NCBI RefSeq assembly: GCF_014203325.1
Contig: NZ_JACHIV010000001.1
Location: forward strand, 5,953,501 to 6,017,500
Reading direction: 5' to 3'
Length of the DNA: 64,000 bases
Source of the DNA: Saccharopolyspora gloriosae
GTDB lineage: Bacteria > Actinomycetota > Actinomycetes > Mycobacteriales > Pseudonocardiaceae
In this document: positions 1-64,000 of the stretch, one piece after another
Position numbering within the stretch: position 1 is the stretch's first letter
How the letters are laid out: each line of letters begins with the position of its first letter
Position numbers and translations under genes: made by a program
Notes under the pieces: model-generated
Told to the model about the DNA's origin: nothing
Databases searched by the model: none
The model's input: only the letters and a program-made list of their open reading frames with translations

Positions 1-1406
1 GCGATGGTGAAGTCGGACAGGTCGATGTCGCGGATCTGGGCCAGCATCATCGCGCCCACCACGACCAGCGCGGGCGCGGCGGCTTCGACGGGGATCACGC
101 TGTAGAGCGGGGTGAGGAACATGGCGGCCAGGAACAGCAGCCCGGTGACCACGTTCGCCAGCCCCGTGCGGGCGCCTTCGGCGATGCCGGAGGCCGATTC
201 CACGAACACCGTGTTGGAGCTCGCCGAACCCGCACCGCCCGCGACGGCGCCGACGCCCTCGACGGCCAGCGCCTTGCCGATGCCGGGCAGGTTGCCCTTG
301 CGGTCGGCGAGCCCGGCTTCCTTCCCGAGGCCGGTCATGGTGCCCATGGCGTCGAAGAAGTTCGCCAGCACCAGCGTGAACACCAGCATCGCCGCGGCCA
401 GCGCGGGCAGCCGCGTCCACGCGCCGAAGGAGATGTCGCCGACGAGCGAGAGGTCGGGGAAACCGAAGATCTGCTCCGGCGGCGCCGGGTAGCCGAGGTT
501 CCAGCCCTGCGGGTCGGTGCCCTCCGAGGGGCCCGCGTGCACCAGGGCCTCCACGGCGATCGCGACCAGGGTGTTGATCACGATGGCGATCAGGATGCCG
601 CCGCGGACCTTGCGCGCCACCAGGATCGAGGTGAGCACCAGGCCGAACGCGAACACGGCGGTGGGCCAGGACGCGATGGAGCCGTCGATGCCCAGCCCCA
701 CGGGCACGGTGGTGTTCGCGGCGTCCGGCAACCGGCGAACGAACCCGGCGTCGACGAGGCCGACGAAGCTGATGAACAGGCCGATGCCGACCGCGATGGC
801 CGCTTTCAGCTCGGGCGGCACGGCGTTGAACACGGCGGTGCGGAACCCGGTGGCGACGAGGATCAGGATGATGATGCCGTCGACGACGACCAGGCCCATC
901 GCCTCCGGCCAGCTCACCTGCTGGGCGATGGTGACGGCGAGCAGCGTGTTGATGCCCAGGCCCGCGGCGATGGCGAACGGGTAGTTCGCGACGAGCCCGA
1001 ACAGCAGCGTCATGACGCCCGCGACGAGCGCGGTGCTCGCCGCGACCTGCGGCACCGTGAGGATGTCGCCGAGCACGTCGCGCTTCGCCGTCGGCGAGTC
1101 CGCGGAGTAGCTGCCGAGGATCAGCGGGTTGAGCACGATGATGTAGGCGACGGTGACGAAGGTGACGAGCCCGCCGCGCAGTTCCCGGCTCAGCGTCGAA
1201 CCACGCTCGGTGATCTTGAAGTAACGGTCCAGCACCCCGGTTCCGCCCCGAGCTCCCGATTCGTTCCCACTCGCCATGCGTGGATCTTCGGGACCGCGAT
1301 CCGATCCCGCAACCGGCTGCGCGTCGGGTTTACCGGAACGTTCCCGCGACTGCTCGGAGCCGCTGTCCGGCCCGGTGGGCGAATCGTCCGGATTCCTGTC
1401 CGCCAT
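1..1406 (-). CDS. NCS2 family purine permease (AzgA/GhxP type), partial
   Basis: Inner-membrane permease for nucleobases, probably adenine, guanine or hypoxanthine. The N-terminus carries about 45 polar residues, then the family signature ITERGSTLSRELRGG and many hydrophobic helices. The substrate-helix motif FFDAMGTMTGL and the later SSSNTVFVESASGIGEGART stretch are typical of AzgA-like members. The C-terminus lies beyond the left edge after about 468 codons. I chose the ATG at 1406 because AGGGTGAGG precedes it; an in-frame ATG at 1277 would give the shorter form usual in the family. It is divergent from the DUF2530 gene, with 44 bp between them. Substrate choice within the family is inference. 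Confidence 0.9.
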   Translation of the reverse strand, partial: MADRNPDDSPTGPDSGSEQSRERSGKPDAQPVAGSDRGPEDPRMASGNESGARGGTGVLDRYFKITERGSTLSRELRGGLVTFVTVAYIIVLNPLILGSYSADSPTAKRDVLGDILTVPQVAASTALVAGVMTLLFGLVANYPFAIAAGLGINTLLAVTIAQQVSWPEAMGLVVVDGIIILILVATGFRTAVFNAVPPELKAAIAVGIGLFISFVGLVDAGFVRRLPDAANTTVPVGLGIDGSIASWPTAVFAFGLVLTSILVARKVRGGILIAIVINTLVAIAVEALVHAGPSEGTDPQGWNLGYPAPPEQIFGFPDLSLVGDISFGAWTRLPALAAAMLVFTLVLANFFDAMGTMTGLGKEAGLADRKGNLPGIGKALAVEGVGAVAGGAGSASSNTVFVESASGIAEGARTGLANVVTGLLFLAAMFLTPLYSVIPVEAAAPALVVVGAMMLAQIRDIDLSDFTI

Positions 1407-1450
1407 CACTACCTCACCCTGCTGACGACTACCGGGGTAGCCTGCCCGAC

Positions 1451-1756
1451 GTGACCGAAGACAGCGCACGCACCCCCGCCTCACCAGCGACGACGACCGC
1501 CGAGGCGCCACGCACCGTGCCCGCGCTGCCACGCAGGCTGGCCCAGCCCACGCCGGTCGTGCTGGCCGGGACGGGGATCTGGCTCGCGGGCCTCGTGCTG
1601 TTCGCCGTCACCGCCCCCGGCGGCTTCGAGTTCTGGACCTGCGTAGCCGGGTTCGTCCTGGGCTTGACCGGGTACGGAGTGTTCCGCTGGCAGCGCAACG
1701 CGTCGCGCCGCGGCTCCCGCGGGGCGTGGAAGGGTTTGTCCGGTCTGGACGGATAG
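1451..1756 (+). CDS. DUF2530 small membrane protein
   Basis: A 101-residue protein. A Pro/Thr-rich N-terminus is followed by two hydrophobic segments (about residues 38-54 and 60-76) separated by a short GGFEFWT turn, then a basic tail ending RGAWKGLSGLDG. This layout matches DUF2530, a small two-helix membrane family seen in actinobacteria, often beside an NCS2 permease. The GTG start at 1451 leaves a compact protein. It is divergent from the permease, and the short spacer holds the inverted repeat CTACC-GG-GGTAG. Function is unknown. Confidence 0.75.
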   Translation: MTEDSARTPASPATTTAEAPRTVPALPRRLAQPTPVVLAGTGIWLAGLVLFAVTAPGGFEFWTCVAGFVLGLTGYGVFRWQRNASRRGSRGAWKGLSGLDG

Positions 1757-1840
1757 TGCGATACCGGAAAGGTGCTCTCCGGAAGTGGTCCATTCGCTAG
1801 TCTGCTGCTCGCGAAGTACCTACGACTGGGGGAGCAAGAA

Positions 1841-2632
1841 GTGGCGTTCAAACTCGATGTCGATCGCCTTGAGTTCGCCGTCCTCGCCGGCTGGGCGGGC
1901 CTGAAGCGCTTACCGCCGGTCGTCCAGTTCAGCCACTACGGCACGCCGGTGCAGGACATCAACGCCGAGCTCGACGCGGCCGACGCGCGGTGCCGCCAGC
2001 GGGGGCTGGTGAACCGCGCGAACCAGGTCAGCGACGAGGTGTGGGACCTCATCGGGATCTACCCGACCACCGCCGTCGAATACGACCTGCGGTTCTCCGC
2101 GAAGAAGGGCACCGAGCTGCGCGCGGCGATGTCGCAGTCCGGCCAGGTCGCGGTCCGCACCGTCATGCACGGCGACCGCTACGTCCTCGAACGCGTCCGC
2201 GCGGAGGACACCGTGCCCGCGCTGGCCTCGGTGCTGCCCGAGCACCCGCCGCTGAAGATGAAGCCCGTCAACGTGGACCTCACCGAGATGCGCGCCGTCA
2301 TGGCCGACGTGCAGAAGAAGGGCCAGACCGACCCGCGCGCCATCGAGCAGGGCCTGCGCACCCGCGGCATCGACGTGACGGGCTTCCGCAAGGCCACCGA
2401 ACTGCTCGACGGCACGAAGCTCGGCGCGGGCCAGATCGGCGTCACCGTGTGGAACGCGCAGCGCAAGGAGTTCCGCGGCGACCACACCGTGCAGGTCGTC
2501 GACGTCGAAGGCGGCCGGGTGTCCATCTACAACTCCGGCAACCAGCGCATGGTCGCCGGAGCCGACATCGGCACCTTCCGCCGCGTCCTCGGCGACCTCA
2601 CCACCGCCGCGCAACGCCGCTCCACGTGGTGA
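1841..2632 (+). CDS. EspG family ESX secretion chaperone
   Basis: A 263-residue EspG-like protein. In mycobacteria EspG binds PE/PPE pairs in the cytosol and delivers them to the type VII (ESX) machinery. The length is typical, and the start VAFKLDVDRLEFAVLAGW and the later VTVWNAQRKEFRGDHTVQVVD region are characteristic. GTG 1841 is chosen because GGGGGAG lies seven bases upstream. It is followed by a small secreted-type protein, a DUF3558 lipoprotein and a PPE-like protein, its plausible clients. No core ESX ATPase or channel gene is in view, so the secretion system must be encoded elsewhere. Confidence 0.85.
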   Translation: MAFKLDVDRLEFAVLAGWAGLKRLPPVVQFSHYGTPVQDINAELDAADARCRQRGLVNRANQVSDEVWDLIGIYPTTAVEYDLRFSAKKGTELRAAMSQSGQVAVRTVMHGDRYVLERVRAEDTVPALASVLPEHPPLKMKPVNVDLTEMRAVMADVQKKGQTDPRAIEQGLRTRGIDVTGFRKATELLDGTKLGAGQIGVTVWNAQRKEFRGDHTVQVVDVEGGRVSIYNSGNQRMVAGADIGTFRRVLGDLTTAAQRRSTW

Positions 2633-2782
2633 CCTCCCGAGCGCTGGGCCGAACGCGTGATCGCGCCCGCGCGCGGGGAACGAGATGCGGCGTTGTGACG
2701 TCGTATCGGTGCACTGCACAGGCGTGATCTGGCAAGCTGAGGCCTGATCACGGATCAACGTGACACTAGGGGGTAAGACAAC

Positions 2783-3136
2783 ATGGCCACCATCAACACG
2801 ACGGTGAACAACGGGGGCGTCAGCTCCGGGGCGTCGTTCTCCGTCGACACGGACGCCATTCCGGGGATGATCGCGAAGTACGAGGATGCTCGCGGCGAGC
2901 TCGACGAGATCCTCAACAAAGTCAGGAACTCAGGCGTCCTCAAGCCTCCTGGTGATGACGAGGTGAGCAAGGGCGCCGCCGAGTCCATCAAGAAGCTCAT
3001 GGGGAATTCCGAGGGCGGTATCACGCAAGTTGTCACCGCTGCCCGCAAGCACATTCAAGACCAGATCAATCAGCTGAAAGCGGCCCAAAAGGACTACCAG
3101 TCCGCCGACGACGCAGCCACTCCGACTCAGGCGTAA
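2783..3136 (+). CDS. Small ESX-associated secreted-type protein (PE/EspC-like)
   Basis: 117 residues, mostly predicted helix after a polar N-terminus. Long amphipathic helices run from about residue 28 to 50 and 75 to 108, with no signal peptide and no transmembrane segment. This is the helical-hairpin size class of type VII substrates, though there is no clear WXG motif. A good site (AGGGGG) precedes ATG 2783. It sits between EspG and the DUF3558 lipoprotein, 10 bp from the latter, and shares the operon with a PPE-like gene. The PE-like role is inferred from context. Confidence 0.6.
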   Translation: MATINTTVNNGGVSSGASFSVDTDAIPGMIAKYEDARGELDEILNKVRNSGVLKPPGDDEVSKGAAESIKKLMGNSEGGITQVVTAARKHIQDQINQLKAAQKDYQSADDAATPTQA

Positions 3137-3146
3137 GGAATTTTCT

Positions 3147-3716
3147 GTGCTACGACGTACCAGCGTGCTCACCGCATCCCTCCTCATGCTCACCGCGATC
3201 TCCTCGTGCGCAGTCGGCGGCGAAGGGGAGCAGCAGCCTCCGCAGGCCGCGCCTAGCACGGAAAACATCGATCCTGCACTGGCAGTCGAGAATCCGAAGA
3301 ACCTCAAGGGCGTTGCGGACGCCTGCCAGTTGCTCACTCCGGAGCAACGCACCGCCCTTCAAGTCGATGGGGCTCCAGAGCAGGCTGACAGCTTGTACAA
3401 GGAGCCTGCGTGCAGCATGGAAGGCGACATGCTCACAGCACGCATCGAGATCAACTCAAATCAAGGTGGCATGACGGCCACGCACGAACGCAAGGACAAC
3501 TTCGACAATTTCGAACCCACTGAGGTCGCCGGGTATCCGGCAGCGCTGGTGAACTTCTCCGATTCGCTGTGCTCAGTGATCGTCGGAGTCTCCGACACCC
3601 AGTCTGTCGATGTCTATTACGCAATGAACTCAGGCGGCGCCCCCGAAATGAACGACGGGTGCGGATACGCGAAGAAGATCGCCGCCGAAGTGGTCCAGAA
3701 CATTCCAGCCGCCTGA
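3147..3716 (+). CDS. DUF3558 family lipoprotein
   Basis: 189 residues. A basic start (MLRRT), a hydrophobic stretch and the lipobox-like ISSC at about residues 19-22 predict a lipid-anchored exported protein. The body has the DUF3558 pattern: the ACQLLTPEQRTAL segment, a paired Cys in the EPACSME region, and a late NDGCGYAKKIA block. DUF3558 genes are common in Pseudonocardiaceae next to ESX effectors. GTG 3147 has AAGGAA upstream. The molecular role is unknown. Confidence 0.75.
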   Translation: MLRRTSVLTASLLMLTAISSCAVGGEGEQQPPQAAPSTENIDPALAVENPKNLKGVADACQLLTPEQRTALQVDGAPEQADSLYKEPACSMEGDMLTARIEINSNQGGMTATHERKDNFDNFEPTEVAGYPAALVNFSDSLCSVIVGVSDTQSVDVYYAMNSGGAPEMNDGCGYAKKIAAEVVQNIPAA

Positions 3717-3754
3717 TCCGAGGTCAGGCGCAAGGCCGAACAGGATGATGCAAC

Positions 3755-5005
3755 ATGGTCCCCCCTGCGATACCGATCATGGTCGGCGTTGCGCTGGTAG
3801 CGCCGTCCGATTCCGGCAACATCGACGAGATCATGCAAAAGGTGGGGTTCAACCACCCGGAGAAGTACAAGCAGATCACCGAGGGCGCCGGGCCCGAAGA
3901 GATGACCCGTGCCGCCGACGACCTGAAGGGGGCGATCAGCGAGCGCTTCGGAGCCGCACTGGAACTACTCGAAACGGCGAACCGAGACGCGAACGTCGCT
4001 TGGCAGGGCCAAGCCGCTGAGCAGTTCGGGAACTCGACCAAACCAATGACGAGCTTCCTCACGAACGCTCAATCGACGTCGCAATCCGCCGGTGGTTCGA
4101 TCGAGCGGCAGGTCGACGGGTTCCTCACGGTCCGGAACTCGATGCCGGAACCGAAGAAGGTCGACGCGACGGACAGCCTCATTGAAAAGGGCGGCGCCTG
4201 GCTCGTCGGCGGTGAAACGGACCTGCAGCAGCAGGAACGCGAGGCCACCGAGGCGGCCGAGGCCGCGAAGCAGACGTACTCGACCTACGACAACACGATC
4301 CGTCCCGAGATCCAGAACCCGCCGCGGTTCGACCCGCCGCCGGGGCAGAGCGGCGACCAGGGGCAGAGCTCCTTCGATCGCAGTGGGGCGATCAACTCGC
4401 CGATGGGCGTCGGATCAGGCGGTAGTCCTGGTGCTGGCGGTAGCGGCGGTGGGATCGGTGGCGTCGGTGGTGGTTCAGGGTTCGGGCCTGGTGGTTCGAG
4501 CTTCCCGGACACGCCTTCTGGCAGCGGTTCGTCGTGGGCTCCTGGGACCAGCCCCTCGACGATGCCGGCTCCGGCGTCGCTCCCCAGTGCCGGTGGTGGC
4601 GCCGGTGCGGGTGCCGGGGCCGGTGGTGCCGGGCTCGGGATGATGCCGGGCGGCATGGGCGCCGGTGGAGCCGGTGCGGGCGCGGGTGGTAGCGCCGGTG
4701 CGGGCGGCATGGGCGCTGGCGGTCGTGCTGGTGCCGGGGCCGGTGCCGCGAACCAGCCTGGTGCGGGTGGCCGTTCGGGCATCGGCACGCCGGGTGGCGG
4801 CATGGCCGGTGCCGGTGGTGCCGGCGCGAAGGGCGCCGGGGCCGGTGGTCGTGGCGGCATGGGCATGGGCGGCGGCATGGGTGCCGGTCGCGGTGGCCAG
4901 GGCGGCGAGGACGACGAGCACGAGCACCCGAGCTGGCTCGAGGAGCAGGACGACGTCTGGCTCAACGACATGCCGCGCACCGCTCCCCCGGTCTTCGGGG
5001 AGTGA
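3755..5005 (+). CDS. PPE-like ESX substrate with Gly/Ala-rich tail
   Basis: 416 residues. Residues 20-180 are helical, with a W-x-G turn (WQGQ, 83-86) and a YxxxD type VII export signal (YSTYD, 175-179). This is the PPE/WXG100 fold followed by a secretion tag. From about residue 200 to 390 the sequence is low-complexity Gly/Ala/Pro repeats (GAGGAG, GMGMGGG), and it ends in the acidic segment EDDEHEHPSW. The tail resembles the Gly-rich regions of mycobacterial PE_PGRS/PPE proteins but is an independent low-complexity sequence. It is the last gene of the EspG group and is followed by a bidirectional terminator. Confidence 0.75.
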   Translation: MVPPAIPIMVGVALVAPSDSGNIDEIMQKVGFNHPEKYKQITEGAGPEEMTRAADDLKGAISERFGAALELLETANRDANVAWQGQAAEQFGNSTKPMTSFLTNAQSTSQSAGGSIERQVDGFLTVRNSMPEPKKVDATDSLIEKGGAWLVGGETDLQQQEREATEAAEAAKQTYSTYDNTIRPEIQNPPRFDPPPGQSGDQGQSSFDRSGAINSPMGVGSGGSPGAGGSGGGIGGVGGGSGFGPGGSSFPDTPSGSGSSWAPGTSPSTMPAPASLPSAGGGAGAGAGAGGAGLGMMPGGMGAGGAGAGAGGSAGAGGMGAGGRAGAGAGAANQPGAGGRSGIGTPGGGMAGAGGAGAKGAGAGGRGGMGMGGGMGAGRGGQGGEDDEHEHPSWLEEQDDVWLNDMPRTAPPVFGE

Positions 5006-5032
5006 GCTAGGGCGAACGCTCGACGGCGTTGA

Positions 5033-5064
5033 GGGGCCGCGCACCGATCAAGGTGCGCGGCCCC
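5033..5064. terminator. Bidirectional intrinsic terminator
   Basis: A perfect 13-bp inverted repeat, GGGGCCGCGCACC, with the 6-nt loop GATCAA. It lies between the convergent ends of the PPE-like gene (5005) and the membrane-protein gene (5075). Confidence 0.8.
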
Positions 5065-5074
5065 TTCGCTCGGG

Positions 5075-6190
5075 TCATCGCACCGATCGGTCCCAGGTGA
5101 GGGTGGGAGGTCTCGTGTCGGACAGCGGGTCTGCGGGGAACTCGGCGGGCCGCACGAACTCGACGCGCTGCACCGGCAGGGGGTTCTGCTTCGCGTTCGG
5201 TTTGCCGTCCTCACCGAGAACTTCGGTCTGCTCGCGGAAGTGATAAGCGGGCAGCAATGTCTCGGGGTCGAGGTAGTAGGCCATGTTCGCCCCTTCGCCA
5301 GGCCCATTCCCTTGCATGTAGGGAAGTTCCTCCGCTGTCAGCCCGGTCTTCTGGAACGACCAGGTCACTACCTGAAAGCCCCAGTACAACCCTCCGGTAT
5401 TCACTGGTTCTGCACGAACCGGAAGCCGGACGAACCTCTTGCCGCCGATATCGACCAGCTCCGGTTTGCCCGCCTGGAAGAAGCCGGAGTACCTGGTTGT
5501 CAGGTGTGTGATCATGGCGTCGCTCTGCGGCGGCGTGAGTCCGCCAGGGATGATTCCGTCGCCCGCGTAGGTGGCATGGCGCCGCAGCCGACACCCTCCG
5601 CTGTCGGGATCATGCCAGCCGTTCCGGTAGCTGGCCCAGCTGTACGAGGTGTCACCGACGCATCGCGCTTGGATCGTTCCTTCGTCCGCGTCGAGCGAAG
5701 TCTTGATGTACTGCTTGGATCGATAGTCGACGATCGTGTCGTCCCCGTACTCGACCACGCCTGCGACGTAAGCAGCTTTGTCTTGGTAGGTCTCCTCTAC
5801 GGTTCGGACAACAGGTTCCTGGGACTGCCGCTCGAACATCTCCCAGAAGAGCGCGTCCGGGTCGATCTCGTTGATGGTGGAGGCGTTGATCTGTGTGGAC
5901 GGGTCCCATTCCGGCCGACCTTCGTCGGCTTCGGCCGCGCCCGACCGCAGCGCGTAGATGCCGATCGACACACCGATGAGGCACAACACCACGATCACGA
6001 CGCCGAAGACGATCAGACCTGTGCGGCGCTTGCGCGGAGGTGGCTGCTGCCACTGCGGTACCGGCTGCTGCCAGCCACCAGGGAAGTATTGGCTGGGCGG
6101 CCCGCTCTGTCCGACCGGCGGCTGTTGTCCCTGCCAAGGTTGTTGACCGTTCCACGGCTGCTGGCCGTTCGGCGGGTAGGGCGGTGTCAT
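5075..6190 (-). CDS. Membrane-anchored protein with Pro/Gln-rich cytosolic N-terminus
   Basis: 371 residues: an N-terminal Pro/Gln/Trp-rich segment (1-52, repeats like QQPW and GQQP), a basic PPRKRR stop, one transmembrane helix (about 58-80) and a roughly 290-residue exterior domain. The exterior domain has single Cys residues in the QARCVGD and GGCRLRR contexts and no motif I recognise. The layout suits an envelope protein with its N-terminus inside. It converges on the ESX gene group, so a secretion-linked role is possible but unproven. ATG 6190 is the first start after a non-coding-like upstream stretch. Confidence 0.7.
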   Translation of the reverse strand: MTPPYPPNGQQPWNGQQPWQGQQPPVGQSGPPSQYFPGGWQQPVPQWQQPPPRKRRTGLIVFGVVIVVLCLIGVSIGIYALRSGAAEADEGRPEWDPSTQINASTINEIDPDALFWEMFERQSQEPVVRTVEETYQDKAAYVAGVVEYGDDTIVDYRSKQYIKTSLDADEGTIQARCVGDTSYSWASYRNGWHDPDSGGCRLRRHATYAGDGIIPGGLTPPQSDAMITHLTTRYSGFFQAGKPELVDIGGKRFVRLPVRAEPVNTGGLYWGFQVVTWSFQKTGLTAEELPYMQGNGPGEGANMAYYLDPETLLPAYHFREQTEVLGEDGKPNAKQNPLPVQRVEFVRPAEFPADPLSDTRPPTLTWDRSVR

Positions 6191-6313
6191 CTCGTGGGGT
6201 CCGATTCTCCGAGGTCGTGATCGTCGATCAGCACAGCACGCGGTGAGGTCGTGCCGAGGGCGAATGCCCGATTTCGTGGGCAAGTCCGCATCGCGGCCGT
6301 CGGCTATTAACAA

Positions 6314-6532
6314 TCACTCGTTGCTCGGGAACGGGACGATGCGGTGATCACCACTGCGGGCTTCGACGGAGCAGACCGAGCAGGTCGGGCGGCCGTCGCG
6401 GGGGCCGACGTCGGCCGGGTCGGCCATGACTCCGCACAAGCCCACGGCTTGCACCGCGCCGACCGGGATCACGTGGTTCTGGTAGCCGAAGGCGGCCCAG
6501 CAGCCTTCGGGCTCTTCGCTCTCTGCCGGCAT
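6314..6532 (-). CDS. Small Cys-containing protein, function unknown
   Basis: 72 residues with a paired-Cys motif near the C-terminus (PTCSVCSVEAR) and one earlier Cys (GLCGV). GAGGAG lies upstream of ATG 6532. It is the second gene of a two-gene unit divergent from the XRE-DUF5753 regulator at 7006. A comparable small Cys-containing gene sits divergent from the other XRE regulator at 41.2-41.5 kb, which suggests a conserved partner. The Cys pair could bind a metal; this is inference. Confidence 0.6.
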   Translation of the reverse strand: MPAESEEPEGCWAAFGYQNHVIPVGAVQAVGLCGVMADPADVGPRDGRPTCSVCSVEARSGDHRIVPFPSNE

Positions 6533-6654
6533 TCGGGGTTCTCCTCGGGTTGGGAGGGTGACCGAGCGGGAGGGGAGGTGGACCCGCCCGGCCACCCGAC
6601 GAACCGGTGTGGGGTCGGGGGTCACCACGACCGGTCCGGGTCATCGGTCCGCGA

Positions 6655-6879
6655 TCAGCGCGGACGGTTCGCGAGCACGCGCCAGCAGTCCATGCAGGTC
6701 GCTTCCTGGATCCACGCGAGCTCGTCGGCGATGCGCTGCAGTTCGTCGGTGCTCACCACTACGCCGCACAGCGCCTTCACGAGCTCACCCGGTTCGGAGC
6801 TGCGCGCGACCAGGTCGAAGGCGTGCCGACCACCACCCACCGGCTGCCACAGCCCCACCTTCGCCCCGTTCGCCAACAT
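6655..6879 (-). CDS. Small Cys-containing protein, function unknown
   Basis: 74 residues. A near-terminal CMDCW motif resembles half of a zinc knuckle, and the middle is a helical segment (STDELQRIADELAWIQEA). AAGGAG sits seven bases before ATG 6879. It is the first gene of the leftward unit and shares the 6880-7005 control region with the XRE regulator. Paralogue-like to the gene at 41240-41497 in size, position and Cys pattern. Confidence 0.6.
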   Translation of the reverse strand: MLANGAKVGLWQPVGGGRHAFDLVARSSEPGELVKALCGVVVSTDELQRIADELAWIQEATCMDCWRVLANRPR

Positions 6880-6909
6880 GCTCGCTCCTTCCCAGAACTC
6901 AACATCGAC

Positions 6910-6940
6910 TCGCATAAATGCTCACATCGCATCTATGCGA
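6910..6940. promoter_or_regulatory. Inverted-repeat operator candidate in divergent promoter region
   Basis: TCGCATAAATGC and GCATCTATGCGA form 12-bp arms with one mismatch and a 7-nt spacer. The repeat sits between the leftward Cys-protein unit and the XRE-DUF5753 gene, so it is a candidate autoregulatory site for that regulator. Confidence 0.45.
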
Positions 6941-7005
6941 TTGACTAGGTATCGTTCGAGTGGACCCCCTGGAGTGACACGCAGGACCTGACGAAACTGG
7001 CGAGC

Positions 7006-7902
7006 ATGATGATCAGCCCAACTGTGCGCGGCCGAGTGCTGGCGAAAAGGCTCTACCAACTTCGCGAACAAGCCGGGTACACACAGACGGCAGCGGCGGC
7101 TGGGCTGGATTGGAAGCAATCGAAGGTCAGCCGCATTGAGGCGCGCGAACAGAAGGTCAGCGTGGCCGATGCACATGCCCTTGCAGCCTTCTACGACGTC
7201 ACGAAAACGGAGCGAGATCTTTTGGTCACCCTCGCCCGTGACTCGAAGAAGCAGGGCTGGTGGCAGTCGTACGGCGATGTCATGCCTACGTGGTTCGACA
7301 CCTATGTAGGCATGGAAGCCGAGGCATCGTCACTGATGACCTACGAGTCCGAGTTCATCCCGGGCCTGTTGCAAACCGCGGACTATGCCCGTGCCACCAC
7401 TAAAGCGACCGTGCTCGATGCCGACGTTGAGGAGATCGATCGGCAAGTTGAACTTCGTCTGCAGCGACAGCAGCGGCTGCGTGGGTCGGACGCTCTCACC
7501 TTGTGGGCGATCATCAGCGAGGCGGCGCTGCGACGACCGGTGGGCGGCCAGGCTGTTTTGCACGAGCAGCTCATTCACCTCGTTGCTCTCGCCGAACAGC
7601 CGAACATCACCGTGCAAGTGATGCCCTTCGCGGCGGCAGGCCACCCTGCGCTCGGCCCTTTCGTTCTCCTCAGTTACCCGGAAGAGTGGCATCCAGACGT
7701 GGTGTACCTGGAAACCCAGGCTGGCGCTCAATGGGTTGAGGAACCCGTGCAGGTTCGCAAGTTCTGCGTGGTGACCGAACACCTGCGAGCGCACGCCATG
7801 GATCCGAGCGATTCGGTGCGCGCCTTGCGCGAGCGGGTAGGAGATCTTGGTCGGGATGTTCAGTCAGTGGCGAGTGTCGAGCAGAAGCGCAGGACAAGGT
7901 AA
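7006..7902 (+). CDS. XRE family regulator with DUF5753 domain
   Basis: 298 residues. An N-terminal helix-turn-helix (about 12-66, including GYTQTAAAAGLDWKQSKVSR) is followed by a DUF5753 ligand/partner domain (about 105-285) with the family phrases FIPGLLQTADYARA and NITVQVMPFAAAGHP. Such regulators are abundant in mycelial actinomycetes and are usually paired with a DUF397 protein, as here: the DUF397 start lies inside the 3' end of this gene. Some pairs affect development or antibiotic output; the target here is unknown. Confidence 0.9.
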   Translation: MMISPTVRGRVLAKRLYQLREQAGYTQTAAAAGLDWKQSKVSRIEAREQKVSVADAHALAAFYDVTKTERDLLVTLARDSKKQGWWQSYGDVMPTWFDTYVGMEAEASSLMTYESEFIPGLLQTADYARATTKATVLDADVEEIDRQVELRLQRQQRLRGSDALTLWAIISEAALRRPVGGQAVLHEQLIHLVALAEQPNITVQVMPFAAAGHPALGPFVLLSYPEEWHPDVVYLETQAGAQWVEEPVQVRKFCVVTEHLRAHAMDPSDSVRALRERVGDLGRDVQSVASVEQKRRTR

Positions 7903-8128
7903 CTGCGTCGAGGTGGGGTTCCGCGCATCCACCTACAGCGGCCCGCAGGGCAACTGTGTGGAGGTCGGCTGGCGGAAGTCCACCTTCAGCAACGGAGCCC
8001 AGAACTGCGTCGAGGTCGGCGGTTCTCCCGAGGTCGTCGGCGTGCGGGACACCAAAGATCGGGACGGCGGGATGTTGGTGTTCGAGCGCCAGGCGTGGCA
8101 CCGGTTCACCCGGTCACTGCGAGGCTGA
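7856..8128 (+). CDS. DUF397 protein with three tandem motif copies
   Basis: 90 residues. The hallmark DUF397 core (S-G-x-x-NCVEV) occurs three times in a row, at about residues 12-20, 30-38 and 47-56 (GNCVEVGF, GNCVEVGW, QNCVEVGG). Ordinary family members carry one, so this is an internal triplication. The C-terminal half keeps the usual VRDTKDRDGGMLVF and WHRFTRSL segments. ATG 7856 lies within the end of the regulator gene (47-nt overlap, different frame), implying translational coupling. Confidence 0.8.
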   Translation: MFSQWRVSSRSAGQGNCVEVGFRASTYSGPQGNCVEVGWRKSTFSNGAQNCVEVGGSPEVVGVRDTKDRDGGMLVFERQAWHRFTRSLRG

Positions 8129-8141
8129 CGCGCTTCTTGCA

Positions 8142-8186
8142 TGAACGGACCGTTCGTCCAATCCCGTTGGGCGAACGGTCCGTTCA
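8142..8186. terminator. Dispersed palindrome P1, terminator-like
   Basis: TGAACGGACCGTTCGTCCAA, loop TCCCG, then the complementary arm. The 20-bp stem has one T/G opposition that would pair as U-G in RNA. It separates the convergent DUF397 and sacsin-type genes. Three near-copies occur at 63005-63236. Confidence 0.7.
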
Positions 8187-8191
8187 CTTCG

Positions 8192-11170
8192 TCAGCGCAG
8201 GAGCGTGACCGCTTCCGGATCCGCCAGCAGCGCGGCCAGCGCGAAGCGGGTGTCCCAGGTTCCGGCCGCCCAGGCGAGGGCGCGGGCGAGGCCGTCGGGG
8301 GTGCGTTCGGCGTGCACCGCGCCCGCCTCGTCGACCCACCAGTGCACGCGCTGCTCACCGGCGCGGGTGCTCACGCGGAGTCCGTCGTGCAGGGTGACTT
8401 CGCCGCGCGGGACGGCGATCCCCAGCAGCTCGCAGGCTCCGGGGACGCGGCCGACCTCGGCCCACTTCTGGGCGCGGCCCTCCCCCAGCACCCGCATGGT
8501 GCTCTCCTCGGAGGCCAGCGGGAGGTCGAGCAATTCCGCTAGCGCTTCGGCGTCGAACTGGTCGGGGCCGCCGCCCGCGACGACCAGGGGTGCTTCGAGC
8601 ACGCCGAGCATCCACGGTTCGTCGAGCACCACGGCCCGTTCGGCGCTGACCACGGCCCCGGAGATGGACCGCACCGACTCGGGCGGGCCGGTGAACCCGG
8701 GGGCGATCACGCCGTCGGCGACCGCGTTCGCGAGTTCCCGGTGGGCGCGCAGGGCCGTGCCGGCGCGGACGGCGCGGTCGGGATCTCCGAGCCTCGCGAC
8801 CAGGTCCGCCGCGTCGTCGGGGTCGTCGATGCGCAGCGCGCCGCGCACGCCCGCGAGCCGCAGCTGCGGTTCGCTCAGGCCGACGTCGGGCACCGGGTCG
8901 TAGATCCCGGCGATCTCCTCGGCGCCCGCGAGCCGCCAGGAACGCGGCGGATGCCCGGCGAGCAGCGCGAAGCGCGACAGCCACCACGCCGGGTGGCCGT
9001 GCGGGTCGTCGAGCGCCTGGGCTATGTCGGTGGAGGCGCTGAGCAGGCGGATCGCCTCCGGCCACGCCTCGTCGGCGACCAGGTCGAGATCGCGCACCGA
9101 GGTGAACCGGGCGGGCGGCCACGCTCCATCAGCCGCGAGCTCCTGCTCGCGCCACCACTGCTCGCTGTCGGCGAACCGGTCGTCGGGGTCGATGGGGTCG
9201 TCCTCGACGTGCAGGGCGAAACCGTCGAGCACCCCGATCGACCGCAGCAGGCCGCGCGGCCAGCGGGCGGCGAACGCCGCGTCGAGCACGCCGAGCGACG
9301 CGTCCGGGCCGATCTCGTCCGGGTCGAGCACGGACAGCAGCGCGGCGTCGGGCAGCAGCAGCTCGTCCGCGCGGCGCATCTCGCCGTCCTGGTCAGGCAG
9401 CGCCAGTGCGTTCAGCCAGTCGTGCGCGTGGGAATCGCGCACCAGGCCGAGCACCGATTCGGTCAGCGGCAGCACGTCCGCCCCGGCCTGGGCGTCGGCG
9501 ACGCTGCCGCGGACCGCCTCCGCCAACGGCGGGGCGTCGAGCAGTTCCGCCGGGCCCGCGCGGTGCGCGCCCAGCTGCTCCAGCAGCGGGTGCGCCGCGT
9601 CGGGATGTGCGATGCGCAGCCCTGAGATGTCCAGTGTGGACAGCACCGCGGCGGGGCCGGAATCGCCGTCGCCGTCGGTGAGCAGCACATCGCGGACACC
9701 GGTGATGGTGCGGCCGTCGGCCAGCGGCACCGGCAGCGCCGCGAACTCCTCGCGGGCGCGCAGATCGGTGCGCTGGATCGGCGCCAGCGCGTCGTACAAC
9801 CGGTGCCACCACGACGCCGGGCGCTCCAGCCCGGACACCGCCTGTACCAGGTCCGCCGAACCGAGCCGCCGCACCTCCAGCGTGCTCAGCGCGCGCCGCT
9901 GCCGGGCGTCCGACAGGTCCGCGGCCAGCAGGCCGGGCACCACGTCGGCCAGCAACGACACCAGTTCCGGCGAGTAGTAGTCGAGCACCGCCGCGCCGTG
10001 CGGGGCGACGGAACCGCCCGCACCGCCGGGCAGCCACTCCGTCACGCGCAGCCGGTCCAGCACGCCCTGCCGCAGCTTGCCGTCCACATCGGACAGCGGG
10101 AAGCCGGGCAGCGGGACCAGCGCGGTGCGGTGCTCCGCGGCGACCTTCGCGACCAGGTCCGGGTAGCTCTCGGCGGCGAACGTCAGCACCGAGTCCACCG
10201 CGGGGGAACTCGCGACACGGCGGCGGTCCGCCTCCACGGGCAGGCCCGCCAGCAGGCGCGCGGGCAGCGACAACCGCTCCTCGGTGGGAGTCGGGGCGTG
10301 CAGGATGTCCTCGGCCAGCGGGATCGGCACGTCATCGGGGTCCAGCGGCACCGCCCAGCACGCCCACCACTCGGCGCCGCCGCGCGCCTCGGCCCCCATG
10401 CCCTCCAGGGCGAACTCGCCCAACCGGCCGGAAACCCGGTGCAGCAGCCAGCGATCGCTGCGGTGCGGACCGTGCACGACCGACCGCGACGCGCCCTGGT
10501 CCTCGCGGCGCCACGTCTGCGCGCCCACCCGGATCTCGCGCAGCGCGGGCAGCGCCAGCAGCAGGTCCGAGGCGTGCTCGGCGAAACCCGCCAGCAGCGC
10601 GTCACCGTCCACATCGGACAGAACGGGGAGCCGGACCTCGGTGCTGAAGCCCTCCGGCGGGGTCTCCTCGGTGGGCCACGCCAAGCGCAGCACCGGGACG
10701 CCGCCCTCGCGGGACTCGATCTCCTTCGCCGGGCCGGGCAGCTCCGCGGCCTCCGCGCGAGTGCGCTCCGCCGAGAACTCCACGGCACCCGAGGTCGACA
10801 CCACGCGCGGGCGGTCCGTGACCGCCAGCACCGCGGCGAAACCCACGCCGAACCGGCCGACCGTGGCGCCGTCGCGCTTCGCCGACGCGCGCAGCGAGGC
10901 CAACGCCTCCACGCCCTCCGCCGTCAGCGGCGCACCGGTGTTCGCGAGCCGCAGCTCGCCGTCGGTGAACGCGACCCGCAGCACGCCGTCCGCACCGGCG
11001 GCGTCCGCCGCGTTCTGCGCGAGCTCCACCAGCAGCCGGTCGCGGTAGCCGCCGAGGCGCAAGTCCTCCTCGGCGTTCGCGTCCTCCCGGAACCTCGTCG
11101 GCGAGGACTCCCAGGACTGCAGCACGGCCCGCCGGAGCTCGGCCGTGCCGAAGACGTCGTGACCGGTCAC
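8192..11170 (-). CDS. Sacsin-type N-terminal ATPase domain protein (GHKL fold)
   Basis: 992 residues. The first 120 residues hold a GHKL/Hsp90-like ATP site: LLVELAQNAADA (N box with E49, N53 and D56) and GATVGRFGVGFA (G box, 101-111). This arrangement is the sacsin repeat N-terminal ATPase-like domain. The rest is long, Ala/Leu/Asp-rich and has no domain I can name. The GTG start at 11170 overlaps the TGA of the DUF3027 gene (GTGA), so the two are translationally coupled. A chaperone-like role is family-level inference; the partner is unknown. Confidence 0.8.
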   Translation of the reverse strand: MTGHDVFGTAELRRAVLQSWESSPTRFREDANAEEDLRLGGYRDRLLVELAQNAADAAGADGVLRVAFTDGELRLANTGAPLTAEGVEALASLRASAKRDGATVGRFGVGFAAVLAVTDRPRVVSTSGAVEFSAERTRAEAAELPGPAKEIESREGGVPVLRLAWPTEETPPEGFSTEVRLPVLSDVDGDALLAGFAEHASDLLLALPALREIRVGAQTWRREDQGASRSVVHGPHRSDRWLLHRVSGRLGEFALEGMGAEARGGAEWWACWAVPLDPDDVPIPLAEDILHAPTPTEERLSLPARLLAGLPVEADRRRVASSPAVDSVLTFAAESYPDLVAKVAAEHRTALVPLPGFPLSDVDGKLRQGVLDRLRVTEWLPGGAGGSVAPHGAAVLDYYSPELVSLLADVVPGLLAADLSDARQRRALSTLEVRRLGSADLVQAVSGLERPASWWHRLYDALAPIQRTDLRAREEFAALPVPLADGRTITGVRDVLLTDGDGDSGPAAVLSTLDISGLRIAHPDAAHPLLEQLGAHRAGPAELLDAPPLAEAVRGSVADAQAGADVLPLTESVLGLVRDSHAHDWLNALALPDQDGEMRRADELLLPDAALLSVLDPDEIGPDASLGVLDAAFAARWPRGLLRSIGVLDGFALHVEDDPIDPDDRFADSEQWWREQELAADGAWPPARFTSVRDLDLVADEAWPEAIRLLSASTDIAQALDDPHGHPAWWLSRFALLAGHPPRSWRLAGAEEIAGIYDPVPDVGLSEPQLRLAGVRGALRIDDPDDAADLVARLGDPDRAVRAGTALRAHRELANAVADGVIAPGFTGPPESVRSISGAVVSAERAVVLDEPWMLGVLEAPLVVAGGGPDQFDAEALAELLDLPLASEESTMRVLGEGRAQKWAEVGRVPGACELLGIAVPRGEVTLHDGLRVSTRAGEQRVHWWVDEAGAVHAERTPDGLARALAWAAGTWDTRFALAALLADPEAVTLLR

Positions 11171-12036
11171 CCGCGCGACTCGAAGTCCAGCGTGGTGTCG
11201 TCGTAGACGACCTCGGCGATCGGCACCGTCGACGAGGTGTCCACCTCGGCCTCCGAGTGCGCGCCGCAGCCGAACTCCACGTGCACCACGCGGCCGTCGG
11301 CCGGGGCGACCTCGTTGCCGCACACGCCGAACGCGGCCTGCATCGACCCCGCCAGCGGCAGGAAGAAACCGCACGTGCCGCACGCGCCGGGGGCCAGCTT
11401 CGCGATGTCGCTGCCCGGACCGAACTCGCCGTCGTGCCAGCGCTCCGCCGCGGCCAACCGGCCCTCGAAGCTCAGCACCCGCTTGCGGCCCAAGCCGACC
11501 TCGTGCGCCAGCGCCTCGACGGACTCGTCCGCACCGGACAGGAAGCCCTCGGCGAGCCGCGTGTCGTCCGGGGAACTCGGCAGCAGGTCGCCCGCGCCCA
11601 GATCACCCGGCCGCACCCGCTCGTTCCACGGCACCCACGCGGGAGCCGTCAGCGCGTCCTGGCCGGGCAGCAGCACCACCTCGCTGACCGTGACGGGCTC
11701 GCCCGGACCGGCGATGGCGACCGTCACCGCCCAGCGCCAGCCGACGTAACCCGGGTAGTTCGACTCGAAGTAGTGCGTGGCCGCGTCCGGACCCTCCGGC
11801 TCCACACCGGCGTGCGCCCCGACGGGGGCGTCGTCGGAGTCCACCGTCAACATCGGTGAACCGCTCGGATCGGTCGCGGGACCGGCCTCGCTCTCCGCTG
11901 CGGCGCGGGCCGTGTCGACGGCCGCGGCCAACGTCGGGTCGAGCCGGGCCGGTTCAGGCTGGGTCCCCGTGGACTCGCCGCTCGGCTCCCCAGGAACTCC
12001 GAGCGGAGCGTCCGGGTCGGTGGTCGGAGCAGGCAT
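11167..12036 (-). CDS. DUF3027 family protein
   Basis: 289 residues. The N-terminal third is Pro/Asp/Ala-rich and probably disordered. The conserved part begins around HYFESNYPGYVGWRWAVTVA and ends in a Cys-rich block (GACGTCGFFLPL, FGVCGNEV, FGCGAHSE) with four well-placed Cys residues that could hold zinc. DUF3027 is widespread in actinobacteria with no assigned function. ATG 12036 is taken as the start; a GTG nine bases upstream is equally possible and neither has a clear ribosome site. It is the first gene of the pair with the downstream ATPase. Confidence 0.8.
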   Translation of the reverse strand: MPAPTTDPDAPLGVPGEPSGESTGTQPEPARLDPTLAAAVDTARAAAESEAGPATDPSGSPMLTVDSDDAPVGAHAGVEPEGPDAATHYFESNYPGYVGWRWAVTVAIAGPGEPVTVSEVVLLPGQDALTAPAWVPWNERVRPGDLGAGDLLPSSPDDTRLAEGFLSGADESVEALAHEVGLGRKRVLSFEGRLAAAERWHDGEFGPGSDIAKLAPGACGTCGFFLPLAGSMQAAFGVCGNEVAPADGRVVHVEFGCGAHSEAEVDTSSTVPIAEVVYDDTTLDFESRG

Positions 12037-12132
12037 AGGCGTCACGTGCTCGATTGTGCCGTACGGGGTCGGTGCGGTCGCCGCCCGTGTCAGGCTTTCG
12101 GGGTGCGAACCGGAGATCTCCCCAGGAGAACT

Positions 12133-12975
12133 GTGCTGGGCAACCGTCTGTCCACAGGTGTGATCATCGTGAGCCTGTTGGGCGGCCTGGGGTTGGCTGC
12201 GTGCTCGACGGACGTACCAGGCCAGGACGAAGGCCAGGACCACCGCGAGCACACCGATCAGAGCATTGGGCACGCGCGCAGCGTGCCACACCTTCGAGCG
12301 ATGGTGACCCGCGTGCTCCCGCACGACCGCTCCTCGTTCACCCAGGGCCTGGAACTGTCCGGCGGGACGCTCTACGAGGGCACCGGTCAGCACGGGCGTT
12401 CGGTGCTGCGGGCGCTGGACCCGGACACCGGCCGCGTGCTGGAGGAGGAACGTCTCCCCACGGAGCTCTTCGGCGAGGGCATCACCGTCGTGGGAGACCG
12501 TATCTGGCAGATCACCTGGCAGGAAGGGGTTGCGCTGGAACGTGATCGGGAGACCCTGCGGGAACTGCGCCGAGTGGACTACGAAGGCGAGGGCTGGGGG
12601 CTCTGCCACGACGGGACGCGGCTGGTCATGAGCGATGGCGGCTCGCGGCTCACGTTCCGCGACCCGGCGACGTTCGCCCCCACCGGCTCGGTCGAGGTCA
12701 CGCTCGAAGGACGGCCGGTGCCGGAGCTCAACGAGCTCGAATGCGCCGGCGGGCAGGTGTGGGCGAACGTGTGGGGAAGCGAGCGGCTGGTGCGCATCGA
12801 CCCGGCGTCCGGCCAGGTCAACATGGTCGTCGACGCCTCGGGGCTGCTGCCGTGGACCGAGCGGTCCGGGACGGACGTGCTCAACGGCATCGCCGCCGTG
12901 CCCGGCACCGACGAGTACCTGCTCACCGGCAAGCTGTGGCCGCACGTGTACCGGGTGCGCTTCGTACCCGAGTGA
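12133..12975 (+). CDS. Glutaminyl-peptide cyclotransferase, plant/bacterial beta-propeller type
   Basis: 280 residues. An N-terminal hydrophobic segment ends in a lipobox-like LAAC (about residues 20-23), so the enzyme is probably lipid-anchored outside the cell. The catalytic domain has the family phrases RSSFTQGLELSGG, YEGTGQ, LNELECAGGQVWANVW and DVLNGIA. The reaction converts N-terminal glutamine to pyroglutamate. GTG 12133 is chosen because AGGAG sits just upstream. It is divergent from DUF3027 and followed by an intergenic region rich in DnaA-box-like 9-mers. Confidence 0.8.
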   Translation: MLGNRLSTGVIIVSLLGGLGLAACSTDVPGQDEGQDHREHTDQSIGHARSVPHLRAMVTRVLPHDRSSFTQGLELSGGTLYEGTGQHGRSVLRALDPDTGRVLEEERLPTELFGEGITVVGDRIWQITWQEGVALERDRETLRELRRVDYEGEGWGLCHDGTRLVMSDGGSRLTFRDPATFAPTGSVEVTLEGRPVPELNELECAGGQVWANVWGSERLVRIDPASGQVNMVVDASGLLPWTERSGTDVLNGIAAVPGTDEYLLTGKLWPHVYRVRFVPE

Positions 12976-12998
12976 TCGGTCCACACCAATCGGCGGAG

Positions 12999-13100
12999 TT
13001 CTCCACAGCCTCGTTCCGGTGAGGACGTGACGACGCCTCAGTTGTGGAGAACTCACGTGATCACGGAGGTTGTCCACAGGTCGGGGTTCGCTGTGGACAA
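12999..13100. promoter_or_regulatory. Cluster of four DnaA-box-like 9-mers in nested inverted repeats
   Basis: TTCTCCACA at 12999-13007 and its complement at 13043-13051; TTGTCCACA at 13070-13078 and its complement at 13092-13100. The second pair forms an 11-bp inverted repeat (GTTGTCCACAG / CTGTGGACAAC). TTGTCCACA equals the high-GC actinomycete DnaA box. The hairpin could also end transcription of the cyclotransferase gene. There is no AT-rich segment nearby, so an origin is not supported. Confidence 0.4.
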
Positions 13101-13196
13101 CTCCGATCGGCGTGTCGGACGCGGCGTCCTCCACCGGTGGGCTGAGCAGCCGAGCAACGGGCGCGATCGAGGTTTCGCCTAGGGCAGGATGAGCGC

Positions 13197-14900
13197 ATGG
13201 GGCTCCGACGCAACGGGCACGCCGACGAGGAACCGGCCGGACGGCCCGGCTGGGGAGCCGGACGTCGCGGCAGGCGCTCCCGGATCCCGCAGGACTTCGG
13301 CGACCGGCGGCGGCGCGACCAGCGAGCCGACGATCACGAGGCCGCGTCCCGCCGCCCCGCCGACGCCGAAACCCCGGCAGGCCCCGGCGAGCCCGAGCAC
13401 CCGGCCGACGAGGAGCGCGGCGGTACCGAACGCGCCGCGAGCGCCCAGCACACCGCCACCACCGAGCACGCGGTGCGCGACGAACCCCGCGACCGGACCT
13501 CCGAGGACACCGCGCCGGGCGAGGACACCCGCTCCGGACGCGGCCGGTGGGACGCCACCGATCCGCCGCGCAAGCTCACCATCACGCGGGTCGCCGCCTG
13601 GCGCGGGCGCCAGCTGACGCGGCGGGCGATGCGGCTGTTCTTCTCCGCCGCGCACGCCGACGGCGCCGCCGAATCCGGACTCGCCCGCTTCACCTACGCC
13701 GTGATGCTGAACTACGCGGTCGACGCGGCGATGGCCGTGGCGCTCGCCAACACGCTGTTCTTCTCCGCCGCCACCGGCGAGAGCAAGGACAAGGTCGCGC
13801 TGTACCTGCTGATCACCGTGGCCCCGTTCGCCGTGATCGCCCCGGTGATCGGCCCGGCGCTGGACCGGCTGCGCCAGGGCAGGCGCACCGCGCTCGCGGT
13901 GTCCTTCGGCGTGCGCGTGCTGCTGGCGGCGGTGATGGCGCTGAACTTCGACGGCTGGCTGCTGTACCCGGCGGCGCTGGGCTGCATGGTGCTGTCCAAA
14001 TCGTTCGGCGTGCTCAAGGCGGCGATGACTCCCCGGGTGCTGCCGCGGGCGATCAACCTGACCACGGCGAACTCGCGGCTCACCACGTTCGGACTGGCCG
14101 CCGGAGGCGTCTTCGGCGCGGCGGCCTCCGGATTCGCGTGGCTGCTGGGTTCGCCGGGGGCGCTGTGGTTCATGGCGGCGCTCGCCGCGTTCGGCTCCTG
14201 GCTGTGCCTGCGCGTCACGCCCCGGGTGGAGAGCTCGGCGGGAGAGCGGGACGTGGCGGGCAAGCGCAAGCGCACCCCGCTGAGCCCGCACGTGGTCGTC
14301 GCGCTGTGGGGCAACGGCGGCATCCGGGTGCTCACGGGATTCCTCACCCTGTTCGCCGCGTTCGTGATCAAAGAGAGCACCCGGCAGGACCCGTTCCTGC
14401 AGCTGGTGCTGCTCGGCGCGGTAGGCGGCGCAGCCGGGCTGGGCAGCTTCGCAGGCAACGCCGCCGGTGCCCGGATGCGGTTCAGCGCCCCGGACCGGCT
14501 GATCGTGAGCTGCCTGGGCGCCGCGCTCGCGATCACCGTGTGCGCGGCGGTGCTGGCGGGCGTGCCGGTGGCCGTCGCGGTCGGGCTCGTCGGGGCGACG
14601 GCGAGCGCGCTGGCCAAGGTGTGCCTGGACGCGGTGGTGCAGCGCGACGTGACCGAGCGGGCGCGGGCCTCCGCCTTCGGCCGCTCCGAGACGATCTTGC
14701 AGCTGAGCTGGGTGTTCGGCGGAGCGCTCGGCGTGCTGCTGCCGCCGGTGTGGTGGATCGGGTTCACCACGACCGCCGCGATCCTCGCGCTCGTGCTCAC
14801 CCAAACGATCATCGTGGGGCGCGGCGGCAGTCTCGTTCCGCGACCGCGCCGCGGCCACATCCCCCGACCGGGCACCGAACGGGTTCCGGCCGGGCCGTAG
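13197..14900 (+). CDS. MFS transporter with long hydrophilic N-terminal extension
   Basis: 567 residues. About 120 N-terminal residues are Arg/Glu/Pro-rich and disordered. After them come roughly 12 hydrophobic helices from about residue 165, with an MFS-like loop (GPALDRLRQGRRTALAV) between helices 2 and 3. Substrate unknown. The extension is translated from ATG 13197; a shorter start is possible but none has a better ribosome site. It is followed within 10 bp by the DUF2771 lipoprotein gene in the same direction, a pairing that suggests co-transcription. Confidence 0.8.
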   Translation: MGLRRNGHADEEPAGRPGWGAGRRGRRSRIPQDFGDRRRRDQRADDHEAASRRPADAETPAGPGEPEHPADEERGGTERAASAQHTATTEHAVRDEPRDRTSEDTAPGEDTRSGRGRWDATDPPRKLTITRVAAWRGRQLTRRAMRLFFSAAHADGAAESGLARFTYAVMLNYAVDAAMAVALANTLFFSAATGESKDKVALYLLITVAPFAVIAPVIGPALDRLRQGRRTALAVSFGVRVLLAAVMALNFDGWLLYPAALGCMVLSKSFGVLKAAMTPRVLPRAINLTTANSRLTTFGLAAGGVFGAAASGFAWLLGSPGALWFMAALAAFGSWLCLRVTPRVESSAGERDVAGKRKRTPLSPHVVVALWGNGGIRVLTGFLTLFAAFVIKESTRQDPFLQLVLLGAVGGAAGLGSFAGNAAGARMRFSAPDRLIVSCLGAALAITVCAAVLAGVPVAVAVGLVGATASALAKVCLDAVVQRDVTERARASAFGRSETILQLSWVFGGALGVLLPPVWWIGFTTTAAILALVLTQTIIVGRGGSLVPRPRRGHIPRPGTERVPAGP

Positions 14901-14909
14901 GCTCACGGC

Positions 14910-15389
14910 GTGCATCGTGGACTGAAGTCGCTGCTGCTCGCGGCTCCGCTGGGCATCGCCGCGCTGGCCGGATGCTCGGCGCCGGCCGACCCGCAGGTCA
15001 CCTTCTACTCGCATGGCGACGCGATCGAGGTCGCTCCCGCCCGGTTCTGCGACGCGACGGGCGAGCAGTGCTCCCCGCCGCCCGCCGACCCGGTGGGCGA
15101 ACTGCGCGTACCCGAGAAAGCGCCGCTGCAGATCTCGGTGCCCGGTGACGTGGCCGCCACGCCGTGGCAGGTCGCCTACATCTACCGCGGCACCAACGGC
15201 GAGGAGATCGACGGCCGCACCCCGGTGTTCACCCCGGACACGCGCCACTCCTACACCCTGCGCGTCCCCGAGGACGGCACCCGCCTGGAGCACGTCGAGG
15301 TCCAGCAGTACTCGGCCGTCCTCACCGCGGGCGCCGAAGGCGGAGTCGACTTCGGCATCTCCGGAACCTGGGTCCTCGACCCCCGCTGA
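14910..15389 (+). CDS. DUF2771 lipoprotein
   Basis: 159 residues. Signal peptide MHRGLKSLLLAAPLGIAA ends in the lipobox LAGC (about 19-22). The mature part is a compact beta-rich domain with phrases VTFYSHGDAIEVAPA, DATGEQC and TPWQVAYIYRG, as in DUF2771. Exported and lipid-anchored; function unknown. GTG 14910 directly follows the MFS gene. The repeat element copy A begins about 160 bp after its stop, in the same sense. Confidence 0.8.
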   Translation: MHRGLKSLLLAAPLGIAALAGCSAPADPQVTFYSHGDAIEVAPARFCDATGEQCSPPPADPVGELRVPEKAPLQISVPGDVAATPWQVAYIYRGTNGEEIDGRTPVFTPDTRHSYTLRVPEDGTRLEHVEVQQYSAVLTAGAEGGVDFGISGTWVLDPR

Positions 15390-15546
15390 CCAACCGAGCC
15401 TTGGAGCCGAGCTTTGGAGTCCCGCTCGGCTTGGCGTGTGGCGTCGGGTTTTAAAGCCTTCCCCGGTTTGGGCGTGTGGTTGCTGTGGTGCGTGGAATGC
15501 TGGGTTTACTGATTGCTTCCACGGCTCGTGTTGCTGGGGTGTCCGG

Positions 15547-15651
15547 GTAGCGGAACCTCAGCTTCCTTCTCGCTGCGGGATCTTTTTCCCAAGTGGCTCC
15601 GCCACGAGGGAAAAAGCTGTCCTCGCGAGAAGGAAGCTGAGAACCCGCCGG
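15547..15651 (+). ncRNA. Covarying-stem element, copy A
   Basis: The 85-nt core (15557-15641) is closed by a perfect 17-bp stem: CTCAGCTTCCTTCTCGC with GCGAGAAGGAAGCTGAG. Inside are TTTTTCCC / GGGAAAAA and a GTGGC-TCC-GCCAC hairpin. The flanks GTAGCGGAAC and GAACCCGCCGG are shared with other copies. The interior matches copies B and D base for base, while the outer stem differs yet remains fully paired. It lies 3' of and in sense with the DUF2771 gene. Typed ncRNA as the best available label; transcription is not shown. Confidence 0.75.
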
Positions 15652-15895
15652 TGGTCGGCTTCTTGACGTGGGCTATTCGCTGCGCGAATACAGGCACGGC
15701 CTACGGCCGCAAGGCAAGCTTGCTTCGCAGCCCACTGCACGGCCTTCGGCCGCAAGGCAGGCTTCGGCCGCAAGGCAGGCTTGCTTCGCAGCCCACTGCA
15801 CGGCTTCGCCGCCAGGCACGGCCTTCGGCCGCGAGGTGGGGTTGCTTCGCGGCCGAAGGCATGGCTTCGGCGCTGAGTACGGCGCTAACCCAGCC
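15652..15895. repeat. Second covarying hairpin plus array of GGC-TTCG-GCC hairpins (copy A)
   Basis: TATTCGC-TGC-GCGAATA at 15674-15690 is the counterpart of TATGTGC-TTC-GCACATA in copy B. After it come imperfect units built on GGCCTTCGGCCGCAAGGC and a segment TTGCTTCGCAGCCCACTGCA that recurs at 15720 and 15781. Many units fold as short stems with TTCG loops. No open frame here looks coding. This fills most of the gap between the DUF2771 and cspB genes. Confidence 0.7.
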
Positions 15896-15961
15896 ACACG
15901 CCCGAACCGGGGAAGGCTCTACGACCCGACGCCGCACGTCGGGCGACCCTTCGCTCCCGGA

Positions 15962-16354
15962 TCAAGCCCCCGGATCGAGCTCGCGGGCGACCGCGCGGAC
16001 GACTTCGCCGATGCGCTTGGACACCTTGCGGTCGGGGTACTTGCCGTGGCGCAGGTCGGGCAGCACCTTCAGCTCCAGCAGTTTGATCATGTCGTCGACC
16101 ATCCCGTGGAGTTCGTCCGCGGGGCGGCGCCGGGCTTCGACGACCGACGGGGGCGGGTCCAGCAGCTGGATCCGCAGCGCCTGCGGTCCGCGGCGGCCCT
16201 GCGCCATGTCGAAGTCGACGCGTTGACCGGTCTTGAGCGATTCGACGTCGGACGGCAGCGCGGAGGACCGCACGTACACGTCCTCCCCACCGTCCTGGGT
16301 CACGAAGCCGAAGCCCTTGTCCGCGTCGTACCACTTGACCCTGCCGGTCGGCAC
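15962..16354 (-). CDS. cspB: Cold-shock domain protein, CspB type with C-terminal extension
   Basis: 130 residues. Residues 1-68 are a cold-shock domain with RNP1 KGFGFV and the RNP2-like region [11 protein letters not shown] helical extension ([40 protein letters not shown]) follows, as in the long mycobacterial CspB. It binds single-stranded nucleic acid and likely acts as an RNA chaperone. GTG 16354 gives the usual start [13 protein letters not shown]; another GTG nine bases upstream is possible. Its 3' end faces the hairpin array. Confidence 0.85.
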
Positions 16355-16745
16355 TGTCCTCACCGTTCCCTGTCGATGCCCTGCCCGCGCGTTCCACCTC
16401 GGGGCCCGAAGCGGGCGAGCCGGAAGCGAGCGGGTCCCTCTGGTCGTCATCGTGCGTCGTGCCGAGGACGCGATCCGGCCCTAGCACAACAAAAACGCCC
16501 CGGAACACCACACTGCCGAGCGTTCCCAGGACGCGTCGACTCCAGGATACCCGCCCGGAACAAGACATCACCGCCCCTTTCACCCAGGGCCGCCCGCGCA
16601 TCGACCGGCAGCGCCGTGCGCAGGCGTTTCTCCCGCGTTCCCGCGCAGCGGCGGCGGAGCGACACCCGGTCGGCCGCGTCCGGCCGGGCGAGGTCCCGCC
16701 CACACCCGGGCCGAGCGGGCGGGTGCAGCGCTTACGCTGATCGGC

Positions 16746-16952
16746 ATGAGCGCCGCGCCGTCCCGTTCGATCGTGCTGCCGCTCGCGGTGGGCCTGTTCG
16801 CCGCGGGCGTGCTCGCGGTGGTCGTGGTGTTCGGGCTCTACGCGACGGGCATCGCGGACTTGCCGCTGTGGTTGAACCTGGCGACGCTGCTGGCCCCGCT
16901 CGGGTTGATCGTGGGCGTCGTGGGGGCCGTGGCCCGCACCCGCCGCCGCTGA
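16746..16952 (+). CDS. Small two-helix membrane protein
   Basis: 68 residues with two hydrophobic segments (about 9-31 and 40-62) and a basic end TRRR. No family recognised. ATG 16746 is the start. Its TGA abuts the TCA complement of the convergent HAD gene with no spacer. Confidence 0.6.
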   Translation: MSAAPSRSIVLPLAVGLFAAGVLAVVVVFGLYATGIADLPLWLNLATLLAPLGLIVGVVGAVARTRRR

Positions 16953-17564
16953 TCAGCCTGCGCGCGCGGCGAGCCAGGCCGGGAATTCGGTGAGGTCGGC
17001 GAACACCACGTCGGCGCCCGCTTCGACGAGCTCGTCTGCCCGGTAGGGCCCGGTGGCGACGCCCACCGCGACGGCTCCGGCGGTCTTCGCGCCGACGATG
17101 TCGCCGAGGTGGTCGCCGACGTAGATCGAGGCACCTTCGTCGATCAGCACGTCGCCCTTGGCGGCGGCGAACACGTCGCCCGCGAGCCGGTCGACCTGCC
17201 AGTCGAGGGCTTTCAGGTGCAGTTCTGCGTTGCGCTCGAACTTGCCGGTGACGACGAGCGCGCGGCCGCCGTGGGCGCGCACGGCCGCCAGGGCTTCGTC
17301 GGCGCCGGGCATCGGCCGGGTCACCGGGATGACGACGTCGGGGTACAGCTCCCGGAACCGGGCGACGAGGCGGTGCACCAGTTGTTCGTCGAACCCGTAG
17401 GTGCGCAGCACGTCGGGCAGCGGCGGGCCGAGGTTGGCGGCGAAGTGCTCGCCGTCGACGGGCACTCCGAATTCGTCGCGCAGCCGGTCGAACACGGCGA
17501 TCATGCCTGGCCGGGGGTCGATGAGGGTCAGGTCGAGGTCGAATCCGACGGTCGCAGCAGTCAC
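16953..17564 (-). CDS. HAD family hydrolase (phosphoglycolate phosphatase-like)
   Basis: 203 residues. Motif I is FDLDLTLIDP (nucleophile D9, acid D11), motif II is LVVTGKF, and the late YVGDHLGDIVGAKTAG supplies the acidic pair of motif IV. A helical cap lies between motifs I and II. This is the Gph/PGP-like subfamily that removes phosphate from small metabolites; the substrate is not determined by sequence. GTG 17564 is the start. The next gene (R2lox) is divergent. Confidence 0.8.
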   Translation of the reverse strand: MTAATVGFDLDLTLIDPRPGMIAVFDRLRDEFGVPVDGEHFAANLGPPLPDVLRTYGFDEQLVHRLVARFRELYPDVVIPVTRPMPGADEALAAVRAHGGRALVVTGKFERNAELHLKALDWQVDRLAGDVFAAAKGDVLIDEGASIYVGDHLGDIVGAKTAGAVAVGVATGPYRADELVEAGADVVFADLTEFPAWLAARAG

Positions 17565-17613
17565 GGGTGCAGGCTAACGGGGGAACGCGGGAGTCCGGTC
17601 GCCCTTGACGCGG

Positions 17614-17656
17614 AACTCTTGGGTACCGAAAATCGGTGTGTAACGTGACTCACACC
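17614..17656 (+). promoter_or_regulatory. R2lox promoter with inverted-repeat operator candidate
   Basis: GGTGTG (17635-17640), a 10-nt spacer TAACGTGACT, then CACACC (17651-17656) forms a palindrome just upstream of the oxidase gene. A TTGGGT box near 17619-17624 and TAACGT at 17641-17646 are 16 bp apart and could be -35 and -10, which would place the operator over the -10. Confidence 0.45.
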
Positions 17657-17680
17657 TCTCGGGCGAGCTGGAGCAGGCCA

Positions 17681-18643
17681 ATGACGACCACCACGCACAG
17701 CAGCAAGCACCGCGACGACTTCCACTCCCTGCGCCCCGGCGGCCTCAACTGGGATTCCCTGCCGCTGCGGCTGTTCACCAAGGGCAACGCCAAGTTCTGG
17801 AACCCCGCCGACCTCGACTTCACCCAGGACGCGCAGGACATGGCGGGACTCACCTACGACGAACGGCGCAGCGTCGCCGGACTCTGCGCCGAGTTCATCG
17901 CCGGGGAGGAAGCGGTCACCCAGGACCTCCGCCCGTTCCTGTCCGCGATGGCCGCCGAGGGCCGGTTCGGCGACGAGATGTACCTGACCCAGTTCATGTA
18001 CGAGGAGGCCAAGCACACTCAGGCCTTCCGGCTGTGGATGGACGCGGTCGGCCTCAACGAGAACCTCAACGAGTACGTCGACGACAACCCCGGCTACCGC
18101 ACGATCTTCTACGACGTGCTGCCGACCGTGCTGCACGCGCTGGACACCGATCCGGGGCCGCGCAACCAGATCCGGGCGTCGGTCACCTACAACCACGTCG
18201 TCGAGGGCTCCCTGGCGCTTACCGGGTACTTCGCGTGGAACAAGATCTGCCGCGGCCGGGGCCTGTTCCCCGGCATGCAGAAGCTCATCGGGCACATCGG
18301 TGACGACGAGCGCAGGCACATGGCGTGGGGCACGTTCACCTGCCGGCGCCACGTGGCCGCCGACGAGAAGAACTGGGACCACGTCGACGAGATGATGCAG
18401 GAGCTGCTGCCGCACGCGATGGAGCTCATCCAGTGGGTCCCGGCGGACGCGCCCGAGGTGCGGCCGTTCGAGCTCGACACCGACGAACTGCTCACCTACG
18501 CCACCGACCGGGCGAGCCGCCGCCTCGGCGCGATCTCCTCGGCCCGCGGCACTCCGCTGGCCCAGATCGACGTGGACGCCTCCCCCGAGCAGCTGGAGGA
18601 CCAGTTCGGCGCCGAGGACGAAGCCGAACTCGCCAAGGCTTGA
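17681..18643 (+). CDS. R2-like ligand-binding oxidase (R2lox)
   Basis: 320 residues, a ferritin-fold Mn/Fe oxidase related to ribonucleotide reductase R2 and to Mycobacterium tuberculosis Rv0233. All six metal ligands align with a constant offset of +8: E76, E109, H112, E175, E210 and H213. The residues of the Val-Tyr ether crosslink, V79 and Y170, are also present. It is predicted to assemble a Mn/Fe site and bind a fatty-acid-like ligand; the physiological substrate is not known. ATG 17681 is chosen for the family's usual start and a GGAG upstream. A strong terminator follows. Confidence 0.9.
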
Positions 18644-18651
18644 CACCCGCC

Positions 18652-18693
18652 CCGGAGTCCCCGCAATTTCGCGAGAAATTGCGGGGACTCCGG
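18652..18693. terminator. Strong intrinsic terminator hairpin
   Basis: A perfect 19-bp stem (CCGGAGTCCCCGCAATTTC and its complement) with a GCGA tetraloop, 9 bp after the R2lox stop. A weaker relative (CAATTT-CGCGCT-AAATTG) lies about 75 bp further on. Confidence 0.8.
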
Positions 18694-18910
18694 ACTTGTC
18701 CACAGCCCTCACAACCTTGTTGAGCAGGTACTACGCCGATCTAGTGGCGGGTCGGCTCGTTCAATTTCGCGCTAAATTGCGCGAGTTCTCCACACCTGAA
18801 CGAGCTGTGGAAGAGGGGTGGCCGTTGGCGGTCGCCGGGAGTGCTCGGCGACCGCTCGTGGATGGTCCGATCCCGCCCCGCCACCGCGATCTTCGCGGCA
18901 CACTGGCGAG

Positions 18911-21055
18911 GTGACGGAGCACGGCCGGGACCGCAACACCAACCGCGGCACCGTCGGCGGTGACCTCGTGCAGGTCGGCGGCGATGTGCACGGTGATCTC
19001 ATCGTGCACCCGGAACCGCCGGCCCCCAGCGGATCGCCGGAAGCGTCGGCGCGGGAGCTCGCACGCAGGGTGGCCGCGCTCAGCCGCGAAGAAGGTGAGC
19101 GGTGGGGACTGGACGATCCGGGGGCGCTGCCGGTGCGCTGGCACCCGGCGCCGGAGGCCCTGGTCGACCACTGGGACAACGTTCAGCGCGACGAGGCGCG
19201 GCCCCGGTCGTTGACCGGTTCCTTCACCGAGATCCGGCGGACCTACCGCGACGTGCACTCGGAACGGCTGGTGGTCCTGGGCCGTGCCGGTGCGGGCAAG
19301 ACCGCGCTGGTCCACCGGCTCATCCTCGATCTGCTGGCGGAGCGCGGTCGCGCCGGGCGGGTGCCGGTGCTGTTCGGTCTCGGCGACTGGAACCCCACCA
19401 CCACCGGCCTGCGGGCTCGGCTCGTCGACCTGCTCGAACGCGACCACCCCTTCCTGGTGGGCGGGAAGGCCGCCGCGCTCGTCGAGGACGAGTGGGTGCT
19501 GCCCGTCCTCGACGGCTTCGACGAGATCCCCGTGCGCTCCCGACGTGAAGCCGTCCGCGAGATCAGCAGGTTGGCGTCGCCGGTCGTCGTGACCAGCAGG
19601 CGGGACGAGTACGCCGACGCGGTGGGCGCGGACCGAGCGGTGCGCGGCGCCGCAGTGATCGAACTCGACGACCTCCGCCCGAGCGAAGCCGCGCACCACC
19701 TGCGCCGCGGCAGCGGGAAGGCCCGTGCCGCCGAGTGGGCGGCGGTGTTCGAGCACGTGCGCTCCGAACCGGACGCACCCGAGAGCCGGAACCTGGCCGC
19801 GGCCCTCACCACCCCGCTCTTGGTGGCACTGGCCCGGACCGGCCACGACGACGCGGACCGCGACCCCGCCGAACTGCTCGACCCCGACCGCTTCCGCACC
19901 CCGGAACGACTCGAAGAACACCTGCTGAGCGTCTACCTGGACACCCGGTACGACCCCGTCCGTCGCCCCGGGCGGTGGCGCCCGGACCAGGCCCACCGCT
20001 GGCTCCGCCGCCTCGCCGCCGACCTGGTCGTGCGAGGCTCCCACGACCTCGCCTGGTGGCGGGTACCGGCGGCGCTGCGCCGCCGCACCCGGGTGCTGGT
20101 CACCGCCGCCTCGTTCGCGCTCTGCTTCGGGGCGCCGGGACTACTGCTCGGGCTCTGGGCCGAGCTCACGGCGGTGTGGTTCGGGGTCGGACTCCTCACC
20201 GGCCTCAGCGCGGAGCTGCGGACCTGGTACTCGGGCGAGCACGAACCGGAACGGGTCCGGCTGCACCTGCGGCGACCGAGCTCCAAGCGGCGGCCACGGG
20301 GCCGCAGGCTGGTGCTGTGGTTCGCGCTCGTCTTCGTGATCGCGATGCTGTTCGGAGGTGCGGTGGCGTTCGCCGGCGGCTTCAGGAACGGGCTCGTGGC
20401 CGCCACCGCGTTCGCGGCCACGTTCGGGCTGGCGGGCACGATGCGGATGATCCGCGACGATCGGGCTCGGCGAACGACCCCGCTGCGGACGCATCCGCTG
20501 CTCAGCGTGCTGGTCGTCGTGCTGGTGGCCGTACTGGAGTCGGTGTTCGCGGCGGGCGTGGTGGCCGTGACCGTGGCGGCGTTCGCTCCCGGCATCGCCG
20601 CGGAGTCGGTCGTGGCGCTGGCCGGAACGCTCGCGGGCGCCTTGGCGAACGGGTCGGTGTCCGCGCTCGGCGAGGATCAGGCCGACGACGCGACGGACCC
20701 GTGGCAACTGCTGCGCGCCGACCGCGCGGTCGCCCTCGGGCGTGCGGCTGTGCTCGTGCTCGCGACCGGGCTCACCGCCGTGGTCGCGGGCGCGGTGACC
20801 GGCCACCTCGGATACGGGCTGACCTTCGGAGCCATCGCCGGGATCATGCTCGCGGCGACGCGGGTGGCGCTGTCCGCGTGGGGCGGCTGGCTGCTGTTCG
20901 CGCGTCTGTGGCTGCCGCTGACGGGGCGGCTGCCGTGGCGGCCGAAGCGGTTCCTCGACGACGCCTACGACCGGGGCGTGCTGCGCAGGGCGGGCGCGGT
21001 CCACCAGTTCCGCCACGCCCGCCTGCGCGACCACCTCGCGGGCACCGACCGGTGA
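18911..21055 (+). CDS. NACHT-type STAND ATPase with RHIM-like N-terminus and membrane C-terminus
   Basis: 714 residues. Residues 13-32 are a Gly/Val repeat containing VQVG (20-23), the core tetrad of RHIM-type amyloid signalling motifs. The P-loop is GRAGAGKT (124-131), Walker B is LDGFDEIP (200-207) and a sensor-like VVVTSRRDEY follows, in the NACHT pattern. From about residue 390 to 640 there are paired hydrophobic segments, predicted as roughly eight membrane helices. There are no leucine-rich, WD or TPR repeats. Related NACHT proteins serve as antiphage sensors, and RHIM-like tags recruit effectors by amyloid templating; both roles are inferred here. GTG 18911 has only a weak site. Confidence 0.8.
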   Translation: MTEHGRDRNTNRGTVGGDLVQVGGDVHGDLIVHPEPPAPSGSPEASARELARRVAALSREEGERWGLDDPGALPVRWHPAPEALVDHWDNVQRDEARPRSLTGSFTEIRRTYRDVHSERLVVLGRAGAGKTALVHRLILDLLAERGRAGRVPVLFGLGDWNPTTTGLRARLVDLLERDHPFLVGGKAAALVEDEWVLPVLDGFDEIPVRSRREAVREISRLASPVVVTSRRDEYADAVGADRAVRGAAVIELDDLRPSEAAHHLRRGSGKARAAEWAAVFEHVRSEPDAPESRNLAAALTTPLLVALARTGHDDADRDPAELLDPDRFRTPERLEEHLLSVYLDTRYDPVRRPGRWRPDQAHRWLRRLAADLVVRGSHDLAWWRVPAALRRRTRVLVTAASFALCFGAPGLLLGLWAELTAVWFGVGLLTGLSAELRTWYSGEHEPERVRLHLRRPSSKRRPRGRRLVLWFALVFVIAMLFGGAVAFAGGFRNGLVAATAFAATFGLAGTMRMIRDDRARRTTPLRTHPLLSVLVVVLVAVLESVFAAGVVAVTVAAFAPGIAAESVVALAGTLAGALANGSVSALGEDQADDATDPWQLLRADRAVALGRAAVLVLATGLTAVVAGAVTGHLGYGLTFGAIAGIMLAATRVALSAWGGWLLFARLWLPLTGRLPWRPKRFLDDAYDRGVLRRAGAVHQFRHARLRDHLAGTDR

Positions 21056-21058
21056 GGC

Positions 21059-22699
21059 TCAGTCCTCCAAGCCGAGCAGGTCCTTCGCCTGCTGGCGCAT
21101 CTCGACCTTGCGGATCTTGCCGGTGACGGTCATCGGGAAGTCGTCGACGACGTGCACGTAGCGGGGGATCTTGTAGTGCGCGAGCTTGCCGGTGCAGAAC
21201 TCGCGCAGCGCTTCCGCCGTGAGCTCCGGCGCCCCGGCCCGCAGCCGCGCCCACACCATCAGCTCCTCGCCGTAGCGCGCGTCGGGAACGCCGATGACCT
21301 GCGCGTCCACGATGTCCGGATGGGTGTAGAGGAACTCCTCGATCTCCCGCGGGTACACGTTCTCGCCGCCGCGGATCACCATGTCCTTGATCCGCCCGGT
21401 GATGCTGACGTACCCGGCGGAGTCCATCACCGCGAGGTCGCCGGTGTGCATCCAGCGCGCCTCGTCGATCACTTCGGCGGTCTTGTCGGGCTGCTCCCAG
21501 TAGCCCAGCATCACCGAGTACCCGCGGGTGCACAGCTCCCCCGATTCGCCGCGCGGCACGGTGAGCCCGGTGACGGGGTCGACGACCTTGACCTCCAGGT
21601 GCGGCCCGACCCGGCCGACGGTGGACACGCGGCGGTCCAGCGAGTCGTCGGCGCGGGTCTGCGTGGACACCGGCGAGGTCTCGGTCATGCCGTAGCAGAT
21701 GGACACCTCGGTCATGCCCATCCGGTCGATGACCTGCTTCATCACCTCCGCCGGGCACGGCGAGCCCGCCATGATGCCGGTGCGCAGCGAACTCAGGTCG
21801 AAGGTGTCGAAGTCCGGGTGGTCGAGCTCGGCGATGAACATCGTCGGCACCCCGTACAGCGAGGTGCAGCGCTCGGCCGAGACCGCCTCCAGGGCCGTGC
21901 GCGCGTCGAAGCCCTCCGACGGGATGATCACCGCCGCGCCGTGGCTGGTGCAGGCGAGGTTGCCCATGACCATGCCGAAGCAGTGGTAGAAGGGCGGCAC
22001 GATGGCGACCCGGTCCACTTCGGAGTAGCCGCAGAGCTCCCCGACGAAGAAACCGTTGTTGAGGATGTTGTGGTGCGACAGCGTCGCGCCCTTCGGGAAC
22101 CCGGTGGTGCCCGAGGTGTACTGGATGTTGATCGGATCGTCGGCGCCGAGCTCGGCCTGCGCCGCGGCCAGCCGCGCCGCATCCCCCGCCCGGCCGCGGT
22201 CGAACAGCGCGTCCCAGGTGGCGTCGTCGAACAGCACGACCTGCTCCAGGCCGGGGCAGTTCGGGCGCACCTGCTCGATCATCTCGGTGTACTCGGAGGT
22301 CTTGAACCGCTGCGCCGACACCAGCATCCGCACCCCGGCCTGGTTGAGCACGAACTCCAGCTCGTGCAGCCGGTACGACGGGTTGATGTTGACCAGGACG
22401 GCGCCGATCTTCGCCGTCGCGTACTGGGTGAGCGTCCACTCCGCCCGGTTCGGCGCCCACACGCCCACCCGGTCACCCTTGCCGATGCCCGCCTCCAGCA
22501 GGCCGAGGGCCAGCGCGTCCACGTCCGCGACGAACTCGCGGTAGGTCCAGCGGCGCCCTCGCGCGTGCTCCACCAGCGCGTCGGAATCCGGCACGCGGGC
22601 GGCGACGCGGTCCAGGTTGCCCCCGATGGTGTCGCCGAGCAGCGGCACCTCGGAGATCCCCGAGTCGTAACTGGGTTCTGCTGGTCGAACGGTGTCCAC
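21059..22699 (-). CDS. Acyl-CoA synthetase, AMP-forming (FadD-like)
   Basis: 546 residues. The adenylation motif [16 protein letters not shown], the CYGMTETSP motif, [19 protein letters not shown] and the C-terminal catalytic Lys context ([14 protein letters not shown]) are all intact. It activates a carboxylic acid, probably a medium or long fatty acid, to its CoA thioester. GTG 22699 is chosen because GGGAGGG lies five bases upstream. It converges on the NACHT gene with 3 bp between stops. Chain-length preference cannot be read from the sequence. Confidence 0.9.
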
Positions 22700-22792
22700 A
22701 GTGCCCTCCCCGACGCTGGGTATGACGCGGAGCACTCATGATTGCGCCCGAACCGCAAAAAATCGAGGGGTCCCGGCGGCTCGTCCCGACGT

Positions 22793-23017
22793 CTAGCCGC
22801 CGCGGTGCTTGTCGCTGATCGGCCGGAAGAGGAGGAAGTACGCCAGGACCCCCAGCGGCGGTGCGAGCCACAGGTTGCCGACGCCGAACCGGAGCCCGTC
22901 GGGGTGCAGCAGCACGGATATGGCGAGGTTCAGCACCGCGGCCGCGATCGACACGGACACCGCGGCGACCATCGGGTGGTCCACGATCCACCGGTCGATC
23001 TTGCGCACGTCCCCCAC
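22793..23017 (-). CDS. Small two-helix membrane protein
   Basis: 74 residues: a polar start (KIDRWIVDHP), two hydrophobic segments (about 16-38 and 45-64) and the end RPISDKHRGG. No family recognised. Two GTG starts nine bases apart (23017, 23008) are possible; a purine run precedes both. It lies upstream of the acyl-CoA synthetase on the same strand, 93 bp away. Confidence 0.55.
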   Translation of the reverse strand: MGDVRKIDRWIVDHPMVAAVSVSIAAAVLNLAISVLLHPDGLRFGVGNLWLAPPLGVLAYFLLFRPISDKHRGG

Positions 23018-23378
23018 CTTCCCCCGTCACAGCCGCACGGTCATGATCAGCCCGCAGGTCCGCTCACCCCGCGCCCCGGGAGGCGTGCGGGACGTCGCCG
23101 TCGACGGTGGTGGTCCGCCCGGTCTCGACGGCGTGCTCGGCGCCGTCGACGACCAGGACCAGCCGACGGTCGTTCCGCTGCAGGATAGGAGAAGGACCGT
23201 GCTCGCTCTGCGCCGGCGGCGGTGCTGCACCGGGGCCTCTGCTCCGAACGGCCCGCGCACGCGATGTCGGCGGCCGGAGCGCTGGACTTCGTGGCGAACC
23301 TGCTGTTCCTGCTCGGCCTGGGCGTCGCCGCCGTCGCCGTGAGCCTGCTCGCGCTGCCCTGAGCCGTAGGCTGCCGGA
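23018..23378. other. Intergenic stretch with a possible 32-residue membrane peptide
   Basis: No convincing full gene. A short plus-strand frame at 23264-23362 encodes MSAAGALDFVANLLFLLGLG plus a hydrophobic tail, a single predicted membrane helix, but ATG 23264 has no ribosome site. An AGGAGAAGG run at about 23188-23196 precedes a GTG in a different, Arg/Cys-rich frame. The segment may hold a decayed gene. Confidence 0.3.
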
Positions 23379-24155
23379 GTGCGCATCTACGTCGTGGACT
23401 CCTTCACCGAAACCCCGTTCAGCGGCAACCCGGCCGGAGTGGTGCTGCTCGACGCACCCGCCTCCGAGACGTGGATGCGGTCCGTGGCAGCCGAGATGAA
23501 GCACGCCGAGACGGCGTTCGTGGTGCTCGACGGCACCGAACCGAAACCGCTGCGCTGGTTCACCCCCACCACCGAGGTCGACCTGTGCGGGCACGCCACG
23601 CTCGCGACCGCGCACGTGCTCGGCGGCGACCAGCGGTTCAGCACCCGCAGCGGCGAGCTGATCTGCACCGACGCCGGTGACGGCTGGATCGGGATGGACT
23701 TCCCGGCGAGCGCGCCGAGCCCGGCGGACGGCCCCGCCGACCTGGCCGAGGCGCTGCCCGGCGCGACCGTGCGAGCGGTGCTGTCGACCTCCGACGACCT
23801 GCTCGTGCGGGTCGGCTCGGCCGCCGAAGTGCGCGCACTGGAACCGGATCTGGAGCGCATCGGCGCCTGGCCGCTCCGGGGCGTGATCGTCACCGCCGAA
23901 GGCGACCGGGACGGGATCGACTTCGTCAGCCGGTTCTTCGCCCCCGCCTCCGGCATCCCGGAGGACCCGGTCACCGGCTCCGCGCACTGCAAGCTGGCCC
24001 CGTACTGGGCGGCCGAGCTGGGGCGGGCGGGCGCGGAACTCGTCGGCGAGCAGACCTCGGCGCGCGGCGGCTTCGTCCGCGCCACCCCGCACGGCGACCG
24101 CATCGCACTGCGCGGCCGGGCCGTCACCGTCCTCGAAGGCGACCTCAAGGTCTGA
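23379..24155 (+). CDS. PhzF family isomerase/epimerase
   Basis: 258 residues of the diaminopimelate-epimerase-like fold. The start RIYVVDSFTETPFSGNPAGV, the catalytic-acid region KHAETAFV (E44) and the C-terminal PVTGSAHC are all standard for PhzF proteins. Characterised members isomerise a phenazine precursor, but most genomic copies, like this one with no phz neighbours, have unknown substrates. GTG 23379 is the start. The truncated repeat copy E follows. Confidence 0.85.
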   Translation: MRIYVVDSFTETPFSGNPAGVVLLDAPASETWMRSVAAEMKHAETAFVVLDGTEPKPLRWFTPTTEVDLCGHATLATAHVLGGDQRFSTRSGELICTDAGDGWIGMDFPASAPSPADGPADLAEALPGATVRAVLSTSDDLLVRVGSAAEVRALEPDLERIGAWPLRGVIVTAEGDRDGIDFVSRFFAPASGIPEDPVTGSAHCKLAPYWAAELGRAGAELVGEQTSARGGFVRATPHGDRIALRGRAVTVLEGDLKV

Positions 24156-24172
24156 GGGAAACCTCACCGCCT

Positions 24173-24318
24173 GTCTTTGATCTCGGCTTGAGTTGCCGGC
24201 CACTCAGCGGAACCTCAGCGGTGCTCGGCCTGCTCAAGCCGGTCACTGCTCAGCGGCTCCGCCGCTGACAAGACAACGACCAACAACGCCACTCACCTGG
24301 AAAGGCAAGATCAAAGAC
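24173..24318 (+). repeat. Truncated element copy E lacking the 85-nt hairpin
   Basis: GTCTTTGATCT (24173-24183) and AGATCAAAGAC (24308-24318) are exact 11-bp inverted ends. Between them lie CGGAACCTCAG, as at the left edge of full copies, then directly the shared downstream module GTCACTGCTCAGCGGC-TCC-GCCGCTGA (hairpin 24250-24268) and CACCTGGAAAGGCAAGATCAA. The last part matches copy C. The covarying hairpin is absent. It lies 3' of the PhzF gene in sense. Confidence 0.7.
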
Positions 24319-24377
24319 GGGAAACCTCAGGGGAGTACCTGAGCCCCCGACCGGATGATCATGGCAAGCTCGGACGC

Positions 24378-24773
24378 ATGCAATTGCTGTTGAACGTGAT
24401 CTGGTTGATCTTCGGCGGGCTGTGGCTGGCCCTGGGCTACGTCGTGGCGGGCCTCGTCCTCGGCATCACGATCATCGGGATCCCGTTCGCCATCGCCTCG
24501 TTCCGGATGGCGAACTTCGCGCTGTGGCCGTTCGGGCGGCGCCTCGTCGACGAACCCGGCGCGGGCGCGTTCTCCTCGATCGGGAACGTGCTGTGGCTGC
24601 TGCTGGCCGGCTGGTGGCTCGCGCTCGGGCACATCGTCACCGGCATCGCGCAGTGCGTCACGATCATCGGGATCCCGCTGGGCATCGCCAACTTCAAGCT
24701 GATCCCGGTGTCGCTGTTCCCGATGGGCAAGCAGATCATCGACTCCGACGACCGGCTGCCCACCCGGGGCTGA
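24378..24773 (+). CDS. yccF: YccF domain membrane protein
   Basis: 131 residues with two copies of the YccF unit: each has a hydrophobic helix pair followed by a near-identical TIIGIP motif (GITIIGIPFAIASF, then CVTIIGIPLGIANF). Four helices are predicted. The family is widespread and its biochemical role is unknown. ATG 24378 is the start, and a perfect hairpin follows the stop. Confidence 0.85.
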   Translation: MQLLLNVIWLIFGGLWLALGYVVAGLVLGITIIGIPFAIASFRMANFALWPFGRRLVDEPGAGAFSSIGNVLWLLLAGWWLALGHIVTGIAQCVTIIGIPLGIANFKLIPVSLFPMGKQIIDSDDRLPTRG

Positions 24774-24777
24774 CCAG

Positions 24778-24811
24778 GTGAACGGCCCGTCCGACCGGAC
24801 GGGCCGTTCAC
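24778..24811. terminator. Bidirectional intrinsic terminator
   Basis: A perfect 16-bp palindromic arm (GTGAACGGCCCGTCCG) around AC, between the convergent YccF and HAD-IIA genes. Its ends GTGAACGG / CCGTTCAC match the ends of the dispersed palindromes at 8142 and 63005-63236. Confidence 0.8.
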
Positions 24812-24819
24812 GTCCGGGC

Positions 24820-25614
24820 TCAGGCGCCGAAGGGGTCGGCGGTGTGGCCGACCAGGTCGCCCACCGAGTTGATCACCTTCGTGGGCCGGTACGGGAAGAG
24901 CTCCGCGGTGTTCTCGTCGGAGATCCCGGTCAGCACCAGGATCGTCTGCAGGCCCGACTCCAGGCCGGAGCGCACGTCGGTGTCCATCCGGTCGCCGATC
25001 ATCAGCGTGTTCTCCGAATGCGACCCCAGCGCCCGCAGCGCCGACCGCATCATCAGCGGGTTCGGCTTGCCCACGTAGTACGGTGCCCGGCCCGTGACCC
25101 GCTCGATCAGCGCGGCCACCGCACCGGTCGCGGGCAACGTGCCCTCCCTGCTCGGACCCTTCTCGTCCGGGTTCGTGGCGATGAACCGCGCACCGTTCTC
25201 CACGAGCCGGATCGCCTTCGTGATCGCCTCGAAGCTGTAGGTGCGGGTCTCGCCCAGGATCACGTAGTCCGGGTCGCGGTCGGTGAGCACGTAGCCGATG
25301 TTGTGCAGCGCGGTCGTCAGACCGGACTCGCCGACGACGTGCGCACTGCCACCCGGACGCTGCTTCTCCAGGAACTGGGCCGTCGCCAGCGCGGAGGTCC
25401 AGATCGCCGACTCCGGGATGTCCAGGCCGGTGCGGTGCAGGCGGGCCCGCAGATCTCGCGGGGTGAAGATCGAGTTGTTCGTGAACACCATGAACGGCAG
25501 GCCGTGCTCGCGGAGCTCGGCCAGGAACCGATCGGCTCCGGGCACCATGTGCTCCTCGTGCACCAGCACGCCGTCCATGTCCATCAAGTACGTCCAGGGC
25601 GCTTCCTCAGTCAC
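24820..25614 (-). CDS. HAD-IIA family hydrolase (NagD-like)
   Basis: 264 residues. Motif I is DMDGVLV (D12, D14), motif II is VFTNNS, and the C2-type cap lies between them and YYVGKPNPLMMRSAL; motif IV is MIGDRMDTDV. The family dephosphorylates nucleotides or sugar phosphates. GTG 25614 overlaps the modC stop (GTGA), so it is translated as the fourth gene of the mod operon. A direct link to molybdenum is not established. Confidence 0.85.
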   Translation of the reverse strand: MTEEAPWTYLMDMDGVLVHEEHMVPGADRFLAELREHGLPFMVFTNNSIFTPRDLRARLHRTGLDIPESAIWTSALATAQFLEKQRPGGSAHVVGESGLTTALHNIGYVLTDRDPDYVILGETRTYSFEAITKAIRLVENGARFIATNPDEKGPSREGTLPATGAVAALIERVTGRAPYYVGKPNPLMMRSALRALGSHSENTLMIGDRMDTDVRSGLESGLQTILVLTGISDENTAELFPYRPTKVINSVGDLVGHTADPFGA

Positions 25615-26708
25615 GCCCCAGATGATCCTCCGGACACCGGGTGGATGGCTACTTCGGCGGCCTTAACCACGAAAAACACGTCATCACCTGCGGACATCCC
25701 CAGGTCGGCGACGGCCGCCGGGGTCACGTCGGCGGCCAGCACCACCGGATCCGGCGTGCGCGTCTCGGCGCGCAACCGCACCACGTCACCGCGCGGCTCC
25801 AGCGCGTCGATCCGCACCGGCACCGCGTTGCGCGGGCTGGCGTGCGGGCGTTCCCGGTGCACGGCCACCGCCGACGGCGAGAACACCGCCGCCGCCTGCT
25901 CCCCCGGCTCCAGGTCCTCCGCGGTGCGGCCGGTGACGGGGATGTCGCCGAAGACGAGCCCGCCGTCGGCGGCGGCACCGGTGAGCAGGTTGAGCCCGGC
26001 GATGCGGGCCGTGAACGCCGCCGCCGGGCGGGTCAGCACCCGCCGCGTCGGGCCCTGCTCGATGATCCGCCCGTCCACCAGCACCGCGACCCGGTCGGCC
26101 AGCACCACGGCGTCGAGCACGTCGTGGGTGACCAGAACCGTCGGCTGCCGCTGCTCCCGCAGGACCCGGTGCAGCAGGCCGCGCACGGCGGGCGCGGCGT
26201 CCACGTCCAGCGCGGCCAGCGGCTCGTCCAGCAGCAGCAGGCTCGGCGCGGCGGCCAGCGCGCGGGCGAGCGCGACGCGCTGCGCCTGACCACCGGACAG
26301 CTGCGCCGGTCGGCGGTCGGCGAACTCGGCGGCGTCCACCTCGTCCAGCCAGCGCCGAGCGGTCTCCCGAGCAGCGGCCTTGCCCGCACCGGCGGCGCGG
26401 GGGCCGAACGCCACGTTCTCCAGCACCGACATGCGCGGGAACAGCAAGGCGCTCTGCGCCAGCAGCCCGACACCGCGCCGGTGCGTCGGCACGTGCTCCG
26501 CGCGGTCGGTGTCGCACCAGACGTGCTCGTCCAGGCCCACCCGGCCGCGGTCCGGCACCAGCAGGCCCGACAGCACCGAGAGCAACGTCGACTTGCCCGC
26601 GCCGTTGGGGCCGAGCACCGCCAGCACCTCCCCCGGCGCCACCGCCAGCTCCGCGTCGAGGGTGAACTCGGGGCGGGCGAACTCGATGCGGGCGTGCAGA
26701 CCGGTCAC
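25611..26708 (-). CDS. modC: Molybdate ABC transporter ATPase
   Basis: 365 residues. Walker A GPNGAGKST, signature LSGGQAQRVALARAL and Walker B LLLLDEP are intact. A C-terminal part of about 100 residues contains a TOBE-like domain (NAVPVRIDALEPRGD to AVADLGMSAGDDVFFVVK), as in ModC proteins. It powers molybdate import. GTG 26708 overlaps the modB stop by GTGA and its own stop overlaps the HAD start, so the operon is tightly coupled. Confidence 0.9.
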   Translation of the reverse strand: MTGLHARIEFARPEFTLDAELAVAPGEVLAVLGPNGAGKSTLLSVLSGLLVPDRGRVGLDEHVWCDTDRAEHVPTHRRGVGLLAQSALLFPRMSVLENVAFGPRAAGAGKAAARETARRWLDEVDAAEFADRRPAQLSGGQAQRVALARALAAAPSLLLLDEPLAALDVDAAPAVRGLLHRVLREQRQPTVLVTHDVLDAVVLADRVAVLVDGRIIEQGPTRRVLTRPAAAFTARIAGLNLLTGAAADGGLVFGDIPVTGRTAEDLEPGEQAAAVFSPSAVAVHRERPHASPRNAVPVRIDALEPRGDVVRLRAETRTPDPVVLAADVTPAAVADLGMSAGDDVFFVVKAAEVAIHPVSGGSSGA

Positions 26709-27514
26709 GCGCGTCCCTCCACTGCCTTCGTCCCCGCCAAGCCGATCACCAGCAGGGCCAGCGCCACCAGCAGCAACGACATCGCCACCGCCGCATCCAC
26801 ATCGGACTGCGCGGTGGTGTAGACGGCCAGCGGCAACGTGCGGGTGGTGCCCTGCAGGCTGCCCGCGAACGTGATCGTCGCGCCGAACTCGCCCAGCGCG
26901 CGGGCGAACGTGAGCACCACGCTCGACCCCAGCGCGGGCAGCAGCATCGGCACCGTGACCCGCCGGAACGTCAGCCACGGGCCCGCGCCCAGCGTCGCCG
27001 CCACCTGCTCGTAGCGGGCGTCGGCCGAGCGCAGCGCCCCCTCCAGCCCCACCACCAGGAACGGCATCGCCACGAACGTCTGCGCCAGCACCACCGCCGC
27101 CGTCGTGTAAGGCAGCCGCAGCCCGGCGTCGTCGAGCAAGCCGCCCAGCGGACCCGTCCGTCCGAGCAGGTACAGCAGGGCCAGTCCGCCCACGACCGGC
27201 GGCAGCACCAGCGGCAGCAGCACCACCGCCCGCAGCACCCGCACCCCGCGCAGCCGCGCCCGCGCCAGCACCACCGCCAGCGGGCCGCCGAACACCAGCG
27301 ACAGCACCGTCGCCACCAGCGAGGTGCGCACCGACAGGTCCAGCGCGTCCACTGCCGCCGAGCTCGTCAGCAGCGCGGGCAGCCGCGCCGGGTCTACGCG
27401 GGTGAGCAGGCCGAGCACCGGCAGCACGATCAGCGCCAGCGCGAAGGCGGCGGGCACCCACAGCACGGCGGGGAACCCCGCCGAGGGCGCCCGCCGCGTC
27501 CGGCTCCGGCTCAT
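26705..27514 (-). CDS. modB: Molybdate ABC transporter permease
   Basis: 269 residues with about six membrane helices. The cytoplasmic loop that contacts the ATPase is EQVAATLGAGPWLTFRRVTVP, and the following RALGEFGATITFAG is diagnostic of the ModB/CysTW permease group. ATG 27514 overlaps the modA stop (ATGA). Works with ModA and ModC. Confidence 0.9.
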   Translation of the reverse strand: MSRSRTRRAPSAGFPAVLWVPAAFALALIVLPVLGLLTRVDPARLPALLTSSAAVDALDLSVRTSLVATVLSLVFGGPLAVVLARARLRGVRVLRAVVLLPLVLPPVVGGLALLYLLGRTGPLGGLLDDAGLRLPYTTAAVVLAQTFVAMPFLVVGLEGALRSADARYEQVAATLGAGPWLTFRRVTVPMLLPALGSSVVLTFARALGEFGATITFAGSLQGTTRTLPLAVYTTAQSDVDAAVAMSLLLVALALLVIGLAGTKAVEGRA

Positions 27515-28275
27515 TCGGTGCCGAAACCGTGCGCCGTCAGCACTTCCGCACCGACCGGGCCGCGCACGTAGTCCAGGAACTTCGCTCCGAGCTCGGGTTC
27601 CGGGGCGTCCTTGAGCGAGACGATCGGGTAGTCGTTGATCGCGCGCTGCGCCTCCGGGAAGTCCACGCCCTGCACCTGGTCGGCGGCGGCCTTCGCGTCC
27701 GTGACGTAGACCAGCCCGGCGTCGGCCTCGCCCGCGGTGACCTTGCGCAGCACCGACTTGACGTCGTTCTCCTCGCTGGCCGCGTTGATCCGCAGCCCGG
27801 CCGCCTGCTCCACGGTCCGCGCCGCCGAACCGCACGGGACCTGCGGCGCGCACTGCACGACGAGCCTGCCCGGCGCGTTGAGGTCGGCCAGCGAGGCGAT
27901 GTGGTCCGGGTTGCCCTTCGGCACCGCGATCGTCAGCTTGTTCGTCGCGAACACCTGCGGCTCGGCGCCGGTCACGCCCGCCCCGGTCGCCTTGTCCATG
28001 TTCTTGGTGTCCGCCGACGCGAACACGTCGGCGCGGCGCCCCTGGGCGAGCTGCTCGACCAGCGTGGACGAACCCGCGTAGTCCAGCTGCACCTTCACCC
28101 CCGGGTTCTCGGCCTCGAACCGCCCGGCCAGCTCGTCGAAGGACTCGGTGAGCGAGGCCGCGGCGAGCACCGTGACCGTCCGCTCGCCCTGCGCCTGCCC
28201 GGTGCCGCCCGTCGAACACCCGGCCAGTAACAGCACGAACCCGGCGAACGCCGCGACAACTCTGGGTTTGACCAC
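27511..28275 (-). CDS. modA: Molybdate-binding lipoprotein
   Basis: 254 residues. Signal peptide with lipobox LAGC (about 17-20), then the ModA start VTVLAAASLTESFDEL and the ligand-region phrases YAGSSTLVEQLAQGR, DVFASAD and DAGLVYVTDA. It captures molybdate or tungstate outside the membrane. GTG 28275 has GGAGG upstream and begins 2 bp after the upstream TOBE-regulator stop. Confidence 0.9.
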   Translation of the reverse strand: MVKPRVVAAFAGFVLLLAGCSTGGTGQAQGERTVTVLAAASLTESFDELAGRFEAENPGVKVQLDYAGSSTLVEQLAQGRRADVFASADTKNMDKATGAGVTGAEPQVFATNKLTIAVPKGNPDHIASLADLNAPGRLVVQCAPQVPCGSAARTVEQAAGLRINAASEENDVKSVLRKVTAGEADAGLVYVTDAKAAADQVQGVDFPEAQRAINDYPIVSLKDAPEPELGAKFLDYVRGPVGAEVLTAHGFGTE

Positions 28276-28276
28276 G

Positions 28277-28675
28277 TCAGCCTCCCGGTGTCTCCACCAC
28301 GACGGCGGTCGATTTGACCACCGCCACCGCCAGCACTCCCGGTTCGAGCCCCAGTTCCCGCACGGCCTCGGTGCTCATCAGCGACACCACCCGGTGCGGG
28401 CCGCACTGCAACTCGACCTGGGACATCACCCGGTCCGAGACGACCTCGGTGACCAGCCCGACCCAGCGGTTGCGGGCCGACCTGCCCACCCCGGAGGGGT
28501 CGGGCACGGCACGCGCCTGGTCACGGGCGAACTCGGCGAGGTCGGCGCCGTCCACGACGAGGCGGCCGGAGCCGTCGCGCGCGGTGGGCAGTTGACCGCC
28601 GTCGGCCCAGCGGCGCACGGTGTCGTCGCTGACGCCCAGCAGCCCGGCGGCTTCGGAAATCCGGTAGTGCGGCAC
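28277..28675 (-). CDS. HTH-TOBE molybdenum-responsive protein (Mop/ModE-like)
   Basis: 132 residues. N-terminal MerR/excisionase-type helix-turn-helix (YRISEAAGLLGVSDDTVRRW) and a C-terminal TOBE/Mop domain (NRWVGLVTEVVSDRVMSQVEL to LAVAVVKSTAVVVE), which in the family binds molybdate or molybdopterin. It probably senses molybdate and controls the mod genes directly downstream. GTG 28675 gives the standard PHYRISEA start with no clear ribosome site. A 14-bp palindrome GCCGCAGCTGCGGC lies just upstream at 28692-28705 and is a possible operator. Confidence 0.85.
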   Translation of the reverse strand: MPHYRISEAAGLLGVSDDTVRRWADGGQLPTARDGSGRLVVDGADLAEFARDQARAVPDPSGVGRSARNRWVGLVTEVVSDRVMSQVELQCGPHRVVSLMSTEAVRELGLEPGVLAVAVVKSTAVVVETPGG

Positions 28676-28847
28676 AGTCGTGCAGATTACTGCCGCAGCT
28701 GCGGCTGAGACAGTGTCATCGAACACGCAGTTGCGTCCCGGTCACCGTCCGGTGTGGATTTCCGCAGGTGAGGAATCCGCCGTACTGGCAGGAGAAAGCC
28801 GGGCACGACGATCGAAATACCCCTCCGGGCAGGGTTAGGCTCGAACG

Positions 28848-29906
28848 GTGACCGCAGTGGACCTGGGCATCCCGGCCGTGCGCCCCGCGACCGACACGTC
28901 GACCCGTCCGGACACCCCGGCCTTGATCGACCGGTTCGGCCGCGTGGCCACCGACCTCCGCGTTTCCTTGATCGACAAGTGCAACCTGCGCTGCACCTAC
29001 TGCATGCCCGCCGAGGGGCTGCCGTGGCTGAAGCGCCAGGAGATGCTCGACACCGAGGAGATGAACCGGCTCATCCGGATCGCCGTGGAGACCCTCGGGG
29101 TCACCAACGTGCGGTTCACCGGCGGTGAACCGCTGCTGCGCCAGGACCTGGTGGACGTCATCGGCGCCACCAGCGCGCTGACCGGGAACCCGAAGACCTC
29201 CTTGACCACCAACGGGATCAACCTGCACCGCCACGCCGACGCGCTGGTCGAGGCAGGGCTGGACCGGGTCAACGTCTCGCTGGACACCCTGCGCGCCGAC
29301 ACCTTCCACCAGCTGACCCGCCGCGACCGCTTCGACGACGTGCTCGACGGGCTCGCCGCGGCGAAGGCGACGGGACTGGAACCGGTCAAGGTGAACGCGG
29401 TGCTGCTGCGCGGCGTGAACGACGACGAAGCGGGCGACCTGCTGCGGTTCTGCCTGACCGAGGGCTACCAGCTGCGGTTCATCGAGCAGATGCCACTGGA
29501 CCCGCAGCACGGCTGGGACCGCGACCAGATGATCACCGCGGACGAGATCCTGGAACGGCTGGGCGAGGAGTTCACCCTCACCCCGCACGTCGCCGAACGC
29601 GGTTCCGCCCCCGCCGAGCGCTGGCTGGTGGACGGCGGACCGGGCACGGTCGGCGTGATCGGGTCGGTGACGCGGCCGTTCTGCGCGGCCTGCGACCGCA
29701 CCCGGCTCACCGCCGACGGGCAGCTGCGGTCCTGCCTGTTCTCCACCACCGAGACCGATCTGCGCGGCCCGCTGCGCGACGGCGCCGGGGACGACGAACT
29801 AGCCCGGCTGTGGCAGGAAACGATGTGGGCCAAGAAGGCCGGGCACGGAATGGACGACGACGGGTTCGCCCAGCCGTCCCGCCCGATGAGCGCGATCGGA
29901 GGCTGA
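28848..29906 (+). CDS. moaA: GTP 3',8-cyclase (MoaA)
   Basis: 352 residues, radical-SAM enzyme of the first step of molybdopterin synthesis. The N-terminal cluster motif is CNLRCTYC (C45, C49, C52); the C-terminal cluster Cys residues lie in FCAACDRTRL and LRSC. The protein ends in the double glycine required for activity (AIGG). With MoaC it converts GTP to cyclic pyranopterin monophosphate. GTG 28848. moaD follows after 6 bp; the mod operon is divergent, with 172 bp between. Confidence 0.95.
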   Translation: MTAVDLGIPAVRPATDTSTRPDTPALIDRFGRVATDLRVSLIDKCNLRCTYCMPAEGLPWLKRQEMLDTEEMNRLIRIAVETLGVTNVRFTGGEPLLRQDLVDVIGATSALTGNPKTSLTTNGINLHRHADALVEAGLDRVNVSLDTLRADTFHQLTRRDRFDDVLDGLAAAKATGLEPVKVNAVLLRGVNDDEAGDLLRFCLTEGYQLRFIEQMPLDPQHGWDRDQMITADEILERLGEEFTLTPHVAERGSAPAERWLVDGGPGTVGVIGSVTRPFCAACDRTRLTADGQLRSCLFSTTETDLRGPLRDGAGDDELARLWQETMWAKKAGHGMDDDGFAQPSRPMSAIGG

Positions 29907-29912
29907 CCAGCC

Positions 29913-30209
29913 ATGACGGTGCAGTTCGACGACACCCCGACCGCGCTGGCGGTGCGGGTGCGCTACTTCGCCGGCGCCAGGGCCGCGGCCGGCGTGGCCG
30001 AGGAGACCCTGCGCGTCTCCGCGGGCTCGCCGGGCCCGGTGCGGGCCTCCGACGTGATCGACGCGGTGCTCGGCGCGCACGACGAGCGGCTGGCGAGCGT
30101 CGTGCCCGCCTGCAGCTTCCTGCTCAACGGGGTCGCGGTGCGCGACCGCTCGACCTCGGTCGATGACGGCGATGAGCTGGACGTGCTGCCGCCGTTCGCG
30201 GGTGGCTGA
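29913..30209 (+). CDS. moaD: Molybdopterin synthase sulfur carrier (MoaD)
   Basis: 98 residues of the ubiquitin-like fold, ending PPFAGG with the C-terminal diglycine that carries the thiocarboxylate. It pairs with MoaE, found here fused to Mog at 32.3 kb. ATG 29913, 6 bp after moaA, in one operon. Confidence 0.9.
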   Translation: MTVQFDDTPTALAVRVRYFAGARAAAGVAEETLRVSAGSPGPVRASDVIDAVLGAHDERLASVVPACSFLLNGVAVRDRSTSVDDGDELDVLPPFAGG

Positions 30210-30686
30210 ACGGCTGCGGCGTTCGAGTTCTTTCCTTATTGATCCGCCCGCGCAGGCGCGCGTGCGCGAATACAACACTCCCCGGCGTGTCTGACACACT
30301 CCCCCGGGTGACTTTCCGGTGTGCGTTCGAGTGACTCCGCACCGCTGCCCGACGGCGCCCCCGGCGACCGTCTCTTGATCTTCGAACCGGTCCCGCGACT
30401 CCGTCCGCGATCTCGCCGAGTCGATCACTCGACCGAGGTCGACATTGACTCAGAGTCACGCCGCTTGATCAGTCAGTGATCGCGAAATCCGCTCGATCCA
30501 CGCCTGATCCGGACTCGATTCAGAGCACCCCGGGAGTTACGAGCACTCAACGAGCAGGTTTCCAGGGCGCCGAAGAGGTGAGCCACGCCTCACTGACGGT
30601 GATCGATCTCAGCCCGGAAACGACTTGATAACGACGCTCTGATCAGCAAGAACGATCGAGATCGGACACCCCCGAGTCATCGTTAC
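30210..30686. other. Long intergenic region upstream of rpf
   Basis: No open frame looks coding. The stretch is less GC-rich than its surroundings and contains many TGATCA-like words, but no clear element was identified before the CRP-like site at 30687. Confidence 0.5.
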
Positions 30687-30702
30687 TGTGACGACCGTCA
30701 CA
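30687..30702. promoter_or_regulatory. CRP-type operator upstream of rpf
   Basis: TGTGA-CGACCG-TCACA matches the cAMP-receptor-protein consensus exactly. A TACGTA -10-like hexamer lies at 30733-30738, placing the site about 50 bp upstream of a likely transcript start. Mycobacterial CRP regulates rpfA, so the same control is plausible here. Confidence 0.65.
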
Positions 30703-30779
30703 TATGCTCAGATTTCCGCTTCGGCGATCGGTTACGTAGTGTCGCTCTCCGGTCGGCCCCGAACCGATCAGCAAGGACC

Positions 30780-30956
30780 ACGGAAGCCCGCAGCGCCGAA
30801 CCCTGTCCGGCGGGCTTCCCACCCCCGAAAGAAACCAACCGGACAGGGGCGGGGGAACCACCACTGGGCGCCCCGAACGCCCTAGGGGTGAAGCCGGCTC
30901 CCGAGCCGGCCGGGCTGCCTCTCAGTCCGAACCCGACAGCTCACCTCGCAAGCGCG
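30780..30956 (+). ncRNA. c-di-AMP riboswitch (ydaO/yuaA class)
   Basis: The conserved signatures appear in order: CGCCGAACCCTGTCCGG, GGGGGAACCA, TAGGGGTGAAG, a GCCGGCTCCCGAGCCGGC stem, and TCCGAACCCGACAGCTCACC with CTCGCAAGC. These are the invariant segments of the ydaO class, which in actinobacteria commonly precedes cell-wall hydrolase and rpf genes and lowers expression when c-di-AMP is high. Boundaries are approximate. It ends about 13 nt before the rpf start. Confidence 0.9.
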
Positions 30957-30969
30957 GCAGGAGAGGGAA

Positions 30970-31596
30970 ATGACTCGCTACGAAGGCAAGCACCGCAAAC
31001 CTTCCACCGCCGGCATCGCCCGCAACGCCGCCCGGCTGGCCATCGCCGGTGCCGTGGTCGCCGCCCCGATCGCGATCGCAGCACCCGCCAACGCCGCCGA
31101 CTGGGACAAGCTCGCGCAGTGCGAGAGCAGCGGGAACTGGAGCGCCAACACCGGCAACGGCTTCTCCGGCGGACTCCAGTTCACCCCGTCCACCTGGGCC
31201 GCCTACGGCGGCACCCAGTACGCGTCGAACGCCAAGGACGCCAGCCGCGAAGAGCAGATCGCGGTCGCCGAGAAGGTCCTCGCCTCGCAGGGCTCCGGCG
31301 CCTGGCCCGGCTGCACCGCGAAGACCAGCTGGACCAGCGGCAGCACCAGCAGCAAGTCCAGCAGCTCCTCGGAGAAGAGCTCCTCCTCGAAGAAGAGCGA
31401 GACCAGCTCCAAGAAGTCCACCAAGAAGTCGACCGTGAAGTCCGGCGGTGCCGACTACACGGTGCAGACCGGTGACACCCTGGGCAAGATCGCCAGCCAG
31501 TACGGCGTGAACTACCAGGACATCTTCGAGCGCAACAGCCACGTGCTGGACGACCCGAACATGATCTTCCCGGGCCAGCAGCTCGACATCAAGTGA
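30970..31596 (+). CDS. rpf: Resuscitation-promoting factor with LysM domain
   Basis: 208 residues. A signal peptide ends near APANAA (about 41). The Rpf catalytic domain (ADWDKLAQCESSGNW to VLASQGSGAWPGC) keeps the catalytic Glu in QCESSGNW and the structural Cys pair. A Ser/Lys linker of about 40 residues leads to a LysM peptidoglycan-binding domain (YTVQTGDTLGKIASQYGV). It is a secreted muralytic enzyme that stimulates regrowth. GGAGAGGG precedes ATG 30970. Likely controlled by the CRP site and the c-di-AMP riboswitch upstream. Confidence 0.95.
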   Translation: MTRYEGKHRKPSTAGIARNAARLAIAGAVVAAPIAIAAPANAADWDKLAQCESSGNWSANTGNGFSGGLQFTPSTWAAYGGTQYASNAKDASREEQIAVAEKVLASQGSGAWPGCTAKTSWTSGSTSSKSSSSSEKSSSSKKSETSSKKSTKKSTVKSGGADYTVQTGDTLGKIASQYGVNYQDIFERNSHVLDDPNMIFPGQQLDIK

Positions 31597-31678
31597 TCAC
31601 CCGGCCAGGTCCCTGACCTGGCGTGGAGTCGGACGTCCGGCCCGTTCCCCCGTGCGGGCCGGCCCGACTCCCAGACCC

Positions 31679-31712
31679 GGGACCCTGCCGCCACCCCCAG
31701 CGGCAGGGTCCC
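31679..31712. terminator. rpf intrinsic terminator
   Basis: GGGACCCTGCCGC and its complement flank an 8-nt loop, followed by GTTTCACTTTTT. The T-rich run supports a plus-strand terminator. Confidence 0.85.
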
Positions 31713-31759
31713 GTTTCACTTTTTGGGGGTTGCACGGCTCTTTTTGCTTTGGTGTCCGG

Positions 31760-31864
31760 GTAGCGGAACCTCAGGTGTCTTCTCGCTGCGGGATCTTTTT
31801 CCCAAGTGGCTCCGCCACGAGGGAAAAAGCTGTCCTCGCGAGAAGACACCTGAGAACCCGCCGG
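31760..31864 (+). ncRNA. Covarying-stem element, copy B
   Basis: The 85-nt core (31770-31854) is closed by CTCAGGTGTCTTCTCGC / GCGAGAAGACACCTGAG, a perfect 17-bp stem different from copy A. The interior and flanks GGTAGCGGAAC and GAACCCGCCGG match copy A. It lies downstream of rpf in the same sense, after the rpf terminator. Confidence 0.75.
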
Positions 31865-32150
31865 TGAGGACTTCTCGACGTGGGCTATGTGCTTCGCACA
31901 TACAGGCACGGCCTCCGGCCGCAAGGCAGACTTCGCTTCGCTCGTCCAAGGCACGGCTTCGCCGCGAGGCACGGCCTTCGGCCGCCAGGCAAGCGTGGCT
32001 TCGCCCGCCCACTGCACGGCTTTCGCCGGCAGGAACGGCTTCGGCCGCGAGGCGGGTGCGCTTCGCCGCCCACTGCATGGCTTCGCCGCTTGGCCTGCCT
32101 TTGGCCGTAGGGCGGGTGGGGCTTCGCCCGCTTTGGGCCGGAGGGCAGGC
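31865..32150. repeat. Second covarying hairpin plus TTCG-hairpin array (copy B)
   Basis: After a shared CTCGACGTGGGC stretch comes TATGTGC-TTC-GCACATA (31886-31902), the counterpart of TATTCGC-TGC-GCGAATA in copy A. An array of GGC-TTCG-GCC units follows, with ACTGCACGGC and ACTGCATGGC spacers as in copy A but with a different unit order. No coding frame is credible here. Confidence 0.7.
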
Positions 32151-32282
32151 TGAGTGATCTGGGATCGTTGCTTCGCTGAGATCTGGATGTGCCTGGAACG
32201 CTCAAGGACGGGCGTCAGCGAGATCGACCGGGACGCGAGGGTCCTTGGGCTGGAGGTCGTCGCGCGGGGCGTAGAGACCGTC

Positions 32283-33239
32283 TCAGGGGCAGTTGACCCA
32301 TTCCTCGGTGGTGTCGGTGAAGACCTGGCGCTTCCAGATGGGGAGGCGGCGCTTCACCTCGTCGACCAGTTCGGCGCAGACCGCGAACGCTTCCTTGCGG
32401 TGTTCGGCGGCTACCGCGCAGGCCAGCGCCACGTCGCCGATGGCCAGCAGGCCCACCCGGTGGGCCACTGCCAACGCCCGGACCCCCTCGTGGCGACCGG
32501 CCAGCTCGGCGGCGACCTCGCGGATCACCTCTTCGGCGCTGGGATGCCCGACGTACTCCAGCTCGGTGACGCCCCGGCCCCCGTCGTGATCGCGCACCAC
32601 ACCGCCGAAGGTGACGACCGCGCCCGCGGCCCGGTCCTCCACCAGGCGCGCCACGTCCTCGACCAGCAGCGGGCGGTCGGCGACCTCGGCGAGCAGCACC
32701 GCCGCGTGCTCGCGGACCGGCTCCGAGGTGGCCTCGGCGGCCGGATCGACCTCGCCGCCGGGCACGTGATCACCGCCGTGGAGCTGGTCCACCGCGTGGT
32801 CGAGCACGCCGTCGAGCACGCCGAGCCCGTCGGCGACCCCGCCGCGCGAACCCGGCAGGTTGACGATCAGCGTCCGCCCGCTCACACCGGCCACGCCGCG
32901 GGACAGCACGGCCGTCGGCACCTGCGGCAGCCCCGCCGCGCGCACCGCGTCGGCCAAACCGGGGATCTGGTGGTCCAGCACCTCGGCTGTGACCTCGGGC
33001 GTGCGGTCGGTCGGGTTGATCCCCGTACCGCCGGTCGTGATCACCACCGTGATCTCGGCGGCCACGGCGTCCCGCAGCGCCCGGCCCACGGGCTCCCCGT
33101 CCGGCACGACCACCGGATCGCCGACCTCGAAACCGCGCTCGCGCAACCACTCCACGATGACGGGGCCGGTGCGGTCGGTGTACACGCCTGCCGCGGCGCG
33201 GTTCGACGCGGCCACGACACGAGCGGAGCGGGCTGGCAT
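32283..33239 (-). CDS. Fused molybdopterin adenylyltransferase (Mog) and MPT synthase large subunit (MoaE)
   Basis: 318 residues. Residues 1-160 are a MogA/MoaB-like domain (ITVVITTGGTGINPTDRT; later NLPGSRGG). Residues 175-318 are MoaE (GAVVTFGGVVRDHDGG, LAVAHRVGLLAIGDVALACAV, PIWKRQVF with the active-site Lys region). The protein joins the sulfur-insertion step (with MoaD) to adenylation. ATG 33239. moaC lies directly upstream on the same strand, 95 bp away, so the two likely form one transcript. Confidence 0.9.
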   Translation of the reverse strand: MPARSARVVAASNRAAAGVYTDRTGPVIVEWLRERGFEVGDPVVVPDGEPVGRALRDAVAAEITVVITTGGTGINPTDRTPEVTAEVLDHQIPGLADAVRAAGLPQVPTAVLSRGVAGVSGRTLIVNLPGSRGGVADGLGVLDGVLDHAVDQLHGGDHVPGGEVDPAAEATSEPVREHAAVLLAEVADRPLLVEDVARLVEDRAAGAVVTFGGVVRDHDGGRGVTELEYVGHPSAEEVIREVAAELAGRHEGVRALAVAHRVGLLAIGDVALACAVAAEHRKEAFAVCAELVDEVKRRLPIWKRQVFTDTTEEWVNCP

Positions 33240-33334
33240 GGGCGGAACTCCTTGCGATCGCGGGCAGGCACGACGGGGACGTCACGTCGCCGCGCCGAAC
33301 TCCAGACTACGAGCCGCCACCGGCAGCGGGACGA

Positions 33335-33814
33335 TCAGTCCTCGCGAACCCAGGTGCCCGTTTTGCCGCCTTCCTTGCGCTCGACGCGGACGGCGTCGAG
33401 CACCGCGGCCGGATCGACCGCTTTGATCATGTCGTGCAGCGCGAGGCCGGCGCCGGTGACGGCGGTCAACGCCTCCATCTCGACACCGGTCCGGTCGGTG
33501 GTGCGCACCGTGGCCGTGATCCGGACCTCCGCGTCACCGAGGTCCAGCTGCACCTTCACACCGGACAGCGCGATCGGATGGCACAACGGGACCAGGTCCG
33601 GCGTCCGCTTCGCCGCCATGATCCCCGCGATCCGCGCGGTCGCCAGCGCATCGCCCTTGGGCAACCCGTCCCGCCGCACCAGCGCGAGGACTTCCGCGGT
33701 GGTTCGCACGACCCCGGTGGCCACGGCGGTCCGGGCGGTCGCCTCCTTCGCGGAGACGTCGACCATGCGAGCCGCCCCCGACTCGTCCACGTGCGTGAGC
33801 TCGTCCTGCGCCAT
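33335..33814 (-). CDS. moaC: Cyclic pyranopterin monophosphate synthase (MoaC)
   Basis: 159 residues, standard length. Conserved blocks LTHVDESGAARMVDVSAK, LPKGDALATARIAGIMAAKR, LVPLCHPIALSGVKVQ and GVEMEALTAVTGAGLALHDM are all present, including the KGDAL-type Lys/Asp catalytic region. Works after MoaA. ATG 33814. Confidence 0.95.
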   Translation of the reverse strand: MAQDELTHVDESGAARMVDVSAKEATARTAVATGVVRTTAEVLALVRRDGLPKGDALATARIAGIMAAKRTPDLVPLCHPIALSGVKVQLDLGDAEVRITATVRTTDRTGVEMEALTAVTGAGLALHDMIKAVDPAAVLDAVRVERKEGGKTGTWVRED

Positions 33815-33837
33815 ACCGCAGAACCTTACGGCCCGCC

Positions 33838-33930
33838 CTTGATCTTGCCTTCCCAGGTGAGCGGCACCGTTGGTCCTCGTCCTGTCAGCGGCGAAGCCGC
33901 TGAGCAGCGACCCAGCACGCAACCGGACCA
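33838..33930 (-). repeat. Downstream module of element copy C
   Basis: Read on the minus strand this is GGTTGCGTGCTGGGTCGCTG, then TCAGCGGC-TTC-GCCGCTGA (33885-33903), then a segment ending CTGGGAAGGCAAGATCAA. The same order occurs after copy D and in the truncated copy E. The TTC/TCC loop varies while the stem is invariant. Confidence 0.7.
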
Positions 33931-34035
33931 CCCGCGGGTTCTCAGCTGCTTCCTCGCGAGGACAGCTTTTTTCCTCGTGGCGGAGCCACTAGGGAAAAAG
34001 ATCCCGCAGCGAGGAAGCAGCTGAGGTTCCGCCAC
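33931..34035 (-). ncRNA. Covarying-stem element, copy C
   Basis: Minus-strand copy. The core (33941-34025) is closed by CTCAGCTGCTTCCTCGC / GCGAGGAAGCAGCTGAG, again perfect and again unlike the other copies. The interior differs from A, B and D by two substitutions, A to T before the central hairpin and G to A after it. It lies about 40 bp downstream of the malic enzyme gene, in that gene's sense. Confidence 0.75.
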
Positions 34036-34075
34036 CCGACCACACGCCCAAACCGACCGGGCGGGCACTCCGGGC

Positions 34076-35530
<1,455 letters not shown>

Positions 35531-35736
35531 GGCCACACCCCTGTCGCGCGCGAAGTTTCAACTTGAACGCCGGGCCCGAAGCACACCACTCGGGGCTGGG
35601 GCAAGATCCAGCGCCCACCAAAGCCATTGAACTTCACCCGGCGGAGAAAAAGCCTAGAACTTTCTCAAGTGTGATTGACGTCCGGCACGGTTACCGACGG
35701 GTCGGTCTTGACAACGAGCTCCCCGAACGCACGAAA

Positions 35737-35763
35737 GCCCCGGATCCGCGCGGGATCCGGGGC
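35737..35763. terminator. Intrinsic terminator hairpin
   Basis: GCCCCGGATCC, a short GC loop, then GGATCCGGGGC: an 11-bp stem just 3' of the small gene at 35794-35982 (minus strand). Confidence 0.75.
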
Positions 35764-35793
35764 CGGTGCGCGAGCGGCCGAAGCCGCCCGAAG

Positions 35794-35982
35794 TCACTTG
35801 TTGATCTTGGTGACGGGGTGCTCGTACGGGAACGTGCCCTCGTCGAAGGGGAACGTGACGTCACCGAACGGCGACAGCGCGCCCTGCTTGTCGGCGACCA
35901 GCTCGCTGACCGGGTGCTCCCCGTCGCCCACGTGCGGCCACGTCGGGTCGATGCGGTCCTTCTTCGCGTTGCCACCGGCCAC
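35794..35982 (-). CDS. Conserved-type small protein, function unknown
   Basis: 62 residues, charged and without membrane segments: starts AGGNAKKDRIDPTWPHVGDG and ends FPYEHPVTKINK. A consensus GGAGG lies six bases before GTG 35982 and a terminator follows, so it is very likely a real gene. I do not recognise the family. Confidence 0.7.
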   Translation of the reverse strand: MAGGNAKKDRIDPTWPHVGDGEHPVSELVADKQGALSPFGDVTFPFDEGTFPYEHPVTKINK

Positions 35983-36178
35983 GGTGATCCTCCGGAAAGT
36001 CGTCGTGGGCGTACGACCCCCAGTTTGCCCGATCCGGCGGCGCGATCGAACCCCGCCCTGCCCGATACGACGCGAATCACCCGCCGTCGGAGCGCCCGCT
36101 CGCGGCACCCGGCGCTCGCCGTGCCTGATCACTCACGATCCGAGGGCTGCGCAGGGGGGACTCGGTATCGTGGCGGGG

Positions 36179-38437
36179 ATGGCTTCACTCGCGGACTCCC
36201 TGCGGGCACGCGGCGACGAGGACCTCACGGCCTTGCTGCGCATGCGGCCCGACCTGGCCACGCCCCCGCCGGCGGACACGTCCGTGCTGGCCACCCGCGC
36301 GGGGGTGCGCTCGTCGGTGGCGCGCGCCTGCGAGGACCTGGACTCGTTCGCGCTGTCCACCTTGGAAGCCCTGGTGCTGCTGGACGCGGATTCGGCGCCG
36401 GTCCCGCTGGACGCGGTCGCCGAGATGCTCGGCTCGGGCGTGACCCCGCAGCGGACCCGGCGGGCCGTGGAGGAGCTGCGGCGCCGCGCGCTGGTCTGGG
36501 GCGAGGACGCCGAGCTCGCCGTGGTGCCCACCGCGCGGGAGGCGCTGCCCGCGTTCCCCGCCGGGCTGGGCCGACCCGCCGACGACCTCACCCCCGACGC
36601 CGCGGACGCCGCGCTCGCCGAACTCGACGAGCAGGAGCGGGACCTCGTCAGCAAGCTCGCCGGCTCGCGGCCGATCGGGCGCACCAAGGACGCCGGGCGC
36701 GGGATCACCGCCGACGAGGCGGCGACGCCGGTGCAGCGGCTGCTCGCGAAGGGCCTGCTGCTGCGCCGCGACACCGAGACCGTGGAGCTGCCCCGCCAGC
36801 TCGCGTTCGCGGTCCGCGGCGCCGACCCGATGGGGCCGGTGGAGCCGGAGGAACCGCTGCTCGACCTCGTCGCCCACGACCAGGCCACGGTGGACTCCAC
36901 CGCCGCGGGCGAAGTGCTGGAACTGCTGCGGCACCTGGAGTCGATGCTGCACCTGTGGAGCGAGGACCCGCCGGACGTGCTGCGCTCCGGCGGCATCGGG
37001 GTGCGCGACATCCGCCGCGCCGCGAAGGAGCTCGACGTCGACGAAGCCCGGGTGTCGCTGCTGGTGGAGCTGGCGGTGGCCGCGAACCTCCTCGCCGCCA
37101 CCGACGGCGGCGAACCGCGGTGGACGCTCACCTACGGCGCCGACACCTGGCTCGCTTCCGGACCGGAGCAGCGGTGGGCACCGCTGGCGAAGAGCTGGGT
37201 GGAGCTGCCCCGGCTGCCGGGCCTGATCGGGGCGCGCGACGAGAAGGACCGCCTGCTGGGCCCGTTGTCCGAGGAGTTGCGCCGCCCGCTGGCGCCCCGC
37301 GACCGGCACCGGATCCTCGGCCTGCTCGACGAACTCCCCGGCGGGCACGGGGTGCGCGCCGCCGACGACGCGGCGGCCGTGCTGGCCTGGCGCGCTCCGC
37401 GCCGCGGTGGCCGGCTGCGCGACGACCTGGTGCGCTGGACGCTGCGGGAGGCGACGGCGCTGGGCGTCGTCGCGCTGGGCGCGCTGTCGAGCGCCGGGCG
37501 CGCGGTGCTGTTCGACGACGCGAGCACGGCGGCGCAGGTGCTGACCTCGGCGCTGCCGGAACCGCTGGACCACGTGCTGGTGCAGGCGGACCTGACGGTC
37601 GTCGCGCCCGGCAGGCTCGAACCGGACCTGGCCGCGGACATGAACCTCGTGGCCGATGTGGAGTCCGCGGGCAGCGCCACCGTCTACCGGGTCGGCGAGA
37701 GCAGCGTACGCCGCGCGCTCGACGCGGGCCGCAGCGCCGACGAGCTGCACGCGCTGTTCCGCGACCGGTCCCGCACCCCCATCCCGCAGGGCTTGACGTA
37801 CCTGATCGACGACGTGGCGCGCAGGCACGGCAGGCTCCGCGCGGGCACCGCGTCGGCCTTCCTGCGCTGCGACGATTCGGTGCTGCTGGCGGAAGTGCTG
37901 GCCAGTCCCGGCATCGGCGAGCTGGAACTGCGCCGCATCGCGCCCACCGTGCTGGTGAGCCCGCTACCGCTGGTGGAGGTGCTGGACGGCCTGCGAGCGG
38001 CCGGGTTCGCCCCCGCCGCCGAAGGCCCCGACGGCCAGATCCTGGACCTGCGTTCCGACGGCCACCGGGTGCGCGGTCGCGCCAGGACGACTCAGCAGGC
38101 GGCGCTGCCCACCCCGCCCGGCGAGGAGCAGCTCGCGGAGCTCATCGCGCAGCTGCGCTCCGGTGACCGCGCGGGCTCGGTGCGCAGGGGCAGCGCCATG
38201 AGCCCCGAGCGCGGCAGGCCCAGCGCCGAGGCGACGTTGCGGTTGCTGCGCGACGCCGCCGCCCAGCAGCGCAGCGTGTGGCTCGGCTTCGTCAACTCCA
38301 ACGGCGTGTCCAGCCAGGTCGTCGTGCAACCCGTCAGCGTCGGCGGCGGAGTCCTCCAAGGCGTCGACAGGGGCAGCGGCGAACCGGGCCGATTCCCCTT
38401 GCACCGCATCACATCCGTAGCGGTCGTCGAGGACTGA
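36179..38437 (+). CDS. Helicase-associated (XPB/Ssl2-like accessory) protein
   Basis: 752 residues, homologue-like to mycobacterial Rv0862c, which is encoded next to the XPB helicase. Start MASLADSLRARGDEDLTALL; a central region with the YRVGESSVRRALDAGRSADE and DVARRHGRLRAGTASAFLRCDD blocks of the helicase C-terminal-associated domain; and an end resembling a WYL-like domain (VWLGFVNSNGVSSQVVVQPV). Probably acts with XPB in DNA processing, though here the helicase gene is 21 kb away. ATG 36179 is the first start after the non-coding leader. Confidence 0.85.
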   Translation: MASLADSLRARGDEDLTALLRMRPDLATPPPADTSVLATRAGVRSSVARACEDLDSFALSTLEALVLLDADSAPVPLDAVAEMLGSGVTPQRTRRAVEELRRRALVWGEDAELAVVPTAREALPAFPAGLGRPADDLTPDAADAALAELDEQERDLVSKLAGSRPIGRTKDAGRGITADEAATPVQRLLAKGLLLRRDTETVELPRQLAFAVRGADPMGPVEPEEPLLDLVAHDQATVDSTAAGEVLELLRHLESMLHLWSEDPPDVLRSGGIGVRDIRRAAKELDVDEARVSLLVELAVAANLLAATDGGEPRWTLTYGADTWLASGPEQRWAPLAKSWVELPRLPGLIGARDEKDRLLGPLSEELRRPLAPRDRHRILGLLDELPGGHGVRAADDAAAVLAWRAPRRGGRLRDDLVRWTLREATALGVVALGALSSAGRAVLFDDASTAAQVLTSALPEPLDHVLVQADLTVVAPGRLEPDLAADMNLVADVESAGSATVYRVGESSVRRALDAGRSADELHALFRDRSRTPIPQGLTYLIDDVARRHGRLRAGTASAFLRCDDSVLLAEVLASPGIGELELRRIAPTVLVSPLPLVEVLDGLRAAGFAPAAEGPDGQILDLRSDGHRVRGRARTTQQAALPTPPGEEQLAELIAQLRSGDRAGSVRRGSAMSPERGRPSAEATLRLLRDAAAQQRSVWLGFVNSNGVSSQVVVQPVSVGGGVLQGVDRGSGEPGRFPLHRITSVAVVED

Positions 38438-39031
38438 TCACCGCAGCTTGAGCTTGTCGAGGGCCTTCGGATTCGTCTTCGCGCCACGGTTCACGGAGTG
38501 GGCGATGCCGTTGTAGACGAGGTCCCACAGGTCCCGGTTGGCCTGGATCTCCCGCAGGTTGATGGAGAGCTCGGTGCCCTTCCGGTCCGCGAGCTCCAGA
38601 TCCCACGACAGGCCGCCGCTGGTCCCGACGATTTGAACCTTCGTCAGCTCGTAGACGTCGACATGCCCACCCTTCACCGCGAACCAGTCCGCACCGGCGG
38701 AGATTCCGTGCTTCTTGCCGTAGAAGTAGAAGACGACCGGACCGCTCAAGATCAGCAACCACATCCACCAAGTGGACATCCACTCGATTCCCCAGTCGCG
38801 CAAAGTCGCGTACCCGATCCCCAAGACCGAGACGATGCATCCGGCACCGACTGAGGCCCACACGGTTCCCTGGTACCACTCCAGCAATTGGCCACGCCCC
38901 TCGGGAGCGGACGGATACTTCGCCCTGCTGGACACATTTTTATCGGTGTACCCCCCGGAACCGGCCACCGGAGCACGGGGAGGCCGTGGTTCACCGGACT
39001 TCGGATTCGGTTTCGGCGCCACCTGCGGCAA
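38438..39031 (-). CDS. Two-helix membrane protein, possible immunity partner
   Basis: 197 residues: a polar Pro/Lys-rich N-terminus (1-50), two membrane helices (about 57-77 and 86-105) and a soluble C-terminal domain (GHVDVYELTKVQIVG to NPKALDKLKLR). It lies immediately after the type VII effector-like gene on the same strand, 42 bp away, the usual place of an immunity gene. The likely start is TTG 39031, with GGGG upstream; GTG 39022 is an alternative. Family not recognised; the immunity role is inference. Confidence 0.6.
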   Translation of the reverse strand: MPQVAPKPNPKSGEPRPPRAPVAGSGGYTDKNVSSRAKYPSAPEGRGQLLEWYQGTVWASVGAGCIVSVLGIGYATLRDWGIEWMSTWWMWLLILSGPVVFYFYGKKHGISAGADWFAVKGGHVDVYELTKVQIVGTSGGLSWDLELADRKGTELSINLREIQANRDLWDLVYNGIAHSVNRGAKTNPKALDKLKLR

Positions 39032-39073
39032 TTTCAGACCCCATCCTTCACGACAAGACCGGAGTTGGAGCGG

Positions 39074-40164
39074 TCAATCCGGCCACACCTCGTCAACGAC
39101 AAACCCAACTCCGACACCGACCACTCCTCCTAGGACCACGCCGACCGGTCCAGCGACGCAAGCACCAACCGCTGCACCAGCGGCAAGCGATGAGGCTCCG
39201 CCCACCACAGCTTGTGTCGGGTCTTTTCCCGAAGTGACGTCCACGCCGACGCCGATAGACGTGAAGATCAAACCGGCTACCGGTATCCGCTGGCCGACTT
39301 TCACAGCCCCTTTCAGGACCGGGCTAGGCCCCTTCAGGTCCCTGGGAACCAGTTTGGTGTCGACTCGCTTGATCCCCGCCTTCACCCGGTCCGGGAAGCG
39401 GTCGATGACCCTCGCGGAGCGGGTCGCCATGGCGTCGTTCAGCGCGGCCTTGGCGTTCACCTCGTTGGTGACCTGGATGCCGATGGCCTTGGACCGATTG
39501 GCGAAGCTGAGGTCGGTGCTAGCAGCGAGCTTCGAGGCACGTTCGGCCTTGCTCATCGCCGTTTCGGCGAACTCCTTGAACTTGCTGGTCCGCACCGCGA
39601 CGGCGGCGGTGGCCCCGCTGGTCATGTCGGTGAGGGTCAGTGCCAGCTTCGCCGGGTCGAAGGTGCCGGACAGGAATCGAACCAGCACGTGCTGGGAATC
39701 GGTCTCCTTCTTCTTGGCTTCCTTGACGATCTGGCTCGCCTGCGCGTAGGCCTGCGCCTTCTTCTCGAAGGCCGCGGCCGCCTGCGTCGCCGCCGCGTGG
39801 TCCTGCTTCTGCTGCTGCGTGGCAGGGCGGTCGGCGGGCAGTGTCTCGGGCGCCGCGGGCGCTGGACCGGGTTCCTGGATCTCGTAGCCCTTGATCGCCA
39901 GTCCGCCCTCGGTCGCGACGTCACGGGCGCGCTGCATCTGAACTCGGACAACGATCCGGCCAGATTGTCCACGATCTTCCCCGCCTGGTCGAGCACGGCC
40001 CGGAACGAATCGCCTGCCTGTTCGCGCCAACCGGTCTCGGAATCGCCGCGCACCCCGTGAAGCCGGTCGCCGGTGGTATCGGCGTGCTCGGCCTGTCCGC
40101 GCAGCCAGCCGCAGGTCGCGGTCAAGCTGTCGGGGTCTCCTTTTACTTCGGTGTCGAGTCCCAC
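39074..40164 (-). pseudogene. Type VII effector-like gene with single-base frameshift
   Basis: The first 74 codons (GTG 40164, AGGGGGAG upstream) encode a WXG100-like helix-turn-helix hairpin with W46 in ETGWREQAGDSF. At 39942/39943 one base is missing: restoring a G in GAG-TTCAG would join SLSE to VQMQRARDVATEGG and continue to 39074. The long frame then gives about 290 more residues: an Ala/Gln/Lys linker, a helical middle and a Gly/Ala/Val-rich hydrophobic end (VVGGASSLAAGAAVGACVAG and more). Such glycine-zipper ends occur in membrane-damaging LXG/WXG effectors. It could be a pseudogene or a sequencing error. Confidence 0.65.
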
Positions 40165-40178
40165 CGTCTCCCCCTGCG

Positions 40179-40475
40179 CTAGCGCGGCTGTTCGGCTTGC
40201 AGCTGCTGCGCTTTGAACGCGGCCGCCTGCTCGTAATCGGTCTCCACATATGCAGTGCGGCTCTCCGCAACTGAATCGCCCAGGGCGCCCACGTCCACGA
40301 CGGCGTTGCCCAACGCCTCAGCCAGCACTGCGATCGCGCCGTCAACAGCGCCGGTCACCGCGCCTGCCCGCGTCTCCGGTGGTTCGGAGGCTCCGCCTTC
40401 AAGATCCGCGCTCGCACCGCGAAGCTTCGCGGCGAGCTCAGCCAGCAACGCCGGGTCGGCGTGCAGCCTGCTCAT
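40179..40475 (-). CDS. EspC-like small type VII substrate
   Basis: 98 residues of helical hairpin: LHADPALLAELAAKLRGASADL, a turn, then AVVDVGALGDSVAESRTA. The C-terminal YVETD fits the YxxxD export signal. AGGAGGGG precedes ATG 40475. It directly precedes the effector-like gene (14 bp) and overlaps the upstream stop (ATGA), as expected of a partner co-secreted with it. Confidence 0.7.
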   Translation of the reverse strand: MSRLHADPALLAELAAKLRGASADLEGGASEPPETRAGAVTGAVDGAIAVLAEALGNAVVDVGALGDSVAESRTAYVETDYEQAAAFKAQQLQAEQPR

Positions 40476-40738
40476 CGCGCCCCCTCCTGGTAGCGGGTGC
40501 GGCGTTCGTCCACCGGCAGCGCCGCATCCCACAGGATCACATCCGCTCCCGAACGAGCTCGAAGATCGTCGAGCTGATGCCCACGCACCGCGACCCAGGC
40601 TTGTCCGTCGCCGCAGCCGTCCACGAGTCCGCGCAGCGAGGTGAACGCCAGCAACGCACGGTCGCCTTGAGCCGTGTCGCGCAGCTCAAGCGTCACTTCC
40701 TCGTCCTGCCGGGTGACTCGCTGAGACGGCAGGTACAC
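40472..40738 (-). CDS. SAV_915/SseB-like protein, possibly N-terminally truncated
   Basis: 88 residues resembling the SAV_915 family: YLPSQRV, then GDRALLAFTSLRGLVDGCGDGQAWVAV, and a final DVILWDAALP. GTG 40738 is the only start in frame, yet the frame stays open upstream for 29 further codons that read like a natural linker (HIESDEAEEQVPET), up to a stop at about 40828. A start may have been lost. Confidence 0.5.
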   Translation of the reverse strand: MYLPSQRVTRQDEEVTLELRDTAQGDRALLAFTSLRGLVDGCGDGQAWVAVRGHQLDDLRARSGADVILWDAALPVDERRTRYQEGAR

Positions 40739-40961
40739 CGTTTCCGGTACTTGTTCCTCGGCTTCGTCGGATTCGATGTGCTCGGCTCCGAAGACCGCCG
40801 GTGCAGCCTGCTCGTGTTTCCCGCATCACGTGCCGGTCGCCATAAACCACGAACGCGTCTCCCTCCCCTGTCGGCGCGCCGCACGCACGATATCGCCCGT
40901 ACCAGGCGATTTGCGGCACCTCCCCGTGCCTCACCTGATCAGCCCAGCGGATCACTTCCAC
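40686..40961 (-). CDS. Hypothetical protein, likely frameshifted
   Basis: 91 residues. The first 45 read like a protein (VIRWADQVRHGEVPQIAWYG to DAFVVYGDRHVMRET); the remainder is Arg/Ser-rich and out of phase with the neighbouring SAV_915-like frame it overlaps. The two may once have been one gene. GTG 40961 has no strong ribosome site. Low confidence as an intact gene. Confidence 0.35.
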   Translation of the reverse strand: MEVIRWADQVRHGEVPQIAWYGRYRACGAPTGEGDAFVVYGDRHVMRETRAGCTGGLRSRAHRIRRSRGTSTGNGVPAVSASHPAGRGSDA

Positions 40962-41006
40962 CGTGGTGTGGATCAGCTTCGCCGCTGCCCCTTGCGATTC
41001 GATCCG

Positions 41007-41117
41007 TCACGAGGATTCGGGATCGGTATCCGGACCGACACCGCTGCCGAGGACGTCGGTGTCCACGCGGGACGGGATGGGCGGGCCGATCGGAGCGGGA
41101 TCGTCAGGGGCGGCCAT
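41007..41117 (-). CDS. 36-residue peptide gene
   Basis: A Pro/Asp-rich peptide (MAAPDDPAPIGPPIPSRVDT, ending DTDPESS) with AGAAGGAG six bases before ATG 41117. Its stop is in the same frame as, and 15 codons before, the GTG at 40961, so a nonsense mutation may have split a longer gene. Confidence 0.45.
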   Translation of the reverse strand: MAAPDDPAPIGPPIPSRVDTDVLGSGVGPDTDPESS

Positions 41118-41239
41118 GCGGGCTCCTTCTGCGGTGTGGGTGGGGAGCCCGGCCCTCGCGCCGGGGAACGCGAGGACCGGGCGAACGGTCCGAAGCCGGT
41201 CGGGGAAGAGGGGGGGCGGCATCGGACCGGATCAGGGGG

Positions 41240-41497
41240 TCAGGTCGGCCAAGTCGGAGCCGAGTCGACGACCTGCCCGGCGGACTCTTCGGCGGGGTAA
41301 GGGCCGAGAGTTAGGCAGACTGTGCAGAGCTCTCGGCCACTGGGGAGGTCGCGCGGGACGTCGAGTCTGCGGTGCACCGGGCCGCGCACGAAGTGGCCGC
41401 ATTCGCCGATCGCCGAGCCGCTGCCGGTGACGCCGATGATGCGGTGCCAGTGCGGCTCGTACGCCGCGGCCATCCAGCCGAAATCCCGCACGGTCAC
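41240..41497 (-). CDS. Small Cys-containing protein, function unknown
   Basis: 85 residues with CGHF and a CTVCLTLGPYP pair; a WMAAAYEPHWHRIIGVTGSG start. AAGGGAG precedes GTG 41497. It is divergent from the XRE-DUF5753 regulator at 41746, mirroring 6655-6879 next to the first regulator. Possible metal-binding role. Confidence 0.55.
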   Translation of the reverse strand: MTVRDFGWMAAAYEPHWHRIIGVTGSGSAIGECGHFVRGPVHRRLDVPRDLPSGRELCTVCLTLGPYPAEESAGQVVDSAPTWPT

Positions 41498-41690
41498 GCG
41501 AAACTCCCTTGTTCGCAATGCTTTCCCGGCTTGCTCGAACTCGGATCAGCGACTCGGGGTCACCCGAGGCGGACACGGCTCCGGCGCCGGTGCAGCTCCC
41601 GCCAGTAACGGCGGGAGTGCCGCCGGGTGCGCCATCTCGACCAGGGTTTGACCATGGCCGAAACGTAGCCGATTGAAATTTCATTCAGCA

Positions 41691-41724
41691 ATCGCTCGAT
41701 CGAGCGATCATGTTCATGGAACAT
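41691..41724. promoter_or_regulatory. Two perfect palindromes upstream of XRE regulator
   Basis: ATCGCTCGATCGAGCGAT (41691-41708, 18 bp, perfect) and ATGTTC-ATG-GAACAT (41710-41724, perfect). TGAAATTTCA, also palindromic, lies about 10 bp further upstream. They occupy the short divergent region and are candidate operators of the regulator. Confidence 0.5.
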
Positions 41725-41745
41725 TTCATGGCAAGATCCACGGGC

Positions 41746-42591
41746 ATGAACAACTCCTGGCCCGCCGTCCGCCGTGTGCAGGTCGGCCTGATCCTGCGGA
41801 ACCTGCGGCGCGAATCCGGGGTGAAACCGAAGGAGATCGCCGAACGGCTCGACTGGTATCCGAGCAAGCTGACGAAGGTCGAACGCGGCGATCTCACCGT
41901 GTCGGCGGCCGAAGTCGACGTGCTGCTCGGCATGTTCGGCGTCACCGAAAGCGAAGACACCACCCGGCTCCGCACCCTGGCCAAGGAAGCCCGGCGACGC
42001 GATCAGCCGGCGCGGGTGCCGGACTGGGCGGCAACGTACGTGGCACTGGAAGGCGCGGCGACGGAGGTCAAGATCTACGACCCCGAGGTCATTCCCGCGA
42101 TGTTGCAGACCGAGTCGTACGCACGGGCGCTGCTGTCGAACCCGCTCGACGAGACCACCGACCCGGAACCAGCGGTGGCAGAACGAGGTTCACGAGCGAA
42201 TCGGTTCACGGATGACGGCCCGAAACTATGGGTGGTACTCGGCGAGGCTGCCATGCATCGCCAGGTCGGCGGACGGGACGTGCTGCGAGAACAACTCCAG
42301 CACCTTCGGAAAATGGCCGCACGCCCGAACATCACGTTGCAACTGCTGCCGTTCGCGGCGGGTGAGCATGTCGCGCTTGGCAGTTCGTTCACCCTGATCA
42401 GCCTGTCTGAACCGCCAGCGACCTTCGCCTACTTCGAAGGCCTGACCGGGGCCGAGTACATGGACAAGCCAGTGCACACGGAGGCGCACGAAAAAGCTTT
42501 CGACAGCCTGCGCATGGTGGCATCCTCGGACCGGGAAACGGCTCGGATGCTAGAGCGCCGAGTCAAGGAGTTGAAGCAAGCGACGGAGTGA
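41746..42591 (+). CDS. XRE family regulator with DUF5753 domain
   Basis: 281 residues from ATG 41746; ATGs at 41728 and 41710 would run into the palindromic operator region. Helix-turn-helix about residues 12-60 (SGVKPKEIAERLDWYPSKLTKVERG), DUF5753 from about 88 on (IPAMLQTESYARALL, NITLQLLPFAAGEHVAL). The last 24 codons are present again, as a fragment, at 43130. The DUF397 gene begins 3 bp after the stop. Confidence 0.9.
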   Translation: MNNSWPAVRRVQVGLILRNLRRESGVKPKEIAERLDWYPSKLTKVERGDLTVSAAEVDVLLGMFGVTESEDTTRLRTLAKEARRRDQPARVPDWAATYVALEGAATEVKIYDPEVIPAMLQTESYARALLSNPLDETTDPEPAVAERGSRANRFTDDGPKLWVVLGEAAMHRQVGGRDVLREQLQHLRKMAARPNITLQLLPFAAGEHVALGSSFTLISLSEPPATFAYFEGLTGAEYMDKPVHTEAHEKAFDSLRMVASSDRETARMLERRVKELKQATE

Positions 42592-42791
42592 GCATGAGCG
42601 ACGCGACCGACGAAATCTGGCGCAAGGCAACGAGGTCGCAAGGCGCGCACAACTGCGTCGAGGTCGCTCTCACCCGCTCGACCACGGCGATCCGAGACAG
42701 CAAAGCCCCCGAAGCAGGGCACCTGACGGCGAATTCCACGCAGTGGTCCGCTTTCCTCAACGCGCTCAAGAGCGGCATGCTGGACGGCTGA
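42514..42791 (+). repeat. Tandem duplication unit, left copy
   Basis: About 280 bp spanning the 3' end of the XRE regulator and the whole first DUF397 gene. The sequence recurs at 43126-43405, with scattered substitutions and an intact second DUF397 gene. An inverted higA lies between the units. Confidence 0.9.
42594..42791 (+). CDS. DUF397 protein, copy 1
   Basis: 65 residues with one family core (SQGAHNCVEVALTRSTTAIRD) and the tail KAPEAGHLTANSTQWSAFL. GGAG lies five bases before ATG 42594, right after the regulator's stop. Copy 2 at 43208 differs at about a fifth of positions. Confidence 0.85.
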   Translation: MSDATDEIWRKATRSQGAHNCVEVALTRSTTAIRDSKAPEAGHLTANSTQWSAFLNALKSGMLDG

Positions 42792-42809
42792 TCAGCAGCC
42801 TCGCAGCGT

Positions 42810-43115
42810 TCAGCCCGCTTGGGCGAGCGGAACGATCCGGTCGAGCTCGTCGCGGATGCGGTCCTTCTCGACTTCGAGGTCGTAGTGTTCCTGCAAGTTG
42901 AGGAAAAAACGCTCCGTCGTGCCGAAGTAGCGCGCCATGCGCAGGGCGGTGTCAGCGCTGATGCGCCGGGCGCCGCGCACGATCTCGTTGATCCTTCGCG
43001 CGGGAACACCGATGTCCTTGGACAGCCGGTACTGACTGACACCCAGCGGCCGCAGGTACTCCTCGTTGAGGATTTCACCCGGGTGCACCGGGTCCGTGAC
43101 GCGTTCGTCGCTCAT
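42810..43115 (-). CDS. higA: HigA-family antitoxin, orphan
   Basis: 101 residues. HigA signature VHPGEILNEEYLRPLGVSQYR, helix-turn-helix (YRLSKDIGVPARRINEIVRG) and ADTALRMARYFGTTERFFLN. The HigB toxin gene, normally directly upstream, is absent: that position holds the duplicated DUF397 fragment. It lies between the two duplication units in opposite orientation. It may be a stand-alone regulator or a relic. Confidence 0.85.
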   Translation of the reverse strand: MSDERVTDPVHPGEILNEEYLRPLGVSQYRLSKDIGVPARRINEIVRGARRISADTALRMARYFGTTERFFLNLQEHYDLEVEKDRIRDELDRIVPLAQAG

Positions 43116-43125
43116 CGCAGGCCTC

Positions 43126-43204
43126 GCATGGTGGCATCCTCGGACCGGGAAACGGCTCGGACGCTGGAGCGCCGGGTCAACGAGTTAAGGCAAGCGACGG
43201 AGTG
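43126..43204 (+). pseudogene. 3' fragment of XRE-DUF5753 gene (duplicated)
   Basis: Encodes only the regulator's last 24 residues or so (MVASSDRETARTLERRVNEL, then RQATE). It is the left part of the second duplication unit and brings the ribosome site for DUF397 copy 2. No promoter or start of its own is expected. Confidence 0.8.
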
Positions 43205-43207
43205 AGC

Positions 43208-43405
43208 ATGAGCGACGCGACCGGTTACAAGTGGCGCAAGGCATCCCGGTCGCAAGGCGCGAACAACTGCGCCGAGGTCGCACTTTCCCGCTCCACCAAG
43301 GCAATCCGAGACAGCAAAGCCCCCGAGGCCGGGCACCTGACAGCGAACACCGCGCAGTGGTCCGCGTTCCTCAACGCGCTCAAGAGCGGCGCGCTGGACG
43401 GCTGA
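43208..43405 (+). CDS. DUF397 protein, copy 2
   Basis: 65 residues. The core reads SQGANNCAEVALSRSTKAIRD; the Val of the usual NCVEV is Ala here. The tail is nearly identical to copy 1. The GGAG-ATG spacing is preserved. Product of the tandem duplication; may have diverged in partner specificity. Confidence 0.8.
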   Translation: MSDATGYKWRKASRSQGANNCAEVALSRSTKAIRDSKAPEAGHLTANTAQWSAFLNALKSGALDG

Positions 43406-43451
43406 GCCGACGCCGAGGAACGCGGTCTCCCCGTGGACCGCGTTCCGGCTG

Positions 43452-44051
43452 TCAGCTCTTGGCCTGGGACTTCGACGACGAAGCAGGCATCGACAGGCGC
43501 TGGCGCATCGCGTGCTCGACCAGCGTGATCAGCGCCGTCTTGGTGGACTCCCGGTTGCGGGCGTCGCAGGAGATCATCGGGACCGACTTGTCGATCGTCA
43601 GCGCCTCCCGCACGTCCTCCATGTTGTGGTGCAACATGCCGTCGAACGTGTTCACCGCGACGACGTACGGCAGCTGCCGGTCGTCGAAGAAGTCGATCGA
43701 CGCGAACGCGTCCGCGAGGCGGCGGGTGTCGACCAGCACGATGGCGCCGATCGCGCCCTTCACCAGGTCGTCCCACATGAACCAGAACCGGTGCTGTCCG
43801 GGCGTGCCGAACAGGTACAGGATCAGGTCGGAATCGAGCGAAACCCGGCCGAAGTCCATCGCGACCGTGGTGGTGACCTTGCCGGGCGTCGCGGTGAGGT
43901 CGTCGACACCCACGCTCGCCTCGGTCATCACCGCCTCGGTGGTCAGCGGCATGATCTCGGAGACCGAGCCGACGAAGGTCGTCTTGCCGACCCCGAAACC
44001 GCCGGCGACGACGATCTTGGTCGAGGTCTTGCCGCTGCTTTGATTTTGCAT
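43452..44051 (-). CDS. cvnD: Conservon GTPase (CvnD)
   Basis: 199 residues, small GTPase of the actinomycete conservon. P-loop GGFGVGKTTFVGSVSE, switch-like TTTVAMDFGRV, FGTPGQHRFWFMWDDLVKGA and NTFDG in place of the usual NKxD. It cycles at the membrane with CvnA-C. ATG 44051 gives the standard MQNQ-type start, 13 bp after cvnC. Confidence 0.9.
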   Translation of the reverse strand: MQNQSSGKTSTKIVVAGGFGVGKTTFVGSVSEIMPLTTEAVMTEASVGVDDLTATPGKVTTTVAMDFGRVSLDSDLILYLFGTPGQHRFWFMWDDLVKGAIGAIVLVDTRRLADAFASIDFFDDRQLPYVVAVNTFDGMLHHNMEDVREALTIDKSVPMISCDARNRESTKTALITLVEHAMRQRLSMPASSSKSQAKS

Positions 44052-44064
44052 GATCGCCCGGGGA

Positions 44065-44946
44065 TCAGAGCTTCCGGAGGCCACTGAGCACCCTCTCCAA
44101 GAATTCCATCGACGGTCCGTCTCCCACGACCATTCCGTTCTCGTGGATGAGGACCAAGCCGAGTCCGGCCATGTCACCGATCAACACCCGCACCACACCC
44201 AGAGGCAGCCGCAAGTGGGCCGCGACCTCGGCGACCGACCGGGCCTCCACGCAGAGCCCGCAAATGGAGCGGTGCTCCGGCGTCGCCGGGTTGCTTTGCC
44301 CCCGGCCACGCTCGCTGGTGGAGACCAGCGTCTCGATAGCAAGATCATAATCGGTCCGCGTGCGGCCCCTCGTTCGGGCATAGGGTCGCACCAACGAGCC
44401 CGTGTCCTGCATTTCCCCGTGATCCGACGGACCACCGGGGATCGCGGGCATCGATCCGGAGATCGACGGCAGCGACTGCGACACGGGCGGCAAGGACTGC
44501 GACAGGGACGGCATCGAACCCGACGGCGGGCCGCTGTCGTGGCGCCCTTGCCCGCGGGAACCGCTCCCGGCCTGCGAATCCCAGCCCCGAGAATCCCAAC
44601 CGGACGACTGCCGGCCGTGCGCGCCCGCACCGGGCGAGCTGTGGCCGTAGGGCAGGTCCAGCGGTGAACCCTGGTCCTGCGGAGCAGGGTTCGACGGTCC
44701 CGGCACGGAACCCGACGACACCGACGGCATCGAGGACGACGACATCCCGGAACCGAACAGGTCGGCTCCGGGTCCGCCGAACAGCGCACGGCTGTAGTCG
44801 GAACCGCCCGACGAACCGGGCCACGATTCCGGTTGCCCGCCGCGCGGATCGTCGACGAAGTCGTCCTGCCAGGAGTCGGCTCCGCCGCCGCGGTTGTACA
44901 TCCGGAACAGGTCGCCGTCCCAGTTCGGATCGGGACCGGAGTTCAT
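44065..44946 (-). CDS. cvnC: Conservon DUF742 protein (CvnC) with long Ser/Gly-rich N-terminus
   Basis: 293 residues. The DUF742 domain is C-terminal (about 185-293: SLVRPYARTRGRTRTDYDLA, EHRSICGLC, VAAHLRLPLGVVRVLIGDMA). The first 180 residues are low-complexity Ser/Gly/Pro/Asp, much longer than usual. ATG 44946. The winged-helix-like DUF742 domain couples the kinase-like CvnA to the GTPase. Confidence 0.9.
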   Translation of the reverse strand: MNSGPDPNWDGDLFRMYNRGGGADSWQDDFVDDPRGGQPESWPGSSGGSDYSRALFGGPGADLFGSGMSSSSMPSVSSGSVPGPSNPAPQDQGSPLDLPYGHSSPGAGAHGRQSSGWDSRGWDSQAGSGSRGQGRHDSGPPSGSMPSLSQSLPPVSQSLPSISGSMPAIPGGPSDHGEMQDTGSLVRPYARTRGRTRTDYDLAIETLVSTSERGRGQSNPATPEHRSICGLCVEARSVAEVAAHLRLPLGVVRVLIGDMAGLGLVLIHENGMVVGDGPSMEFLERVLSGLRKL

Positions 44947-44992
44947 GACGAATCCCCCTCACACGTCGCCGATTCGAACGGCACGGCGAGAA

Positions 44993-45424
44993 TCATCGCC
45001 GGACCATGCCCTGCAACTGCGCGCGCAGTTCGGGCGTGAGCTGCTTGCCGACCCGCTCCACGAGCAGGGTCATCTCGTAGGCCACCAGGCCGATGTCGGC
45101 GTTCGGAGCCGCCAACACCGCCAGGCAGGACCCGTCGCTGATGGACATGAGGAACAGGTAGCCCTGCTCCATCTCCACGACGGTCTGCGTGACGTCGCCC
45201 GCCTCGAAGCAGCGCGCTGCGCCCTGCGTGAGGCTGACGAGCCCGGAGGCGACCGCGGACAGCTGCTCGGCGCGATCCCGCGGCAGGCCCTGCGAACCTG
45301 CCAGCAGGAGGCCGTCCGCGGAGACCACGACGGAGTGCGCGACGCCGGGAACCCGGCGCACGAAATCGGTGATCAGCCAACTGAAGCTGTTCTGGCTCAT
45401 GGGTTGCTGGACGGACCCGGTCAC
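44993..45424 (-). CDS. cvnB: Conservon roadblock/LC7 protein (CvnB)
   Basis: 143 residues of the roadblock/LC7 fold (FSWLITDFVRRVPGVAHSVV, SADGLLLAGSQGL, LAVLAAPNADIGLVAYEMTL). It serves as a GTPase-interacting module. GTG 45424 overlaps the cvnA stop (GTGA). Confidence 0.9.
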   Translation of the reverse strand: MTGSVQQPMSQNSFSWLITDFVRRVPGVAHSVVVSADGLLLAGSQGLPRDRAEQLSAVASGLVSLTQGAARCFEAGDVTQTVVEMEQGYLFLMSISDGSCLAVLAAPNADIGLVAYEMTLLVERVGKQLTPELRAQLQGMVRR

Positions 45425-48400
45425 TCCTGCTCCTCGGGACGGCTCGGGGTCGAGCGGGGCGGTTCGGTCGAGACTGGTTCTGCCTTTGCGTGCCTACCAC
45501 GCCGGACGCCGCTCTGGAAGTTGGACATCCGTCCACGAACGGCATCGGCCGAACGCGGTGCGGCAGGTTTCGTCGGCATCGGAGACTGCGTTCGCGGTGC
45601 TGCGGAGCCCGGTACCAGGTTCGACTTCGGAACCCGCTTGGGCAGCCCCGCCGCGGTGGTCTCCTGGGTTTGGCGGGTTTGCGCCACCAATGCTTCGGCG
45701 GCCTGCCAGCCCACATCCGCCGAACCCCAGCCCGGATCGGGCGGCGTGGCAAGGATGTGCCCGCCGCTGTCCGAACGGCCCGGCGTCGACGTGTCCGCAC
45801 CACCGGCCGCGGGGTTCTCCCCGCCGACGGCGCTGAACCCGCTGGTCGCGTCGAGCGCATCCGAGCCGCTGATCGGCTCGGGATCGTGCTGCTCCATCGC
45901 CTCCCGACGAGCCCGGCGGCCGGTGCTCGCACCGGTGTCCGCCGTCGCGCCGGAGTCCGCCTGGGCGTCGGTGGAGGACTCGGCGGACCGAGTTCCCGAA
46001 CCGGACGAGTCCAGGCTGAGCGACCCCGCGCTGGGCGCGGTCGCTTCCGGCGTCGGCTCGTCGCTGCCCTCGCGGAACCACTGCGAGAGCACCGCCTCGT
46101 AGATCGGCAGCCGCTCCGTCGGAGCGTCGTCGCCCTCGCGGCGGGCCTGGTGCGCGTAGCCCAGCGGCGGCGGGCTCGAAGCCGCCCCCGCCGACGGCGC
46201 CGCATCGCGCGGCTCCTCCGCGGGCAGGCCGGCGTCCCAGTCGAAACCGTTCGGCGGACGCGTGATCTGCTGCGTCTTCTCGGCCTCGTACGGGCTGTGG
46301 AACAAGTCCTGCGGTTCACCCTGGACACGGCCCAGCGTGGTCGTCACGTCCTCACCCAACTGCGGCGCGTCCAATCCCGGGGGGGCTCCGCACTGGCCGT
46401 CGAAGTCCGCGTCGGCGCGGGACTCCTCGTCCGGCCACACCTCGGAGCTCTGCTCCGCGGCCGGGCGGTTCACGGCGGTGGGCGGCTCGGCGTCCGGCCG
46501 GACGGCGGCCTGCTCGGCGGTGTGCCAACGCGGCACGTCGCTCACGCCGAACGCATCGCCCGACGCGACGCGGAACGAGTAGTCGCCGGGCTCGTCGCCC
46601 GCCGGCTCGTCCTCGGCCCCGTCCTGCCACTGGACGTCCTGCTGCTCGACCTCCGGTTGACGCGCCGCCGCCGGTTCAGGGCTCTGCGGCTCGTCCTGCG
46701 GTTCGAGCGCGGGCTCCGGCTCGTCCTCCTCGGTGATCCACACCGGGGAGACGTGCGTCTTCTCGATGCCGCCGTGCCCGTTGCTGCTCACCGGCACCTG
46801 CGTGGTGCGGGAGGGCTCCGGGTCGGTGCCGGACGGCTCCACCGGCGGCAGCTGCGACGCCGAGTCCGCCGGGCGGCCGTTGGAGGCGGCCCCGCCGAAC
46901 GCGGCGGCCAGACCCAGGTGGGTGCCGGTGTCGGTCGCGTCCCGGTCGTCCGCGGAGACCCGCTGCACGTCGGGCATCGGCCGCGGACCGTCCGGGGTCA
47001 GCTGCACGACGAACTCGCCGGAGAGCCGCACGCTGGCGGTCACACCGCCTTCGAGGTCGCCGTTGTTGCGCAGGTCCACCCGGATGTCGTGGCGGCGGGC
47101 CAGCTGCCCGACCACGTACAGGCCCATCCGGCGGGACACCGCGACGTCGATCTCCGGGGGCCGGGTGAGGCGCTCGTTGATCTCGCCGAGCTCGGCGGCG
47201 TCGATGCCCACGCCGCGGTCCCGGATCTCCAGCACCAGTTCCTGCCTGCGGTAGGCGGTGCGGACGGTGACGTCGGTGTCCGGGTTGGAGAACACCGTGG
47301 CGTTCTCCAGCAGCTCCGCCACCAGGTGCACGAAGTCGTTGACCACGCGGCCCTGGATGCCCAGTTCCGGCGAGTCGGCGACCGAGACGCGGGTGTACTG
47401 CTCCACCTCGGACACGGCGGCGCCGACGACCTCGGTCAGCGGGACCGGCTGCATCATCCGCCGCGTCAGGTCGGTGCCACCGAGAATCAGGAGGTTCTCG
47501 TTGTTCCGGCGCATGCGGGTCGCCAGGTGGTCCAGCTCGAACAGGCTGGAGAGCTGGTCCGGGTCCTGCTCGTCCTGCTCCAGCCGGTCGATCAGGGACA
47601 GCTGCCGCTGCACCAGGGTCTGACTGCGGCGGGCCAGGTTCACGAACAGGTCGTTGACGTTGTTCCGCAGCAGTGCCTGCTCGGAGGCCAGGCGCAGCGC
47701 CTGCGAGTGCACCGCGTCGAACGAGCGGGCGACCTTGCCGATCTCCTCCCGGCTGTAGACCGGGATCGGCTCGATGTGCGTGAGCGAACCCGAGCCCGGA
47801 CCGGAGTCCGTCAGGATCGAACGCACCGCCTCCGGCAGCCCGCGGTCGGCCACGTCCAGCGCCGAGCGGCGCAGCGTGCGCAGCGAACCCAGCAGGGACC
47901 GCGCGATGACCAGGGCGACGGCGAGCGCCACGACCAGGGCCAGCAGCGTGGCGACGCTGATCGCGATGGTGCGCTGCTGGGCTCCGGAGGCCGCGTCGTT
48001 GGCCGCTTCCTCCAGGCGCTCGTGCAGCGTGCCGCCGACCTTGTCGATCAGGTCCACGCTGTTGTTCGCGACCGCGTCCCACTCCTGCGGGTTCAGGCCG
48101 CTGAGCGACTGCTCGGCGCTGTCGAAGGCCAGCGCGGTCTGCGACATGCTGTTCGCGCGGTCGACGTCGGCACCGGTGACGGTGTCCCGGTACAGCTGCT
48201 GCTGCGGTTCCGTGGCAACGGCGTTGAAGTCGCTGATCGCCGTCTGCAGCTGTGCCTCGGCGGCGAGCAGCTGGCGGTTCTGGTCGGTGCGGAACTGGCC
48301 CGCCCGGATCGCGTCGTTGAGCAGCGCGGCCCGGACCGAGGCCGCTTCCTGCGCGTCCGCGACGGCGTTGGTCGCCAGCGTCAGCCGCAGCAGGTTGGAG

Positions 48401-49074
48401 TCGCCGATGTTGCTGACGCTCTGCTGACCGAGGTCGAGCAGCGCGCTGATGCTCTGGCTGTAGGTGCGCAGCACGCCTTCCGGCGGGTACTGGGTCGTGT
48501 CGACCGAGTCGCGCAGGCTCTTGAGCCGACCGTCCAGGTTGCCCGCCGCGATGCGGTACGGGGCGGCGACGTCGGAGTCGTTCTGCCCGATCAGGCCTTG
48601 GAACTCGCCGAGTTCGGTGTCGACGGCGCCGCGGGCCTCCTCCATCGGGACCCGGTCACCGGACCGGCCGGCGGCGACGTGGGCGACCGCGAGGTCGCGT
48701 TCGCGCTGCAAGGCGTGCGTCAGGTCGTCGGCGGCCTTCTCCAGGTGCACCTGCTGGTGCGTCCGTTCGAGCAGACGGGCTTCCCTGAACCCGTCGTAGA
48801 TGTGCAGGCCGCCGAAGACGACCGCACTGATCAGTGGGATGAGCAGGACCGCTAACAGCTTGGTGCGCAGTCGCCAGTTACTCAGTCGCCAGTCGCCGGG
48901 ACCACTGTCCTGACCGGACCGCGGATGCGCGGAACCCAGGTCCAGCGAAGCACTTTGACTATCGGTGCCGAGCAACTGACCTTCGGTGCCGAGCGCCTCG
49001 CCCATGTGGTGGATACCGGCGTCCGCCTGCTCCGTGCGGCTCAGGCGCTCGCGACCTGTGTCTCCTCGGGCCAC
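45421..49074 (-). CDS. cvnA: Conservon sensor with NIT domain and histidine-kinase-like ATPase (CvnA)
   Basis: 1217 residues. A short cytosolic start, one membrane helix (about 70-90), a nitrate/nitrite-sensing NIT-type extracellular domain, a second helix (about 370-395), a HAMP-like linker, then a GHKL ATPase domain (N box LVAELLENATVFSNP; G box RDRGVGI). There is no recognisable phospho-accepting His dimerisation motif, as is typical of CvnA. The C-terminal roughly 500 residues are acidic, Pro/Glu-rich and disordered. GTG 49074 is chosen for AGAGGAAG upstream; GTG 49119 and ATG 49005 are alternatives. Confidence 0.85.
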   Translation of the reverse strand: MARGDTGRERLSRTEQADAGIHHMGEALGTEGQLLGTDSQSASLDLGSAHPRSGQDSGPGDWRLSNWRLRTKLLAVLLIPLISAVVFGGLHIYDGFREARLLERTHQQVHLEKAADDLTHALQRERDLAVAHVAAGRSGDRVPMEEARGAVDTELGEFQGLIGQNDSDVAAPYRIAAGNLDGRLKSLRDSVDTTQYPPEGVLRTYSQSISALLDLGQQSVSNIGDSNLLRLTLATNAVADAQEAASVRAALLNDAIRAGQFRTDQNRQLLAAEAQLQTAISDFNAVATEPQQQLYRDTVTGADVDRANSMSQTALAFDSAEQSLSGLNPQEWDAVANNSVDLIDKVGGTLHERLEEAANDAASGAQQRTIAISVATLLALVVALAVALVIARSLLGSLRTLRRSALDVADRGLPEAVRSILTDSGPGSGSLTHIEPIPVYSREEIGKVARSFDAVHSQALRLASEQALLRNNVNDLFVNLARRSQTLVQRQLSLIDRLEQDEQDPDQLSSLFELDHLATRMRRNNENLLILGGTDLTRRMMQPVPLTEVVGAAVSEVEQYTRVSVADSPELGIQGRVVNDFVHLVAELLENATVFSNPDTDVTVRTAYRRQELVLEIRDRGVGIDAAELGEINERLTRPPEIDVAVSRRMGLYVVGQLARRHDIRVDLRNNGDLEGGVTASVRLSGEFVVQLTPDGPRPMPDVQRVSADDRDATDTGTHLGLAAAFGGAASNGRPADSASQLPPVEPSGTDPEPSRTTQVPVSSNGHGGIEKTHVSPVWITEEDEPEPALEPQDEPQSPEPAAARQPEVEQQDVQWQDGAEDEPAGDEPGDYSFRVASGDAFGVSDVPRWHTAEQAAVRPDAEPPTAVNRPAAEQSSEVWPDEESRADADFDGQCGAPPGLDAPQLGEDVTTTLGRVQGEPQDLFHSPYEAEKTQQITRPPNGFDWDAGLPAEEPRDAAPSAGAASSPPPLGYAHQARREGDDAPTERLPIYEAVLSQWFREGSDEPTPEATAPSAGSLSLDSSGSGTRSAESSTDAQADSGATADTGASTGRRARREAMEQHDPEPISGSDALDATSGFSAVGGENPAAGGADTSTPGRSDSGGHILATPPDPGWGSADVGWQAAEALVAQTRQTQETTAAGLPKRVPKSNLVPGSAAPRTQSPMPTKPAAPRSADAVRGRMSNFQSGVRRGRHAKAEPVSTEPPRSTPSRPEEQE

Positions 49075-49760
49075 TCCAGGCTTCCTCTTCCGACAGCAGC
49101 GGAGGCTCGCACCGCTCACGAAAAATCTACACTTGCACCGCGCTCAGGATCGAACCTGCAGCTCAGCAGGCCGAATCTCGCCACGGAAGGCGGACCGGCA
49201 CCCGTTGTGACGGTACCGGGACGCCCAGCGTTCCAGCGCAGCACAGGGTACTTGCGACGACCGTCGACGGGGAAGTGGGTAAGGACACGGAAGGTAACGT
49301 ACCCGGGCGCTGCCTTCACTCCAAAGAGGAGCATCGGCAGTCTTGACCTAGCCCATCACTCACCGTGTCCGTCGCGCGTTCCGGATATCCGAAACGCCCG
49401 ACCTACCACCCGTTCGGGCTATCACCTAGGCTCACGACCGGCTCTGCGGCTCCGCGAGTCCCGGTCGATCGACGACCGCCGTACTACAAGCACTGAGAGC
49501 ACCTTAGAGCCGAGCTCATCGACACCGTCGCCTGGGTGATCATCATCCGTTCGACCAGCGACGACAGTGCCGCCGTGGGCCGTTCGCAGCACGTGGTACG
49601 CCCACCTGCCGACCGGCGCCCGGACCCGCTCGGCCCGAGCCCGCGACACCGGGACATCCACGCCGTTCAGCGAGGAGAGACAGTCAGGATGCGCACCGCC
49701 TCCGGCAGCGAGACCCGCCCCCGCCGCGATCCCTGCGCACCGCCGGAAAGGAGCTGACCG
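49075..49760. other. Long intergenic region upstream of cvnA and the ABC operon
   Basis: Divergent control region of about 690 bp with no credible full gene. It must contain the cvnA promoter and that of the transporter operon. A short frame at 49689-49757 is described separately. No repeat-element copy lies here. Confidence 0.6.
49689..49757 (+). CDS. Possible 22-residue leader peptide
   Basis: MRTASGSETRPRRDPCAPPE plus two residues, with AGGAGAG upstream of ATG 49689. Its TGA ends 3 bp before the permease GTG, so it might be a coupled leader. Only one Cys is present, so it does not fit the poly-cysteine attenuators of sulfur operons. Confidence 0.3.
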   Translation: MRTASGSETRPRRDPCAPPERS

Positions 49761-50528
49761 GTGGCCCGACTCGCTCGCGGCCTGGCCGGACTGGCCGGCC
49801 TGCTGGTGCTCTGGGAGCTCTGCTGCGCGCTCGGCGTGCTCGACGCCCGCTTCATCCCGCCGCCCTCCACGGTGGGACCGCGCATCGTCGAACTGCTCGG
49901 CACCGACGCGGAGTTCGCGCTGGACACCATCGCGACCATCCTGACCTTCCTCATCGCGCTCGGGCTCGCCGCGCTGATCGCGATCCCGCTGGGCCTGCTG
50001 CTGGGCAGCGTCCGCCCCGCCCGGGTCGCGGGCCTCACCGTCGTCGAGTTCCTGCGCCCGCTGCCCGCGGTGGCGCTGCTGCCGCTGTTCATGCTGCTGC
50101 TCGGCTCCGGCCCCGAGACCAAGATCGTGCTCGCCACCTACGCCGCGCTGTGGCCGATCCTGTTCAACACCATGTACGCGCTGGACGAGATGGACCCGCT
50201 CTACACCGACATCGCGCGGTCCTTCGGCTTCGGCAAGGTGCGCACCATGTTCACCGTGGCGCTGCCGCACGCGGCGCCGTTCATCGCCACCGGCATCCGC
50301 ATCTCGGCCTCGATCGCGCTGGTCGTCGTGGTCGTCGTGGAGCTCATCGCGGGCGGGGCCCGCGGCGTGGGCACCTTCATCCTCGAAGCGAGCAGCGGCG
50401 GCGGGCAGATGGACCTGGTGCTCGCGGGCACGGTCATCGTCGGCGCCATCGGATACCTGATCAACTCCGGGCTGCAGCAGGCGCAACGCCGGCTGTTCGG
50501 CTGGACCGAGAGCCGGGAGGAACTGTGA
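49761..50528 (+). CDS. ABC transporter permease 1 (SsuC/TauC type)
   Basis: 255 residues with about six membrane helices and the coupling loop YTDIARSFGFGKVRTMFTVALPHAAPFIATG. It belongs to the nitrate/sulfonate/taurine permease group. GTG 49761 has AAGGAG upstream. The downstream permease gene overlaps its stop (GTGA). Confidence 0.9.
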   Translation: MARLARGLAGLAGLLVLWELCCALGVLDARFIPPPSTVGPRIVELLGTDAEFALDTIATILTFLIALGLAALIAIPLGLLLGSVRPARVAGLTVVEFLRPLPAVALLPLFMLLLGSGPETKIVLATYAALWPILFNTMYALDEMDPLYTDIARSFGFGKVRTMFTVALPHAAPFIATGIRISASIALVVVVVVELIAGGARGVGTFILEASSGGGQMDLVLAGTVIVGAIGYLINSGLQQAQRRLFGWTESREEL

Positions 50529-51328
50529 CGCTACTCCGGAACTTCCTGGGCAAGTGGGGTCTGCTGCTGATCGCGGTGGTGCTCTGGGAGCTCGCCACCC
50601 GCGCCGCGGGCAACGTCTACTTCCTGCCGCCGACGGAGATCGTGGCGCACGCCTGGGAGATCTGGCTGACCGGGCCCGCCTCGCAGCTGTGGCTGACCGA
50701 CGCCGTCTTCCGCGACGTGCTGCCCAGCCTGGGCAGGCTGTTCGGCGGCTGGCTGATCTCCGGCGTGATCGGCGTGGTCGTCGGCATCGCGCTCGGCCGC
50801 TCCCGCACGGCCACCGAGTACGTCGGGCCGCTGCTGGACTTCTGCCGCTCGCTGCCGACCCCGGCGCTGGTGCCGCTGTTCCTCGTGCTGTTCAGCCTGG
50901 GCACGCCGATGCAGCTGGCGACGATCATCTTCGGCACCGTGTTCACCGTCGTGCTCAACACCGCCGACGGCGCGGCCTCGGTGGACGCCGTCAAGCAGCA
51001 CACCGCCGCGGCGTTCCGCATCGGGCGCTGGCAGTGGTGGACGCGGATCGTGCTGCCCGCCGCCGCACCCAAGATCTTCGCTGGGCTGCGGGTCAGCCTC
51101 TCGCAGGCGCTGATCCTGATGGTGGTGTCCGAGATGGTCGGCGCCAGCTCCGGCCTCGGCTTCCAGCTGATCTACGCGCAGCAGCAGTTCGAGTTCCCCG
51201 ACCTGTGGGCCGGGATCGTGCTGCTGGCGCTGCTGGGCTACCTGCTCAACACCGGCCTGCTCGCGGTGCAGCGGCGCGCGCTGAGCTGGCAGCAAGTCTC
51301 CGACCAGCCCGCTCAAGCGAAAGGATGA
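50525..51328 (+). CDS. ABC transporter permease 2 (SsuC/TauC type)
   Basis: 267 residues, about six helices, with coupling loop HTAAAFRIGRWQWWTRIVLP. Diverged from permease 1, which suggests a heterodimeric channel. GTG 50525 overlaps the first permease stop; its own stop overlaps the ATPase start (ATGA). Confidence 0.9.
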   Translation: MTLLRNFLGKWGLLLIAVVLWELATRAAGNVYFLPPTEIVAHAWEIWLTGPASQLWLTDAVFRDVLPSLGRLFGGWLISGVIGVVVGIALGRSRTATEYVGPLLDFCRSLPTPALVPLFLVLFSLGTPMQLATIIFGTVFTVVLNTADGAASVDAVKQHTAAAFRIGRWQWWTRIVLPAAAPKIFAGLRVSLSQALILMVVSEMVGASSGLGFQLIYAQQQFEFPDLWAGIVLLALLGYLLNTGLLAVQRRALSWQQVSDQPAQAKG

Positions 51329-52137
51329 CCGTGAGCACCATGCTGGAAGTGACCGGGCTCGGGCACACCTACCCCGGGAAGCAGCGGCACGTCGCCATCG
51401 AGGAGCTGGGCTTCGCGGTGCGCACCGGCGAGCTCACCTGCATCGTCGGCCCGTCCGGCTGCGGCAAGTCGACGCTGCTGCGCATCATCGGCGGACTGCA
51501 GCGCCCGACTTCGGGCAGCATCGCGCTGCGCGGCACCGAGATCGACGGCGTGCCCGAGGACCTCGCCGTGGTGTTCCAGGACTACAGCCGCTCGCTGTTC
51601 CCCTGGATGACGGTGCGCGGCAACGTGGAGTTCCCGCTGCGCACGCGCTCGGTGAACCGCCGGGAACGCGCCGAGGAGGCGCTGGCCTGGGTCGGGCTCT
51701 CGGACGCGGCGAAGAAGTACCCGTGGCAGCTCTCCGGCGGCATGCAGCAGCGCGTCGCCATCGCCCGCGCGCTGGCCACCCGGCCGGCGCTGCTGCTGAT
51801 GGACGAGCCGTTCGCGTCCGTCGACGCGCAGACCCGGTTCGAGCTGGAGGACCTGCTGCTGTCGGTGCGCCGGGAGTACGGCAGCACGATCCTGCTGGTC
51901 ACCCACGACATCGACGAGAGCATCTACCTGGGCGACCGGGTGCTGGTGCTGTCCAAGTCGCCCGCGACGGTGGTGGCGGAGCTGGACGTGCCGCTGGGCT
52001 CGCAGCGGGACCAGATCGGCACCCGCGCCTCGGCGGAGTTCGTGCGGCTGCGCAGCCACGTGGCGCGGCTGCTGCACTCGCCCGCGGCGACCGCCGACCC
52101 GCGCGCGGCGGTCTCCGGCGGCGCCACCGCGGAGTGA
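51325..52137 (+). CDS. ABC transporter ATPase (SsuB/TauB type)
   Basis: 270 residues. Walker A GPSGCGKST, Q-loop VFQDYSRSLFPW, signature LSGGMQQRVAIARAL, Walker B LLMDEPFASVD and the H-loop VTHDIDE are intact. The QDYSRSLFPW variant is typical of the nitrate/sulfonate/taurine subfamily. ATG 51325. Solute likely an organic anion, unproven. Confidence 0.9.
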   Translation: MTVSTMLEVTGLGHTYPGKQRHVAIEELGFAVRTGELTCIVGPSGCGKSTLLRIIGGLQRPTSGSIALRGTEIDGVPEDLAVVFQDYSRSLFPWMTVRGNVEFPLRTRSVNRRERAEEALAWVGLSDAAKKYPWQLSGGMQQRVAIARALATRPALLLMDEPFASVDAQTRFELEDLLLSVRREYGSTILLVTHDIDESIYLGDRVLVLSKSPATVVAELDVPLGSQRDQIGTRASAEFVRLRSHVARLLHSPAATADPRAAVSGGATAE

Positions 52138-52407
52138 TCCCGGCCACCTGACGACGCGACACCCGCCGCCCGCCCCTCGGCGCGCGGCGGGCACATCGCT
52201 TCGGAACGTGATCGCCGAGTCCGGTGAATTCTGGTCCCGGACGCCATTCACGGCCCCGAATCCGAGTACTTACTCGGAAGTAGTGATCACTCTCCGAATA
52301 CGGGCTCCGGGTGAATCATGAAAAGACTGGGGAAAATCCCAGAATTGCCGTCCGCACCCGGAGCTCGGATTGTTCGCGAGGGATTCCCCCCGAATTCGGG
52401 AATTCGA

Positions 52408-54003
52408 TCAGTACAGTTTCCGGCCGCTCGGCGCGACCGGGACGTGCAGCACCGTCGGCCCCGGTTCGGCCAGCGCCGCGCGCAGCTCACGGTCCAGCTC
52501 CGCCAGGTCCTCCACCCGGCGCGCCGAGCAGCCCAGCCCGCGCGCGACCGCGACGAAGTCGATGCCGCCGAGCGCGACACCGGGCATCTTGCCGTCGGAG
52601 CCGACCTCGCCGAGCACCCGCACCGCCGCGTACTCCTCGTTGTCCAGCACCAGCATCGTCAGCGACGCGTGCTCCTTGGCGGCCGTCCACAGCGCCTGGA
52701 TGCCGTACATGCTGGCGCCGTCACCGATGATGCCCAGCACCGGACGGGACGGGGCGGCCAGCGCCGACCCGACCAGCGCGGAGATCCCGTAGCCCAGCGA
52801 ACCGCTGGCCCCGGCGTGGAAGTCCTGGTCGGGCGAGTGGAACGGCAGGTGCCGCTGGATCGTCTGCTTGTGCGTCGGCGCCTCGGTGACCACCACGGCG
52901 TCCGCGGGCAGCAGCTCGTGCACCAGGCTGATCACGTGATCGGCCTGCGGCGGGTTGGTCAGCTCCGGCAGTTCCGGGCGCTCCCAGGCCGTGGCGGCGG
53001 GCCGATCGGACGGCGCGACCTCGCCCAGCAGCTGCCGCAGCGCCGGGGCGAGCCCCGCGTGCACGCCCCGCAGGTGCTGGGTGCGGGCCAGGATCTCCGG
53101 GTCGTCGCTGATCACGTAGCCCTGCGGCCTGCGGTGCTCCGGTTCGCCGCGGTAGACGTGGTAGGTGAACGCGGGCGCCCCGAACACCGCGACCAGGTCG
53201 TGGTCGCGCAGCGCGGCGGCCACCGCCGGTTCCGCGGGCTGCAGGAACCCGGCGAACTGCGGGTGCGTCTCCGGGAACGAGGAGCGCGAGACCATCGGCG
53301 AGATCCACACCGCGGCGCCGGTGCGCTCGGCCAGCTCCACCAGGTCGGCGACGGCGCCCGCCTCGATGACGGCGGGCCCCACGACGAAGGCGGGGCGCTC
53401 GCAGTCGCGCAGCGCGGTGGCGAGCTCGGTGATCACCGCCGGGTCCGCCGCGGGCGCGGCGACGGGGTGCGGGGCCGTGACGGGCTCACCCGGCTGGTCC
53501 CAGTCGTCGGCAGGCACGGACAGGAAGACCGGGCCGCGCGGACCTTGCATCGCCAGTTGGTACGCCCTGATCAGCGCCAGCGGAACGTCGGCGGCGCGGG
53601 CGGGCTCCAGCGACCACTTCACGTACGGCTTGGGGAACTGCGCGGCTTCGGTCGCGCCGAGGAAGGGGTCGTGCGGCAGCAACCTGCGGTCCTGCTGGCC
53701 GGCCAGCACGATCATCGGCGTGCGGTTGCGGTAGGCGCCGAACACCGCTCCGAGCGCGTGCCCGACCCCGCCGGCGGAGTGCAGGTTGACCAGCACCGCG
53801 TTGCCCGTCTGCTGGGCGTACCCGTCGGCCATCGAGGTCACGACGGACTCCTGCAGCCCGAGCACGTAGCGGAAGTCGTCCGGCCACTGGTCCAGGAACG
53901 GCACCTCGGTCGTGCCGGGGTTGCCGAAGACGGTCGTCAACCCGAGATCGCGCATAAGGCCGCGCGTGACGTCGCGCACGGTCGGCCCACCTGAAGCCTC
54001 CAT
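52408..54003 (-). CDS. mdlC: Benzoylformate decarboxylase-like ThDP enzyme, copy 1
   Basis: 531 residues. Compared with the Pseudomonas enzyme from memory: Glu of LQES (E52) for cofactor activation, NLHSAGG (H75, the H70 equivalent), AFTYHVY (H281 equivalent) and the ThDP motif GDGASMYG are all present. The catalytic Ser26 of GNPGS is Thr here (T31 in GNPGTTEVPFL). It would decarboxylate a 2-keto acid; aryl specificity is uncertain. ATG 54003 has AGGAG upstream. It is divergent from binding protein 1. The copy at 56666-58255 is a clear paralogue. Confidence 0.8.
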   Translation of the reverse strand: MEASGGPTVRDVTRGLMRDLGLTTVFGNPGTTEVPFLDQWPDDFRYVLGLQESVVTSMADGYAQQTGNAVLVNLHSAGGVGHALGAVFGAYRNRTPMIVLAGQQDRRLLPHDPFLGATEAAQFPKPYVKWSLEPARAADVPLALIRAYQLAMQGPRGPVFLSVPADDWDQPGEPVTAPHPVAAPAADPAVITELATALRDCERPAFVVGPAVIEAGAVADLVELAERTGAAVWISPMVSRSSFPETHPQFAGFLQPAEPAVAAALRDHDLVAVFGAPAFTYHVYRGEPEHRRPQGYVISDDPEILARTQHLRGVHAGLAPALRQLLGEVAPSDRPAATAWERPELPELTNPPQADHVISLVHELLPADAVVVTEAPTHKQTIQRHLPFHSPDQDFHAGASGSLGYGISALVGSALAAPSRPVLGIIGDGASMYGIQALWTAAKEHASLTMLVLDNEEYAAVRVLGEVGSDGKMPGVALGGIDFVAVARGLGCSARRVEDLAELDRELRAALAEPGPTVLHVPVAPSGRKLY

Positions 54004-54098
54004 CAGCATTCTCCTCAGCAGCGGCCGCACATTCACATATTTCCCTCAATGCGAGAAAAAAGCGTCGCCGACCGACATCGTGCTACACCGAGCCCCAA

Positions 54099-54108
54099 TG
54101 TAATTACA
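54099..54108. promoter_or_regulatory. TGTAATTACA palindrome in the divergent mdlC/SBP region
   Basis: A 10-bp perfect palindrome in the otherwise GC-rich space between the decarboxylase (minus) and the binding-protein gene (plus). It fits the size of a regulator half-site pair. No regulator gene is adjacent. Confidence 0.35.
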
Positions 54109-54269
54109 GTTGGTCACGGGGAACTAGATCACCTTGACACGCTCGGGTAAGTGCGATTCCAATCCTATTGCAGCCTGTTTAGCAGGCCAGACGTGGGCTT
54201 CCGGCGCGCCACCCCGCTCGGGCACCTCCGTCCCCCTTTACGCACGCTCGCCCGAGGAGGCACCCCCGC

Positions 54270-55325
54270 ATGCCGAGCAGACCGACCGGATCCGCATCTC
54301 GCGGAAGGCGCCGCGCGACCCGCGCGCTGCTGTCCATTGCCGCCATCGGCATCACGACCTTCACGCTGAGCGGCTGCGGTCTGCTCAGCGGCTCCGACGG
54401 GGCGAGCGGCGACAGCAGTGGTGGCAAGCTGGAGAAGGACACGGTCGTGGTGGGTTCGCTGCCCGCGCTGTCCCAGGCTCCGATCGCGGTGGCGCAGGCC
54501 AAGGGCTACTTCGCCGACGAGGGCCTCACCGTCAAGGTGCAGCCGGTCTCCGACGGCCCGGCGGCGCTGACCTCGCTGATCTCCGGTCAGAACGACGTGA
54601 GCCTCGGCAGCTACACCGCGCCGATCAAGGCGCAGGCCACCGGCGCGGCCGACCTCAAGATCATCAGCGAGATGATGATCTCGGTGCCGAACACCATGAA
54701 CATCATGGTGCTGCCCGGGTCCAAGATCAAGAAGCCGGAGGACCTGGCCGGCGCCAAGATCGCCTACAGCGCGCCCGGCGCCATCACCGACATCGGCACC
54801 AAGGCCGCGCTGCAGGACCGGGGCATCAACGTCTCCGACGACCAGTTCGTGCGCTTCGGCTTCCCCGACATGCTGCCCGCGCTGCAGAACGGCCAGATCG
54901 ACGCCGCGGTGATGACCGAACCCTTCATCACCCAGGCCGCCAAGAACGCCGGCGCCGTCTCGATCATGGACGCGTTCTCCGGCGGCACCGCGGACTTCCC
55001 GGTGGCCGGCGCCATGACCACGGCGAAGTTCGCCGAGGAGAACCCGGAGACGCTGAAGGCCTTCCAGCGGGCCGTGCAGCGGGCGCAGGTGGCCGGGCAG
55101 AACCGCGCCGAGGTCACCCCGCTGCTCCCGCAGTTCGCCAAGATCACCCCGGAGCTGGCGCCGATCGTGGAGCTCGGCAAGATCCCGACCTCGATGGACG
55201 CCTCCCGGCTGCAGCGGGTCGCGGACCTGATGCAGCGCTTCGGGCAGATCGACAAGAAGGTCGATGTCTCCACGATGCTGGTCCAACCGCCTCCGTTGGA
55301 GCAGAATTCGACCGGTGGCGCGTGA
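54270..55325 (+). CDS. ABC transporter substrate-binding lipoprotein 1 (SsuA/NMT1-like)
   Basis: 351 residues. Long basic N-region, then signal segment and lipobox LSGC (about 33-36). The binding fold has the typical start VVVGSLPALSQAPIAVAQAK, GYFADEGLTVKVQPVSDG and PFITQAAKNAGA. GAGGAGG lies upstream of ATG 54270. It probably feeds the permease pair at 49.8-52.1 kb, although the two are separated by mdlC copy 1. Confidence 0.85.
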   Translation: MPSRPTGSASRGRRRATRALLSIAAIGITTFTLSGCGLLSGSDGASGDSSGGKLEKDTVVVGSLPALSQAPIAVAQAKGYFADEGLTVKVQPVSDGPAALTSLISGQNDVSLGSYTAPIKAQATGAADLKIISEMMISVPNTMNIMVLPGSKIKKPEDLAGAKIAYSAPGAITDIGTKAALQDRGINVSDDQFVRFGFPDMLPALQNGQIDAAVMTEPFITQAAKNAGAVSIMDAFSGGTADFPVAGAMTTAKFAEENPETLKAFQRAVQRAQVAGQNRAEVTPLLPQFAKITPELAPIVELGKIPTSMDASRLQRVADLMQRFGQIDKKVDVSTMLVQPPPLEQNSTGGA

Positions 55326-55429
55326 TCACGCACCACTAGGCAGCTGAAGCCGGATCGCCGGCGACCGGGGCGGGTCGCCGGCGAACTGCTGTCGGTCCCC
55401 GTGCTCCGCCCGACGAGGAGGCCCCGGCC

Positions 55430-56437
55430 ATGTCCGCTTCACCTCGACGGTTACCGGCCAGGCCGCTGTCCCGGCGCGGCCTGCTCGCCGCGGCGGGCTC
55501 CGCCGCGCTGCTCACCACCAGCGGCTGCGGGCTGCTCGGCCGCGCGCGGGACGACGGCGGGAACGACCGCGTCGAACAGGCCACGATCACCGTGGGCACG
55601 CTGCCGACCACGGAGTACGCGCCGCTGGCGCTGGCCGTGCGGCGCGGCTACTTCCAGCACGAAGGCCTCCAGGTCGAGATCACCAAGGCCACCGACGGCA
55701 GCGCCGCGCTCACCTCGCTGATCAGCGGCGAGTACGACGTGGCCCTGAGCAGCTACGTGCCGCTGCTGACCGCGCAGTCCCGAGGCGCGGCCGACCTGCG
55801 CATCGTCGCCGACGCCGGAGCCGCCGCGCCCGGCACCGCCGTCGTGATGGTCCCGCCCGACTCACCCGTCCGCGGGCCCGCCGACCTGGTGGGCCGGGTC
55901 GTCGGCGTCAGCGCCATCGGCACCGTCTCCGACCTGCTGGTCAAATCCGCGCTGCACGACGCGGGCGTGCCCACCGACCGCGTGGAGCTGGCGCCGATCT
56001 CGTTCCCGAACATGCCCGCGGCCCTCGCGCAGCGGCGCCTCGACGCGGCGCTGGTCACGGAACCCTTCATCACCATCGCCACCCGCGAAGGCAGCGCGCG
56101 CACCGCGTTCGACACGGCCGTCGGGCCCGCCGAAGGACTGCCGCTGTCCGGGTACGGCGCCACCGCGCGCTTCGTGCAGGACAACCCGCGCACGGTCGCC
56201 GCGTTCCAGCGCGGCCTCACCCGCGCCACGCTGGAGGCCAGGGACCGCCGGACGGTGGAGCCGCTGCTGCCCGACGTCGCGCGGATCTCCCCGGAGGTCG
56301 CCGCCGAGACGGAGCTGGTCACCTACCGCGCGGTGCCCGACGGCACCCAGATGCAGCGCGTCGCGGACCTGATGCACAGCTTCACCTTCATCGATCATCC
56401 GCTAGACGCGACAACGCTCATCGCTTCTGGGGCTTGA
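55430..56437 (+). CDS. ABC transporter substrate-binding lipoprotein 2 (Tat-type signal)
   Basis: 335 residues. The signal has a twin-arginine-like SRRGLLAAAG followed by a lipobox TSGC (about 31-34). The body parallels binding protein 1 (VGTLPTTEYAPLALAVRRGY, PFITIATREGSA) at clear but lower identity. GAGGAGG precedes ATG 55430. Two binding proteins for one transporter suggest two related ligands. Element copy D follows 38 bp after the stop. Confidence 0.85.
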   Translation: MSASPRRLPARPLSRRGLLAAAGSAALLTTSGCGLLGRARDDGGNDRVEQATITVGTLPTTEYAPLALAVRRGYFQHEGLQVEITKATDGSAALTSLISGEYDVALSSYVPLLTAQSRGAADLRIVADAGAAAPGTAVVMVPPDSPVRGPADLVGRVVGVSAIGTVSDLLVKSALHDAGVPTDRVELAPISFPNMPAALAQRRLDAALVTEPFITIATREGSARTAFDTAVGPAEGLPLSGYGATARFVQDNPRTVAAFQRGLTRATLEARDRRTVEPLLPDVARISPEVAAETELVTYRAVPDGTQMQRVADLMHSFTFIDHPLDATTLIASGA

Positions 56438-56464
56438 TGGCTGCTCGTTCTGCGTAGGGGTTGG

Positions 56465-56569
56465 GTGGCGGAACCTCCGTCGTCTTCTCGCTGCGGGATC
56501 TTTTTCCCAAGTGGCTCCGCCACGAGGGAAAAAGCTGTCCTCGCGAGAAGACGACGGAGAACCCGCGGC
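56465..56569 (+). ncRNA. Covarying-stem element, copy D
   Basis: The core (56475-56559) is closed by CTCCGTCGTCTTCTCGC / GCGAGAAGACGACGGAG, a perfect 17-bp stem unlike copies A-C. The interior matches copies A and B base for base. It lies about 30 bp downstream of binding protein 2, in sense. Confidence 0.75.
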
Positions 56570-56640
56570 GGTGCCGGTTGCGTGCTGGGTCACTGCTCAG
56601 CGGCTTCGCCGCTGACAGGACGATGGTCGTCTGAGCGGCT
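56570..56640 (+). repeat. Downstream module of element copy D
   Basis: GGTTGCGTGCTGGGTCACTG followed by TCAGCGGC-TTC-GCCGCTGA (56597-56615) and ACAGGACGATGGTCGTC. Same order as the module beside copy C. Confidence 0.7.
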
Positions 56641-56665
56641 GGGCGGCGGCTGCGGGGGTACGTCG

Positions 56666-58255
56666 TCAGTAGAGGTGGCGTTGTTCTGCTCCTACCTTGA
56701 TGTGGAGCAGGTGGGGGCCTTGGGTGAGCGTGGTCAGGGCCTCGGTTAGCTCCGCGGGGGTGCTGATCGTGGTGGCGGGGCAGCCGAGGCTGCGGGCGAG
56801 GGCGGCGAAGTCCGTGCCGCCCAGCTCGACGCCGGGCAGCTTGCGCCCGCCGCCGGCCTCGCCGAGCACGGCGACCGCCGCGTAGCGGGCGTTGTCCAGG
56901 ATCGCGAACGTGACCGGGGCCTGCTCGCGCACCGCCGACCACACGGCCTGGATGCCGTACATGCTGGAGCCGTCGCCGAGCAGCGCCAGCACCGGCCGCG
57001 ACGAACCGCCGATCGCCGCCCCGACCGCGGCGCCGATGCCGTAGCCCAGCGCCCCGGAGGCGCAGGCGAAGAAACCGCCGTCCCGCGAGGTGATCGGGAA
57101 GTGGTCGTGCAGGTCGTTGCGGTGGCTCGGCGCCTCCTCGACCACCACCGCGTCGGCGGGCCACGCCGCGCGGAGCTCGGCGAGCACGTAGGCGGCGCTC
57201 AGCGGCGTGCTCGCCGCCGGGCGCGGCGGCCCGGCCGCCCGCGCGGGCTCGACGCGCTCTCCCGGTGAGCCGGGGCCGACGAGTTCGGCGACGCCGCGGA
57301 CCGCGTGCGCCACGGTGCCCAGCACTCCCCTGCCGCGCCGGGCGCGGGCGAGCACCTCGGGATCGTCGTGCACGAGGAACATCTCCGGCAGTTCGGCCTC
57401 CGCCTCGCCCCGGTAGACGTGGTAGGTGAACGCGGGCGCACCCCACACCACGACGAGGTCGTGGGCCGCGAGCTCGGCGGCCAGCAGGCGCCGCTCCGGC
57501 TGCAGGAAACCGGCGAACCGCGGGTGGTCCTCGGGGAACGAGCAGCGCGGCGACAGCGGCGCCGTCCACACCGCGGCCCGGGTGCGCTCGGCGAGCTCCA
57601 CCAGCTCCGGCACCACCCCGTCGTGGTCGACGGCCGGTCCGACGACGAAGGCCGGGCGCTCGCTGCCGTCCAGCGCGGCGGCCAGCTCCGCGACCGCGTC
57701 CGGATCCGGCGCGGGACCGGGGGTGACCGGGCGCGGCGGGACGTCGGAGGCCGGCCGGTCCCAGTCGTCGGCGGGGATGGAGACGAACACCGGGCCCTGC
57801 GGCGGGGTCATCGCCACCTGGTGCGCGCGGGCGATCGCGGCGGGCACGTCGGCCGCGCTCGCCGGCTCGTAGCTGAACTTCACGTACGGCTTCGGGAAGG
57901 TCGCCGCGTCCGTCGCGCCGAGGAACGGCTCGTCGAACACCAGCGTCCGGGTCTGCTGCCCGGCAGTGACGATCATCGGGGTGCGGTTGCGGTAGGCGGT
58001 GAACACGGCGCCCAGGGCGTGCCCGACCCCGCCCGCCGAGTGCAGGTTCACCAGCACCGGGGCCCGCCGCACCTGCGCGTACCCGTCGGCCATCGCGACC
58101 ACCACGGACTCCTGCAGGCCCAGCACGTAGCGGAAGTCGTCCGGCCAGTCGGTGAGGAAGGGGACCTCGGTGGTGCCGGGATTGCCGAACACGGTGGTCA
58201 GCCCCAGCCCGCGCAGCAGTTCCCGCGTGACGTCCCGGACCGTCCGCTCACCCAT
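56666..58255 (-). CDS. mdlC: Benzoylformate decarboxylase-like ThDP enzyme, copy 2
   Basis: 529 residues, paralogous to 52408-54003 along its length. E49 (LQES), H72 (NLHSAGG), the AFTYHVY His and GDGSSMYG are present; the Ser26 equivalent is again Thr (T28). The substrate-pocket neighbourhoods differ (VWTAPLSPRCSFP versus VWISPMVSRSSFP), so preferences may differ. ATG 58255 has GGGAGG upstream. Its 3' end faces element D. Confidence 0.8.
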   Translation of the reverse strand: MGERTVRDVTRELLRGLGLTTVFGNPGTTEVPFLTDWPDDFRYVLGLQESVVVAMADGYAQVRRAPVLVNLHSAGGVGHALGAVFTAYRNRTPMIVTAGQQTRTLVFDEPFLGATDAATFPKPYVKFSYEPASAADVPAAIARAHQVAMTPPQGPVFVSIPADDWDRPASDVPPRPVTPGPAPDPDAVAELAAALDGSERPAFVVGPAVDHDGVVPELVELAERTRAAVWTAPLSPRCSFPEDHPRFAGFLQPERRLLAAELAAHDLVVVWGAPAFTYHVYRGEAEAELPEMFLVHDDPEVLARARRGRGVLGTVAHAVRGVAELVGPGSPGERVEPARAAGPPRPAASTPLSAAYVLAELRAAWPADAVVVEEAPSHRNDLHDHFPITSRDGGFFACASGALGYGIGAAVGAAIGGSSRPVLALLGDGSSMYGIQAVWSAVREQAPVTFAILDNARYAAVAVLGEAGGGRKLPGVELGGTDFAALARSLGCPATTISTPAELTEALTTLTQGPHLLHIKVGAEQRHLY

Positions 58256-58324
58256 TACCGACCTCCCGAATCGACTCCCGGATCACCCCAGCACACCCCG
58301 CACGCGCCGGTCCACCGGACGAGA

Positions 58325-59149
58325 TCACCGCAGCAGCTCGAAGCAGAACGTCTTCGGCGGGTCGTCGAACACGGCGTAGTTCTCGGCGTCGGCCGGGCAG
58401 ACCGCTTCGCCCGCGGTGCTGTCGGCGGCCACGACGATCTCGACGGTGGCCGCCGGATCGCCGCACGGGACCTTGGTGTCGATGCCCATCGGGATCGAGA
58501 TGCCCGCGCTGTTCGCGCCCGGGACCTTCTGGCAGTCGCCGGTGGTCACGTCCGGGATCAGGCACAGCCTGGTGGAGCCCTGGGTGATCTCGGAGTAGTC
58601 GCCGTCGCAGCTGTCGTGGTTCCGCTTCGCCTGGACGACCCGGTGGTCGGAGTCCGCGGTTCCGCAGGCGGTGGTCTCGAACGCGAGGTCGTCCTGGGAG
58701 TCGTCGGTGATGGCCACGCACTCGCCGACCTCCGGGATGCCGCCGCTCATGCCCGCGAAGGACCGGCCGACGGTGAGCAGGACGCCGATGAGGAGGAACC
58801 CGGCGCAGCCGAGCACGCCGCCGAGCACGCCGCGCTTCTTCTTCGGCGGCTGAGCAGGCTGTTGTGGACCAACGGGGTCCGCCTGGGGATAACCCTGTGG
58901 ACAACTCTGCTGTCCGTGGTCCACTTGTGGATAGCTCGGGGCCTGCTCCCCCGGCTGCACTCCGAGCTGCCCGGCGGCCACTCGCTGGTACCCCAGCTGG
59001 CCGTGGCCCGGTTGCCGCGGCGTGCCCAGCGGGAACGACCCCTGCGACGGCGCTGCCGGGAGTCCCGCCGGCGGCCCCCACCGCGTCGGCCGCCCCGGCG
59101 ACTGCCGAGGATGCCCCGGTGGGTACTGACCTTGCGGCGGAACGCTCAC
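58325..59149 (-). CDS. Membrane-anchored protein with Pro/Gln-rich N-terminus
   Basis: 274 residues. A Pro/Gln/Gly-rich N-terminus (1-102), basic PPKKKR, one membrane helix (about 107-128), then an exterior domain (about 140-274) with several Cys residues in the pattern VGECVAI, TTACGT, HDSCDG, RLCLIP, TGDCQK, consistent with disulfides. The design parallels 5075-6190. AGGAG precedes GTG 59149. It is divergent from the XPB helicase gene. Confidence 0.7.
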   Translation of the reverse strand: MSVPPQGQYPPGHPRQSPGRPTRWGPPAGLPAAPSQGSFPLGTPRQPGHGQLGYQRVAAGQLGVQPGEQAPSYPQVDHGQQSCPQGYPQADPVGPQQPAQPPKKKRGVLGGVLGCAGFLLIGVLLTVGRSFAGMSGGIPEVGECVAITDDSQDDLAFETTACGTADSDHRVVQAKRNHDSCDGDYSEITQGSTRLCLIPDVTTGDCQKVPGANSAGISIPMGIDTKVPCGDPAATVEIVVAADSTAGEAVCPADAENYAVFDDPPKTFCFELLR

Positions 59150-59383
59150 GGCATCTCCTAAATGATCTACGTGCCGAGCGGGAAACCTAGCCGACCGCCA
59201 CCTCGGCCAGTCCGGAAACCCGCGAATCGTTCCCAGAACCACCCCGTTCCGCCACCGGGTGGCCACTCAGCGGGAGCACGGTCGGACCGAACGCGACCAG
59301 TGGAATACTGGAGGACGGTCCGGCCGTTGTTCCGCACGCCGATCACCTGCGCAAAGAGTCGTCCAGCCCGAGGAGCCGCACCC

Positions 59384-61045
59384 GTGACCGACGGACCGCT
59401 CATCGTCCAGTCCGACAAGACCCTGCTGCTCGAAGTCGACCACGCCCAGGCCGACGAGGCCCGCAGCTCCATCGCGCCGTTCGCCGAGCTGGAACGCGCC
59501 CCCGAACACGTGCACACCTACCGGATCACCCCGCTGGCGCTGTGGAACGCGCGCGCCGCGGGGCACGACGCCGAGCAGGTCGTGGACGGCCTCGTCCGCT
59601 TCTCCCGCTACCCCGTGCCGCAGCCGCTGCTGGTGGACATCGTCGAGACGATGGGCCGGTTCGGCCGGCTGCAGCTCGCCCAGGACCCGGCGCACGGGCT
59701 GGTGCTGATCTCGCTGGACCGGGCGGTGCTCGAAGAGATCCTGCGCAACAAGAAGATCATCCCGATGCTCGGCGCCCGCATCGACGACGACACCGTGGCC
59801 GTGCACCCCAGCGAGCGCGGCAGGCTCAAGCAGCTGCTGCTCAAGATCGGCTGGCCCGCCGAGGACCTCGCGGGCTACGTCGACGGCGAGGCGCACCCCA
59901 TCGAACTCGCCGAGGACGGCTGGAGCCTGCGCGACTACCAGCGCCAAGCCGTGCAGTCGTTCTGGGCGGGCGGCTCCGGCGTGGTCGTGCTGCCCTGCGG
60001 CGCGGGCAAGACCCTCGTCGGCGCCGCCGCGATGGCCGAAGCGGGCGCGACCACGCTGATCCTCGTCACCAACACCGTCGCGGGCAGGCAGTGGAAGCGG
60101 GAGCTGATCGAACGCACCTCGCTCACCGAGGAGGAGATCGGCGAGTACTCCGGCGAGAAGAAGGAGATCCGCCCGGTCACCATCGCCACCTACCAGGTGA
60201 TCACCCGCAAGTCGAAGGGCGAGTACAAGCACCTGGAGCTGTTCGACTCCCGCGACTGGGGCCTCGTCGTCTACGACGAAGTGCACCTGCTGCCCGCCCC
60301 CGTGTTCCGGATGACCGCCGACCTCCAGTCCCGCCGCCGCCTCGGCCTCACCGCCACCCTGGTGCGCGAGGACGGCCGCGAAGGCGACGTGTTCTCGCTG
60401 ATCGGCCCGAAGCGCTTCGACGCGCCGTGGAAGGACATCGAGTCCCAGGGCTGGATCGCCCCCGCCGACTGCGTCGAGGTCCGGGTCACGCTCACCGACA
60501 ACGAACGGCTCCAGTACGCGACCTCCGAAGCCGAGGAGCGCTACAAGGTGTGCTCCACCGCGCGCACCAAAGCCCCGGTCGTGCGCGCCATCCTCGACCA
60601 GCACCCCGGTGAGCCGGCGCTGGTCATCGGCGCCTACCTGGAGCAGCTGCACGAGCTCGGCGAAGCGCTCGACGCCCCGATCATCGAAGGCTCGACGAAG
60701 AACAAGGAACGCGAGAAGCTGTTCGACGCCTTCCGCAACGGCGAGATCAGCAGGCTCGTCGTGTCGAAGGTGGCGAACTTCTCCATCGACCTGCCGGAGG
60801 CGTCGGTGGCGGTGCAGGTCTCCGGCACCTTCGGATCCCGCCAGGAGGAGGCGCAGCGGCTGGGCCGGTTGCTGCGGCCGAAGACCGAACGCAAGCAGGC
60901 GCACTTCTACTCGGTCGTCTCCCGCGACACACTGGACACCGACTACGCGGCGCACCGGCAGCGGTTCCTCGCCGAGCAGGGCTACGCCTACCGCATCGTG
61001 GACGCCGACGACCTGCTCGGACCGGCCCTGCCCGATGTCGGCTGA
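59384..61045 (+). CDS. DNA repair helicase XPB (Ercc3-like)
   Basis: 553 residues of the bacterial XPB family. N-terminal damage-recognition-like region, then SF2 motifs: Q-like YQRQAV, Walker A PCGAGKT, DEVH box (VYDEVHLLPAP), LTATLVREDG, QRLGRLLRPK. 3'-to-5' helicase with an unresolved role in bacteria. AGGAG precedes GTG 59384. Its usual partner, the helicase-associated protein, is at 36179-38437. Confidence 0.9.
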   Translation: MTDGPLIVQSDKTLLLEVDHAQADEARSSIAPFAELERAPEHVHTYRITPLALWNARAAGHDAEQVVDGLVRFSRYPVPQPLLVDIVETMGRFGRLQLAQDPAHGLVLISLDRAVLEEILRNKKIIPMLGARIDDDTVAVHPSERGRLKQLLLKIGWPAEDLAGYVDGEAHPIELAEDGWSLRDYQRQAVQSFWAGGSGVVVLPCGAGKTLVGAAAMAEAGATTLILVTNTVAGRQWKRELIERTSLTEEEIGEYSGEKKEIRPVTIATYQVITRKSKGEYKHLELFDSRDWGLVVYDEVHLLPAPVFRMTADLQSRRRLGLTATLVREDGREGDVFSLIGPKRFDAPWKDIESQGWIAPADCVEVRVTLTDNERLQYATSEAEERYKVCSTARTKAPVVRAILDQHPGEPALVIGAYLEQLHELGEALDAPIIEGSTKNKEREKLFDAFRNGEISRLVVSKVANFSIDLPEASVAVQVSGTFGSRQEEAQRLGRLLRPKTERKQAHFYSVVSRDTLDTDYAAHRQRFLAEQGYAYRIVDADDLLGPALPDVG

Positions 61046-61206
61046 GCCGCACCCGCGCCCGCGCGACGCGGGACCCGAATTCGGTTGCGGCACCCGCCGC
61101 CACGACGCAGGAGCGAGGTCGTATTTTCGTGGTCGTCGGTGAAACCACCCGTGCCTCAGACGGCACCGGTTACCGTTGCGACAGCACACGCAGCACTGGA
61201 GATCGG

Positions 61207-61800
61207 ATGACCACCGAGAAGCACAACACCGCGATGGGTGGTGCACACCGGTTCATCGGGCTGGCGGAGAACCTCGAACGTCACGCGGGCACCCCCACGG
61301 CCGCGGAGCCGCCCAACGTGCGCGGCGAGAACCGCGGCTACGGGCTGGTGTTCTTCCACCTGGAGCAGTACCACCTGAGCACCGTGATCAGCTCGGGTCT
61401 GCGGTTCCAGCCGCTGGGCGCGGACCCGGCGCAGGAGCTGGCGTGCACCGTCTACAAGGAGCAGGCGGAAGCGGCCCGGCACCTGGTGGACGTGACGTCC
61501 GAACTGCTGGTGCAGAGCGGCACGCACCTCGTGCCGGACCAGATCGTGCCGAACGAGAACCCGCTGCTGCCGGACACCGAGTTCTACGGCGTCCTGGCCA
61601 GCGGCCACCCGCTGTTCCCACCGGAGTTCACCCGGTTCACCGATCCCGACGGCACCGAGCAGCTGCAGGTGTACACGCTGCTGCCGGTGACCCTGGGCGA
61701 GCTGAACTACATCCTCGACAACGGGGTGACCGCGCTGCGCCAGCAGTGGGCCCGCTTCGAGGTCGACGTGTTCGACCTGGGCCGCCCCAGCGTCGCCTGA
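61207..61800 (+). CDS. Suppressor-of-fused (SUFU) domain protein
   Basis: 197 residues. The bacterial SUFU-type pattern includes LACTVYKEQAEAARHLVDV, EFYGVLASGHPLFPPEFTRF and LQVYTLLPVTLGELNYILDNG. Bacterial members are often linked to immunity against secreted toxins, but nothing near here proves that. GGAG lies five bases before ATG 61207. Confidence 0.7.
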   Translation: MTTEKHNTAMGGAHRFIGLAENLERHAGTPTAAEPPNVRGENRGYGLVFFHLEQYHLSTVISSGLRFQPLGADPAQELACTVYKEQAEAARHLVDVTSELLVQSGTHLVPDQIVPNENPLLPDTEFYGVLASGHPLFPPEFTRFTDPDGTEQLQVYTLLPVTLGELNYILDNGVTALRQQWARFEVDVFDLGRPSVA

Positions 61801-61993
61801 CGCCGCGCGGAACCCGATCGCACCGGCCTCCCGCGCGGGGGCCGGCGCTTCGCGTCGTGCGCCCCACGACGTCCTGGCACGCACCTCCCGCGTCCGCTCG
61901 GGTCCGCGGGAAGGCCGCTCCGGCGAGACGATGACGCGGGCACCCGAATTCGGGAGGAACGCCGTGGTGACGGCCGAGCCGGAAGGACCAGAC

Positions 61994-62989
61994 ATGACCG
62001 CGAACGGGTCGACGATCAGCTTGGCCGAGCTCGACGCGGTCCGCGTGTACGGCCTACCCATGCGCACCCGGTTCCGCGGCATCACCCGCAGGCAGGGCGT
62101 GCTGCTCGGCGGCCCGGCCGGGTGGGGCGAGTTCTGCCCGTTCGAGGACTACGACGACGCCGCGTCCGTGCCCTGGCTGGCCGCGGCGCTGGAAGCCTGC
62201 GCCGGTGACTGGCCGGAACCGGTGCGCGACCAGGTGCCGGTGAACTGCACGGTGCCCGCCGTGGACGCCGCGAAGGCGCACGCGATCGTCGCCGCCTCCG
62301 GCTGCACCACGGCGAAGGTCAAGGTCGCCGAACGCTCCCAGACCCCCGCCGACGACGTCGAACGCGTCGCCGCCGTCCGGGACGCGCTGGGGCCGACCGG
62401 GGCGATCCGGGTGGACGCGAACGCCGCCTGGGACGTGGACACCGCCATCGCCCGCATCGCCGAGCTGGACCGGGCCGCGGGCGGCCTCGAATACGTGGAG
62501 CAGCCCAGCCCGACCATCGAGGACCTCGCCGCGGTGCGCCGCAAGGTGCAGGTGCGCATCGCCGCCGACGAGTCCATCCGCCGCGCCGAGGACCCGCTGA
62601 AGGTCGCCGTCGCCGAGGCCGCCGACGTCGCCGTGCTCAAGGCGGCCCCGCTGGGCGGGGTGCGGCGCGCGCTGCGAGTCGCGGAGGCGTGCGGGCTGCC
62701 GTGCGTGGTGTCCTCCGCCGTGGAGACCAGCGTGGGTCTCGCCGCGCAGCTCGCGCTGGCCGGGGCGCTGCCGGAGCTGCCCTTCGCGTGCGGGCTGGGG
62801 ACCATGTCGCTGCTGGACGGGGACGTGGTCAGCGACTCGCTGGTGCCGCGCGCGGGCGTGCTGCCGGTGCCGCGGCGCGCTCCGCTGCCGGACCCGGCGC
62901 GGGTCGCCGCCGCCACCCCCGGCGCCGAGGACCAGCGCCGCTGGCTAGACCGCCTGGTCCGCGTGCACACCCTCCTCACCACCCGCTGA
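61994..62989 (+). CDS. menC: o-Succinylbenzoate synthase (enolase superfamily)
   Basis: 331 residues. Catalytic elements in order: KVKVAE (K-x-K), RVDANAAW (first metal Asp), VEQPSP (Glu), AADES (Asp) and VLKAAPLGGV (second Lys). It dehydrates SHCHC to o-succinylbenzoate in menaquinone synthesis. GGAAGGA precedes ATG 61994; a start at 61931 is possible but adds a poorly conserved extension. No other men genes are in view. Confidence 0.85.
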   Translation: MTANGSTISLAELDAVRVYGLPMRTRFRGITRRQGVLLGGPAGWGEFCPFEDYDDAASVPWLAAALEACAGDWPEPVRDQVPVNCTVPAVDAAKAHAIVAASGCTTAKVKVAERSQTPADDVERVAAVRDALGPTGAIRVDANAAWDVDTAIARIAELDRAAGGLEYVEQPSPTIEDLAAVRRKVQVRIAADESIRRAEDPLKVAVAEAADVAVLKAAPLGGVRRALRVAEACGLPCVVSSAVETSVGLAAQLALAGALPELPFACGLGTMSLLDGDVVSDSLVPRAGVLPVPRRAPLPDPARVAAATPGAEDQRRWLDRLVRVHTLLTTR

Positions 62990-63004
62990 CCCACCCGGTT
63001 CGAA

Positions 63005-63236
63005 GTGAGCGGACCGTTCGTCCAATCCCGTTGGACGAACAGTCCGCTCACGCAACCACCCCACTCGACCGGCGAGCAGTCGACCCAGATGAAGTGAACG
63101 GACCGCCTGCCCAATCCCGTTGGACGAACGGTCCGTTCACTCGAACCCGCCTCGCGAGCGCTACGCCCCTGGGAGCAGTGGTTCACCGAGTGAACGGACC
63201 ATCTGTCCGAACCCGTTGGACGAACGGTCCGTTCAC
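63005..63236. repeat. Array of three terminator-like palindromes (P2-P4)
   Basis: P2 at 63005-63051, P3 at 63094-63140, P4 at 63190-63236, spaced 89 and 96 bp apart. Each has GTGARCGGAC at one end, its complement at the other, and the centre CCGTTGG. P1 at 8142 is a fourth copy. They fill the gap between menC and the GNAT gene. Confidence 0.75.
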
Positions 63237-63279
63237 TCCCTTCGGGTCGGGGTGGTGGGCGGGATGGTTGGGTGGAAGC

Positions 63280-63957
63280 ATGACCGGCTCCGCGCAGTCC
63301 CTGCCCCACCTGGTCCGCTGCTGGCAGCGCGGCTGGGGCGTGGCGTGCGGCCTGGCTCCGGCGGATGAGGCGGACGGGGCGCTGCACGTGCTGTCCGGCA
63401 AGCCGGGCCGCCACCTGGAGAGCCTCGTGCTCGACGCCGACGGGGACCCCGGGGCGCTGCGCGCGCTCGCCGCGCAGGTCGCCGGTTCACCGCACCCGGA
63501 CTGGCTGACGGTGCCGACGACGGCGCCGCGCGAGGTGGCGGAGGTGCTGGGCGAGGAAGGGCTCCGGCTCGCCGCCGAGCAGGAGCACTTCATGACGATC
63601 GACCTGCGCGAACACCCGGACCTCCCGGTCGCCGCCCCGTACGCGGTGTCGCTGGACCGGGACGGGCCGATCCTCGACATCCGGATCGTCGACGAGCACG
63701 ACCGTCCCGCCGCCCACGGCGTCATGGTGGTGCTGGACGGGGTGGCCGTGGCGCACAACATCGCCACCTACCGCACGCACCGGCGGCGCGGCCTCGGCGG
63801 CGCGGTGATGAGCTCGCTCGTGCGCGCGGCGATCGGACTCGGAGCGGAAACGGGCCTGCTCACCGCCAGCAGGCAGGGCCGACACCTCTACACGGCGCTG
63901 GGCTGGGCGAACCGCGCGGGAGTCGTCAGCGCGGGCACGCGCGAACCCCGCAGGTGA
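63280..63957 (+). CDS. GNAT family N-acetyltransferase
   Basis: 225 residues. The acetyl-CoA site RRRGLGGAVM (R-x-x-G-x-G/A) lies in the C-terminal half, after HNIATYRTH and followed by GLLTASRQGRHLYTALGW. The N-terminal half is variable. Substrate unknown. ATG 63280 is preceded by GGTGGAAG. Confidence 0.8.
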   Translation: MTGSAQSLPHLVRCWQRGWGVACGLAPADEADGALHVLSGKPGRHLESLVLDADGDPGALRALAAQVAGSPHPDWLTVPTTAPREVAEVLGEEGLRLAAEQEHFMTIDLREHPDLPVAAPYAVSLDRDGPILDIRIVDEHDRPAAHGVMVVLDGVAVAHNIATYRTHRRRGLGGAVMSSLVRAAIGLGAETGLLTASRQGRHLYTALGWANRAGVVSAGTREPRR

Positions 63958-63966
63958 CCCCGCGCC

Positions 63967-64000
63967 TCACGCGCGACGGCGGCGGAGGCGGCGCAGCAGG
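63967..64000 (-). CDS. Possible C-terminus of a gene beyond the right edge
   Basis: On the minus strand the edge reads LLRRLRRRRA then TGA. The Arg-rich end resembles the basic tail of a membrane or DNA-binding protein, but only 10 codons are visible. Confidence 0.25.
   Translation of the reverse strand, partial: LLRRLRRRRA

Follow-up and report, generated by a model that had tools for sequence, protein, structure and literature searches.

A chromosomal family of long hairpin repeats just past gene ends in Saccharopolyspora, with a stem that may be re-paired by replication

YPAL (RU-2) of Yersinia is a miniature palindromic repeat with internal inverted repeats, without 5'-TA termini and not A+T-rich; in the available text of PMC2229807 it is judged recently mobile from empty and filled sites, is linked to upstream genes and has targets in or beside regions of dyad symmetry. 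For Correia/NEMIS and ERIC, the same text reports a transcribed hairpin that affects mRNA. How palindromes change has been addressed separately: the accessible part of PMC8604942 names arm homogenisation and spacer inversion as outcomes of template switching, and that of PMC8794818 proposes that template switching maintains RNA stems. Paired stem changes otherwise count as the strongest evidence that an RNA structure is under selection. A repeat family with hundreds of comparable copies in one genome, showing the products of a mutational process able by itself to create paired changes, would offer a way to measure the rate and direction of arm rewriting. Here we analyse four hairpins in a 64,000-nt stretch of the Saccharopolyspora gloriosae chromosome (the window), and find that they are members of a family with hundreds of long hairpin repeats just past gene ends in Saccharopolyspora and related bacteria.

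Four copies in the window and the parts of the unit

The four 85-nt copies located by an initial annotation of the window are all present, each with 17-nt arms that are perfectly reverse-complementary. The 51-nt interior, described there as almost invariant, is identical in copies 1, 2 and 4 and differs at two positions in copy 3. Using a covariance model of 137 positions, built on 28 copies drawn from 9 genomes, we obtained four sense matches in the window, which score 132.9-141.6 bits with E values of 9e-34 to 1.4e-31. Copies 1-4 read on the opposite strand account for the next four matches (39.3-41.8 bits), and the last four score at most 16.2 bits. Copy 3, which had been called inverted, does lie on the other strand, where by our own gene caller it simply stands downstream of a minus-strand gene. 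The element exceeds 85 nt: conserved flanks lie on both sides, a second variable hairpin follows downstream, and a weaker outer stem is specific to each locus. The features are as follows.

15535-15671, plus strand: copy 1, span of the covariance model (cmsearch, 141.6 bits)
15550-15556, plus strand: copy 1, GCGGAAC, outer 4-bp stem and 5' strand of the AAC/AAC internal loop (near-invariant in 28 copies of 9 genomes)
15557-15573, plus strand: copy 1, 5' arm of stem P1, CTCAGCTTCCTTCTCGC (from the sequence)
15574-15624, plus strand: copy 1, near-invariant interior, bulged core helix and P2 hairpin (sequence and alignment)
15625-15641, plus strand: copy 1, 3' arm of P1, exact complement of the 5' arm (from the sequence)
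15642-15648, plus strand: copy 1, AACCCGC, 3' strand of the loop and outer stem (near-invariant in 28 copies of 9 genomes)
15674-15690, plus strand: copy 1, second variable hairpin P3, TATTCGC-TGC-GCGAATA (sequence; P3 variants tabulated)
15692-15873, plus strand: array of units of about 61 nt made of short GC hairpins, downstream of copy 1 (Tandem Repeats Finder)
31748-31884, plus strand: copy 2, with stem arms at 31770-31786 and 31838-31854 (132.9 bits; sequence)
31886-31902, plus strand: copy 2, P3 hairpin, TATGTGC-TTC-GCACATA (sequence; P3 variants tabulated)
31903-32128, plus strand: hairpin array downstream of copy 2 (Tandem Repeats Finder)
33911-34047, minus strand: copy 3, sense to the minus-strand gene at 34076-35491 (138.7 bits; sequence; own gene caller)
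56453-56589, plus strand: copy 4, with stem arms at 56475-56491 and 56543-56559 (135.5 bits; sequence)
56597-56615, plus strand: copy 4, P3 hairpin, TCAGCGGC-TTC-GCCGCTGA (sequence; P3 variants tabulated)

The unit is thus a long hairpin of about 100 nt, in which a 4-bp outer stem, the AAC/AAC internal loop, the 17-bp P1, the bulged core helix and hairpin P2 follow one another, together with the conserved flanks and P3. The 5' arm of P1 measures 17 nt in 270 of 281 measurable copies, so the length of the stem is nearly fixed, and its mid-stem sequence is free. At the foot of the hairpin, most copies inspected carry GGTAG or GGTGG before CGG, i.e. the tetranucleotide GTAG or GTGG. The sequences outside the unit also tend to pair with each other at the same locus: among 95 copies with short P3, the mean local alignment score is 27.6 versus 25.5, a value reached in 0 of 2000 permutations. 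The alignment score was used because RNA duplex energies were swamped by GC content. This outer complementarity may represent the ends of the element or a target hairpin that was split. When ten copies were folded, the sense strand was more stable than the antisense strand in eight.

Family size, placement at genes and turnover of sites

A first look at the host genome returned 425 candidates, and the covariance model finds 75 full copies (at least 102 bits) in 1.2 Mb of it (genome G000). No match there falls between 53 and 102 bits, so full-length copies are either intact or gone, although fragments would be missed by the model. In a sample of the host's family, 41 of 150 genomes carry the repeat, and 13 of 46 genera; a copy in Saccharomonospora (L210) was read directly. 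The initial annotation knew of no matching family. None of 4227 Rfam models reaches its gathering threshold for the repeat, and with a best sub-threshold score of 28.3 bits where 90.5 are required, a known Rfam RNA was rejected. An origin from phages or plasmids was rejected as well: the phage and plasmid collections searched contain no match to the repeat, and the one match in a viral contig is a chance pattern without a paired stem. We did not find the family described in the published literature searched. Elsewhere in the window, a c-di-AMP riboswitch is the sole above-threshold Rfam match.

Placement relative to genes is strongly ordered, as judged with our own codon-usage gene caller rather than an annotation. 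A sense gene lies upstream of 110 of 129 copies, with a median of 39 nt (quartiles 34 and 44) from stop codon to GCGGAAC, a YPAL-like position near gene 3' ends, and only 5 of the 129 are flanked by divergent genes. Over the 1.2 Mb of G000, a copy occupies 45 of 176 convergent gaps versus 1 of 181 divergent gaps. As about a quarter of the convergent gaps are filled in this way, the repeat may be a major part of transcript ending in these actinobacteria, with a putative terminator or 3'-end role. By eye, neither P1 nor P3 of any of the four copies is directly followed by a T-run, and no classical intrinsic terminator is therefore evident. Among 46 orthologous 3' ends treated as lacking the element, a few of which held diverged copies, the best hairpin is only modestly stronger than in shuffled sequence (-28.2 versus -24.7 kcal/mol), with 52% versus 47% at or below -25 kcal/mol.

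The sites turn over fast between sister species. Among 29 sites syntenic with congener G002, recounted by eye, 15 hold an element in the same orientation, 3 in the opposite orientation and 11 none, and the stem differs at all 18 occupied sites. The genome NFXS83 likewise differs in the stem at 7 of 7 occupied shared sites, 3 of them in opposite orientation (read by eye). Rows from G003 and G005 are left out of these counts; three apparently occupied sites in G005 are chance matches. Both filled and unfilled orthologous sites are seen, and one G000 copy directly follows a terminator-like hairpin; G002 has this hairpin but not the element. At the few filled and unfilled junctions read, no target site duplication was evident by eye. 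The gene gatB, a low-copy site, is where the element stands in G087, G114, G134 and G165 but not in G054 or G150; gatB as a universal ancestral site was therefore dropped.

Pairing in the stem and rewriting of its arms

The closing stem had been described as covarying perfectly. This holds for the four copies; in the family, however, 154 of 292 copies have a perfect stem and 138 do not, with one non-Watson-Crick pair in 72, two in 28 and three or more in 38. The 292 are those of 442 core matches that passed a core and flank filter. Among the 150 dropped, the 13 with at most one core mismatch were inspected and proved to be a mix of chance matches and true variants, and a rescan allowing overlapping matches kept 291 of 439 with the same stem counts but for one copy. 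The covariation, which the initial annotation had asked to be checked, is strong, with a score of 0.312 versus 0.091 +/- 0.009 for shuffled data (0 of 500 shuffles) and changes on both sides of 16 of 33 pairs. Of the two findings it had named as adverse to its reading, frequent mismatches are partly borne out by the imperfect copies, whereas recent inversion between two parent copies fails to explain 39 distinct perfect stems. Among these 39 arms, neighbours that differ by a single pair comprise 19 transitions and 17 transversions. At the gatB site, L320 and L321 differ at 4 of 105 positions, which form two complete paired changes in P1 with none elsewhere. A fourth copy at this site, L236, has lost pairing: compared with L320, it has changes at 3 of 34 positions in P1 and at 2 of the other 71, none of which form a compensated pair. 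All four gatB-site copies read keep one C-A mismatch. Chimeras of known arms account for 14 of 40 informative imperfect arm pairs, with 55 more unclassable, and those with a single mismatch could equally be intermediates; recombination between copies may therefore act too.

Direct traces of arm rewriting were found by an exact flank-pattern search of six congeneric genomes, which have normal flanks at 741 places. At 13 places (5 in G000, 4 in G001 and 4 in G002), AAC has been replaced by GTT; as this is the reverse complement of the AAC on the opposite strand of the loop, the internal loop is closed. The mirror event, in which the other loop strand is rewritten, occurs at 1 place, so the 5' loop strand was rewritten from the 3' side 13 times, and the opposite happened once. 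The interior is inverted behind a normal 5' flank at 5 places (3 in G000 and 2 in G001), a sixth row being the place of the mirror event. Three loop-closed copies have readable flanks (L203, L224 and L276), and all of them keep a normal 5' sequence upstream of GCGG, indicating that only a short tract was rewritten. These three are the real cases from a separate scan, in which two of five candidates and the single candidate of the other type are chance or degenerate sequences. Both features of quasipalindrome products are present, i.e. a multi-base change that is the complement of the opposite arm, and inversion of the spacer between the arms. Of the two causes that the initial annotation had offered, selection on structure and a copying process that rebuilds both arms, both find support, and the second has these direct fingerprints (13 + 1 closures and 5 inversions). 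Other routes are conceivable: an interior inversion can also come from recombination between arms, a loop closure from hairpin-mediated repair, and selection alone could yield the paired changes seen at the gatB site.

Rewriting from the opposite arm can explain stems that change yet stay paired. Most simply, the nascent strand would switch template between the hairpin arms during DNA replication, giving one arm a new sequence complementary to the other. A mutation in a single arm would then be erased, or copied into both arms in one step, giving covariation without stepwise compensation. Purifying selection, or preferential spread of intact copies, would keep the internal loops, the 17-bp length and the position. 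With lower confidence, the hairpin might end or protect the 3' end of the upstream mRNA, and P1 might be a rigid spacer between two recognised loops. Arm rewriting is seen in rare copies, and we infer it as a general cause of paired changes; closures and inversions amount to no more than about 2-3% of the exact-pattern places, and what they contribute to the covariation of P1 is therefore an extrapolation. Correction would not be fast, as many imperfect copies persist. We thus regard the element, with a probability of a little under 0.6, as a miniature chromosomal repeat of gene 3' ends, imperfectly palindromic, that has its stem rebuilt through template switching during replication and its loops preserved either by selection or because intact copies spread. 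The stronger statement, that a stem of free sequence and fixed length is rewritten and re-paired by replication, with selection holding the loops, and that the covariation here is largely a mutational product, is put forward tentatively, at somewhat less than even odds. If the stem is indeed kept paired by replication, the family would be a natural assay for counting template-switch events per genome.

The initial annotation had suggested a structured RNA or a palindromic mobile element. A classical structured RNA of the sense 3' UTR, binding a protein or adopting a tertiary fold, would covary by ordinary compensatory selection. Several features speak for it: bulges and loops are invariant or nearly so across the sampled genera, including two core-helix wobble pairs on the sense strand, the orientation is sense at a narrow distance from the stop codon, the sense fold is usually the more stable, and the low-copy gatB site has compensated changes. 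RNA stems normally tolerate G-U far better than A-C. When the 125 unique arm pairs having no more than three bad pairs are compared, however, A-C outnumbers G-U by 73 to 26 (45 to 24 without position 9, p = 0.015). This is a count over arm pairs rather than on a tree, and copies are non-independent because subfamilies share arms; P2a has 23 versus 13. A bias of core substitutions towards T>C (41/1460, versus 3/846 for A>G) might tilt the balance towards A-C pairs, although a single site accounts for 34 of the 41. Without the G-U excess expected of an RNA stem, and with transitions hardly favoured over transversions, the paired changes seem unlike those of ordinary RNA evolution, and the loop closures show that arms can be rewritten; we consider such an RNA unlikely. 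Read on the opposite strand, the residual mismatches become 73 G-U and 26 A-C, the AAC/AAC loop becomes GUU/GUU (G-U, U-U, U-G) and the C-A mismatch at the gatB site becomes U-G, as if the antisense strand, as RNA or single-stranded DNA, were the folded molecule. This seems quite improbable, since it is from the sense gene's stop codon that the element keeps a narrow distance, the two core-helix wobbles become A-C, the G-U excess is only about 2:1 without position 9, and the antisense fold is the less stable in 8 of 10 copies.

A non-autonomous mobile palindrome, YPAL- or MITE-like, that inserts beside terminator hairpins and spreads only from copies with paired stems, so that active lineages covary, fits dispersal and turnover: the 425 candidates are scattered through one genome, orthologous sites are filled or unfilled, the stem is replaced and sometimes reversed at shared sites, one copy follows a hairpin that G002 has without the element, and full-length copies are intact or gone. 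It is nevertheless a plausible reading that we do not favour, because no target duplication is evident at the junctions read by eye, no transposase is linked (Y1_Tnp, the sole family searched, is absent in G000-G003), phage and plasmid collections hold no match, and gene conversion between copies would account for the replaced stems at shared sites as well. The GGTAG or GGTGG motif recalls a REP element mobilised by a RAYT (Y1) transposase. This system was rejected as highly improbable: PF01797 is absent from all 4 of the copy-richest congeners (G000-G003) and is present in G004 and G005, the poorest, it has a match in 5 of 14 control genomes, and the hairpin of about 100 nt compares with 20-40 bp for REPs in the available text of PMC3733652.

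Comparison with known systems

Template switching at a repeat of gene 3' ends, the reading we favour, sets the family beside several described systems. As far as the accessible part of PMC2229807 describes YPAL, all the YPAL traits given at the outset are shared, the two being set side by side by description rather than by sequence. Differing from YPAL as described there, the repeat has no target duplication that we have seen, stands in sense at a narrow distance past stop codons, and keeps the length of P1 while its sequence is copy-specific. With REP and BIME it shares hundreds of extragenic palindromes, GTRG beside the hairpin and a mosaic arrangement with other hairpin arrays; it is, however, two to three times longer or more, is strongly oriented to the upstream gene, and lacks a Y1 transposase in the copy-rich congeners. 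Correia/NEMIS, ERIC and RUP are likewise intergenic imperfect palindromes in the available text of PMC2229807, but have terminal inverted repeats, TA termini and target duplications. In the repeat, TA termini were not seen, no target duplication was evident at the few junctions read, and the outer complementarity may be either its ends or a split target hairpin. The RNA hairpins proposed in PMC8794818 to be maintained by template switching resemble it in acquiring paired changes through one-step copying between arms. In the accessible part of that work the process is inferred from reconstructed histories of RNA genes, whereas here hundreds of paralogous copies lie in one genome and closures and inversions are directly visible.

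Copies in the window and anatomy of the repeat

The initial annotation described four copies of an 85-nt element with a closing stem, and all four were recovered at their positions, each with a perfect 17-bp stem. The window (G000:C1:5953501-6017500, within the 6.83-Mb host chromosome) was searched with a covariance model built from 28 copies of nine genomes (alignment A1), which returned these four copies as its sense matches and no further strong match.

15557-15641, forward: copy 1
15692-15873: tandem array of short GC hairpins in units of ~61-63 nt (CACGGCTTCGCCGC and similar)
30837-30950, forward: c-di-AMP riboswitch (RF00379, 54.3 bits), just 5' of the following gene
30970-31596: gene from our own caller, ahead of copy 2
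31770-31854, forward: copy 2
31903-32128: tandem array of the same kind
33941-34025, reverse: copy 3
56475-56559, forward: copy 4

From outside to inside, the element consists of a 4-bp outer stem (GCGG/CCGC), an AAC/AAC internal loop, the 17-bp stem P1, a TGC bulge, a core helix of five pairs (GGGAT/GTCCT), whose two wobbles are retained in nearly all sequences, and the hairpin P2. The 5' arm of P1 is 17 nt long in 270 of 281 measurable copies; its middle sequence is free, and the outermost few pairs at either end are nearly constant. Within one genome, P2 is mostly uniform, older variants apart; from genus to genus it differs. Another variable hairpin, P3, lies 3' of the main one. In 95 copies with one P3 form, the sequences on the two sides of the element show complementarity that is specific to the locus (0 of 2000 permutations). 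By eye, and with exceptions, the base before GCGG (A/G) often tracks the base after CCGC (C/G) at columns 16 and 131 of A1, e.g. TAGCGG with CCGCCGG and TGGCGG with CCGCGGG. The arrays of hairpin units, 61-63 nt each, lie past P3 near two of the copies in the window and may represent another mosaic repeat family. A few fully read copies (G000 5864600-5865100; copies L213 and L254) are preceded by an additional 5' module bearing a GTGGAAG...CTTCCAC hairpin, and the composite of module and repeat at the L254 site is inverted in the sister species.

A DNA search of the host genome gave 425 first-look candidates (40 of them scored), and exact flank patterns occur at 299 places. Over 1.2 Mb of this genome, the covariance model identified 75 full copies, each scoring at least 102 bits; the remaining 73 matches listed reached at most 53 bits, and those inspected were other-strand overlaps of full copies.

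Paired changes and rewriting of the arms

Covariation, seen in the closing stem in the initial annotation, is strong over the alignment as a whole, with a score of 0.312 versus 0.091 after shuffling (0 of 500 shuffles) and at most 0.097 with the pairing slid; both partners have changed in 16 of 33 pairs. On the sense strand of 125 unique arm pairs, non-Watson-Crick pairs are A-C in 73 cases versus G-U in 26 (45 versus 24 excluding P1 position 9, p = 0.015), and P2a has 23 A-C and 13 G-U. In the conserved parts, C>T (12/2896) and G>A (10/3161) are equally rare, and T>C (41/1460) exceeds A>G (3/846), with one site holding 34 of the 41 T>C changes. Single-pair neighbours of 39 perfect stems comprise 19 transitions and 17 transversions. 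The mismatch spectrum and the transition/transversion counts speak against stepwise compensation in a sense-strand RNA.

An exact-flank scan of six congeners found 741 places with normal flanks, as well as direct products of arm rewriting, namely loop closures and interior inversions. AAC is changed to GTT on the 5' side at 13 places, and the interior is inverted behind a normal 5' flank at 5; in one loop-closed copy of the congener G002, the inner part of P2 is inverted too. Loop closure is strongly one-sided, the mirror form with a rewritten 3' strand occurring at 1 place (G000 C1:2446339-2446436). Exchange with another copy in inverted orientation is an unlikely source of closure, because the three loop-closed copies with readable context (L203, L224 and L276) keep the normal 5' flank outside GCGG. 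Separate mutations are very unlikely to have produced three adjacent changes matching the complement of the other strand, given that variation is otherwise seen at 8 of 1939 positions of these flanks (filtered set; an underestimate). Excerpts of PMC8604942 name arm homogenisation and spacer inversion as outcomes of template switching, which excerpts of PMC8794818 propose for RNA stems. Recombination between the arms is a possible alternative route to interior inversion, and hairpin-mediated repair a possible alternative source of arm rewriting. In addition to rewriting, recombination between repeat copies probably acts: of the 40 imperfect arm pairs that were informative, 14 combine two known arms, two of these with four mismatches (another 55 imperfect pairs are unclassed).

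Closure of the AAC/AAC loop does occur but only rarely, the core hardly varies over the sampled genera, and the covariance model, which fragments would escape, showed no full-length copies in decay. This suggests that either selection maintains the loops or intact copies spread preferentially.

Turnover at shared sites and distribution

Among 29 host sites with both flanks present in G002 (counted by eye), 11 have no copy there and 18 are occupied in both genomes, with matching orientation at 15 and reversed orientation at 3; P1 is unlike at all 18. Compared with Saccharopolyspora sp. NFXS83 (about 90-96% identity in compared blocks), all seven shared sites have a different P1 and three the opposite orientation; one host copy lacks a counterpart, and the host equivalent of one NFXS83 copy is remnant-like sequence only. 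Thus, stem change at a site usually reflects copy replacement, not in-place mutation.

This replacement pattern contrasts with a site where gatB ends, occupied in genomes that have one or two matches each. The modelled span starts directly past the gatB stop codon in three genomes of the host's family (G087, G114 and G134) and ~20 nt further in a fourth (G165). Copies L320 and L321 have 4 differences in 105 nt, all forming two complete paired changes. Between L320 and L322, 14 of 34 P1 positions differ, with six pairs altered on both sides, versus 8 of 71 positions outside P1. Pairing is lost at several positions in L236, a gatB-site copy. A single mid-P1 C-A mismatch is common to L320, L321, L322 and L236 at shifting positions (11, 11, 9 and 11, respectively), and L236 carries further mismatches; C-A at P1 position 9 recurs in 28 of the 125 unique arm pairs.

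Across the host's taxonomic family, the repeat is present in 41 of 150 sampled genomes and 13 of 46 genera (E ≤ 1e-4), with from 1 to at least 22 matches per positive genome. A pattern scan of named genomes showed Saccharopolyspora predominating among the matches listed, and inspection confirmed genuine copies in Actinopolyspora, Halopolyspora, Prauserella and Saccharomonospora. Matches in Qipengyuania, a planctomycete and Actinomadura are apparently due to chance, as the flanks are missing.

Genomic placement and known repeat families

Using our own gene caller, 129 copies had both neighbours called: 77 convergent, 33 tandem sense, 14 tandem antisense and 5 divergent. The upstream gene is in sense in 110, where the stop codon lies a median of 39 nt (quartiles 34 and 44) from GCGGAAC; 10 of the 110 lie 130-180 nt past the stop codon. 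In 1.2 Mb of the host genome, a copy occupies 45 of 176 gaps between convergent genes, 27 of 523 between tandem genes and 1 of 181 between divergent genes. Read from genomic placement only, i.e. near the stop codon, in sense and mostly between convergent genes, the repeat would function at gene 3' ends. Some element-free orthologous 3' ends have strong hairpins, with a mean only modestly above shuffled sequence. None of the four window copies has a U-tract 3' of P1 or P3. Excerpts of PMC3610266 describe 190 putative ncRNAs in S. erythraea and an enrichment of antisense transcription at the 3' ends of genes, and do not mention the repeat.

The initial annotation knew of no matching family, and the repeat reaches no Rfam threshold. 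REP with RAYT was considered and rejected. Phage, plasmid and viral-contig collections yielded no repeat and one chance pattern only, and no published description was found in the open-access literature, where most subscription journals are missing. Judged from excerpts of PMC2229807, the nearest known kind is a small palindromic repeat of the YPAL/RU-2 type.
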